A DNA stretch of 41,050 bases from Gelidibacter salicanalis (GTDB lineage: Bacteria > Bacteroidota > Bacteroidia > Flavobacteriales > Flavobacteriaceae): NCBI RefSeq assembly GCF_016469035.1, contig NZ_JAEHJZ010000028.1, positions 36,995-78,044 of the forward strand, in the 5' to 3' direction. This document shows, piece after piece, positions 1 to 41,050 of the stretch; positions within the stretch are counted from its first letter, which is position 1; every line of letters begins with the position of its first letter. The translations under genes were made by a program, and so were the position numbers. The notes under the pieces were generated by a model. It did no database searches. It had not been told where the DNA came from and worked only from the letters and a program-made list of their open reading frames with translations.

Positions 1-56
1 TATTTAAAAAAGTATTTATATCAGATAACTATGTCAACCTTTCATTTATAATTGTT

Positions 57-64
57 TAGCTTTG
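57..64 (+). promoter_or_regulatory. -7 promoter element of the TetR gene
   Basis: TAGCTTTG matches the Bacteroidota -7 consensus TAnnTTTG and lies 18 nt before the ATG at 83. No clear -33 TTG is seen at the expected distance, so this rests on the -7 box alone. Confidence 0.5.
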
Positions 65-82
65 TACCTTTAAGATTCAATT

Positions 83-757
83 ATGTCAGTAGAAATTAAA
101 ATATCCTTAAACGATGGCATCTATTTAAAAGATCCACAAGACTCTCCATTGGGGCGAAATATCTTAAAGCATAGTATTCTACTTATTGATAAAGTAGGTT
201 TTGAGGCTTTCAATTTCAAAAAATTGGCACTTGAAATGGGCTCCACCGAAGCTTCAGTTTATCGTTATTTTGAAAACAAGCACGCATTGCTCCTCTATCT
301 GGTTGCTTGGTACTGGGGATGGGTATCCTATCTTATCAAAATAAATACAATGAATATTGACAATCCACAAAAGAAACTTGAAATTATCATACATTCTTTT
401 GTTTCTGCATCTGTAGACAACCCGAGTACGGAATATATTGATGAGAACAAACTACACAATATTATCATTGCCGAGGGCACCAAGGCGTACAGAACCAAAG
501 AAGTAGATAGGGAAAATGGAAAAGGTTTTTTTAAGAATTACCAGCAGCTCATTACAACTGTAGCCGACGTGATTTTGGAAATCAATCCAAAATTTGAATA
601 TCCCTACGCACTAGCTAGTAGTTTATTTGAAATGTCAAATGATCATCTCTACTTTGCCAAACATTTACCAAAGCTTACAGATATTAAAGAAGAACAAAAT
701 AAATACTCTGGTGTGGAACACATGCTCTATTATTTCTCGAATAAATTATTAAGTTAA
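83..757 (+). CDS. TetR/AcrR family transcriptional regulator
   Basis: A 224-residue DNA-binding repressor-type protein. The N-terminal helix-turn-helix lies at about residues 26-72: an ILLIDKVGFEAFNFKKLALEMG segment followed by the recognition-helix signature ASVYRYFENKHALL, typical of TetR proteins. The C-terminal two thirds are helical and should hold the ligand pocket and dimer interface; they resemble no specific subfamily I can name. The gene is convergent with the NUDIX gene and has its own -7 box. Its target is not evident, because the genes upstream lie outside the window. The family call is secure; the ligand and regulon are unknown. Confidence 0.88.
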   Translation: MSVEIKISLNDGIYLKDPQDSPLGRNILKHSILLIDKVGFEAFNFKKLALEMGSTEASVYRYFENKHALLLYLVAWYWGWVSYLIKINTMNIDNPQKKLEIIIHSFVSASVDNPSTEYIDENKLHNIIIAEGTKAYRTKEVDRENGKGFFKNYQQLITTVADVILEINPKFEYPYALASSLFEMSNDHLYFAKHLPKLTDIKEEQNKYSGVEHMLYYFSNKLLS

Positions 758-813
758 ACAGTGTAGTTCAGCAACTCTGATTGACACACTTACAATAAAC
801 TTTAAATTTTAAG

Positions 814-1395
814 TTATACCAATATCTTAATATTGGCATAAGAATTGTCCATCGCATTTTTAATTTGCTTCGGATTGAGCCATTCTACTTTTGTAATACC
901 TTCATCTTCCTGAGGCTCCATACACCCGTTGTAAGCAGTTTTCATTTCAAACCAATAAGTGATTTTTAATTGATGTCTGCCATTGCGCTTAAAAATATGA
1001 TAGGTGGTTTCTAAAGGGGCGATAATTTTTAATCCGTTGACTTTTGTCTCTTCTTCCACCTCACGTAATGCGGTTTCTTCAATACTCTCGTTCCCTTCTA
1101 TTTTACCTTTTGGTAAATCCCACTTATCATTTCTGTAAATAAAGAGCACTTCGCCTTTATCATTAAAAACTTTCCCACCACCCGCAATTACATTGGGCAA
1201 TAATTTAAGAAATGATTTCAAAAGTTTATCCTCACTTTTACCAATCAATCGAACACCTTCTATATCAGAAATATTGAGTTCTTTGATGACTTTTCCAATA
1301 TTTACGGTACTCAAAAGATAGTTTTTGAAATCTTTCTCTTTTCTGACTTTTGTCGTGAGAATAATAGGCTTGTCATTAACAAAAACTTTATACAT
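814..1395 (-). CDS. NUDIX hydrolase
   Basis: Predicted 193-residue NUDIX pyrophosphohydrolase, cleaving nucleoside diphosphate-linked substrates (substrate not predictable). The Nudix box is at about residues 97-119: G-x5-E, then REVEEE, with the usual late Gly replaced by Lys. The first 80 residues form an extra N-terminal region also seen in flavobacterial relatives. I start at the ATG at 1395. The frame stays open to a TTG-like position near 1551, but that adds 52 Lys/Leu-rich residues encoded by a 12-bp tandem repeat and would overlap pyrE. The gene is divergent from pyrE and convergent with the TetR gene. Confidence 0.87.
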   Translation of the reverse strand: MYKVFVNDKPIILTTKVRKEKDFKNYLLSTVNIGKVIKELNISDIEGVRLIGKSEDKLLKSFLKLLPNVIAGGGKVFNDKGEVLFIYRNDKWDLPKGKIEGNESIEETALREVEEETKVNGLKIIAPLETTYHIFKRNGRHQLKITYWFEMKTAYNGCMEPQEDEGITKVEWLNPKQIKNAMDNSYANIKILV

Positions 1396-1465
1396 GTTTT
1401 CCTTCGTCAAAATATTGAATTTGTAAAAATATAATTTTTTGAATGACAGCAGCAATTTTGAAAAT

Positions 1466-1501
1466 AATTTTTTCAGTAATTTTTTCAGTAATTTTTTGAA
1501 T
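1466..1501. repeat. 12-bp tandem repeat, three units
   Basis: The unit AATTTTTTCAGT occurs at 1466-1477 and 1478-1489, with a diverged third copy (AATTTTTTGAAT) at 1490-1501. It lies in the divergent NUDIX/pyrE intergenic region, just upstream of the pyrE -7 box, and explains the artificial Lys/Leu-rich reading frame on the reverse strand. Confidence 0.85.
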
Positions 1502-1521
1502 TTAAAATCTATAAATTTGTT

Positions 1522-1529
1522 TAATTTTG
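1522..1529 (+). promoter_or_regulatory. -7 promoter element of pyrE, leaderless arrangement
   Basis: TAATTTTG matches TAnnTTTG exactly and ends only 4 nt before the pyrE ATG at 1534. In Bacteroidota, transcription starts a few nt downstream of this box, so the mRNA should begin at or next to the A of the start codon. Confidence 0.6.
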
Positions 1530-1533
1530 CATC

Positions 1534-2178
1534 ATGATTTTCAATAAACAAACCGCTAAAAAAACCGCAGAGCTGCTATTGCAGATTCACGCGATAAAAC
1601 TTCAGCCAAGTCAACCGTTTACCTGGGCTTCTGGCTGGAAATCTCCAATATATTGTGACAATCGTATTGTCCTTTCCTATCCGCCCATTCGCAATTACGT
1701 GCGCGAAACTATGGCAAAACATATTGAGCAACACTATGGCAAACCAGATGTTATAGCAGGTGTGGCCACAGGCGCCATAGGTATAGGTGTTTTGGTAGCG
1801 GAATATTTAGGACTGCCGTTTGTGTACGTGAGACCAGAAGCTAAAGGCCATGGGCGCCAAAACCAAATTGAGGGCTATATCGAAAAAGGACAGAACGTAG
1901 TGGTGGTCGAAGATTTGATCAGCACAGGAAACAGCAGCCTTAATGCCGTTAAAGCTCTTCAAGAAGCTGGCGTTAATGTTAAAGGTATGATTGCGATCTT
2001 CTCTTACGGATTTGGAGTGGCGATTAACAACTTTAAGGAAGCGAACGTTACTTTGCACACACTGAGCAACTACGAATGTCTTTTAGATCAAGCATTAGAC
2101 ACTAAGTACATTACTACTAAAGAACAAGAAGTTTTAGCAGCATGGAACGCTAGTCCTAGTGAATGGAATGCTCTTTGA
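1534..2178 (+). CDS. pyrE: Orotate phosphoribosyltransferase
   Basis: Cytosolic enzyme of de novo pyrimidine synthesis: orotate + PRPP gives OMP + diphosphate. At 214 residues it has the usual length. It carries the catalytic flexible loop (KGHGRQNQIEG, about residues 106-116) and the PRPP-binding motif VVVVEDLISTG at about 122-132, with the Glu-Asp pair at 126-127. The ATG at 1534 is the only sensible start, giving the family N-terminus directly after a -7 box with no room for a ribosome-binding site. It is followed after 81 nt by the SRPBCC gene. carA, another pyrimidine gene, is at 14056-15159 but not linked in transcription. Confidence 0.97.
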   Translation: MIFNKQTAKKTAELLLQIHAIKLQPSQPFTWASGWKSPIYCDNRIVLSYPPIRNYVRETMAKHIEQHYGKPDVIAGVATGAIGIGVLVAEYLGLPFVYVRPEAKGHGRQNQIEGYIEKGQNVVVVEDLISTGNSSLNAVKALQEAGVNVKGMIAIFSYGFGVAINNFKEANVTLHTLSNYECLLDQALDTKYITTKEQEVLAAWNASPSEWNAL

Positions 2179-2259
2179 GATATAACCATTTCAAATTAGT
2201 GTATATTCTTTTTTTGATGTCCACTAAAATTTAATCATTAAAAAAAACAACATACTATA

Positions 2260-2658
2260 ATGAATTTACAATCACCTAAAGTAACCGTTGAGAAAAACCC
2301 ACAGGAAGTTTTCGATTTCTTGTCAGACGTAAAAAATTTTGAACAATTAATGCCTGAGAACATCAGTAAATTTGAAGTTTTGGGTGAGGATAAGTTTTTA
2401 TTTGCCCTTAAGGGAATGCCGGAAATTGTATTGAAGAAAAAAGATGCTGTGGCACCTCATAAGATTGTATTGGGAGCCGCTGGTGGAAAATTAGATTTCT
2501 CTTTAACTGGCGATATTCGAGAAACTGGGGATGATCAAAGTGAAGTGAAGCTGACTTTTGAAGGCGATTTTAACGCTATGATGGGCATGATGATTAAAGG
2601 CCCTATATCTAAATTTATTGAAACTTTAGTGGGCAATATGCCAAAAGCAATTAACTAA
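2260..2658 (+). CDS. SRPBCC (START-like) family protein of unknown function
   Basis: A 132-residue protein with the pattern of a helix-grip START/Bet v 1 fold: N-terminal strand and SPKVTVEKNPQEVFDFLSDVKNFEQLMPE, typical of polyketide-cyclase-like proteins, then alternating strands and a long C-terminal helix with many Met. These domains bind hydrophobic ligands. No catalytic residues are evident and no signal peptide is present, so it is probably cytosolic. From memory, the position between pyrE and birA recurs in Flavobacteriaceae, which argues for a housekeeping role. Its stop codon overlaps that of birA by 2 nt on the opposite strand. Confidence 0.8.
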   Translation: MNLQSPKVTVEKNPQEVFDFLSDVKNFEQLMPENISKFEVLGEDKFLFALKGMPEIVLKKKDAVAPHKIVLGAAGGKLDFSLTGDIRETGDDQSEVKLTFEGDFNAMMGMMIKGPISKFIETLVGNMPKAIN

Positions 2659-3386
2659 TACATCAGCACGACTTCTTTAAAATCAAAACTTTTAATGATA
2701 TTGCCCTCTACTCGTACTAAGAGTTGACCATTATCTGATATTCCAATAATGTATCCAGAAAACACTGAACCTTCAGCATTTTTAAATGTTGAAGGTTTAT
2801 TTTTTCTAAACAACTGCGATTCGTATTTGGCTTTTAAGACCTTGAATTGTTTAGTCTTCAAATAATTAAAGTGAATTTCAATCTGTTTTAAAACAGCATC
2901 CAACACTTCATCCAAATTATAAACTTGACCTGAAAGCAATAATAAGGATGTTGCTGACGGTAATCCCGTAAAATCCGTCTGGTTCACATTTAATCCAATC
3001 CCAATTACAGACCCCGTAATGACATTCAATTTAATGACATTTTCAATTAAAATACCGGCAATCTTTTTATTGTCTGACAAAATGTCGTTAGGCCATTTCA
3101 CTTTTATATCCTTCATTCCTAAGCTGTTTAAGCCATCATAAACGGCTAATGACACGGCCATACTGATATAAAAATGTTGGGTAAGCTGTAAAAACGATAC
3201 ATCCTTAAACACACTAAAGGTAAGGTTCTTAGCCTCCTGAGAGTCCCAAACCGTCCCCATTTGACCTCTACCCTGGGTTTGTAATTTAGCCACTACTGCT
3301 AAGCCGTCTTCAGCACCCCCTGCCACACTTAGCTTTTTTAAGTAAGTGTTGGTCGAATCAATGGCATCAAGTTTGATAATACGCAT
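2655..3386 (-). CDS. birA: Biotin--[acetyl-CoA-carboxylase] ligase, single-function form
   Basis: Attaches biotin to the carrier protein of biotin-dependent carboxylases through biotinyl-AMP. 243 residues from the ATG at 3386. The biotinyl-AMP loop GRGQMG is at residues 39-44 and the KWPND motif at 97-101, followed by KIAGILIE; a small SH3-like C-terminal domain follows. There is no N-terminal helix-turn-helix, so this is the ligase-only form and not the E. coli-type repressor. The frame extends two codons to a TTG at 3392, which I reject in favour of the ATG. Divergent from rsfS; convergent with and touching the SRPBCC gene. Confidence 0.94.
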   Translation of the reverse strand: MRIIKLDAIDSTNTYLKKLSVAGGAEDGLAVVAKLQTQGRGQMGTVWDSQEAKNLTFSVFKDVSFLQLTQHFYISMAVSLAVYDGLNSLGMKDIKVKWPNDILSDNKKIAGILIENVIKLNVITGSVIGIGLNVNQTDFTGLPSATSLLLLSGQVYNLDEVLDAVLKQIEIHFNYLKTKQFKVLKAKYESQLFRKNKPSTFKNAEGSVFSGYIIGISDNGQLLVRVEGNIIKSFDFKEVVLMY

Positions 3387-3453
3387 GTGCAAGCTTTGGA
3401 TAAATTATAATTTTCTTATGAGATTTTAAGGCTTAAAACAACTAAAATTATAA

Positions 3454-3461
3454 TAACTTTG
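3454..3461 (+). promoter_or_regulatory. -7 promoter element for rsfS-ftsH
   Basis: TAACTTTG matches TAnnTTTG and lies 20 nt upstream of the rsfS ATG, in the 95-nt divergent space with birA. No convincing -33 element is visible. Confidence 0.5.
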
Positions 3462-3481
3462 CACAAATTTAATTCAAATTA

Positions 3482-3853
3482 ATGGCGAAAGAAAATAATA
3501 ACTCAGATGAACTGATTACCACCATCATAGCTGGTATAGAAGACATCAAAGGAAACGATATAAAAATTCTCGATCTACGGGAGATTGAAAATACAGTTTG
3601 TGACTACTTCATTATTTGTGATGGAAACTCAAACACACAAGTTAACGCCATTGTTAATGCCGTCCAAAAGAAAGTCAGTAAGGCACTTAAAGATCATCCT
3701 TGGCATGTTGAAGGAAGTGAAAATGCGGAATGGGTTTTAATGGATTACGTCAATGTAGTAGTGCATGTATTTCAGAAGCATATTAGACAATACTATGATA
3801 TTGAAAGCCTCTGGGGGGACGCTAAAACAACCGTTATAGAAACTAGTTACTAA
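3482..3853 (+). CDS. rsfS: Ribosomal silencing factor RsfS
   Basis: Binds ribosomal protein uL14 on the 50S subunit and blocks joining of the 30S, lowering translation in starvation. 123 residues, normal length. Family signatures are visible: DYFIICDGNSNTQVNAI in the middle and GSENAEWVLMDYVNVVVHVF followed by R-QYYDIESLWGDA near the C-terminus. It probably shares a transcript with ftsH, which starts 10 nt after its stop. Its partner gene rplN (uL14) is in this same window at 24355-24723. Confidence 0.95.
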   Translation: MAKENNNSDELITTIIAGIEDIKGNDIKILDLREIENTVCDYFIICDGNSNTQVNAIVNAVQKKVSKALKDHPWHVEGSENAEWVLMDYVNVVVHVFQKHIRQYYDIESLWGDAKTTVIETSY

Positions 3854-3863
3854 AAAAAGATTA

Positions 3864-5882
3864 ATGTCAAAAGAAAATAAAAATTTAAACAAAAAACCAA
3901 AGTTAAGTCCTTACTGGATTTATGGTTTGGTGATTGCTGCTTTTTTTGCGGTACAAGTATTCTCAGGAGGTTTTGGCGGACAGGATGCAAAAAGCACCAC
4001 CCCTTCTCAGTTTTTTGATTATTTGCAAAGAGGCGATGTTGCCAAAGTTGAAATAGTCAATAACAGAGAAGCCAAGGTTTATTTGACGGAAGAAGCATTA
4101 AACACTGATACCCATAAGGGTACCAAACCAAACAATATACTTCCCACGGTAACACCTGGCCCTAACTATAGGTTTGAATTTGGTGATTTGGCACTTTTTC
4201 AAGAAGAAGTCAGAACTATTATTAGTGAAAACAACCTGAGCAACACAGAAGTTACTTTTGAGACCGAACAAAATGTTTGGGGAGATTTCCTATTAGGTCT
4301 GTTACCATTTGTACTGATTATTGGTGTTTGGATTTTTATAATGAAACGTATGTCATCAGGCGGCGGCGGCGGTGCTGGCGGACAGATTTTCAATATTGGA
4401 AAGTCAAAAGCAAAGTTGTTTGATGAAAACACTGATGTAAAGACGTCTTTTAAAGATGTTGCCGGATTGGAAGGTGCGAAAGAAGAAGTACAAGAAATTG
4501 TAGACTTTTTAAAAACTCCTGAAAAATATACATCTTTAGGTGGTAAGATCCCTAAAGGAGCACTTTTAGTAGGACCTCCAGGCACTGGTAAAACATTATT
4601 GGCGAAAGCAGTAGCAGGAGAAGCGAAAGTACCGTTCTTCTCATTGTCTGGTTCTGATTTTGTGGAAATGTTTGTAGGGGTAGGAGCTTCTAGAGTTAGA
4701 GATTTATTTAAGCAAGCCAAAGAGAAATCGCCTTCTATCATTTTTATTGATGAGATTGACGCTATTGGTCGTGCTAGAGGTAAAAATGCGATGTCAGGTT
4801 CTAATGATGAACGTGAAAACACTTTGAATCAGTTATTAACTGAGATGGATGGCTTTGGAACCAACACTAACGTGATTGTTATTGCGGCAACCAATAGAGC
4901 TGATATATTAGATAAAGCACTTATGCGTGCGGGCCGTTTTGACAGACAGATTTTTGTTGACCTTCCGGATATTGTAGAACGTAAAGAAATTTTTGAGGTC
5001 CATTTAAGACCGATTAAGAAAGCTGAAGATCTAGACATTGATTTTCTTGCCAGACAAACACCTGGATTCTCTGGGGCAGATATTGCCAACGTTTGTAACG
5101 AAGCGGCTTTAATTGCGGCTCGTAAAGGTAAAAAAGCTGTAAATAAGCAAGATTTCTTAGATGCCGTAGATAGAATTATAGGCGGTCTTGAGAAGAAAAA
5201 TAAAATCATTACTGTTGACGAAAAACGCGCAGTGGCTTTTCATGAAGCTGGACACGCAACCATTAGTTGGATGCTGGAACATGCAGCACCTTTGGTAAAA
5301 GTGACTATCGTACCTCGAGGACGCTCTTTAGGTGCCGCTTGGTACTTACCAGAAGAACGCCTTATTGTAAGAACAGAGCAAATGCTTGACGAAATGTGCG
5401 CCGCTCTTGGTGGTCGTGCTGCCGAGAAGGTGATCTTTGATAAAATTTCTACCGGTGCTTTGAGCGATTTGGAAAAAGTTACAAAACAAGCTCGTGCCAT
5501 GGTTACGGTTTACGGATTGAGTGAAAAAGTGGGGAATTTAACCTACTACGATTCTTCAGGACAATCTGAATATGGTTTCACTAAACCTTATAGTGAGCAA
5601 ACTGCTGAATTGATTGATAAGGAGATTTCTGCGATCATTGAAGAACAATATGCACGTGCCATCAAAATCCTTGAAGAGAATAAGGATAAATTGACAGAAT
5701 TAGCTGAAGAGTTACTTGAAAAAGAAGTTATTTTTAAAGATAATTTAGAACGCATTTTTGGAACGCGACCTTTTGAAAAGGATGTGTTAGAACGTAAAAG
5801 AATCCAAAATGAATCAACGGTTATCTCTGAAGAAATCAAGGTTCCCGTTGAGGACATCAAAAATGATAAGCCTATAAATTAA
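3864..5882 (+). CDS. ftsH: ATP-dependent zinc metalloprotease FtsH
   Basis: Membrane-anchored AAA+ protease that extracts and degrades misfolded membrane proteins and short-lived regulators. 672 residues. Order of parts: transmembrane helix at about 17-34, periplasmic FtsH_ext domain at about 45-135, second transmembrane helix at about 141-160, a Gly-rich linker ([10 protein letters not shown]), AAA domain with Walker A GPPGTGKT at 237-244 and Walker B Asp-Glu at 296-297, then the M41 peptidase domain with zinc motif HEAGH at 460-464. The C-terminal tail is charged. All key residues are present. It lies 10 nt after rsfS and is followed by a strong hairpin terminator. Confidence 0.98.
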
Positions 5883-5904
5883 ATCCAGTATTTCAAATAC
5901 ATAT

Positions 5905-5944
5905 AAAAAACTTAAATTAATCAAATGTTAATTTAAGTTTTTTT
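5905..5944 (+). terminator. Intrinsic terminator after ftsH
   Basis: A perfect 16-bp stem (AAAAAACTTAAATTAA at 5905-5920, its complement at 5928-5943) with a 7-nt loop TCAAATG and a run of seven T at 5938-5944. It starts 22 nt after the ftsH stop. Because of the A and T ends it could work in both directions. Confidence 0.85.
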
Positions 5945-5951
5945 ATATTTG
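5944..5951 (+). promoter_or_regulatory. -7 promoter element for the LUD-cdsA-psd-ACBP genes
   Basis: TATATTTG matches TAnnTTTG and overlaps the last T of the ftsH terminator. It lies 52 nt before the ATG at 6004. No clear -33 element is seen. Confidence 0.4.
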
Positions 5952-6003
5952 AGGTAATCATTATTAAAACTAGGGAAAAACCTAGGTTTATAGCACCTAC
6001 TAC

Positions 6004-6609
6004 ATGAGTCTATTTCGTAAAATTTTCGGCTTGAAAAACACGCCAGAAGATAGCATAAAAAGCGAAGAGAGAGGCAGATATATGCCTGAAATCAAGCTAC
6101 CTATAGACGAAAAATTTACCATAAATTTTAAGGCTAATGGTGGGAAATTTCTGTATTGTGAAAATATGGAAGAAATCTACAAGACCTTAAAACAGATTAT
6201 TCAAGAAAATAATTGGGAAGACAAGAACGTTTTTTTACTCGATTCAAGACTAAAAGAACTTTTTAAGGATTTTGGGCTTCAGGATTCTAAAAAACCATCA
6301 GAAAGCGAGTATTTTCTGTCTACTTGCGAATATCTCATCGCAGAAGATGGCTCTCTATTGATCTCATCCAACCAGATTGCCGAAAAGAGGCTAAGAGATT
6401 TACCTGCCAACTTTGTCATCTACGCTACTACAAGTCAATTTGTTGAAAATATCGGAGAAGGCTTAAGAGGTATCAAGAATAACAACAAAGACAGAATTCC
6501 TACCAACATCACTACTATCAAACATTTCAAGACTTTAGAAGATAAAGACTTTCTTACTTATGGAAGTAGCTCAAAAAACCTATATTTGTTGCTACTCGAA
6601 GATCTATAA
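6004..6609 (+). CDS. LUD (LutC/YkgG-like) domain protein
   Basis: A 201-residue cytosolic protein resembling the LUD domain of LutC/YkgG: the segment with CEYLIAEDGSLLISSNQ at about residues 107-124, followed by LPANFVIYATTSQFV, matches the usual A/T-x-LIAETGS...ARxxxLLP...I core in layout. LutC belongs to a lactate-utilisation complex with LutA and LutB, but neither is nearby, so the same role should not be assumed. A basic N-terminal tail of about 25 residues precedes the domain. It sits between ftsH and cdsA, probably as first gene of the phospholipid operon; there are 80 nt to cdsA. Confidence 0.72.
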   Translation: MSLFRKIFGLKNTPEDSIKSEERGRYMPEIKLPIDEKFTINFKANGGKFLYCENMEEIYKTLKQIIQENNWEDKNVFLLDSRLKELFKDFGLQDSKKPSESEYFLSTCEYLIAEDGSLLISSNQIAEKRLRDLPANFVIYATTSQFVENIGEGLRGIKNNNKDRIPTNITTIKHFKTLEDKDFLTYGSSSKNLYLLLLEDL

Positions 6610-6689
6610 TGAAACCTTTTACTTTATTCTATGTTCAGAAGTCTATTACAATTCTGCCATCTGTTATTAAACCAACTTAAGATTCACAG

Positions 6690-7511
6690 ATGAAAGAACT
6701 TAGCACAAGAGCCATTTCTGGCGCTATCTATATCTCATTGCTTATACTATCCATCTACTGGCAATATGCCCTGGTGGTTCTCTTTTTTCTTTTTGGCCTT
6801 ATTTGTATGGCTGAGTTTAAAAAATTAATCCAGCTAGAAAGCAAAGCCCCGTACATTGTTTTTACAATAATGTACCTTGGTTTTAGTATTTGGGCGCTGA
6901 TTCCTGAAACAGATACTGGTTTTAATGAAGCCATCCAAATTTTACAAACCATTACCATATTTGTGCAGCTATTTTTAATCAAGGATTTGTTTTCAGAAAA
7001 AACAATCCCTCTGTTTGAATCAAAACGCTTTATTCTCACAACATTCTATCTAACAAGTGCGTTTATATTTTTGATCATGATTGCCAACAATGGCAAAGAA
7101 TTTACGCCTATGTTATTATTAGGCTGTTTTGTCCTGATTTGGGTTAATGATACCGGAGCCTATATTGTAGGAAAGAATTTTGGCAAACAAAAGCTGTTTC
7201 CTAGTGTGTCTCCAAAGAAAACATTTGAAGGCTTCTTAGGGGGTCTATTTTTTGCCTGTTTAGCCAGTTATTTTATTTCCAGGCTTACGGGAGAATTAGA
7301 TTTTACACACTGGCTTATATTGGCTATCATTGCCAGTGTTTTTGGCACTTTAGGCGACTTGATTGAATCAAAGTTCAAAAGGCAAGCTGGTGTAAAAGAC
7401 AGCGGTGTCATCATGCCTGGGCATGGCGGCTTGTTAGATCGATTAGATAGTATTATTTTTGCAGCACCATTTTTATATTTATTTTTAAGATTGTTCCCCT
7501 ATGTTTCATAA
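6690..7511 (+). CDS. cdsA: Phosphatidate cytidylyltransferase (CDP-diglyceride synthase)
   Basis: Inner-membrane enzyme that makes CDP-diacylglycerol from phosphatidate and CTP, the precursor of phosphatidylethanolamine and acidic phospholipids. 273 residues with about seven to eight hydrophobic helices. The family signature is complete near the C-terminus: S-K-F-K-R-Q-A-G-V-K-D-S-G, then PGHGGLLDRLDS. Its last 11 nt overlap the start of psd, so the two are likely translationally coupled; both act in the same pathway. The intermediate step (phosphatidylserine synthase) is not in the window. Confidence 0.95.
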   Translation: MKELSTRAISGAIYISLLILSIYWQYALVVLFFLFGLICMAEFKKLIQLESKAPYIVFTIMYLGFSIWALIPETDTGFNEAIQILQTITIFVQLFLIKDLFSEKTIPLFESKRFILTTFYLTSAFIFLIMIANNGKEFTPMLLLGCFVLIWVNDTGAYIVGKNFGKQKLFPSVSPKKTFEGFLGGLFFACLASYFISRLTGELDFTHWLILAIIASVFGTLGDLIESKFKRQAGVKDSGVIMPGHGGLLDRLDSIIFAAPFLYLFLRLFPYVS

Positions 7512-8154
7512 AGAAGGCCATAAAATAGTCATGATCTCTATTGCACTAGTTGTTATAGCCATTATGGGCATTGATTATTTTGTCTTGTTACCTTGGCTCA
7601 GAACCACTTTAATGCTTGTCGTTTTAGCATTTTTTATCATCATCCTTCAGTTTTTTAGAAACCCGAAGCGTATTGGCTCACTCCATGACCATCATGTCTT
7701 ATCTCCGGTAGACGGAAAGGTTGTGGTAATTGAAGAAGTTTTTGAAAATGAATTTTTTAAAGACCAACGCATTCAGGTGTCTGTATTCATGTCTCCAATA
7801 AATGTCCATGTAACACGCTACCCTATCGGCGGGAAAGTGTTGTATAGCAAATACCATCCTGGAAAATATTTAGTAGCATGGCATCCTAAAGCCAGTGAAG
7901 AAAACGAACGTACCACCGTAGTTGTAGAAAATGAATTTTTTGGTCAAGTCTTATACCGTCAAATTGCTGGCGCCTTGGCAAAACGCATTGTCAATTATGC
8001 CAAAGTAGATACTGAAGTAGCTCAAGGAACAGATTCAGGTTTTATAAAATTTGGGTCTCGAGTAGATTTGTTTTTACCGCTAGATGCCGATATAAAAGTA
8101 GCACTTAATCAAAAAGTGAAAGGTGGAATGACTGTGATTGCCGAAACAAAATGA
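7501..8154 (+). CDS. psd: Phosphatidylserine decarboxylase, short bacterial type
   Basis: Pyruvoyl-dependent inner-membrane enzyme that turns phosphatidylserine into phosphatidylethanolamine. 217 residues. Two hydrophobic helices lie at about 8-52, then the catalytic domain with SPVDGKVV, the FMSPINVHVTRYP motif and, near the C-terminus, the self-cleavage site FGSR. Cleavage between Gly185 and Ser186 would give the alpha chain with its pyruvoyl group. The 217-residue length fits the compact type and not the 280-350 residue E. coli type. It overlaps cdsA by 11 nt and the ACBP gene by 4 nt. Confidence 0.94.
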   Translation: MFHKEGHKIVMISIALVVIAIMGIDYFVLLPWLRTTLMLVVLAFFIIILQFFRNPKRIGSLHDHHVLSPVDGKVVVIEEVFENEFFKDQRIQVSVFMSPINVHVTRYPIGGKVLYSKYHPGKYLVAWHPKASEENERTTVVVENEFFGQVLYRQIAGALAKRIVNYAKVDTEVAQGTDSGFIKFGSRVDLFLPLDADIKVALNQKVKGGMTVIAETK

Positions 8155-8417
8155 CTCCCGACAACTTAGATATTGAATTCCATGAGGCTGTAGACCGCAT
8201 CAATAGCTATACAGGAGCTTTCCCTGCTGATTTGTTGCTACGTCTTTATGCCTATTACAAAAAGGCTACCAATGACTACTCTGGCCCTAGGGGCAAGAAG
8301 CCCATCATCAATGCGTTTAAGACTAACGCTCTCTTTCAGATAAAAAGCGTGTCTCAAGATGAGGCCAAACGCATCTATATTGATTTGGTGAATAATTATT
8401 TCTTATACGGGAAATAA
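8151..8417 (+). CDS. Acyl-CoA-binding protein
   Basis: An 88-residue soluble protein matching the four-helix ACBP fold: a helix with FHEAVDRIN, then LLLRLYAYYKKATND, where Tyr and Lys line the acyl-CoA pocket, then a GKKPIINAFKTNALFQIK segment matching the conserved K-W/A-x-AW region in layout, and a last amphipathic helix. It would buffer long-chain acyl-CoA and may feed lipid synthesis. The ATG overlaps the psd stop (ATGA), so translation is coupled to a phospholipid gene. ACBPs are eukaryotic in the textbook view but common in Bacteroidota. It is the last gene of the operon. Confidence 0.88.
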   Translation: MTPDNLDIEFHEAVDRINSYTGAFPADLLLRLYAYYKKATNDYSGPRGKKPIINAFKTNALFQIKSVSQDEAKRIYIDLVNNYFLYGK

Positions 8418-8513
8418 AAATCAATTTTTACTACAAGATTTTTGCATTCCACTATCTTCTTTATTTTATATCTTAGATGCTCGGAGCGACTAATTTCAAC
8501 TTTGCTTGACACC

Positions 8514-8521
8514 TAAATTTG
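8514..8521 (+). promoter_or_regulatory. -7 promoter element upstream of the decayed membrane-protein gene
   Basis: TAAATTTG matches TAnnTTTG, 12 nt before the ATG at 8534. The promoter appears to survive although the gene is broken. Confidence 0.4.
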
Positions 8522-8533
8522 TAAAATAACTTT

Positions 8534-8946
8534 ATGGATTATAAAACCCTCATCAGGAAGGATTACCTTTTAAAATTATTCATAAGTGTACTCTATTTTT
8601 TAACAGCTAAGAACGTCATGCCTGTGACGGTATATTTAGCGATCGCTATTATTATAAGTATTTATTCTTTTCCTGTTAAATTGTTTTTAGGCGATGCGTT
8701 CTTCAAAGATTGAAAAAAGAAAAACATTCTGACTTCCCCCTCCTATTTCATCACGAGTAACATCATTGCACTTACCGCACTTGTGTTTTTTCAAGATGAT
8801 ACTGGATTTATCCATACTACCCTTAGCATATACGTTTGATAGATTTCGGGCTTTTGATTTACTTTTATATGTCGGAAAATATCAGCTACAACTTTATGCT
8901 GTACTGCTGTGTACTTCTTTTAACGTCCGCTAAATTTGTTGTGTAA
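8534..8946 (+). pseudogene. Broken gene for a small polytopic membrane protein
   Basis: From the ATG at 8534 the frame reads 59 residues to a TGA at 8711, then goes on in the same frame for another 41 codons (KKKNILTSPSYFITSNII...) to a TGA at 8837. If one T is restored in the T run near 8834-8837, the frame moves to one reading LIDFGLLIYFYMSENISY and ends at a TAA at 8944. The repaired product would be 137 residues with four or five hydrophobic segments. Two independent lesions in an otherwise uniform hydrophobic protein indicate decay. I do not recognise the family. It has no coding neighbour: ACBP lies 116 nt upstream. Confidence 0.75.
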
Positions 8947-9273
8947 CTAGAGACATCAGCAAACAAAAAAACTGAAACAAAAAAAATTTCCTTTCTATCC
9001 CAGCTTTTTCTAATTAGAAATCATCAGTGTTCGGTAAAACAGGTAAAAAGTTTGCAAACCCCCTTAAAGCATGATCTGGTTCGAGAACTTAAAAATGACA
9101 CCTTGTTTTTGAAACTAATTTCACTTAGAGTGATCGGGCAAATTTAATTTAGAATAACGACTGTTTAGCAGTCAGTTACAATCAAGTCTTTGTTCTTTTC
9201 CCGATAGTTATCGGGACTATAAGCGCAGCGATCTTAATTCTTTATCGGACAATAATGATTAGAAATAATCACC
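8947..9273. other. Intergenic stretch without recognisable gene
   Basis: 327 nt between the decayed membrane-protein gene and the stop of the amidinotransferase-like gene. Stop codons are frequent in all frames and no tRNA-like or riboswitch-like fold was noticed. The only structure picked out is the inverted repeat at 9199-9216. Confidence 0.6.
9199..9216. repeat. Short inverted repeat TCCCGATA/TATCGGGA
   Basis: An 8-bp perfect stem around a GT dinucleotide in the gene-free stretch, GC-richer than its surroundings. Motifs of this shape are, from memory, dispersed in flavobacterial genomes. It could also help end transcription of the reverse-strand gene that stops at 9274. Confidence 0.6.
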
Positions 9274-10191
9274 CTAATCTCTTATCAAGGGCATTGTACT
9301 GCATCGCAATAAGCCCTCTTGTTTAGCTATTTCAGCATAAGGCACTTCTTCTACTGTAAAACCCTGATCACGAAGCCAAGTATTTAGACGTGTAAAATTC
9401 CGTTCCGAAATAACGATATCTTCTGATATAGAGAATATATTACTGTTCATATGATACATTTCCTCACGGGTAATGTGGAATAGATTTTCGTTTCCAAACA
9501 AATTAACCAAATACAAATAATCGCTTTCTTCCCTAAACCCACTCTTATAAATTATGCCCTTGTCTTTCCCTACGGGTTGGAAGCAACAATCTAAATGCAG
9601 GGCATTATCTCTTGGTTCAATTCTTGATTTCACCAAATCAAATTCCTTCACAATTTTATGGGGAAATAATTCCTTTAAATAATTTACCCCTTCAATATTA
9701 GTACGAGCCGTAATATAATCTTTATAATCACTGCCTTTGTAAGTACCAATAAAGATATGGTCATTCCAGAGCATGACGTCACCACCTTCCACATGAACTT
9801 CTTCTGGAGGCCGAATAATTTTATCAGGATCAATTTGATCAATTACATATTGGATGGCATCTAACTCTTGCTCTCTGTCCGGTAGAATATTGGCCTTGAT
9901 AAAAAGGTCATCGATCACAAAAGCAATATCTCTGGCAAAAATTTGGTTGTAGTCATTAATCTGATCTGGGCGGTACACTTCAACGCCATGTTTTTTGAAA
10001 ATTTCAGCCACAGCCTCCATTTCTTTTATCATATCTGCTTCTATGGGGTACGTCCCTGCTTTGATATGTTCTAAAGATTTTGGATCATAAGCTTCTCCTA
10101 TTTCTGGGGTTGGGCCATTACTAACGGCTGTCCCTAAAACAACGGCCCTTAATCGGGAGGTTTCGTTTTTAATATTTAGTTTTAGCATCAT
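9274..10191 (-). CDS. Amidinotransferase/DDAH-like guanidino-modifying enzyme
   Basis: A 305-residue member of the pentein superfamily (arginine deiminase, dimethylarginine dimethylaminohydrolase, amidinotransferases). The core is visible in order: FARD at 85-88, EGGD at 135-138, catalytic His at 199 within HLD, and the nucleophilic Cys297 in RCSTMPLIRD at the very C-terminus. It should hydrolyse or transfer a guanidino group from arginine or a methylated arginine; which one cannot be told from sequence. No arc operon genes are near. It follows gltA with a 59-nt gap that contains a terminator ending about 9 nt before its start. ATG-ATG at 10191; the upstream one is used here. Confidence 0.83.
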   Translation of the reverse strand: MMLKLNIKNETSRLRAVVLGTAVSNGPTPEIGEAYDPKSLEHIKAGTYPIEADMIKEMEAVAEIFKKHGVEVYRPDQINDYNQIFARDIAFVIDDLFIKANILPDREQELDAIQYVIDQIDPDKIIRPPEEVHVEGGDVMLWNDHIFIGTYKGSDYKDYITARTNIEGVNYLKELFPHKIVKEFDLVKSRIEPRDNALHLDCCFQPVGKDKGIIYKSGFREESDYLYLVNLFGNENLFHITREEMYHMNSNIFSISEDIVISERNFTRLNTWLRDQGFTVEEVPYAEIAKQEGLLRCSTMPLIRD

Positions 10192-10198
10192 CTATCGT

Positions 10199-10231
10199 AT
10201 AAAAAAAGCTCCATCGTTACAATGAAGCTTT
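10199..10231 (-). terminator. Terminator between gltA and the DDAH-like gene
   Basis: Reading the reverse strand, a 10-bp stem AAAGCTTCAT/ATGGAGCTTT (one G-U pair) with a 7-nt loop is followed by seven T. It starts 19 nt after the gltA stop. The T run ends 9 nt before the next start codon, leaving no room for a separate promoter downstream. Confidence 0.75.
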
Positions 10232-10250
10232 ATGCATTAATAAACTTATT

Positions 10251-11537
10251 TTAACGCTTTTCAATCGTTTTAAAAGACCGTAATGTTTCACCAATATAAA
10301 CTTGTCTCGGCCTTCCAATTGGCTCCTTATTTAATCTCATTTCACGCCATTGTGCAATCCAACCTGGTAAACGTCCTAACGCAAACATAACCGTAAACAT
10401 ATCTGTTGGGATGCCCATTGCTCTGTAGATGATTCCTGAATAGAAATCGACGTTAGGATATAACTTACGATCAACAAAGTAAGGATCTTGCAACGCTTCC
10501 TTTTCTAAGGCTTTAGCTATTTCTAGGATTTTATCCTCCACACCCAAATCGTTTAATACTTCATCAGCAGCTTTTTTGATAATTTTAGCTCTAGGGTCAA
10601 AATTTTTGTACACCCGGTGCCCAAAGCCCATCAAACGGAATGGATCTTCTTTATCTTTAGCTTTTGACATGTATTTATCAGTATCTCCACCATCGGCATT
10701 AATACCTTCCAACATTTCCAACACAGCTTGATTGGCACCACCGTGAAGTGGCCCCCAAAGTGCAGAAATACCTGTTGAAAGCGATGCAAATAATCCAACA
10801 TGTGATGAACCTGCAATTCTTACTGTAGATGTAGAGCAGTTTTGCTCATGATCAGCATGTAAAATCAATAATTTATCCAAAGCATTTAATACAATTGGAT
10901 TCATTTTATAATCTTCATTAGGCTGTTTGAACATCATTTTTAAAATATTCTCTACATAACCTAAATTCTTATCACCATAATCTAATGGCAAACCATTTTT
11001 CTTTCGGAATGTCCATGCTACTAATACTGGAAATTTACCTAATATTTTACAAATAGCTTTGTACATATCCTCTTCAGAATCTACATTAACTGAAGATGGA
11101 TTGAACGCTGTTAAGGCACTGGTAAGTGATGCAATAACACCCATTGGATGTGCTGATTTAGGAAATGCATCTACTATTTTCCGGATATCTTCATCTACAA
11201 CAGATTGTGCTTTGATATCTGAATGGAATTTAGCCAATTGCGCCTTAGTAGGCAATTCACCAAAAATAAGTAAGAACGCTACTTCAAGAAAATCTGCCTT
11301 TTCAGCCAATTCTTCAATGGAGTAACCGCGGTATCTTAAGATTCCTTTTTCACCGTCTAAAAATGTAATGGCACTTTGGCAAGAACCCGTGTTTTTGTAA
11401 CCCGGATCTAATGTAATAACACTATCTGTAGTACTTCTTAGCGTGCTGATATCAATGGCGACTTCGTTTTCAGTGCCTACAATCAGTGGGAATTTGTATG
11501 TTTTACCGTCTATTTCTAATGTAGCTTTGTCTGACAT
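10251..11537 (-). CDS. gltA: Citrate synthase
   Basis: Condenses acetyl-CoA and oxaloacetate to citrate, the entry step of the TCA cycle. 428 residues, the length of the type II hexameric form, with the type II N-terminal extension (TLEIDGKTYKFPLIVGTENEVAIDISTLR). The catalytic residues fit: the HADHEQNCSTSTVR segment with its active-site His region, His307 in GFGHRVYKNFDPRA, and the downstream Asp in the VDFYSGIIY region. A weak -7-like box TAAATTCG lies upstream. It ends in a terminator and stands alone apart from possible read-through into the DDAH-like gene. Confidence 0.97.
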   Translation of the reverse strand: MSDKATLEIDGKTYKFPLIVGTENEVAIDISTLRSTTDSVITLDPGYKNTGSCQSAITFLDGEKGILRYRGYSIEELAEKADFLEVAFLLIFGELPTKAQLAKFHSDIKAQSVVDEDIRKIVDAFPKSAHPMGVIASLTSALTAFNPSSVNVDSEEDMYKAICKILGKFPVLVAWTFRKKNGLPLDYGDKNLGYVENILKMMFKQPNEDYKMNPIVLNALDKLLILHADHEQNCSTSTVRIAGSSHVGLFASLSTGISALWGPLHGGANQAVLEMLEGINADGGDTDKYMSKAKDKEDPFRLMGFGHRVYKNFDPRAKIIKKAADEVLNDLGVEDKILEIAKALEKEALQDPYFVDRKLYPNVDFYSGIIYRAMGIPTDMFTVMFALGRLPGWIAQWREMRLNKEPIGRPRQVYIGETLRSFKTIEKR

Positions 11538-11584
11538 ATATATTTATAAGTTTGTTTTGAATTTTGTATCTGATAAGATAGTCA

Positions 11585-11592
11585 CGAATTTA
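11585..11592 (-). promoter_or_regulatory. Possible -7 element of gltA
   Basis: On the reverse strand TAAATTCG is one mismatch from TAnnTTTG, 47 nt before the gltA ATG. No clear -33 element. Confidence 0.3.
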
Positions 11593-11702
11593 CGAAATAT
11601 ATCAGGATTTAGAAAGTAACTTAACAAGCATTTTAACAATTGTAATATTTATAAAAAGTATGTAATAACATGCTAAAGAGGGACAAATTGATAAGGATTT
11701 AT

Positions 11703-11710
11703 TAATTTTG
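11703..11710 (+). promoter_or_regulatory. -7 promoter element of the DUF481-like gene
   Basis: TAATTTTG, an exact TAnnTTTG match, 80 nt upstream of the chosen ATG at 11791. It falls inside the open frame that precedes that ATG, which supports the shorter start. Confidence 0.45.
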
Positions 11711-11790
11711 TGTTCCACAATTGTTACAAAGTACGTCCTCCTTTTCTCAAGGTGGATCAATACCTTATGTATTCAGAACGAGCTTATACT

Positions 11791-12543
11791 ATGCGATTCT
11801 TAAATATCTTATTCATGTTGTTTAGTTATACTTGCGCACAAGCACAAGTCATCAATGTTGAGACGATGAGAAGAAAGACAGATTCTGCAAAATGGACTGG
11901 AGCTGTGAGTTTGGATGCAAGTTTAATTAAGAACAAAAACAGTATCTTTAAAATTGCTAACAAAGCTGATATTCAGTACAATAATAAAAAGGAGTTATGG
12001 CTTTTTGTCAATGATTTAAAGTTTGAAAAAGCAGCGGGAGAATCCTTTGTCAACAAAGGCACCCAGCATTTACGCTACAATCATAAAGTTACAGAAACCA
12101 TAAAAATGGAAGGTTTTGTGCAAGCACAATACGATGCGATTTCAGAAATAGATTTTAGGGGATTGATTGGTGTAGGACCACGATTCAAGTTGACGTCTAA
12201 CGAGGAGTATCGTTTTTACTTGGGCACTTTAATCATGTATGAATATGAACAGGCTTCAGAAGTTGAAGATCATAGAATTCATAAAGACATCCGCGGAAGC
12301 ACTTATTTTTCTTTTAGTATGTATCCTAATGAAACTATTGGCATCATCAGCACGAGTTATTACCAACCACGATTGGATGCTTTAAAAGATTATAGACTGT
12401 CGAGCACCACGAGCATTCTGTTCAAGATTTGGGAGAATCTTGCCTTCAAAACAACTTTTACTTACAATTTTGATGCATATCCAGTGGTTACCATACCAAA
12501 AGCCCAATACGAGTTAACGAATGGGCTTTTATTTACGTTTTAA
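11791..12543 (+). CDS. DUF481-like outer-membrane beta-barrel protein
   Basis: 250 residues from the ATG at 11791, which gives a clean signal peptide (MRFLNILFMLFSYTCAQAQ). The frame is open for 27 more codons upstream, but these contain no signal and cross the promoter box. The mature part alternates polar and aromatic residues in short strands (WTGAVSLDASLIK, LWLFVNDLKFEK, RFYLGTLIMYEYE) and ends in ...GLLFTF with a terminal Phe, as outer-membrane barrels do. The layout matches the DUF481 family of small barrels of unknown function. Convergent with eno, 10 nt between the stops. Confidence 0.75.
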   Translation: MRFLNILFMLFSYTCAQAQVINVETMRRKTDSAKWTGAVSLDASLIKNKNSIFKIANKADIQYNNKKELWLFVNDLKFEKAAGESFVNKGTQHLRYNHKVTETIKMEGFVQAQYDAISEIDFRGLIGVGPRFKLTSNEEYRFYLGTLIMYEYEQASEVEDHRIHKDIRGSTYFSFSMYPNETIGIISTSYYQPRLDALKDYRLSSTTSILFKIWENLAFKTTFTYNFDAYPVVTIPKAQYELTNGLLFTF

Positions 12544-12553
12544 AACTTAAGTT

Positions 12554-12555
<2 letters not shown>
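12542..12555. terminator. Palindrome between the DUF481-like and eno stop codons
   Basis: AAAACTTAAGTTTT, a perfect 14-bp palindrome covering parts of both stop codons. It may serve as a small two-way terminator, but the stem is short and AT-rich. Confidence 0.35.
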
Positions 12556-13852
<1,297 letters not shown>

Positions 13853-14055
13853 CTATTATTTAATGTTATTGTTTGTTTTAAATTGATAAGACACCGAAAA
13901 CCCAAAGCTTTACCGTGCCGCCATCGTCTTGCTAATTTACGAAATAGTTCCCCCAAAAGTTCCAACACGCCTTGAGATTTCCATTTAAAATAAGCGATAA
14001 TGATTGCGCTATAAGAAAACCTCATGAAATGTGATGTTTTTTTAAGGTTTTATCA

Positions 14056-15159
14056 TTATTTATTTTTTATGTTTTCTATAAATTGATCAAATAGATAAGA
14101 GGCGTCATGTGGTCCTGGACTTGCTTCTGGATGGTATTGTACCGAAAAGCAATTTTTAGACTTCATACGCATCCCTGCTACAGTATGATCATTTAAATGA
14201 AGGTGTGTAATTTCAAAATCTGGGTGCTGCTCTGTTTCTTCTTTATTAATTGCAAAACCATGATTTTGGGAAGTAATTTCGCCCTTACCAGTCAATAGAT
14301 TCTTTACTGGATGGTTGATACCTCTGTGCCCATTATGCATCTTGTAGGTTGAAATTCCGTTAGCCAACCCAATAACTTGATGACCAAGGCAAATACCGAA
14401 TAACGGCAAATTACGATCGATTATTTCTTTAGCCAAAGAAATCGCACTTTCCAAAGGCTCTGGATCTCCAGGACCGTTTGAAAGGAAGAAGCCGTCTGGA
14501 TTAAATGCATTCATTTCCTCAAAACTGGCATTGTATGGAAACACTTTGATGTAGGCGTCTCGTTTAGCAAAATTTCTGAGAATATTCTTTTTAATCCCTA
14601 GGTCTAGCGCTGCAATACGATAGGTTGCATTTTCATCGCCTACAAAATAAGGTTCCTTGGTACTGACTTTAGAGGCCAATTCCAATCCATTCATATCGGG
14701 GACTTCTGCCAACTGTTTTTTTAAACCTTCAATATTATCTACGTCTGTAGATATGACCGCATTCATAGCTCCATTTTCTCTAATATAGGTAACTAAGGCA
14801 CGCGTATCAACATCTGAAATTGCTAAAAGATTATTCTTATCAAAAAAATCTTCGAGAGATCCTTCAGCTGCTGGTCTTGAATAGTTATAACTAAAATTCT
14901 TACAAATCAACCCTGCAATTTTTATCGCGTCTGATTCTACTTCTTCTGAATGTGTACCATAGTTACCAATATGTGCATTAGTAGCTACCATTAATTGCCC
15001 ATAATAGGAAGGATCTGTAAAAATTTCTTGGTATCCAGTGGTACCGGTATTAAAACAAACTTCTCCAAAGGCTGAACCTTCTTTGCCCACTGATTTACCG
15101 TGGAAAATTGTGCCATCTGAAAGTAGAATAATGGCTTTTTGTCGTTTATTATATTTCAT
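14056..15159 (-). CDS. carA: Carbamoyl-phosphate synthase small (glutamine amidotransferase) subunit
   Basis: Releases ammonia from glutamine and passes it to CarB for carbamoyl phosphate, used for pyrimidines and arginine. 367 residues from the ATG at 15159; the open frame reaches a TTG at 15180 that adds seven unlikely residues. An N-terminal CarA domain (GTTGYQEIFTDPSYYGQ) is followed by the class I amidotransferase domain with nucleophile motif GICLGHQ and the His-Pro-Glu triad part VQYHPEASPGPHD. carB is not adjacent. It follows the rplQ terminator; a near-consensus -7 box (CAATTTTG, reverse strand, 15178-15185) lies 18 nt before the start. Confidence 0.96.
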   Translation of the reverse strand: MKYNKRQKAIILLSDGTIFHGKSVGKEGSAFGEVCFNTGTTGYQEIFTDPSYYGQLMVATNAHIGNYGTHSEEVESDAIKIAGLICKNFSYNYSRPAAEGSLEDFFDKNNLLAISDVDTRALVTYIRENGAMNAVISTDVDNIEGLKKQLAEVPDMNGLELASKVSTKEPYFVGDENATYRIAALDLGIKKNILRNFAKRDAYIKVFPYNASFEEMNAFNPDGFFLSNGPGDPEPLESAISLAKEIIDRNLPLFGICLGHQVIGLANGISTYKMHNGHRGINHPVKNLLTGKGEITSQNHGFAINKEETEQHPDFEITHLHLNDHTVAGMRMKSKNCFSVQYHPEASPGPHDASYLFDQFIENIKNK

Positions 15160-15188
15160 AATTCGAAAAGAGTTTGGCAAAATTGCAT

Positions 15189-15223
15189 AAAAAAAAGGAT
15201 AAACTAAAATGTTTATCCTTTTT
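15189..15223 (-). terminator. Terminator at the end of the ribosomal cluster
   Basis: On the reverse strand a perfect 13-bp stem AAAAAGGATAAAC/GTTTATCCTTTTT with a 6-nt loop is followed by a run of eight T. It starts 22 nt after the rplQ stop and separates the ribosomal cluster from carA. Confidence 0.88.
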
Positions 15224-15245
15224 ATATTTATAAATGTACACCCAT

Positions 15246-15737
15246 TTATTCTTCTTCCTCGTTGGTTGCTTTTTTATCAACAGCTGGAGCAGCGGCAGGC
15301 GCGACAGCAGCATCAGATTTTTTAGAACGACCTCTACGGGTTGTTTTCTTTTTAGGTTGCTTATCTACATTGTAAATTTCATTGAAATCTACTAATTCAA
15401 TCATTGCCATATCAGCGTTATCACCTAAACGATTTCCTAATTTGATGATACGTGTGTATCCTCCTGGACGATCGCCAACTTTTGGTGCAACATCTCTGAA
15501 CAATTCAGCTACCGCTTCTTTTTGTCTGATTCTGCCATACACAATACGTCTGTTGTGTGTAGTGTCTTCTTTAGACTTAGTAATCAATGGCTCAACAAAT
15601 TGCTTTAAAGCTTTTGCTTTTGCAACAGTTGTGTTGATACGCTTGTGCTCAATTAAAGAACAAGCCATGTTTGCCAACATTGATTTTCTGTGTGCGGTTT
15701 TACGACCTAAATGGTTTACTTTTTTTCCGTGTCTCAT
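15246..15737 (-). CDS. rplQ: 50S ribosomal protein L17 (bL17)
   Basis: Structural protein near the peptide exit tunnel of the 50S subunit. 163 residues, where the core family is about 116-127: the extra 35-40 residues are a C-terminal tail, first basic ([12 protein letters not shown]), then Ala/Pro-rich, then acidic (NEEEE). Such tails are common in Bacteroidota L17. The N-terminal [21 protein letters not shown] is a textbook L17 start. It is the last gene of the cluster, 135 nt after rpoA with heptad repeats between. Confidence 0.97.
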
Positions 15738-15815
15738 GACATTTTTGTTTACATCATCTTGCTACAATATCCGTTCGTCGGAGAGCAAATTATGATGGGT
15801 TATTTATTAATTTTT

Positions 15816-15871
15816 GATTTAAGAATTACGATTTCTTTAATCTAAAATCGTAAATCAACAATCGTAAATCT
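15816..15871. repeat. Opposed 7-bp repeats between rpoA and rplQ
   Basis: Eight 7-nt units in one register on the + strand: GATT/GAAT at the start of units 15816, 15823 and 15830, then AATC at fixed offset in the units starting 15837, 15844, 15851, 15858 and 15865. The two halves are reverse complementary in pattern, so the RNA could fold back. The array begins 1 nt from the rpoA stop codon. Confidence 0.7.
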
Positions 15872-15872
15872 A

Positions 15873-16865
15873 CTAGTCTTTATCTAATTTATATTTACTT
15901 AAATCCATTCCGAAGTTCAAACCTTTAACATTGACTAGTTCTTCTAGCTCCGTTAATGATTTTTTACCGAAGTTTCTGAATTTCATTAAATCATTTTTGT
16001 TGAAAGATACTAAGTCTCCTAAAGTATCAACTTCTGCAGCTTTTAAACAGTTCAATGCACGTACAGAAAGATCCATATCAACCAATTTGGTTTTCAATAG
16101 CTGTCTCATATGAAGGGATTCTTCATCATAAGTTTCAGTTTGTGCAATTTCATCAGCTTCTAAAGTGATACGCTCATCAGAGAATAACATAAAGTGATGG
16201 ATTAAAATTTTGGCCGCTTCAGTTAAGGCATCCTTAGGATTGATTGATCCGTCCGTTTGGATTTCAAAAACCAATTTCTCGTAATCTGTCTTTTGCTCAA
16301 CACGGAAGTTTTCAATCCCGTATTTCACATTTTTTATTGGTGTATAAATTGAATCTGTAAAGATGGTTCCAATTGGTGCAGAAGCTTTTTTATTCTCTTC
16401 AGCAGGAACATAGCCTCTACCTTTTTCAATAGTCAACTCCATATTAATGCTTACTTTGGAATCTAAATTACAGATGACCAAATCTTTGTTAAGCACTTGA
16501 AAGCCTGAAATGAATTTCTGGAAATCACCAGCAGTAATTTGATCTTGTCCTGAAATGGAAATAGTAACAGTTTCGTTATCAATTTCGTCTATTTGACGCT
16601 TAAAGTTAACTTGCTTTAAGTTCAAAATTATTTCAGTAACATCTTCAACTACACCCGCAATTGTGGAAAACTCATGATCTACACCTTCAATTCTAACAGA
16701 TGTAATAGCAAATCCTTCCAAAGAAGACAACAAAACCCTTCTTAAAGCATTACCTACAGTTAATCCATAGCCAGGTTCAAGAGGTCTAAACTCAAACTTC
16801 CCTTCAAAAGGAGTTGAATCGATCATGATGACTTTGTCGGGCTTTTGAAAATTTAAAATTGCCAT
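15873..16865 (-). CDS. rpoA: DNA-directed RNA polymerase alpha subunit
   Basis: Assembles the RNA polymerase core as a dimer and contacts promoter DNA and regulators. 330 residues. The N-terminal domain shows [20 protein letters not shown] and the later [11 protein letters not shown]; the C-terminal domain (about 245-330) has [20 protein letters not shown] and [14 protein letters not shown], the helix-hairpin-helix that binds UP elements. Complete. Co-transcribed with rpsD (95 nt upstream) from the promoter at 17672-17700. Confidence 0.98.
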
Positions 16866-16960
16866 ATTATTCTTCGTTTTAATTGTTATTTAGTTGCGCG
16901 GTATATAAGTTTGAAGAAGACTAATAAACCCTTTGGCTAAACACCAATATGATTAATTTA

Positions 16961-17566
16961 TTATTTAGAGTATAATTCAACGATAAATTGTTCGTTGATA
17001 TTTTCTGGAATTTGAACTCTTTCAGGTACAGCAACAAAAGTTCCTTGTTTAGTTTCATTGTTCCATGTCATCCACTCATAAACAGTGCTAGAGTTAGATA
17101 ATGAATTTTGAATAATATCAAGAGATTTAGATTTCTCTCTTACGGCAACAACATCGCCTGCTTTTAATTGGTAAGAAGGAATGTTTACGAATTCTCCGTT
17201 AACAGTGATGTGTCTGTGAGAAACCAATTGACGTGCTCCACTACGTGAAGGTGATAGGCCTAATCTGAAAACCACGTTATCTAAACGAGACTCACATAAT
17301 TGTAGCAAAATTTCACCAGTAATACCACGTGCAGCAGTTGCTTTTTTAAACATGTTTCTGAATTGCTTTTCTAAAATACCGTAAGTATATTTAGCTTTTT
17401 GCTTTTCCATTAACTGGAGGGAGTATTCAGATTTTTTTCCACGACGCTTGTTTGCACCATGTTGACCAGGAGGATAGTTTCTTTTTTCGAAAGCTTTATC
17501 ATCTCCGAAAATAGCTTCACCGAATTTTCGGGCTATTTTAGTTTTAGGACCAGTATATCTTGCCAT
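16961..17566 (-). CDS. rpsD: 30S ribosomal protein S4 (uS4)
   Basis: Primary 16S rRNA-binding protein that starts 30S assembly; in several phyla it also represses its own operon. 201 residues, with the S4 RNA-binding motif in the centre ([34 protein letters not shown]). The N-terminus lacks the zinc-binding Cys cluster of some S4 forms. It is first gene of the unit rpsD-rpoA-rplQ, with its own promoter and a 106-nt leader holding a candidate regulatory stem (17584-17639). Confidence 0.98.
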
Positions 17567-17583
17567 TTCTTAAATTAATTTAT

Positions 17584-17639
17584 GAGAGTGTCTATGAATT
17601 AAGGTCTTAAACTTATCCTTCGATAGACAGTGATCTCTC
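17584..17639 (-). promoter_or_regulatory. Candidate structured leader of rpsD, possible S4 autoregulation site
   Basis: In the rpsD 5' leader the reverse strand reads GAGAG, a 5-nt bulge, TGTCTAT, a 27-nt loop, then ATAGACA and CTCTC. This gives 5 + 7 perfect pairs interrupted by a one-sided bulge. It lies 18 nt before the start codon. The shape is typical of r-protein leaders; binding by S4 is an inference. Confidence 0.5.
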
Positions 17640-17671
17640 GTTAATACTTGTTTGTTATTTTTTTCAATTTG

Positions 17672-17700
17672 CAAATTTACACATAAAAAACTAATATCAA
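17672..17700 (-). promoter_or_regulatory. Promoter of rpsD-rpoA-rplQ
   Basis: On the reverse strand, -33 TTG (17700-17698), an 18-nt spacer and -7 TAAATTTG (17679-17672), a full match to the Bacteroidota housekeeping promoter. The -33 element lies within the hairpin of the preceding terminator. Confidence 0.75.
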
Positions 17701-17725
17701 CCATTTAAAACAGTTGATATTAGTT
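17685..17725 (-). terminator. Internal terminator after rpsK
   Basis: On the reverse strand a perfect 13-bp stem AACTAATATCAAC/GTTGATATTAGTT with an 11-nt loop is followed by T-rich sequence. It starts 16 nt after the rpsK stop and divides the spc-alpha genes from rpsD-rpoA-rplQ. Confidence 0.8.
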
Positions 17726-17741
17726 AGAGATACGTTATAAA

Positions 17742-18131
17742 CTATACACGTCTACGTTTTGGAGGGCGACATCCATTATGTGGCAATGGGGTAACATCAA
17801 TAATTTCTGTTACTTCAATACCTGCATTATGAATAGAACGGATAGCAGATTCTCTACCATTACCTGGTCCTTTTACATAAACTTTTACTTTCTTCAGTCC
17901 AGCTTCTCTTGCTACTGCTGCAGCATCTTCAGCGGCCATTTGGGCAGCGTATGGAGTATTCTTTTTAGAACCTCTAAAGCCCATCTTACCAGCTGATGAC
18001 CAAGAAACGACATCACCTTTTTTGTTTGTCAAAGAAATAATGATGTTGTTGAATGAAGCGGCAATGTGTGCCTCTCCGTTTGCTTCAACAATAACCTTAC
18101 GTTTTTTAACCTTTGTACTTGCCTTTGCCAT
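17742..18131 (-). CDS. rpsK: 30S ribosomal protein S11 (uS11)
   Basis: Binds 16S rRNA at the platform and helps select the correct tRNA. 129 residues with the conserved [28 protein letters not shown] core and the basic C-terminal [18 protein letters not shown]. Follows rpsM after a 101-nt spacer of 7-bp repeats and is followed by a terminator, so it closes the main transcript. Confidence 0.98.
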
Positions 18132-18140
18132 ATTTTTTTT

Positions 18141-18232
18141 TAGTTTTTAGTATTAGTTTATAGTCGCTAGAATCCTAAACCGTTAAATTTCAAACAGATT
18201 CTTTCCAACGTCTAAAGACTAAAGACTATTTT
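18141..18232. repeat. Opposed 7-bp repeats between rpsM and rpsK
   Basis: On the + strand TAG recurs at 18141, 18148, 18154, 18161 and 18168 (spacing 7, 6, 7, 7), and CTA recurs at 18212, 18219 and 18226 (spacing 7). The CTA side ends against the rpsM stop codon. The two sides point toward each other, with about 37 nt of plain sequence between. Confidence 0.6.
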
Positions 18233-18607
18233 TTATTTAGTTGCCTTTTTCTTGTTAGCAACAGTTTTTCTTCTACCTTTTCTAGTTCTAGAGTTGTTCT
18301 TAGTGCGTTGACCTCTTAAAGGAAGTCCAGCTCTATGACGAATACCTCTGTAACATCCAATATCCATTAAACGCTTGATGTTTATTTGGATTTCTGAACG
18401 CAACTCACCTTCAATAGTAAAGACACCTACAGCTTCACGAATATTACTGATTTCGTCATCTGTCCAATCCTGAACTTTTGTGTTTTCATCAACTTTAGCT
18501 TGTGCTAAAATTTCTTTTGCTCTGCTTGCACCTATCCCGTAGATGTAAGTTAAAGAGATTACTCCTCTTTTCTGTTTTGGTATATCAACACCTGCAATTC
18601 TTGCCAT
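18233..18607 (-). CDS. rpsM: 30S ribosomal protein S13 (uS13)
   Basis: Sits in the head of the 30S subunit and contacts P-site tRNA and the 50S subunit. 124 residues: [26 protein letters not shown] at the N-terminus, the helix-two-turn-helix region, and the basic tail [28 protein letters not shown]. It starts 2 nt after the rpmJ stop. Confidence 0.98.
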
Positions 18608-18609
18608 AA

Positions 18610-18726
18610 TTAACCTTGTCTTTGTTTGAATCTAGGATTCTTTTTGTTAATGACGTAAAGTCTTCCTTTTCGACGTACTAACTTACAATCAGCACTCCTT
18701 TTTTTAACTGATGCTCTTACTTTCAT
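18610..18726 (-). CDS. rpmJ: 50S ribosomal protein L36 (bL36), zinc-free form
   Basis: A 38-codon gene. The protein begins [19 protein letters not shown] and ends in NPRFKQRQG, as L36 does. The zinc-binding set of typical L36 (Cys11, Cys14, Cys27, His33) is reduced to one relic Cys14; the others read Ser, Asn and Phe. It is therefore the C-minus type, independent of zinc. Located between infA and rpsM as in most bacteria. Its start codon lies in the first copy of a 50-bp repeat (18721-18831). Confidence 0.95.
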
Positions 18727-18745
18727 CTGTTCCTGTTATTTATTT

Positions 18746-18775
18746 TTAATTGTCAAATGGAACCTTCGGTTTCAT
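18746..18775 (-). other. 9-codon mini-ORF in the rpmJ leader (copy 2)
   Basis: ATG at 18775, reading MKPKVPFDN then TAA at 18748-18746. The start context AACAG-ATG-AAA is the same as that of rpmJ. Translation is unproven. Confidence 0.4.
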
Positions 18776-18795
18776 CTGTTCCTGTTATTTGGTTT

Positions 18796-18825
18796 TTATT
18801 GGTCAGATGGAACTGTCGGTTTCAT
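18796..18825 (-). other. 9-codon mini-ORF in the rpmJ leader (copy 1)
   Basis: ATG at 18825, reading MKPTVPSDQ then TAA at 18798-18796. Same length and frame as the other copy, with three amino-acid changes. It starts 12 nt after the infA stop codon. Translation is unproven. Confidence 0.4.
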
Positions 18826-18837
18826 CTGTTCTATTTA

Positions 18838-19053
18838 TTAATATCTATAAGTTATTCGAGCCTTAGACAAATCATAAGGGCTCATTTCTAATTTTACTTT
18901 GTCTCCTGGTAACAGTTTAATGTAGTGCATACGCATTTTACCAGAAATATGCGCTGTGACTATGTGTCCATTTTCTAATTCAACACGGAACATCGCATTG
19001 GATAATGCTTCTATAATCGATCCGTCCTGTTCTATTGATGCTTGTTTTGCCAT
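18838..19053 (-). CDS. infA: Translation initiation factor IF-1
   Basis: Binds the A site of the 30S subunit during initiation. 71 residues, a single S1/OB-fold domain ([26 protein letters not shown]..., ending [11 protein letters not shown]), normal length. It starts 7 nt after the secY stop, so is co-transcribed. Downstream lies the unusual repeat that leads into rpmJ. Confidence 0.97.
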
Positions 19054-19060
19054 AATAATA

Positions 19061-20407
19061 TTAAGCTATTGCTTTTCTATTTTTGCCAGTTTTCATTAAG
19101 CCATCATAGTGTTTGTTCAACAAATATGAATTGACTTGTTGCATCGTATCAATTGCAACACCTACCATAATCAATAATGAGGTACCTCCAAAGAACAATG
19201 CCCAACCTTGCTGTACGCCCATCAATTTAACTACAACCGCTGGGAACACAGCAATCAACGCTAAAAATATAGACCCAGGTAAAGTTATTTGAGACATAAT
19301 CTTGTCCAAGTACTCAGAGGTTTCAGTTCCTGGTCTAATACCCGGTATAAAACCACCACTACGTTTTAAATCATCTGCCATTTTATTTGTTGGTACAGTG
19401 ATAGCGGTGTAGAAGTACGTAAAGATAATGATCAATAACGCAAATACAATGTTGTACCAAAGGCCGAAGATGTCGGAGAAGTTAGTTTGTAACCAAACGC
19501 CAACAGCACCTTCACCTAATCCTTTACCCACCAATGTTGGTACAAACATAATTGCCTGAGCAAAAATGATTGGCATAACACCAGAAGCATTTAATTTTAA
19601 AGGTAAAAACTGTCTTGATCCAAATACATTCTTTTCATAACCACCAGAAGCAGTACGGCGCGCATATTGCACAGCAATCTTACGAACACCCATGACCAAC
19701 ATAATTGATAGTAAAATGATAACGAACCAGATGACCAATTCAATAAGCACCATCATCAATCCGCCGTTACCACCACCTTCTAATCTAGAGGCGTAGTTTT
19801 GAACAAATGACGCGGGCATACGAGCAATGATACCTACCATAATCAATAAAGAAATACCGTTACCGATACCTTTATCAGTTATTTTTTCACCCAACCACAT
19901 TGCAAATACAGTACCGGTTACCAAAATAATTACTGAAGACACGTAGAACATGGTTCCTGTACCCAATAAAAATGCCGATGAAGGAATACCTAATGCTGGT
20001 AAACTAGCCAAGTATCCTGGTGCTTGCACCAAACAGATCCCAATAGTTAACCAACGTGTGATTTGATTGATCTTTTTACGTCCGCTTTCCCCATCCTTCT
20101 GTAATTTTTGAAGGTAAGGAATGGCAATACCCATTAATTGAACGACAATTGAAGCCGAAATGTATGGCATGATACCTAAGGCAAATACCGAAGCATTCGC
20201 GAAAGCTCCACCTGTAAAAGCATTAAGAAGTCCTAGAAGACCTTGATCCGTATTACTGGCCAAAGCACCTAACTGACTTGCATCAATACCTGGTAAAACC
20301 ACTTGTGCACCAAAACGATAAACTAAAAGAAGGCCAAGCGTAAGCATGATTCGATCTTTTAGTTCTGTTATTTTCCAAACATTTTTTAAAGTCTCTATAA
20401 ATTTCAT
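19061..20407 (-). CDS. secY: Preprotein translocase subunit SecY
   Basis: Channel protein of the SecYEG translocon in the inner membrane. 448 residues, ten hydrophobic segments. Signatures: [15 protein letters not shown], the GNGISLLI-type motif ([15 protein letters not shown]), and the cytosolic loops needed for SecA and ribosome binding ([14 protein letters not shown]). Preceded by rplO (13 nt) and followed by infA (7 nt), with no adk or map gene between. Confidence 0.98.
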
Positions 20408-20420
20408 TCTCTAAAAGGTC

Positions 20421-20873
20421 TTATAAAGTTACAGCTTCTCCTCCGGCAGCTTCAATAGCAGCTTTTGCTGAAGCGGTAAATTTATGAGCAGTAACTTTTA
20501 ATTTTGATTTCAATTCGCCACGACCTAAGATTTTAACAAGATCATTCTTGTTTACAACCCCTAGTTCTAATAACGTCACAAAATCAACAGTGTCTGTAAT
20601 GATTTGACCATCTACCAATTGTTGTAGTTTATCAAGATTGACACCTTGATATTCTATACGATTGATATTTGTAAATCCAAACTTAGGCACACGTCTTTGA
20701 AGTGGCATTTGACCCCCTTCAAAACCTAATTTCTTAGAATAACCAGAACGAGATTTCTGACCTTTGTGACCCTTTGTTGCAGTACCACCTTTACCAGAAC
20801 CTTGTCCTCTACCTATTCTTTTGCCTTGATTTTTAACTGACCCTTCAGCCGGTTTTAAATTACTTAAATCCAT
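20421..20873 (-). CDS. rplO: 50S ribosomal protein L15 (uL15)
   Basis: Late-assembly 50S protein. 150 residues with the Gly/Arg-rich N-terminus ([25 protein letters not shown]) followed by the globular domain [15 protein letters not shown]. Tight spacing to rpmD (12 nt) and secY (13 nt). Confidence 0.97.
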
Positions 20874-20885
20874 TATTCTGCTGTA

Positions 20886-21068
20886 TTATTTTGTTTCCTC
20901 TACAGAAACTAAATGTTGAACTTTATTAATCATTCCAAGGATACTTGGCGTGTCATCATGCTCAACAACCTGATTCATTTTACGCAAACCTAAAGATTCT
21001 AAAATCCTCTTTTGCGTTTGTGTACGGTTGATAGCACTTTTTACTTTTTTTACTTTAATCTTTGCCAT
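20886..21068 (-). CDS. rpmD: 50S ribosomal protein L30 (uL30)
   Basis: 60 residues, matching the short bacterial L30 (IKVKKVKSAINRTQTQKRILESLGLRKMNQVVEHDD). It lies after rpsE with 106 nt between, filled by a 7-bp repeat array, and 12 nt before rplO. Confidence 0.95.
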   Translation of the reverse strand: MAKIKVKKVKSAINRTQTQKRILESLGLRKMNQVVEHDDTPSILGMINKVQHLVSVEETK

Positions 21069-21076
21069 TTTTTTAT

Positions 21077-21174
21077 AGTATTAAGTAGTTAGTATTAGGT
21101 ATTAAGAATTTAGCGCAAAGTGCATTGAAAATCACTTGTTACTTTGTACTTAATACTTCGTACTCCATACTCAT
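21077..21174. repeat. Fourteen 7-bp units in perfect register between rpsE and rpmD
   Basis: On the + strand AGTA-type units start at 21077, 21084, 21091, 21098, 21105, 21112 and 21119, one neutral unit at 21126, then CACT/TACT units at 21133, 21140, 21147, 21154, 21161 and 21168. All 98 nt keep the 7-nt phase, and the array ends exactly at the rpsE stop codon (21175). The halves are inverted relative to each other. Confidence 0.8.
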
Positions 21175-21699
21175 TTATCCGTTAAATACTTTTGTAAGTG
21201 AAATACCTCTTTCTCTAGCTATAGATCCTGCATCTCTTAATTGCAACAAAGCATCAAAAGTCGCTTTAACTACGTTATGAGGATTTGAAGAGCCTTGAGA
21301 TTTTGATAATACATCATGTACACCTACTGCCTCTAAAACCGTTCTTACAGCACCACCAGCAATAACTCCAGTACCTTCAGAAGCTGGAATGATATTTACT
21401 CTTGCACCACCATACTTACCTTTTTGTTCGTGTGGTAATGTTTTGTTTTTGATAGGAATTCTCACTAAATTTTTCTTAGCGTCTTCAATGCCTTTTGCAA
21501 TTGCCGTAGCCACATCTTTAGATTTCCCTAAACCATGTCCTACAACTCCAGCTTCATCTCCAACTACTACAATAGCAGAAAAACCGAATGCTCTACCACC
21601 TTTAGTAACTTTAGTAACTCTCTGTACACCTATAAGATGATCTTTAAGGTCTAACCCACTAGGTTTTACTAATTCTGCGTTTTTATATTTTTGATACAT
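21175..21699 (-). CDS. rpsE: 30S ribosomal protein S5 (uS5)
   Basis: Part of the mRNA entry channel and of decoding fidelity. 174 residues: the S5 double-stranded RNA-binding domain with [28 protein letters not shown], then the C-terminal domain with [23 protein letters not shown]. It starts 6 nt after the rplR stop. Confidence 0.98.
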
Positions 21700-21705
21700 A
21701 ATGTC

Positions 21706-22062
21706 TTAAAATTTTAGTCCTGCTTCTCTAGCACCATCTGCTAATGATTTTACTCTTCCGTGATATTGATACCCACCTCTATCAAAAGAAATAGTTTCAA
21801 CACCAGCTTTCAAAGCTCTTTCTCCTACAGCTTTACCAACTAACGTGGCAATGTCTGTTTTGGTTCCTTTTGCAGAACTAATGTCTTTATCTCTTGAAGA
21901 TGCAGCACTAATAGTATTACCAGTTACATCGTCGATAATTTGAGCATAAATTTCTTTATTGCTTCTAAATACAGCCAAACGAGGTCTTGTCTCTGTTCCA
22001 GAAACAACCTTACGAATCCTGTTTTTTATTCTTAATCTCTTTTGATTTTTTGTCAATGCCAT
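21706..22062 (-). CDS. rplR: 50S ribosomal protein L18 (uL18)
   Basis: Binds 5S rRNA together with L5 and L25. 118 residues, with [20 protein letters not shown] and the C-terminal [26 protein letters not shown] motif. Spaced 10 nt from rplF and 6 nt from rpsE. Confidence 0.98.
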
Positions 22063-22072
22063 AACTATACGA

Positions 22073-22615
22073 TTATGCTGATTTACCTGCTTTTCTTCTT
22101 AATACTTCTCCTACAAACTTAACACCTTTTCCTTTGTATGGTTCAGGTTTTCTATACCCGCGAATCTTCGCTGCCACCTGACCTACCAATTGTTTGTCGT
22201 ATGAAGTTAACTTTATGATTGGATTTTTCCCTTTTTCAGAAATGGTCTCCACTTTAACTTCAGGAGCTACTTCTAAAACAATATTATGAGAAAACCCTAA
22301 AGCTAAATCTAATTTTTGTCCTTGGTTTGAAGCTCTATAACCAACACCAACCAATTCTAATTGCTTGGTCCAGCCTTGAGATACTCCTTCAACCATATTC
22401 TTTACCAATGATCTGTAAAGACCGTGGTTAGTTCTTGCTTCTTTACTGTCTGATGGACGTGCTACTGACACTTCACCATCTTTTACAGTAATTTCAACAC
22501 TTTCAAATTTCTGAGTCAACTCACCCAATTTACCTTTTACAGTAATTACGTTGTCTTTGACGTCTATTGTAACCCCTTCTGGGATTGCTACTGGATTATT
22601 TCCTATTCTTGACAT
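22073..22615 (-). CDS. rplF: 50S ribosomal protein L6 (uL6)
   Basis: Located at the factor-binding site of the 50S subunit. 180 residues, two repeats of the L6 fold; starts [15 protein letters not shown] and ends with the [16 protein letters not shown] signature. Spaced 12 nt from rpsH. Confidence 0.98.
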
Positions 22616-22627
22616 ATCTCTCCTTTT

Positions 22628-23026
22628 TTAGTAAACGTAGCACAATAATTCACCACCAACATTCTCTTTATGCGCTTGCTTTCCAGTCATAACTCCGTGA
22701 GAAGTTGACACAATTGCAATTCCAAGTCCGTTAAGGATTCTTGGCATTTCACTAGAGCTTGCGTATTTACGTAAACCTGGTTTACTTAATCTTTGAATTT
22801 TTCTGATGACAGGCTCTTTAGTCTCTTTATTGTATTTAAGCGCTATTTTGATAGTGCCTTGTACTGAAGAGTCATCAAACTTGTAACTTAAAATATACCC
22901 TTGGTCGAATAATATTTTAGTGATTTCTTTTTTCAGATTTGATGCAGGAATCTCGACAACTCTATGGTTGGCCATTACTGCATTTCTAACTCGTGTTAGA
23001 TAATCTGCGATTGGATCTGTAGTCAT
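22628..23026 (-). CDS. rpsH: 30S ribosomal protein S8 (uS8)
   Basis: Central 16S rRNA-binding protein; in E. coli it represses the spc operon. 132 residues with TDPIADYLTRVRNAVMANH at the start and the conserved LNGLGIAIVSTSHGVMTGKQA near the end. It follows rpsN after 135 nt that hold four hairpins, an unusually long and structured gap for this gene pair. Confidence 0.98.
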   Translation of the reverse strand: MTTDPIADYLTRVRNAVMANHRVVEIPASNLKKEITKILFDQGYILSYKFDDSSVQGTIKIALKYNKETKEPVIRKIQRLSKPGLRKYASSSEMPRILNGLGIAIVSTSHGVMTGKQAHKENVGGELLCYVY

Positions 23027-23040
23027 TTATATTAAATTTC

Positions 23041-23163
23041 GGATATGGTTTTTGGTTCTCCCCAAACCTATATCCAGTTCATACTCTTACTGAGATGCGA
23101 AATTTCGCATCTTTACAACGCGATGAATCGCGTTATATCAGAAACGCAAGGTGTTGCGTTTCT
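23041..23163. repeat. Cluster of four hairpins between rpsN and rpsH
   Basis: Imperfect stem at 23041-23075 (GGATAT/ATATCC outer pairs); perfect palindrome at 23093-23112 (AGATGCGAAA and complement); AACGCGAT/ATCGCGTT at 23117-23134 with a 2-nt loop; AGAAACGCAA/TTGCGTTTCT at 23140-23163 with a 4-nt loop. The last overlaps the rpsN stop codon by 2 nt. Confidence 0.8.
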
Positions 23164-23431
23164 ACCAGGATGCTTTTCTAACTCCTGGGATCAAGCCTTG
23201 GTTTGCCATTTCACGTAACATAACACGAGAGATTCCAAAGATACGTACGTATCCTCTTGGTCTTCCGGTTAATTTACAACGGTTGTGCAAACGCACTGGT
23301 GATGCATTTCTTGGTAACTTTTGTAACGCTTCATAATCTCCAGCTTCTTTCAAAGCCTTACGTTTCTCTGCGTACTTATCTACCATTTTTTGTCTTTTCA
23401 CCTCACGGGCTTTCATTGATTCTTTAGCCAT
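23162..23431 (-). CDS. rpsN: 30S ribosomal protein S14 (uS14), zinc-free form
   Basis: Head protein of the 30S subunit. 89 residues: the long C-minus type, without the CxxC zinc ribbon of the 61-residue form. The core [25 protein letters not shown] is present. It follows rplE at 3 nt. Its TAG stop lies at the edge of a palindromic element. Confidence 0.97.
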
Positions 23432-23434
23432 ATC

Positions 23435-23986
23435 TTAGTTCTTTTGAAAAGGTAAACCTAATTCTGTTAATAGCGATTTTGCTTCTTTATCTGTAGGAGC
23501 CGTTGTGACAAAGGTAATATCCATTCCTGAAATATTGTTAACTTTATCAATATCTATTTCTGGAAAGATAATTTGCTCAACAATACCTAGGTTATAGTTA
23601 CCTCTACCGTCAAAACCTGTAGCTCTGATACCGTTAAAGTCTCTTACACGTGGTAATGCCGATGTTACCAAACGGTCTAGAAACTCATACATTTGCTCAC
23701 CGCGTAATGTAACTCTAGCCCCAATTGGCATTCCTTTACGTAACTTAAACGTTGCGATATCTTTTTTAGATAACGTTGCTACGGCTTTTTGACCAGAAAT
23801 TTTGGTCAACTCATCCACAGCGTGGTCTACTAACTTTTTATCGGCAACTGCAGCACCTACTCCTTTAGATATTACTATCTTTTGAAGTTTAGGAACTTGC
23901 ATTACGTTTTTATATCCGAATTCTTCTGTAAGAGCAGAAACTACTTTGTCCTTGTACTCTTGTTTTAATCTTGGAATATAAGCCAT
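23435..23986 (-). CDS. rplE: 50S ribosomal protein L5 (uL5)
   Basis: Binds 5S rRNA and forms a bridge to the 30S head. 183 residues with the [11 protein letters not shown] segment, the [28 protein letters not shown] motif and RDFNGI. Only 2 nt separate it from rplX. Confidence 0.98.
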
Positions 23987-23988
23987 AA

Positions 23989-24300
23989 CTAAATTACTTC
24001 ATTTGATTTTTTAGAAAATCTCACTTTTTTATCGCCTTCCATTCTATAACCAATACGGGTGGTTTCACCTTTACCACTCAAGAGTGATAGGTTGGAAATA
24101 TGAATAGGCGCTTCTTTCTCTACAATGCCACCTTGAGGGCTTTGTGCACTTGGTTTAGTATGTTTCTTAACCATGTTCACGCCTTCTACAATCGCTTTGT
24201 TCTTATCTTTTAAGATCTTTACAACTTTGCCTTCGGTACCTTTATGGTCTCCAGCAATTACTTGTACTGTATCTCCCGATTTTATTTTAAACTTTGTCAT
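23989..24300 (-). CDS. rplX: 50S ribosomal protein L24 (uL24)
   Basis: Early 50S assembly protein with a KOW motif ([25 protein letters not shown]) at the N-terminus. 103 residues from the ATG at 24300. A second ATG directly upstream (24303) is an equal alternative; the open frame continues to a TTG at 24321, which I reject. Spaced about 52 nt from rplN with a nested hairpin in the gap. Confidence 0.95.
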
Positions 24301-24327
24301 CATCTTTATTTTTTTTTGCAACGATTA

Positions 24328-24361
24328 GCTGTTGAAACGCAGCGTTCTGCGTTTTTACAGC
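24328..24361. repeat. Nested hairpin at the rplN stop codon
   Basis: Outer arms GCTGT (24328-24332) and ACAGC (24357-24361), inner arms AAACGCAG (24335-24342) and CTGCGTTT (24347-24354), 4-nt loop. The inner stem ends directly against the rplN stop codon at 24355-24357, which sits between the two stems. Confidence 0.75.
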
Positions 24362-24723
24362 ACTTCAGGTGCCAATGATACAATTTTCATGAATTGCTTA
24401 TCACGAAGTTCTCTTGCAACAGGTCCAAAAACACGTGTGCCTCTCATTTCTCCTTGCGGATTTAAAAGTACACAAGCATTGTCGTCAAATCTGATATAAG
24501 ATCCGTCTGGACGTCTTACTTCCTTTTTGGTACGTACAACAACAGCTGTAGAAACAGCTCCCTTTTTGATGTTACCATTAGGCGTTGCATCTTTTACAGA
24601 AACAACTATCTTGTCACCTACAGAAGCATATCTTCTTTTAGTACCACCTAGAACGCGGATAGTCAAAACTTCCTTTGCTCCAGTGTTATCAGCTACTTTT
24701 AATCTTGATTCTTGTTGTAACAT
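24355..24723 (-). CDS. rplN: 50S ribosomal protein L14 (uL14)
   Basis: Lies at the subunit interface, forming bridge B8, and is the docking site of RsfS (gene at 3482). 122 residues: [27 protein letters not shown] at the start, [18 protein letters not shown], and the C-terminal [24 protein letters not shown]. Spaced 2 nt from rpsQ. Confidence 0.98.
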
Positions 24724-24725
24724 AA

Positions 24726-24983
24726 TTACTTCGCTCTTTCAATTATTTCTACTAATCTCCAACATTTGGATTTACTTAAAGGTCGTGTTTCCATGATCTT
24801 TACGGTGTCTCCAATGTTACAGTCATTTGTCTCATCGTGTGCAACGTATTTCTTCGTTTTTAACACGAATTTTCCATACATAGGGTGTTTTACTTTCTTA
24901 ACTTCAGAAACCACAATGGATTTCATCATTTTGTTACTTGTAACAATGCCTATACGTTCTTTTCTTAAATTTCTTTTTTCCAT
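24726..24983 (-). CDS. rpsQ: 30S ribosomal protein S17 (uS17)
   Basis: OB-fold protein of the 30S body. 85 residues with [21 protein letters not shown] and the [23 protein letters not shown] motif. Spaced 18 nt from rpmC. Confidence 0.97.
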
Positions 24984-25001
24984 CTTTCAGCGGAATACAA
25001 A

Positions 25002-25193
25002 TTATTGTACTTCTCTTTTAGTTAATTCGGTTGCAATTCTTGCTACAGAACGTCTCACGTTGCGTAATTGAATCGGATTTTCTAAAGGTGAGATTGCATG
25101 TGCCATATTCAGGTCAGCATAACTCTTTTTAGTTTCACCTAACTTATCTTGTAATTCAGCTGTAGAAAGCTGTTTAATTTCTGATTGCTTCAT
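25002..25193 (-). CDS. rpmC: 50S ribosomal protein L29 (uL29)
   Basis: Small helical protein at the exit tunnel, near the docking site for trigger factor and SRP. 63 residues (MKQSEIKQLSTAELQDKLGE..., RNVRRSVARIATELTKR). Spaced 12 nt from rplP. Confidence 0.96.
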   Translation of the reverse strand: MKQSEIKQLSTAELQDKLGETKKSYADLNMAHAISPLENPIQLRNVRRSVARIATELTKREVQ

Positions 25194-25205
25194 AATATCT
25201 ATGTA

Positions 25206-25631
25206 TTAAGCTTCGTAATCTCTAGCGATTAAGAATTTTGTTTTTACAGGTAATTTTTGAGCTGCCAAACGTAATGCTTCTTTTGCAACGTCCAATGGCA
25301 CGCCACCTACTTCAAACATAATTCTACCTGGCTTCACTACAGCTACCCAATATTCTACAGCACCTTTACCTTTACCCATACGTACTTCAAGAGGCTTTTT
25401 GGTGATAGGCTTGTCTGGAAATATTTTGATCCAAAGTTGCCCTTCTCTTTTCATAAAACGTGTAGCTGCAATACGAGCTGCCTCAATTTGACGAGATGTT
25501 AAAAACATTCCCGTTTCGTGTACCGATTTTATACCGAACATTCCATTTGAAAGTTCATGTCCTCTACCGGAATTTCCTTTCATGCGGCCTTTTTGCTGCT
25601 TACGGAATTTTGTCTTTCTAGGTTGTAACAT
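25206..25631 (-). CDS. rplP: 50S ribosomal protein L16 (uL16)
   Basis: Near the A site and the peptidyl-transferase centre, late in assembly. 141 residues with [37 protein letters not shown] and [18 protein letters not shown]. Spaced 19 nt from rpsC. Confidence 0.98.
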
Positions 25632-25650
25632 TTTTCTTTAACTTTAAAAA

Positions 25651-26382
25651 TTACTTTCTACGACGGGGTTTATTATTCCCACCACGTCTTGGCGCATCAG
25701 ATCCTCCTTTGCCGCCTTGTTTTTTGGATAATCCAACAAGCGGTGAAAGATCTCTCTTACCATACACTTCACCTTTCATGATCCACACCTTAACACCCAA
25801 TCTACCATAAGTAGTATGTGCCTCAACTAAAGCATAGTCAATGTCAGCTCTAAACGTCGATAATGGAATTCTTCCTTCTTTGTAGTGTTCAGAACGTGCC
25901 ATTTCAGCACCGTTTAAACGCCCACTAATTTGAATCTTGATCCCTTCAGCATTCATTCGCATTGTTGCAGCAATTGCCATTTTGATGGCACGTCTGTAAG
26001 AAATACGATTCTCGATTTGACGAGCAACGCTAGATGCTACTAAAAAGGCATCCAATTCTGGTCTCTTGATCTCGAAGATGTTCAATTGAACTTCCTTATC
26101 TGTAATTTTCTTAAGCTCTTCTTTTAACTTGTCTACCTCTTGACCACCTTTCCCGATAATGATACCAGGTCTTGCAGTTGTGATAGTAACGGTTACAAGT
26201 TTAAGCGTACGCTCAATAATTACTCTTGACACACTTGCTTTAGATAAACGAGCGTGAACATATTTTCTAATCTTATCGTCTTCAGCAAGTTTATCTCCAT
26301 AATCATTGCCACCGTACCAGTTAGATTCCCATCCTCTGATAATTCCTAAACGATTTCCGATTGGATTTGTCTTTTGTCCCAT
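25651..26382 (-). CDS. rpsC: 30S ribosomal protein S3 (uS3)
   Basis: mRNA entry-channel protein with helicase function. 243 residues: N-terminal [24 protein letters not shown] domain with [19 protein letters not shown], then the S3 C-terminal domain ([32 protein letters not shown]). The C-terminal tail is Gly/Arg/Lys-rich. Spaced 8 nt from rplV. Confidence 0.98.
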
Positions 26383-26390
26383 ATCTCTAT

Positions 26391-26798
26391 TTAAGCTTGT
26401 GTGTTATTGATTGCTCCAATAACCACGGTAACGTGGTTAGAACGTTTTCTAATTCTGTGTGCACGACCTTGAGGTGCTGGACGTAATCTTTTCAACATTG
26501 CGCCACCATCTACTCTGATCTCTTTAACGAACAAGCCTGCATCTTCAATGCTTGCATCTTCGTTTTTTGCTTGCCAATTGGCAATTGCTGAAAGCACCAA
26601 CTTCTCTAAACGACGAGATGCTTCTTTAGGGCTAAATCTTAAGATATTTAGAGCCATTTCAGCTTTTTGTCCCCTAACCAAATCCGCAACTAAGCGCATC
26701 TTTCTCGGTGATGTAGGACAGTTATTAAGCTTTGCAAAAGCGATGTGCTTTTTTTCTTCCTTAATAGCGTCTGCCATTTGTTTTTTACGACTTCCCAT
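26391..26798 (-). CDS. rplV: 50S ribosomal protein L22 (uL22)
   Basis: Lines the exit tunnel; its beta-hairpin contains the macrolide-sensing loop. 135 residues, with [25 protein letters not shown] and the loop region [27 protein letters not shown]. The 20-residue N-terminal extension ([22 protein letters not shown]) is usual in Bacteroidota. Spaced 8 nt from rpsS. Confidence 0.97.
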
Positions 26799-26806
26799 AG
26801 CTCTAC

Positions 26807-27085
26807 TTATTTTTTACCTTTATTTTTAGCACCGGCATGACCTCTAAAAGATCGTGTTGGTGAAAATTCTCCTAATTTGTGACCTACCATATTCTCAGTT
26901 ACAAAAACTGGTACAAATTGACGACCATTGTGAACAGCTATAGTTTGTCCAACAAAATCCGGGGAAATCATAGAGGCTCTAGACCACGTTTTGATAACCG
27001 ATTTTTTGTTTGAAGCTACATTCTCTTCAACTTTTTTACTCAATTTATAATGGATGTAAGGTCCTTTTTTTAATGAACGTGCCAT
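26807..27085 (-). CDS. rpsS: 30S ribosomal protein S19 (uS19)
   Basis: 30S head protein forming a complex with S13. 92 residues: [64 protein letters not shown]. Spaced 10 nt from rplB. Confidence 0.98.
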
Positions 27086-27095
27086 ATTATCTCAA

Positions 27096-27923
27096 TTATT
27101 TCTTTCTACGTTCTACAATATATTTATTACTCGCTTTTGTTTTAGAACGGGTTCTATAACCTTTAGCAGGTATACCATTTCTAGAACGTGGATGACCACC
27201 AGAAGACTTACCTTCTCCACCACCCATTGGATGATCGACAGGGTTCATAACTACAGGTCTTGTACGTGGACGTCTACCCAACCATCTTGATCTACCTGCT
27301 TTACCAGATACAGTCAATTGATGATCAGAGTTAGATACAGCTCCAATAGTTGCCATACATTCTACAAGTATTAAACGTGTTTCACCAGAAGGTAATTTAA
27401 TAGATGCGAATTTTCCATCTCTCGCCATTAACTGTGCGAATGAACCAGCACTTCTTGCCATAATTGCTCCTTGTCCAGGACGCAATTCAATACATGAAAT
27501 GATAGTACCAAGAGGAACATACTTTAGTAGCATTGCATTTCCAATTTCTGGAGCAACACCTTCAGCACCTGAAACTACAGTTTGCCCAACTTGTAAACCA
27601 TTTTGAGCAATCATGTAACGTTTCTCACCATCTTGATAATTCAAAAGAGCGATAAATGCTGTTCTGTTTGGATCGTACTCGATAGACGCCACTTCTGCTG
27701 GAATTCCAGTTTTGTTACGTTTGAAATCGATAACACGATACTTTCTTTTATGACCACCACCAATATAGCGCATGGTCATTTTTCCTTGACTGTTTCTACC
27801 ACCAGATCTCTTGTTCGGAACGAGTAAACTCTTTTCCGGCTTATCAGTAGTAATGGCGTCAAATCCATTAACTACTCTAAATCGCTGACCTGCTGTGATC
27901 GGTTTTAATTTTCTTACTGACAT
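27096..27923 (-). CDS. rplB: 50S ribosomal protein L2 (uL2)
   Basis: Primary 23S rRNA-binding protein near the peptidyl-transferase centre. 275 residues with the RNA-binding domain ([14 protein letters not shown]-type [14 protein letters not shown]) and the C-terminal [28 protein letters not shown], which includes the conserved His of the active-site region. Spaced 10 nt from rplW. Confidence 0.98.
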
Positions 27924-27933
27924 TTGTCTTTAA

Positions 27934-28224
27934 TTACATGTTAGTGTATAAATCAATTGATTCACCTTCCGCCAGTTGTACAATTGCTTTTTTAACAGCA
28001 TTTGTTTTACCATTCTGAATACCTGTCTTTGTGTGACGGGTTCTTCTGTCTGGACGGACATTTATAGTACGAACTTTTTCAACGGAAACGCCATAAGCAG
28101 CTTCCACCGCTTTTTTTATTTCAACCTTGTTCGCCTTCGTATTCACTTGGAAGCTATAGCAGTTGTTTAACTCGCTATTAGCTGTCGCTTTTTCAGTGAT
28201 TATAGGTTTAATTAAGATGCTCAT
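27934..28224 (-). CDS. rplW: 50S ribosomal protein L23 (uL23)
   Basis: Rim of the exit tunnel; docking site for trigger factor and SRP. 96 residues (IIKPIITEKATANSE-like start, FQVNTKANKVEIKKAVEAAYGVSVEKVRTINV). Spaced 6 nt from rplD. Confidence 0.97.
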   Translation of the reverse strand: MSILIKPIITEKATANSELNNCYSFQVNTKANKVEIKKAVEAAYGVSVEKVRTINVRPDRRTRHTKTGIQNGKTNAVKKAIVQLAEGESIDLYTNM

Positions 28225-28230
28225 GTTTCC

Positions 28231-28860
28231 TTATTTACTTAAATTCGATTCAATTCCTTCTAAAGAGCTCTCTAAAAGGACTAATTTATTTGCGTTTAAA
28301 ATCTTGTAAGTACTTAATTCTGAGTTCATTATAACATCAGAACCTTTTAAATTACGTGAGGACAAATATACATTATTATTTGAGGCACCCAACACAAACA
28401 AAGATTTTTTATTCTCAACACCCAACGCTTTCAATACGTTAGTGAAGTTTTTGGTCTTTGGAGAATCAAAATTAAAATCTTCCATTACCACAATCGCGCT
28501 ATCATTAGCTTTCATTGTTAAGGCTGATTTACGTGCTAAACGCTTAAGGCCTTTGTTCAATTTAAAGCTATAGTTTCTTGGTCTTGGACCAAACATACGT
28601 CCACCACCTTTAAATACACCAGACTTGATAGATCCTGCACGTGCTGTACCAGTACCTTTTTGTTTCTTGATCTTACGTGTACTTCCAGAGATTTCTGCTC
28701 TTTCCTTAGCCTTATGCGTTCCTTGACGTTGGTTAGCAAGATATTGCTTAACATCTAAGTAAACTGCATGGTTATTAGGCTCAATAGCAAACACATCTGC
28801 AGAAAGTTCAACCTCTCTACCTGTGCTTTTTCCGTTTATATCTACAACTGCTACTTTCAT
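28231..28860 (-). CDS. rplD: 50S ribosomal protein L4 (uL4)
   Basis: Exit-tunnel protein; in E. coli it represses the S10 operon through the leader of its own mRNA. 209 residues, with the extended tunnel loop ([35 protein letters not shown]) and [19 protein letters not shown]. Its ATG overlaps the rplC stop codon by 1 nt (TAATG), so translation is coupled. Confidence 0.97.
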
Positions 28861-29477
28861 TATTTCTGAATAATTACATAAGAGTTTTTATGACCAGGAA
28901 CACATCCTTTAACCACCAATAAGTTCTTTTCAGGAACTACTTTGTAAACTCTTAAATTTTCAACATTCACTCTCTCGCCACCCATTCTTCCGGCCATCTT
29001 CATTCCTTTAAATACTCTTGCAGGATACGAAGCCGCACCAATAGAACCAGGAGCTCTTAAACGGTTATGTTGACCATGCGTAGCTTGACCAACTCCACCA
29101 AAACCATGACGCTTTACAACCCCTTGGAATCCTTTTCCTTTAGATGTACCAGCAATATCAACAAATTCACCTTCAATGAAATGTTCTACTGTAATAGCAT
29201 CACCTAATTTGTAATCTTCTCCAAATCCTTGGAATTCAACGACTTTTCTCTTAACAGAAGTACCGGCTTTTTTGGCATGACCTGCCTCAGCTTTAGTGGA
29301 ACTTTTCTCTGTCTTGTCATCGAAACCAAGTTGAAGAGCACTATACCCGTCAACCTCTTCGGTTCTGACTTGGGTAACGATACATGGACCTGCTTCAATA
29401 ACGGTACACGGAATGTTTTTTCCGTTCTCGTCGTAGATACTGGTCATACCGATTTTTTTTCCAATTAACCCAGACAT
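28860..29477 (-). CDS. rplC: 50S ribosomal protein L3 (uL3)
   Basis: 23S rRNA-binding protein that starts 50S assembly. 205 residues from the ATG at 29477 ([30 protein letters not shown]), with [19 protein letters not shown]. The frame is open to a TTG at 29504, but those nine codons run into a hairpin, so I keep the ATG. Preceded by a structured 302-nt spacer after rpsJ. Confidence 0.97.
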
Positions 29478-29498
29478 AAATATTAATTTGTTTGTTAT

Positions 29499-29597
29499 GG
29501 ACAATTCACGACTTGTCCGCTTTTTTATATATAGGTAATTCGTGACTTACCTATGTATTTAAAAATATTCAGGGCCGAAAATACTTCAGCCCTGAAT
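29499..29597 (-). promoter_or_regulatory. Candidate structured leader before rplC: three hairpins
   Basis: On the reverse strand, 5' to 3': ATTCAGGGC/GCCCTGAAT (29597-29567), ATAGGTAA/TTACCTAT with loop GTCACGAA (29554-29531), and GGACAA/TTGTCC with loop GTCGTGAA (29518-29499), the last 21 nt before the rplC ATG. The two 8-nt loops contain TCACGA and TCGTGA, which are mutual reverse complements. Confidence 0.55.
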
Positions 29598-29640
29598 GTA
29601 TTTTTACCGTTTTTCCCTCGCACGCAGCTCGGGACATGTT

Positions 29641-29780
29641 GAGACACATAATTATGTGTCTCTAAATTTTTTGTATAGATGCAATATTATGCGTTTCTGC
29701 AATTTGTACAGACGCAAAATTTTGCGTCTCTATGGCAATATTTTGCCTCCATTATTCGGAGACGCAATATTTTGCGTCTC
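29641..29780. repeat. Array of palindromic elements after rpsJ
   Basis: Five consecutive palindromes: 29641-29662 (GAGACACATAA and complement, perfect), 29678-29698 (imperfect), 29710-29729 (AGACGCAAAA and complement, perfect), 29734-29747 (GGCAA/TTGCC), 29759-29780 (GAGACGCAA/TTGCGTCTC). The last shares one base with the rpsJ stop codon. Confidence 0.85.
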
Positions 29781-30085
29781 TATACCTTAATCTCTACTTC
29801 TACACCACTTGGCAACTCCAATTTCATCAAAGCATCAATTGTTTTTGATGAAGAACTATAGATGTCCAAAAGTCTTTTGTAAGAACTTAATTGGAACTGC
29901 TCTCTAGCTTTCTTGTTAACGTGTGGAGAACGTAAAACCGTAAAGATTTTTTTATTTGTTGGTAAAGGAATTGGCCCAGTTACAACTGCGCCCGTACTTT
30001 TTACCGTTTTAACAATCTTATCAGCAGATTTGTCCACCAACATGTGATCGTAAGATTTTAGTTTTATTCTGATTTTTTGACTCAT
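29780..30085 (-). CDS. rpsJ: 30S ribosomal protein S10 (uS10)
   Basis: 30S head protein and, as NusE, a factor in transcription antitermination. 101 residues ([33 protein letters not shown]..., [28 protein letters not shown]). Spaced 12 nt from fusA. Its TAG stop is at the border of a palindromic repeat array. Confidence 0.98.
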
Positions 30086-30097
30086 TTTCTTGAAAAT

Positions 30098-32224
30098 TTA
30101 AGCTTCGACGCCTTTAGCTGCTTTAATCACTTCTTCAGATATATTAGAAGGAGTTTCAGCATAATGTGAAAATTCCATTGTTGATGTTGCACGACCTGAA
30201 GACAATGTTCTTAATGTGGTAACATATCCAAACATTTCAGATAATGGCACAGTTGCTTTTACAGTTTTTGCACCAGCTCGGTCACCCATATCAGTCATTT
30301 GTCCTCTTCTTCGGTTCAAATCGCCAACTATATCACCCATGTTTTCTTCTGGTGTAATCACCTCGATCTTCATGATAGGCTCCATTATTACGGCTTTAGC
30401 AGCTTTAGCAGCATTTCTAAATCCGATTTTTGCAGCCAACTCAAATGATAGTTGATCAGAATCCACATCGTGGTAAGATCCGTCAGTAAGTGTCACTTTC
30501 ATGGCATCTACTTCATAACCTGCCAATGGACCATTGACCATTGCCATTTTAAATCCTTTTTCAATTGAAGGGATAAATTCTTTAGGAACGTTTCCACCTT
30601 TAATAGCAGAAACAAATTCTAAACCTGTTTTACCTTCTTCAGCTGGCTCCAAAGTAAATTGGATATCAGCAAATTTACCACGACCACCAGATTGTTTTTT
30701 GTAAACTTCTCTATGTTGTGCCGGTCTAGTAATTGCCTCTTTATATTCTACTTGTGGTGCACCTTGATTTACTTCAACTTTAAATTCACGACGTAAACGG
30801 TCTACAATGATGTCTAAGTGAAGCTCACCCATTCCAGAAATAATAGTCTGTCCTGAAGATTCATCTGTACGTGCTGTAAAGGTAGGATCCTCTTCAGCTA
30901 ATTTTGAAAGCGCCATCCCTAATTTGTCAACATCAGCTTTTGTTTTAGGTTCTACCGCGATACCAATAACGGGATCAGGGAAATTCATTGATTCTAACAC
31001 AATTGGATGCTTCTCATCAGACATGGTATCACCAGTCTTAATATCCTTAAACCCTACGGCAGCTCCAATATCTCCTGCTTCGATAAAATCAAGAGCAATT
31101 TGTTTGTTGGCATGCATTTGGTAGATACGAGAAATACGCTCTTTCTTACCTGAACGGTTGTTCAAGATATAAGAACCTGCATCTAAACGACCAGAATACG
31201 CTCTAAAAAATGCTAAACGACCAACAAAAGGATCGGTAGCAATTTTAAACGCTAAAGCTGAAAATGGTTCATTAACACTTGGTTTACGTCTTTCCTCTTT
31301 TTCTGTATCAGGATTGATACCGATAACGCTTTCTCTATCCATAGGGGATGGTAAGTAGCGACAAACAGCATCCAATAAAAACTGAACGCCCTTATTTTTA
31401 AATGAAGATCCACATACCATAGGAATGATTGCCATATCCATTACAGCAGCTCTAAGTGCAGCATGCACTTCATCTTCTGTAATAGAGTTTTCATCTTCCA
31501 TGAATTTCTCTAATAGATTCTCATCGTAGCTGGCTACCTCTTCAATCAATAAAGCTCTAAACTCACGAACTTCATCTTTCATCTCTTCAGGGATAGCTAC
31601 AACGTCAAAGGTTGCTCCGAAGTTATCATCATGCCATACAATAGCTCTGTTTTTAACTAAGTCAACGATTCCTTTAAAGTCACTCTCATCACCAATAGGT
31701 AAAACGATTGGCACTGCATTAGAGCCTAACATTTCTTTTACCTGTTTGTTAACTTCTAAAAAGTTAGACCCTTGACGGTCCATTTTGTTAACAAACCCGA
31801 TTCTTGGAACTTTATAATTATCAGCAAGCCTCCAGTTAGTTTCAGATTGTGGCTCAACACCATCAACTGCACTAAATAAGAATACTAAACCATCCAATAC
31901 ACGTAAAGAACGATTTACCTCTACGGTAAAATCAACGTGACCTGGAGTATCAATAATATTGAAATGGTAAGACTGAGCCTCTTCGGTCGGTTCACCATTC
32001 TCTTTTGGAAACACCCAATCACAAGTCGTAGCTGCAGAAGTAATTGTAATACCTCTTTCTGCTTCTTGTTCCATCCAGTCCATTGTTGAAGCACCATCAT
32101 GTACTTCACCAATTTTATGAGAAACGCCCGTATAAAAAAGAATACGTTCAGTTGTAGTTGTTTTCCCAGCATCAATATGTGCTGCAATACCTATATTTCT
32201 TGTAAGTAATAAATCTCTTGCCAT
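30098..32224 (-). CDS. fusA: Elongation factor G
   Basis: GTPase that drives translocation and, with RRF, ribosome recycling. 708 residues, five domains. G1 AHIDAGKT at 15-22, switch II DTPGH at 92-96, then NKMD near 146. Domain IV is present with the decoding-centre loop, ending in the SDIRSxTxG-like region and a C-terminal [12 protein letters not shown]. Gene order rpsG-fusA-rpsJ lacks tuf, as is usual in Bacteroidota. Spaced 4 nt from rpsG. Confidence 0.98.
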
Positions 32225-32228
32225 ATAT

Positions 32229-32705
32229 TTAGAATCTAAAGTGTGAGAACGCTTTATTAGCTTCTGCCATTTTATGAGTATCTAAACGCTTTTTAACCGC
32301 TGCACCTTCTTCTTTTGCCGCTGCTAAAATTTCAGCAGCCAATTTTGCTGGCATAGATTTCTCATTTCTTTTGCGTGAGTAACTAATCAACCATTTCATA
32401 GCTGTAGATACCTTACGGTCTGGACGAATTTGCATTGGGATTTGAAATGTTGCACCACCAACACGACGACTACGTACTTCTACGTGAGGCATTACGTTAG
32501 ATAAAGCATCTTTCCATGTTTCCAAGGCTGTTTTTTCTTCATCAGTTTTCTTTGCTTCTACAATGTCAATGGCATCATAAAATACTTTAAAAGCTACTGA
32601 CTTTTTACCATCCCACATCATCATGTTAACGAAACGAGTTACTAACTGGTCGTTAAAACGTGGATCTGGTAAAAGCGGTCTCTTTTTTGCTGCTCTTTTT
32701 CTCAT
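32229..32705 (-). CDS. rpsG: 30S ribosomal protein S7 (uS7)
   Basis: Primary 16S rRNA 3' domain binder; in E. coli it represses the str operon. 158 residues: [64 protein letters not shown]. Lies 80 nt after rpsL with a palindrome at the rpsL end of the gap. Confidence 0.98.
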
Positions 32706-32765
32706 GTCTTCTTTGTTAATTTTAAATCATTAAAATTAATGTTGCAATAAATTGCGCCATTAATC

Positions 32766-32785
32766 AGACGTAACATGTTGCGTCT
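32766..32785. repeat. Palindromic element at the rpsL stop codon
   Basis: AGACGTAACA followed by TGTTGCGTCT: 20 nt, palindromic except for one T-G pair, abutting the rpsL stop codon at 32786. Same CGTCT/AGACG ends as the elements after rpsJ. Confidence 0.75.
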
Positions 32786-33160
32786 CTACTTTTTAGGGCG
32801 TTTTGTTCCGTATTTAGATCTACGTTGCGTTCTACCTGTAACACCTGCGGTATCTAAGGCACCACGTACAATGTGATATCTAACTCCTGGCAAATCTTTT
32901 ACCCTTCCACCTCTAACCAATACTATCGAGTGCTCCTGTAGATTGTGACCTTCGCCGCCAATGTATGCATTAACCTCGTTTCCGTTTGTCAAACGAACCC
33001 TTGCTACCTTACGCATTGCTGAGTTAGGTTTCTTAGGTGTCGTCGTATAAACACGAGTACACACACCACGTCTTTGTGGACACGAATCAAGGGCAACCGA
33101 TTTACTCTTCTTGGTTATTTTGGTTCTTCCTTTTCGTACTAATTGTGAAATTGTTGGCAT
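32786..33160 (-). CDS. rpsL: 30S ribosomal protein S12 (uS12)
   Basis: Decoding-centre protein. 124 residues. TTPKKPNSA with Lys43 and [10 protein letters not shown] with Lys88 and Pro91 are the wild-type residues of the streptomycin site, so no resistance allele is visible. First gene of the str-S10-spc transcript, 45 nt downstream of a consensus promoter. Confidence 0.98.
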
Positions 33161-33204
33161 ATATTTCTATATAAATTTGTTTTACTCCTCGCTTTTGAGG
33201 GCTG

Positions 33205-33235
33205 CAAAGGTAGAAAATAAATTCGCTTTTTCAAA
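33205..33235 (-). promoter_or_regulatory. Main promoter of the ribosomal cluster
   Basis: On the reverse strand -33 TTTG (33235-33232), exactly 19 nt, then -7 TACCTTTG (33212-33205) followed by C. This is the full Bacteroidota housekeeping consensus. The early transcript contains CCTC/GAGG, able to form a short leader hairpin before rpsL. Confidence 0.85.
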
Positions 33236-33308
33236 AGTAAAACAATTAATTTTCAAATCTTTGGTCAATTATTTTTCATTCCACCAGTTTTTAGATAAAT
33301 TTTTCCTT

Positions 33309-33316
33309 TAGCTTTG
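33309..33316 (+). promoter_or_regulatory. -7 promoter element of the Omp85-like gene
   Basis: TAGCTTTG, exact TAnnTTTG match, 18 nt before the ATG at 33335. It is divergent from the ribosomal promoter about 100 nt away. Confidence 0.5.
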
Positions 33317-33334
33317 AACCTCTTTAAGTTTTAC

Positions 33335-35020
33335 ATGACTTTAAAATCAATTTTCTTACTCCTTGTTTTTGGATGGCTCTCATCTTCAAGTCTATTGGCT
33401 CAATCCTTACATCTTAGGGCAGTTGGCCAAGTTGAAACCGAATCCAGGGTACTAGAATCCTTAAACTACAAAAACTCCTTTGAGACTTTTAATAACCTTC
33501 AGATAGAAGCACAACATATCAGCATAATGTTATTAGATCAAGGTTATCTGGAAAGTGACTTGCTCAGTTTGGAGAAACAAACGGATTCTTCTTATGTGGC
33601 ATCCTATCGTTTAGGCACTCTTTATACCAACGCAAGAATTTATTTTACGGCAGACTTTAACAACAAGATCCTCAAATTGGTTTCGGCCAGCATTACCGAA
33701 ACCTATTTTGAAATTGAGCTTGCAAAACTTGAAACGGCACTTCAATTGCTGAACACCGAAATCGCTAATAATGGCGATCCATTCTCCACCCTCCAACTCA
33801 CCAACATCAAAAAAGCAAACGGCCTGTTAACTGCCAATTTAAAAATTGAAGTAAAAGAACAAAGAACAATTGACACTATTATTGTAAAAGGCCACGACAA
33901 ATTTCCGAAAGCATATGTTAGACGTTATTTAAAACTAAAACCGAAACAACCTTTTAACTTAAACACCATCCGTCGGAAAACAGCAGCCTTAGATAATTTA
34001 CAGTTTGCCTCCCAAATAAAAGAACCTGAAGTACTTTTTACAAAAGATTCTACCTTACTATATATATATGTAGAGAAACAAAAAAGCAATACGTTTGATG
34101 GGTTTTTGGGTTTTGGCACCAATACTGAAACCAACAACATTGAATTTAATGGATATTTAAACTTGAATCTTATAAATACCCTTAATTATGGCGAGTCTTT
34201 AAGATTGCTGTACAAAAGTGATGAAAGCGATCAGAAAACTTTTGATGTAAAAGCAAAATTACCTTATATATTTGGATCCCCGCTAGGCATGCAAGTGGGG
34301 ATAACTATTTTTAAAAAGGATTCCTCCTATATAACCGCTTCGCAAGTTGCAAAAATTGATTTTCAAATTAATCCTAAAAACAGTATTGGGCTCGGTATCT
34401 CGTTATTAACCTCCACAAATTTGTTAAATGTTGATGTTATTAATATTAATGATTTTCAGACCACTTTTTATGATTTAAGTTATCATTATACAAACCTGCA
34501 ACGGCACGACCGCTTATTTCCTATCAATTTCTTGTTTGAAATTACTGGCGGTTTGGGAAATAGGACCTTAAAAAACACTGATGAAACACAAAGCAAATTT
34601 GAACTGAACACTTTTAAAATATTTAATTTAGATGATCGGAATAGTATTTACACCAATATTAACGCTGCCCTTTTAAATTCAAATACGTTCTTGGACAATG
34701 AGCTCTTTAGATTTGGCGGTATCAATTCTATTAGAGGTTTTGAAGAAAACAGCTTATTGGCCAATTTGTTTGGTGTTCTAAATACAGAATACCGCTATAA
34801 GGTGACCAACAGCCTCTATATCAATTCTATTATAGATCTCGCCTACTATGAAAACCAAAGCCTCGCTACCCAAAGCAAACTATTAGGACTGGGGTTTGGT
34901 TTTGGTGTACTCACCCAAGCGGGTCTTTTTAAATTAAACTACAGCAACGGGAGCTCAGAAGATCAGACCATAAAGGTGTCTGATTCCAAAGTGCATTTGA
35001 GTTTAACGGCTACATTTTAA
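33335..35020 (+). CDS. Omp85-superfamily (BamA/TamA-like) outer-membrane protein
   Basis: 561 residues from the ATG at 33335; a TTG-started version seven codons longer runs back over the promoter and is rejected. Signal peptide (MTLKSIFLLLVFGWLSSSSLLAQ), then about 200 residues with a POTRA-like segment (TIDTIIVKGHDKFPKAYVRRYLKLKPKQPFN...LYIYVEKQK), then a barrel of amphipathic strands with the Omp85 motif SIRGF (Arg467-Gly468-Phe469) and a terminal Phe. It is shorter than BamA and has one clear POTRA, so a specialised relative is more likely. It stands alone. Confidence 0.8.
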   Translation: MTLKSIFLLLVFGWLSSSSLLAQSLHLRAVGQVETESRVLESLNYKNSFETFNNLQIEAQHISIMLLDQGYLESDLLSLEKQTDSSYVASYRLGTLYTNARIYFTADFNNKILKLVSASITETYFEIELAKLETALQLLNTEIANNGDPFSTLQLTNIKKANGLLTANLKIEVKEQRTIDTIIVKGHDKFPKAYVRRYLKLKPKQPFNLNTIRRKTAALDNLQFASQIKEPEVLFTKDSTLLYIYVEKQKSNTFDGFLGFGTNTETNNIEFNGYLNLNLINTLNYGESLRLLYKSDESDQKTFDVKAKLPYIFGSPLGMQVGITIFKKDSSYITASQVAKIDFQINPKNSIGLGISLLTSTNLLNVDVININDFQTTFYDLSYHYTNLQRHDRLFPINFLFEITGGLGNRTLKNTDETQSKFELNTFKIFNLDDRNSIYTNINAALLNSNTFLDNELFRFGGINSIRGFEENSLLANLFGVLNTEYRYKVTNSLYINSIIDLAYYENQSLATQSKLLGLGFGFGVLTQAGLFKLNYSNGSSEDQTIKVSDSKVHLSLTATF

Positions 35021-35328
35021 ATACTCAAAAAGATTCACCTCAATTAAATTGTCTTATGACTTCTCAATAATTTTGGTAAAGTATTAACTTAATTAAACTA
35101 TGACCATTGTCATATCCTGAGAATTAATAAAATTTTAAGATATTTATTTTCAGAAATCGAAGTCAACGAAGCATTTGCAAAACAACAGGTTGCACCTCAT
35201 AACACTTATAAATTCAAGAAAATTGATTGATATATCTAACACCGCAGTTGAAATTGAAAGTTAATTAAATTGTTTTTTTAACAATTTATTAGCACTTTTA
35301 CGCCAGACTAATTCAAATTAATTTAAAT
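35021..35328. other. Intergenic region before susC
   Basis: 308 nt without a gene. The only structure seen is the inverted repeat at 35267-35287. The sequence TTAGCACTTTTACG at about 35289 could be part of a degenerate promoter, but does not match TAnnTTTG. Confidence 0.5.
35267..35287. promoter_or_regulatory. Inverted repeat upstream of susC, possible operator
   Basis: AAATTGTT, five T, AACAATTT: a perfect 8-bp inverted repeat 41 nt before the susC ATG, near where a promoter should lie. It could be a repressor or activator site or an AT-rich hairpin. Confidence 0.4.
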
Positions 35329-38300
35329 ATGAAAACAAAGTATAGTGGAATTTTAACGCTATTACTAGCGTTCTTTGTGCAAATGTCGTTTGCGCAAGAA
35401 AAATTAATTTCAGGAACGGTATCAGATAATTCTGGTCTACCACTTCCTGGGGTTAACATTATTGTAAAAGGCACCACAACTGGTACACAGTCGGATTTTG
35501 ATGGTAATTACACCATTACCGCTAAGTCAGGAGATGTTTTGACTTTTACATATGTAGGGTTGAAAGCCCAAGAAGTTACAGTAGGTGCTTCTAATACTGT
35601 CAATGTAACCATGCAAGAAGATGCTGCGGTACTTGATGAAGTAGTTGTAACTGCCTTAGGTATTTCAAGAGAGAAAAAATCCCTCGGGTATTCGACACAG
35701 GAAGTTGAAGGTGATGAACTCAACACTGTTAAAAGTGGAAATTTCGTTAATGCGCTATCTGGGAGAGCATCTGGAGTGCAAATTAAAAGAAACAATAACA
35801 TGGGCGGATCTACTAACGTAGTCATTAGAGGTAATGCGTCTTTAACTGGAAGCAATCAAGCTCTATTTGTTATTGATGGTGTCCCTATCAATAATACCAA
35901 CTCTAACTCTAAATATCAAGGAGAAGCGAGTGGTGGTTATTATGATTATGGTAATGCCGCTTCTGATATCAATCCAGATGACATTGAATCTGTCAATATT
36001 CTAAAAGGTGCTGCAGCTTCTGCTCTATACGGATCAAGAGCGGCCAATGGTGTGATCATGATCACCACTAAATCAGGTAAAAAGGCTACTGGATTAGGGA
36101 TAACCGTCAATTCAGGTGTCTCTTTTGGCTCTATTGACAAAAGTACTTTTGCTGAATACCAAGAACAATATGGCGCAGGATATGGTGCGTACTATGATGG
36201 TCCTGGAGGGTTTTGGCTTTTAGAGGATATTGATGGAGATGGTAATGATGATCAAGTGGTTCCTTATACAGAAGATGCTTCTTATGGTGCTCCATTTAAT
36301 CCAAACTTAATGGTATATCAATGGAATGCATTTGATCCTGATTCGCCTTTCTATCAAACCGCAACACCTTGGGTAAATGCAGAAAACGGACCAATTACCT
36401 TTTTTGAAACACCCATTACCACTACCAACTCTATTTCTGTTGAGAACGGAATGGATAATGGATCTTACAGGTTAGGTTATACACGCTTTGAGCAAAGCGG
36501 TCTTTTACCAAATAGTAATATTACCAAACATAACTTTTCAATCAGTGGAAATTATAAATTGAATGACAAATTAACTGCAACAGGTTATGCCAATTACATC
36601 AAGACAGATGGTTTAGGCCGTAACTCAACAGGTTATAATGATAATGTCATTTCCAACTTTAAACAATGGTGGCAAACTAATGTTGATCTTCAAGAGTTAA
36701 AGGACATCTATTTTGCAACGGGACGTAACGTGACTTGGAATCCTGGTACCTCAGCCGCAGGAGATGCACCAATTTTTTGGGACAATCCTTATTTTCAACG
36801 TTATGAGAATTATCAAAATGATTCAAGAAGTCGATTTATAGGTAATATGTCCTTAAATTACAAATTGACAGATTGGTTAAACATTACGGGTAGAATTGCG
36901 ACTGATACATATACTGAATTACAAGAAGAACGAAGAGCAAATGGTAGTGTACCTACTTCATTTGGTGTTCCTGACAGTAATGGTAACAGAGGTAATGTGG
37001 ATTCAGGTTATGGAAGAAGAAATATTGCCAATACTGAGACAAACTACGATTTGATGTTGAATTTTGACAAGGATTTTGGAGAAAAATTCAACCTTAAAGG
37101 TATTTTAGGTGCCAATGTTAGAAGAAATGAATTTGAATCTATTTATGCTGCTACTAGCGGTGGTTTAAGTGTGCCAAAATTGTATTCCTTACAAAACAGC
37201 GTAGGACCACTTCCATTGCCTAAAGAGCAGTATGAGCGTCAAGGTGTAGATGGTATTTATGCAAGTGCCTCATTAGGATTTGACAGCACAATATTTGTGG
37301 ATGCTACTATAAGAAGAGATCATTCTTCTACATTACCTAAAGACAATAGCACGTTCTATTACCCTTCTATTGCTACAAGTTTCGTGTTTTCAAACTTGAT
37401 TGACTCTGATGTTATCTCTTTTGGTAAATTAAGAGCCAGTTATGCTGAAGTAGGTAATAGTGCTCCTTTTGATTTTCTTTCCGACACTTATAACGTGAAC
37501 ATTCCACCAGGTTCTTCAAGTACTTCTGTTGATAATATTAAGAAAAATCCAAACCTTAAACCAGAAAGTACTGAAAGTTTAGAAGCAGGTATAGAGATGC
37601 GTTTCTTAAAAAGTAGATTAGGTCTTGATGTAGCGGTTTATAAAACCAACTCAGTAGATCAGATTTTTGGTGTTCCAGTTTCAACTGCTACAGGATATAC
37701 TTCTAAAATTTTAAACGCTGGCGAAATTGAAAATAAAGGTATTGAAGTTACAGTATTTGCTGCTCCTGTAAGGAATGAAAATTTTTCTTGGGACATGAAT
37801 TTAAACTGGTCTCAAAACGATAATAAAGTAGTTGCTTTAGCTGACGGGATTGATAATTTACAATTAGGCTCTTTCCAAGGCGGTGTTACTCTTAATGCTA
37901 GAGTAGGTGAGCCTTATGGCGTCATTAACGGTACTGATTACACGTATATTGATGGTCAACGCGTTGTGGATGCAACATCAGGAGAGTATATCAAAACGTC
38001 TACATCTGACCAAGTGATTGGTGATATCAACCCAGAATGGATTGCAGGTATTTCTAATAAATTCACTTATAAAAATTTATCGCTTAGTGTCTTGATTGAT
38101 ATCCAAAAAGGTGGAAGTATTTTCTCTTTGGATCAATATTATGGACTTGCAACAGGTTTATATGCTGAAACCGCATTTCTCAATGATCTTGGCAATCCTG
38201 TCAGAAACACTTTGGATGATGGTGGTGGATTTATCAACCCAGGCGTTAACGCTGATGGTTCAGCAAATACTACACGTATTAGAGCGGATAGATTTGGGGC

Positions 38301-38589
38301 CTTTGGATACCGTAGAGGGTTACCTGACAAAGCGTTTGTTTATGATGCAGGATTCGTGAAATTAAGAGAGGTAGCACTATCTTATAGCCTACCACAAAGA
38401 TTAATTAGTAAATCATTATTAACAGACGTGACATTTAGCGTGATTGGTTCAAATTTATGGATCATTGATAAAAGCCTTCCTCATGCTGATCCAGAAAGTG
38501 GTTTAGGTTCAGGCAACTTACAAGGATATTCTGTAGGCTCCTTACCTACAACAAGAGACTTTGCTTTTAATGTTAAATTGAAATTTTAA
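35329..38589 (+). CDS. SusC/RagA family TonB-linked outer-membrane transporter
   Basis: A 1086-residue TonB-dependent importer. Signal peptide at 1-22 (ends MSFAQ), CarboxypepD_reg-like domain at about 26-100 (ISGTVSDNSGLPLPGVNIIVKGTTTGTQSDFDGNYTI), plug domain at about 110-240 (VVVTALGISREKKSLGYSTQEV..., VIRGNASLTGSNQALFVIDGVPI, ALYGSRAANGVIMITTKSG), then a barrel of about 22 strands ending in FNVKLKF. It forms a lidded complex with the SusD-like protein encoded 6 nt downstream. The substrate is unknown: no glycosidase, peptidase or regulator is next to the pair. Confidence 0.95.
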   Translation: MKTKYSGILTLLLAFFVQMSFAQEKLISGTVSDNSGLPLPGVNIIVKGTTTGTQSDFDGNYTITAKSGDVLTFTYVGLKAQEVTVGASNTVNVTMQEDAAVLDEVVVTALGISREKKSLGYSTQEVEGDELNTVKSGNFVNALSGRASGVQIKRNNNMGGSTNVVIRGNASLTGSNQALFVIDGVPINNTNSNSKYQGEASGGYYDYGNAASDINPDDIESVNILKGAAASALYGSRAANGVIMITTKSGKKATGLGITVNSGVSFGSIDKSTFAEYQEQYGAGYGAYYDGPGGFWLLEDIDGDGNDDQVVPYTEDASYGAPFNPNLMVYQWNAFDPDSPFYQTATPWVNAENGPITFFETPITTTNSISVENGMDNGSYRLGYTRFEQSGLLPNSNITKHNFSISGNYKLNDKLTATGYANYIKTDGLGRNSTGYNDNVISNFKQWWQTNVDLQELKDIYFATGRNVTWNPGTSAAGDAPIFWDNPYFQRYENYQNDSRSRFIGNMSLNYKLTDWLNITGRIATDTYTELQEERRANGSVPTSFGVPDSNGNRGNVDSGYGRRNIANTETNYDLMLNFDKDFGEKFNLKGILGANVRRNEFESIYAATSGGLSVPKLYSLQNSVGPLPLPKEQYERQGVDGIYASASLGFDSTIFVDATIRRDHSSTLPKDNSTFYYPSIATSFVFSNLIDSDVISFGKLRASYAEVGNSAPFDFLSDTYNVNIPPGSSSTSVDNIKKNPNLKPESTESLEAGIEMRFLKSRLGLDVAVYKTNSVDQIFGVPVSTATGYTSKILNAGEIENKGIEVTVFAAPVRNENFSWDMNLNWSQNDNKVVALADGIDNLQLGSFQGGVTLNARVGEPYGVINGTDYTYIDGQRVVDATSGEYIKTSTSDQVIGDINPEWIAGISNKFTYKNLSLSVLIDIQKGGSIFSLDQYYGLATGLYAETAFLNDLGNPVRNTLDDGGGFINPGVNADGSANTTRIRADRFGAFGYRRGLPDKAFVYDAGFVKLREVALSYSLPQRLISKSLLTDVTFSVIGSNLWIIDKSLPHADPESGLGSGNLQGYSVGSLPTTRDFAFNVKLKF

Positions 38590-38595
38590 AAACTA

Positions 38596-40053
38596 ATGAA
38601 AATGAAAAAAATAATAATTCTATTAATAGGCGCAGTCGCCATATATTCCTGCTCTAGTGATTTAGAGAATTTAAATCAGAATATAAAAGACCCTGCTAGT
38701 GTTCCTGGTGAGTCATTGTTTACAGGAGCTCAAAAGAACCTTGTTGACCAAATCGTAGAGATCAATGTCAACTTGAACAATACGCAATTGTGGGCTCAAT
38801 TTTTACAAGAGGCCACATATACTGATGAAAGTAATTATGACCAGGTTACTAGAACAATACCGCAAGGGCATTGGGATGCTATGTATAAAGATGTGTTAAA
38901 GGATTTGGATGAATCTTCAAAAGTTATTAGTGCTACAACCTATACAACTGACGATTTAAATGCATTAAAGCCAAACAAGCTTCTGATCAATGAAATTTTA
39001 ACGGTTTATACATATAGTAATTTAGTTGAAACCTTTGGTGATGTCCCTTACACTGAAGCTTTAGATATTGATAATTTACAACCAAAATATGATGATGGCC
39101 TGACCATTTACAAAGACTTGCTTACAAGATTGACAGCCGCTATCAGCAGCTTAGACACAAGCTTGGGGAGTTATGGAAATGCAGATGGAATATATCAAGG
39201 CGATGTTAGCCAATGGAAAAAATTTGCAAATACACTTAAGTTGAGAATGGCAAATACCCTTTCTGACATTGAACCTGCCCTAGCCCAAACAGCAATGACA
39301 GAAGCCATTAATAGTGGTATTATTTCAAGTGCTGCAGACAACGCAACCTATACGTATTATGGAGCTGACCCTAATACAAACCCTGTTTTTGCTGCGTTAG
39401 TTTTAAGTGGTAGAAAGGATTTTGTTGCTGGAAAAACAGTAATTGATATTATGAATGACTTAGATGATCCAAGAAGGCCGTTATACTTTACAACAATAGA
39501 CGGTGCCTATGTGGGAGGTGTTATTGGTGAAGAATCTACTTATGCGAACTTTTCCCATTTTTCTGAGAAATTTGAAAACGCCACCTTGCCAGGAGTTCTA
39601 TTTTCCTATTCAGAGGTGGAATTCATTTTGGCCGAAGCAGCCGCTAGAAACTTTACAGTCCCAGGAACGGCAGAAGAGCACTATAACAATGGGATTATGG
39701 CATCCATTCTTTATTGGGGCGGAACTGCTGCAGATGCAACCATATATTTATTGCAACCTGAAGTAGCTTACACTTCTGCGCTTGCAACAAGCACAGCTGC
39801 AATGCCTTGGAAAGAGGTTATTGGAACGCAAAAATGGCTGGCATTATTTAACAGAGGCACGGAAGCCTGGACTTCAATCCGTCTTTTAGATTTTCCTAAA
39901 ATGGCAGAACCTGTCGATGCCGTGTCAGGTTATCCAAACAGATACACGTTCCCGATTGTTGAACAGACTTTAAATGGCACAAACTATAATTCTGCTTCCA
40001 CTGCAATAGGTAGCGACACAGCAGAACAAAAACTGTTCTGGGATGTAAACTAA
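38596..40053 (+). CDS. SusD/RagB-like surface lipoprotein
   Basis: 485-residue lipoprotein that would cap the SusC channel and bind its substrate. Lipoprotein signal: MKMKKIIILLIGAVAIYSC with the lipid-bearing Cys19. The mature part begins SSDLENLNQNIKDPASVP, and with LKLRMANTLSD and the LAEAAARN segment it matches the SusD-like_2 subgroup (with TPR-like helices) better than classical SusD. A second ATG two codons in is an alternative start. Co-transcribed with susC; terminator directly after. Confidence 0.88.
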   Translation: MKMKKIIILLIGAVAIYSCSSDLENLNQNIKDPASVPGESLFTGAQKNLVDQIVEINVNLNNTQLWAQFLQEATYTDESNYDQVTRTIPQGHWDAMYKDVLKDLDESSKVISATTYTTDDLNALKPNKLLINEILTVYTYSNLVETFGDVPYTEALDIDNLQPKYDDGLTIYKDLLTRLTAAISSLDTSLGSYGNADGIYQGDVSQWKKFANTLKLRMANTLSDIEPALAQTAMTEAINSGIISSAADNATYTYYGADPNTNPVFAALVLSGRKDFVAGKTVIDIMNDLDDPRRPLYFTTIDGAYVGGVIGEESTYANFSHFSEKFENATLPGVLFSYSEVEFILAEAAARNFTVPGTAEEHYNNGIMASILYWGGTAADATIYLLQPEVAYTSALATSTAAMPWKEVIGTQKWLALFNRGTEAWTSIRLLDFPKMAEPVDAVSGYPNRYTFPIVEQTLNGTNYNSASTAIGSDTAEQKLFWDVN

Positions 40054-40076
40054 ATAATCATTCTTTACAATTACCT

Positions 40077-40113
40077 AAAACCTCTTAAGCTTAAAAACTT
40101 AAGAGGTTTTTTT
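40077..40113 (+). terminator. Terminator after the SusC/SusD pair
   Basis: A perfect 13-bp stem AAAACCTCTTAAG/CTTAAGAGGTTTT (40077-40089 and 40098-40110), 8-nt loop, seven T at the end. It starts 23 nt after the SusD-like stop. Confidence 0.9.
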
Positions 40114-40208
40114 ATGTGCAAGACTCACTTCTATGAATTCTCAAGACCAATCATATTTTTCTGTTTTGATTTTTATAAAAGCTTCTAAGAATAAGAGCGT
40201 TTATTTTA

Positions 40209-40216
40209 TACCTTTG
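40209..40216 (+). promoter_or_regulatory. -7 promoter element of rlmB, leaderless arrangement
   Basis: TACCTTTG followed by C, an exact match, ending 4 nt before the ATG at 40221. The same distance as at pyrE. Confidence 0.6.
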
Positions 40217-40220
40217 CGCC

Positions 40221-40955
40221 ATGGAACATGAAACTACTATTTTTGGAATCAGAGCGGTTATAGAAGCGATCAAATCTGGCGAAAATATTGATAAAATATT
40301 TTTACAGAAAGGCTTACGCGGAGAGTTATTTACAGAACTCGAGCAATTGTTGCACAAGGAACGCTTAAATTCTTCCTACGTACCTGTTGAAAAACTCAAC
40401 CGACTCACCACTAAGAACCATCAAGGGGTTGTGGCTCAAATTGCGCCCATTAGTTTCTATCCTATTGAAGAATTGGTAGCCAACGTTATGGAATCTGGCA
40501 AAACACCTTTATTCCTCCTTTTGGATCAATTGAGTGACGTTCGTAATTTTGGCGCGATTATCAGAACTGCAGAATGTACTGGTGTTTCTGGTATTATCAT
40601 TCAGAAAAAAGGTGGAGCACCCGTTAATGGAGACACCATCAAAACAAGTGCCGGTGCCATTTTTAAAATTCCTATTTGTAAAGTAGATCATATTAAAGAC
40701 GCCGTATTCTACATGCAAGCTTCCGGTATAAAAGTGATTGCCGCTACTGAAAAGACTGATCAAAATCTTTATGATGTTTCCTTTAAAGAACCCTGTGCCA
40801 TTATTTTAGGGTCAGAAGGAAAAGGTATTAATCCCTCCATTTTAAAAGTGGTAGATGATAAAGCTAAATTGCCTATTCTTGGGGAGATTGAATCGTTAAA
40901 TGTGTCTGTGGCCTGTGGTGCTTTTTTGTATGAAGTGGTGAGACAGCGGCTTTAA
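40221..40955 (+). CDS. rlmB: 23S rRNA (guanosine-2'-O)-methyltransferase RlmB-type (SPOUT, TrmH family)
   Basis: Methylates the 2'-OH of a guanosine in the 23S P-loop using S-adenosylmethionine. 244 residues: N-terminal substrate-binding domain (TIFGIRAVIEAIKSGENIDKIFLQKG), then the SPOUT knot with motif 1 LSDVRNFGAIIRTAE, motif 2 AIILGSEGKGI and motif 3 ESLNVSVACGAFLYEVVRQR. Exact target base is inferred from family. It stands alone, with a 7-bp repeat directly after its stop. Confidence 0.92.
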   Translation: MEHETTIFGIRAVIEAIKSGENIDKIFLQKGLRGELFTELEQLLHKERLNSSYVPVEKLNRLTTKNHQGVVAQIAPISFYPIEELVANVMESGKTPLFLLLDQLSDVRNFGAIIRTAECTGVSGIIIQKKGGAPVNGDTIKTSAGAIFKIPICKVDHIKDAVFYMQASGIKVIAATEKTDQNLYDVSFKEPCAIILGSEGKGINPSILKVVDDKAKLPILGEIESLNVSVACGAFLYEVVRQRL

Positions 40956-41050
40956 GATTGGTGATTTGTGACCCGCCCGAACGTGCCTTTTCGGTACGGG
41001 CGGGTTGTTGATTGATGATTGATGATTTTATGACCGATGTCAGATGACGG
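40956..41050. repeat. 7-bp repeats with an inserted GC-rich hairpin, after rlmB
   Basis: Units GATTGGT and GATTTGT start at 40956 directly after the rlmB stop. Then a hairpin with arms ACCCGCCCG (40971-40979) and CGGGCGGGT (40997-41005), and again GATTGAT units at 41010 and 41017 with a diverging unit at 41024. The array runs to the window edge. Confidence 0.7.

Follow-up and report, generated by a model that had tools for sequence, protein, structure and literature searches.

The window analysed here is a stretch of 41,050 nt from Gelidibacter salicanalis (assembly GCF_016469035.1, contig NZ_JAEHJZ010000028.1), and it holds a ribosomal gene cluster with repeats in its longer spacers. Ten spacers of the cluster exceed 50 nt (51–302 nt), and eight of them carry repeats of three unrelated kinds: palindromes, inverted heptad arrays, and the infA-rpmJ repeat. 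The rpsK-rpsD and rpsD-rpoA spacers are without repeats. The S4-Flavobacteria ribosomal leader RF03141, unrelated to the repeats, was located in the rpsK-rpsD spacer (17590–17628) and may account for this long repeat-free spacer. A sequence-only reading of the window had described nearly all spacers over 50 nt as filled with repeats. The eight occupied spacers and the two exceptions it named agree with this description, but in rpsJ-rplC, rpsN-rpsH, and rpoA-rplQ the repeats occupy only part of the spacer, and the start-side portion is conserved across genera.

The palindromes adjoin the stop codons of four genes, as had been claimed, beginning at the next base at rpsL, rpsJ, and rpsN (all TAG) and at rplN (TAA). 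All lie on the minus strand. The rpsL-rpsG palindrome AGACGCAACATGTTACGTCT (32766–32789) is a stem with one mismatch and a GTAG head, the TAG of which is the rpsL stop. The rpsJ-rplC spacer holds a group of four to five units of the form AGACGCAA..TTGCGTCT (29642–29782); the first unit touches the TAG stop, which in the predicted RNA fold (z −8.1) is partly paired within the stem. The rplN-rplX palindrome AAACGCAGAACGCTGCGTTT (24335–24357) starts right after the TAA stop. Of the rpsN-rpsH palindromes (23093–23164), the first touches the TAG stop, which is predicted to be paired in the stem. At each of the four genes the palindrome is absent from some congeners. For example, at rpsL-rpsG genome G008 has a TAA stop and a 21-nt spacer with no palindrome, and Gelidibacter algens has a heptad array in its place. 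At rpsJ-rplC, palindromes of the same type follow a TAG stop in L002; G008 and G009 lack this palindrome and have other hairpins instead, and their stop is still TAG. The rplN-rplX palindrome is shared with L002, TAA being the stop in both carriers, and is missing from G008 and G009. These two genomes also lack the rpsN-rpsH palindrome and have TAA there; in Gelidibacter algens / L002 an rpsN palindrome accompanies a TAA stop.

Heptad arrays are found at or near the stops of rpsE, rpsM, and rpoA, again as claimed: in a relaxed lag-7 scan they lie 1 nt behind the stop, overlap it, and lie 9 nt behind it, respectively. The inverted array of rpsE-rpmD (21069–21174, minus strand) has arms at 21132–21173 and 21077–21113. 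It is present in three of ten genomes of the genus (G000, G007, G008), the other seven having an 11-nt spacer, and the spacer is at most 14 nt long in 78 relatives scored, including L002. The rpsE junction is ambiguous, and the ancestral stop may lie at the right end of the array. In the rpsM-rpsK element (18132–18232, minus strand), heptad-like arms flank a conserved core whose letters, GAATCTG or (TA)GGATTC, occur in 19 of 32 spacers of 60–130 nt at this position; among 75 relatives, 31 have a spacer longer than 50 nt. Given the shared core, the rpsM-rpsK array is an old element. One of 23 pairs is compensatory in the 15 of the 19 core-bearing sequences used for covariation. The inverted array of rpoA-rplQ (15800–15872, minus strand; fold z −3.8) lies behind a TAG stop, at 0 nt in a lag-7/lag-14 scan versus the 9 nt of the relaxed scan, and G008, G009, and L002 have arrays of other sequence, likewise behind TAG. 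Outside the cluster, an array was said to touch or nearly touch the rlmB stop (40953–40955). The heptad run there (40999–41031, relaxed lag-7 scan) begins 43 nt from the stop and so has no contact with it, and the palindrome CCCGCCCGAACG (40975–41001) lies with it within 40975–41031 (plus strand).

The third kind of repeat is differently placed. The infA-rpmJ insertion (18727–18825, minus strand) runs up to the rpmJ start codon and consists of two units, one of 50 bp and one of 49 bp; both have ATGAAACCG as their first bases and open a nine-codon ORF (read by eye). The G008 spacer is TAAATAGAACAG followed by ATG, and the window has 99 additional bases, placed exactly between AACAG and the rpmJ start codon. 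The site is empty in both G008 and G009. The 50-bp repeat had been counted as a stop-side element and all repeats as lying always at the 3′ side of a gene; because this one is inserted at a start codon, the generalization is wrong.

Within the ribosomal cluster, the adjacency of repeats and stops says little, because the empty spacers of congeners are only 8–21 nt long, or hold a conserved leader that starts a few nt behind the stop, so that adjacency is nearly forced. Genome counts of heptad arrays cover 1.65 Mb of the same genome and 0.76 Mb of a second species (G008), 2.4 Mb from two genomes. Genes were called with a home-made hexamer caller, which at threshold 12 missed 3 of 18 checked ribosomal genes and at threshold 5 recovered rpmD and infA, missed rpmJ, and placed the rpsJ start too late; since it does not find rpmJ, the infA-rpmJ spacer is absent from the counts. 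Periodicity is sharp, with 37 spacers at lag 7, 40 at lag 14, and 1–10 at lags 4–6, 8–13, and 15. One of the 34 tandem arrays of the lag-7/lag-14 scan is a run of N, which subsequent scans ignore. One span was counted per spacer, and the expectation (20,000 simulations) holds spacer and array length fixed. In tandem spacers, the array begins within 10 nt of the stop in 27 of 50 cases against 10.2 expected, a count reached in none of the simulations, and ends within 10 nt of the start in 8 of 50, again against 10.2. Anchoring at the stop is seen for spans up to 60 nt (9 of 23 vs 2.8), of 61–120 nt (10 of 12 vs 4.4), and longer (8 of 15 vs 3.0). With spacer length allowed for, the distances of heptad arrays to stops are therefore nonrandom in both genomes, as the sequence-only reading had proposed, and the random distances that would have spoken against it were not found in the 1.65 Mb and 0.76 Mb.

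It is possible, although we hold it with low confidence, that this placement is purely permissive, i.e., that repeats arise anywhere, without preference for stops, and survive behind them because constraint acts on promoters, leaders, and coding DNA. Such an account fits the depletion of divergent spacers (3 segments vs 15.9 expected by bases, p 7e-5, with several segments per spacer and hence not independent), the single array among 43 that lies mostly in coding DNA, the conserved leaders that take up the start-side portion of the spacers before rplC, rpsH, and rplQ, and the short empty spacers of the cluster. It is at odds with two counts. Even when the 15 nt before starts are reserved, 16 of 34 arrays lie at the stop against 7.7 expected. 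Convergent spacers, which have no start to avoid, still show arrays piled up at stops in a small sample: 9 of 12 spacers vs 5.1 expected (p 0.002), 3 of 6 vs 1.5 (p 0.11) where both genes are high-scoring, and 11 of 16 segments vs 3.7, these being several per spacer and not independent.

The arrays have a polarity. G exceeds C in the first 35 nt behind the stop at 37 of 41 array ends (p 1e-7), and C exceeds G in 14 of 19 segments from the last 40% of tandem spacers. Stop usage beside arrays is shifted as well, with TAA depleted: TAG 14, TGA 6, and TAA 6 (6 of 26) in the own genome, where TAA makes up 70.5% of stops (p 6e-7), and TGA 9, TAG 5, and TAA 2 (2 of 16) in G008 (p 1e-6). Among orthologue pairs, the stop codon changed its identity at 7 of 15 array ends, against 51 of 208 others (p 0.07). 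Gap-free alignment extends to the last codons in 12 of the 15 pairs with an array and in 176 of the 208 other pairs. That an array creates its stop by truncating the gene is thus rejected as a general rule; at C1:61257, C100:24372, and C325:108889 the array includes the stop, and one G008 C-terminus runs into its array.

Stop triplets are also found within the arrays. Along the sense arm, all three frames meet a stop within 63 nt in 30 of 41 arrays, compared to 10 of 41 for the antisense arm and 44–45% of 465 controls. Taken with the TAG and TGA stops beside arrays, the RNA folds (all eight cluster spacers folded lie below the shuffle mean energy, z −2.4 to −8.6), and the rpsM-rpsK core common to many genera, this closure is what selection for function might produce, the hairpins or back-up stops protecting the mRNA 3′ end, halting read-through, or separating the translation of neighbours. 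We consider such selection unlikely. The excess of sense-arm stop triplets over column-permuted arrays is slight (235 vs 212, p 0.03), and triplets are seen again 7 and 14 nt past the stop at 6 and 8 of 41 ends, with lag 23 also giving 6. Further, the repeats differ among close species: the rpsE array is absent from most congeners, and other insertions come and go among four genomes compared. In 181 orthologous spacers, arrays occur in both G000 and G008 in 8, in G000 only in 5, and in G008 only in 1, and about half of the 8 shared ones differ in unit sequence; at shared sites either unit sequence or copy number varies. Six or more unit types occur, some of them recurring, which disfavours a single mobile heptad element.

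Array placement, orientation, array-side stop usage, and presence or absence between species are observed for this genus only. Among 79 ribosomal loci from other genera, 6 of 26 tandem segments begin no more than 10 nt from a stop (p 0.23) and 20 finish no more than 10 nt from a start, with 4.4 expected in either case; the latter are mostly the rplC leader, which is conserved and AT-rich, and the rpsM-rpsK element. As stop enrichment is not significant there, the anchoring rule is established for the genus rather than the family. Array-side stops in these ribosomal clusters are TAA in 8 of 8 and in 9 of 9, and therefore TAG is not required for heptad arrays. With the window and L002 added, TAA is found in 12 of 13, and no gene-matched stop shift is seen in ribosomal clusters (1 of 13 non-TAA, 0.35 expected).

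The palindromes behind rpsL, rpsJ, rpsN, and rplN look like GTAG-tagged REPs. They are short palindromes within the 20–40 bp of that class; the high copy number of REPs was not found, the pattern RAYGCAA..TTGCRTY occurring at 12 places in the 5.16 Mb genome (control 0), and at this low number they are termed REP-like rather than members of a REP family. The head is GTAG at rpsL, rpsN, and two copies on contig C392, and ATAG, TTAG, GCAG, or GTAA at others; the C242 copy has none. Copies that touch no stop, including two within a RAYT-like frame, bear GTAG or ATAG heads, with the exception of C242. The genus has RAYT-like loci, and GTAGAGACGC palindromes lie in frame at three of eight examined, in G007 and G002; a broken RAYT-like frame on C392 also contains a palindrome. 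Two palindrome-bearing RAYT-like proteins hit NF047646 with E 3e-17 and 9e-9, neither reaching the cut-off, and one of three RAYT-like proteins hit Pfam Y1_Tnp at 19.5 bits, below the cut-off of 23. A Pfam search with both pieces of the broken gene gave no transposase match, and seven of eight Y1_Tnp loci yielded no GTAG/GGAG hairpin whose 8-bp stem is perfect.

Enrichment of TAG beside palindromes had been put forward as a check. Chosen by eye, five of six touched stops are TAG (p 0.001 vs 18.8%). When the choice follows a set rule (a perfect stem of 8 bp in contact with the stop and no T tail), the count is 4 of 7 (p 0.03), but with one mismatch allowed it is 15 of 62 (p 0.19), so that the excess is weak. 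Single hairpins near stops were separated by T tail, and 4 of 11 without one adjoin TAG. A mobile element with a TAG target site would agree with the first two counts and with TAG at the palindrome-free rpsJ sites, yet it is very unlikely, in view of the heads on copies away from stops, the TAA of empty rpsL and rpsN sites, and, for heptads, units too varied to be copies of one element. At rpsL and rpsN the TAG arrived with or after the element, since palindrome-free congeners have TAA (G008 at rpsL, G008 and G009 at rpsN), and as read from the sequences the palindrome may itself have brought the TAG there. Speaking against this are the TAG of rpsJ in G008 and G009, which lack the palindrome, and the TAA that accompanies the palindrome at rpsN in Gelidibacter algens and at rplN in both carriers.

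The reading that we prefer, with about even confidence, is that two hairpin-forming kinds of repeat, REP-like palindromes and locally born heptad arrays, accumulate right behind stops. The palindromes would have entered as short insertions, perhaps mobilized by RAYT-like transposases that the genus encodes. One landing after the last codon would be tolerated, and one that interrupts codons or the downstream gene's leader would not; upon landing at a gene end, the (G)TAG head could turn into the stop codon. The arrays would be changeable and inverted, beginning where translation ends and extending downstream, and purifying selection would purge them from coding and promoter DNA. They would grow by slippage and be anchored by the G-rich transcript that is free of ribosomes right after the stop. 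Their polarity, with a G-rich arm after the stop and a C-rich arm before the next start, may spare that start G-rich pairing. Of the first reading, the nonrandom anchoring of heptads at stops stands, whereas the TAG target is weakly supported and the 3′ rule fails at infA-rpmJ. A more specific and quite doubtful proposal is that arrays are born where translation ends, the ribosome-free G-rich transcript re-pairing with DNA and slippage writing oriented arrays while shifting TAA to TAG or TGA. If true, translation termination would be a mutational hotspot for repeats. Fixed-polarity arrays that are tied to stops and differ between close species offer a testable handle on array birth and upkeep, and the palindromes would carry REP-like behaviour into a Bacteroidetes genus and into ribosomal operons.

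Among the matches listed, by open-access titles and abstract starts, there was no report from Flavobacteriaceae of either RAYT palindromes or heptad arrays that follow stops; related systems are known elsewhere. In the consulted part of Di Nocera et al. (2013, PMC3733652), GTAG repeats are recorded for Proteobacteria, Cyanobacteria, Chloroflexi, and the PVC group, and CGTC repeats for Bacteroidetes. Like the GTAG-tagged REPs described there, the palindromes are about 20 nt long; several have (G)TAG at one end and follow a gene whose stop is that TAG, and some RAYT-like genes in the genus contain the palindrome, as in REP/RAYT systems. They differ in having few copies, some with heads other than GTAG, and in lying also within RAYT-like coding sequence.

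Heptamers are favoured as a long repeat unit in many bacterial genomes, according to the consulted parts of PMC4692102 and PMC4679880. The arrays resemble the heptamers of Xanthomonas and Nostoc (Rehm et al. 2015, PMC4692102), as far as the consulted part describes them, in their seven-base tandem units, inverted pairs, rarity between divergent genes, occasional overlap with the stop, and orientation, with the sense strand up to 50 bp behind stops and the antisense strand before starts. Both the seven-base unit and the reversal of the G-rich strand near starts are found here. Those heptamers, however, share one quadruplex-capable unit, GGGNATC; here there are many units, few have G runs, and GGGNATC with quadruplex-forming runs was not among the units read by eye. 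The shift in stop usage seen here has no counterpart in the consulted part of that paper. The TAACTGA repeats (MacGregor 2015, PMC4679880, consulted in part), which are reported also from five Bacteroidetes, are likewise intergenic heptamers in ribosomal operons whose forward units close all three frames. A few arrays here hold TAACTGA (e.g., C651:151823), most units being different, and the start side is not enriched: the repeats of the main TAACTGA genome lie mostly upstream of starts, whereas those of Gelidibacter lie mostly behind stops and are built from many unit sequences.

The ribosomal cluster, which runs from rpsL to rplQ on the minus strand of the window (positions 36995-78044 of contig C198 in the 5.16-Mb, 682-contig assembly of the source genome, G000), contains ten spacers longer than 50 nt, and eight of the ten hold repeats. 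Whether a spacer's content is old or inserted was judged against 80 named clusters (75-80 scored per spacer), two congeners (G008 and G009), and Gelidibacter algens, the top rpsC relative among named genomes (99%). The genus sample comprised ten genomes (G000-G009). The rpsE-rpmD spacer is 106 nt long in the window and at most 14 nt in 78 scored relatives; its heptad array is present in G000, G007, and G008, and the other seven genomes have an 11-nt spacer. The rplN-rplX spacer measures 51 nt in the window, 50 nt in G. algens, and 8 nt (as scored) in G008 and G009. Behind the rpsL stop, before rpsG, lies a palindrome in the window and a heptad array in G. algens, two unrelated repeat types at the same stop; the G008 spacer is empty (21 nt). 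Palindromes between rpsN and rpsH are found in the window and G. algens and are absent from G008 and G009. The rpsJ stop is TAG in all four, and the stretch from it to the conserved rplC leader is occupied by GACGCAA palindromes in the window and G. algens and by other hairpins in G008 and G009. Because of this presence and absence among the window, congeners, and named relatives, most of the cluster repeats are young. Their adjacency to stops within the cluster is close to forced, since the empty spacers are short or soon meet a conserved leader, and is thus weak evidence alone.

One cluster repeat departs from the claim of the sequence-only reading that repeats always follow stops. The infA-rpmJ spacer of G008 reads TAAATAGAACAG up to the ATG, and in the window 99 extra bases stand between its AACAG and the rpmJ ATG. 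The insert consists of two units, each opening with ATGAAACCG and closing with AACAGGAACAG; the 50-bp repeat is tied to the rpmJ start codon.

Placement on a genome scale was assessed from genes called in 1.65 Mb of G000 and 0.76 Mb of G008. Periodicity at lag 7 occurs in 37 spacers and at lag 14 in 40, with 1-10 spacers at each of lags 4-6, 8-13, and 15. Between tandem genes of G000, 16 of 34 arrays (one an N run) begin no more than 10 nt from the stop, against 6.5 expected, or 7.7 if 15 nt before starts are reserved; in G008 the count is 7/17 against 3.0 (p 0.01). With one span per spacer and both genomes combined, the stop side is occupied in 27 of 50 cases and the start side in 8, against 10.2 expected for each, so that heptad arrays in tandem spacers do lie nearer to stops than random placement predicts. 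The bias is also seen with high-scoring flanking genes (stop side 18/31 against 6.2, start side 4 against 6.3) and in short arrays of up to 60 nt (9/23 against 2.8). Divergent spacers contain 3 array segments, and 15.9 are expected by bases. The evidence supports exclusion of both repeat types, palindromes and heptads, from coding and promoter DNA. Pure tolerance of repeats could explain the stop-side placement. In convergent spacers, 9 of 12 arrays are anchored at a stop against 5.1 expected (p 0.002), or 3 of 6 against 1.5 (p 0.11) with high-scoring genes only. This sample is small, and pure tolerance is still a serious rival. The favoured mechanism, an inferred one, is that slippage or copying of hairpins lets heptads grow from the point behind the stop where the transcript is first free of ribosomes.

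The arrays are polar. Of 41 array ends, 37 have more G than C in the 35 nt that follow the stop (the average over 465 control ends is -0.3). Within tandem spacers, G-rich segments make up 35 of the 40 that lie in the first 40% of the spacer, and C-rich segments 14 of the 19 that lie in the last 40%. Stop usage beside arrays also differs from the background: where an array lies no more than 12 nt away, the stops of G000 are TAG 14, TGA 6, and TAA 6 (background TAA in 855/1212 genes), and those of G008 are TGA 9, TAG 5, and TAA 2 (background TAA 403/563). The stop triplet is repeated 7 nt downstream at 6 of 41 array ends and 14 nt downstream at 8 (0 or 1 at lags 6, 8, 13, and 15, but 6 at lag 23); therefore, the array sometimes includes the stop as one of its units. 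The arrays contain 235 sense stops, compared with 212 when their columns are permuted (p 0.03). Among orthologues, stop position is conserved at 12/15 array ends and 176/208 others, and stop identity is altered at 7/15 and 51/208, respectively (p 0.07). Comparison of 181 orthologous spacers between G000 and G008 gives 8 with arrays in both genomes, 5 with an array in G000 only, and 1 with an array in G008 only. About half of the shared arrays differ in unit sequence and others have the same unit in altered number; the rpsE array is nearly identical.

The palindrome RAYGCAA..TTGCRTY occurs at 12 places in the genome, three of them within the cluster (reversed control, 0). Di Nocera et al. (PMC3733652) describe GTAG REPs as situated mainly downstream of genes, where they frequently supply the TAG stop. 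The Gelidibacter palindromes, with 12 places, lack the copy-number feature of REPs and for this reason are termed REP-like only. A REP-like head fits, with support, as the origin of the stop at rpsL and rpsN. The proposed enrichment of TAG beside palindromes is seen at stops whose palindromes were judged by eye to be of this type (rpsL, rpsJ, rpsN, rplN, C392:669, and C100:20963; TAG in 5/6, p 0.001) but is weak under a fixed rule: with a perfect 8-bp stem touching the stop TAG makes up 4/7 (p 0.03), and with one mismatch allowed 15/62 (p 0.19), against a background of 377/1977 stops. Three palindrome copies lie inside or adjoining a broken RAYT-like frame on contig C392, and a GTAGAGACGC palindrome lies within the open frame in three of eight RAYT-like loci (one in G007, two in G002) drawn from six congeners (G001, G002, G003, G006, G007, and G008). 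Two palindrome-bearing RAYT-like proteins score 62.8 and 35.4 bits with NCBIfam NF047646 (REP-associated tyrosine transposase; cut-off 80). The RAYT-like genes (L264-L269, L272, L274) appear enlarged by in-frame palindromes and by glutamine or other simple repeats within the frame. Another palindrome, GCCCGTACCGAAAAGG..CGTTCGGGC, occurs at 11 places in the 1.65 Mb read, ten in tandem spacers and one near a contig end (contigs C1, C2, C325, and C198 of G000; window 40975-41001). A second type, TAG followed by AGACAGATGATTATCTGTCT, touches a TAG stop in both G000 (C100:20963) and G008 (C1:332296).

Several spacers contain conserved elements, all on the minus strand. Between rpsJ and rplC (window 29546-29636) lies a two-hairpin RNA made up of TGTCCC..GGGAAAAACGG and, after it, a terminator-like CAGGG..CCCTG with a T run. 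ATGTCC is present in 50 of 79 such spacers, and compensatory changes occur at 7 of 16 pairs in 21 aligned sequences. Rfam gave no match for the window (E 1) or four relatives (gathering score); the RNA looks like an attenuator-type ribosomal leader. Rfam searches of the window likewise gave no match for the rpsD-rpoA element with CGCGCAAC (16866-16960; 32/77 spacers), the hairpin TTTGCTC..GCAAGAT before rplQ in rpoA-rplQ (15738-15800; 50 and 51 of 76), or the hairpin GGTTY..AAAACC before rpsH in rpsN-rpsH (23027-23092; 71/79). Among 32 rpsM-rpsK spacers of 60-130 nt, 19 carry the core GAATCTG..TAGGATTC (18132-18232 in the window); one relative (L008) carries it again before rpsM, and the core may therefore have moved or been duplicated. 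Outside the cluster, a period-12 repeat, TAATTTTTTCAG (window 1465-1497), falls within the start called for the gene at 814-1551, which matches MutT weakly, and thus this gene probably begins further downstream.

Other genera contributed 79 clusters with 26 tandem segments; 6 of these begin near a stop and 20 end near a start, against 4.4 expected for each. Most start-side segments belong to the AT-rich rplC leader or form the right arm of the rpsM-rpsK element, both common by descent, and array-side stops are TAA in 8/8 and 9/9 (overlapping sets). Anchoring at stops is therefore a rule demonstrated for this genus. As described by Rehm et al. (PMC4692102), GGGNATC heptamers of Xanthomonas and Nostoc lie on the sense strand within 50 bp of stops and antisense before starts, and are rare between divergent genes, a geometry that the Gelidibacter arrays share. 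TAACTGA heptamers, as described by MacGregor (PMC4679880), place stops in all frames and in the main genome of that study mostly precede starts. Relative to the parts of these two accounts covered here, what Gelidibacter adds is the many different units within one genus, the gain and alteration of arrays at fixed places, the shift from TAA beside them, and an anchoring at stops that convergent spacers suggest too.
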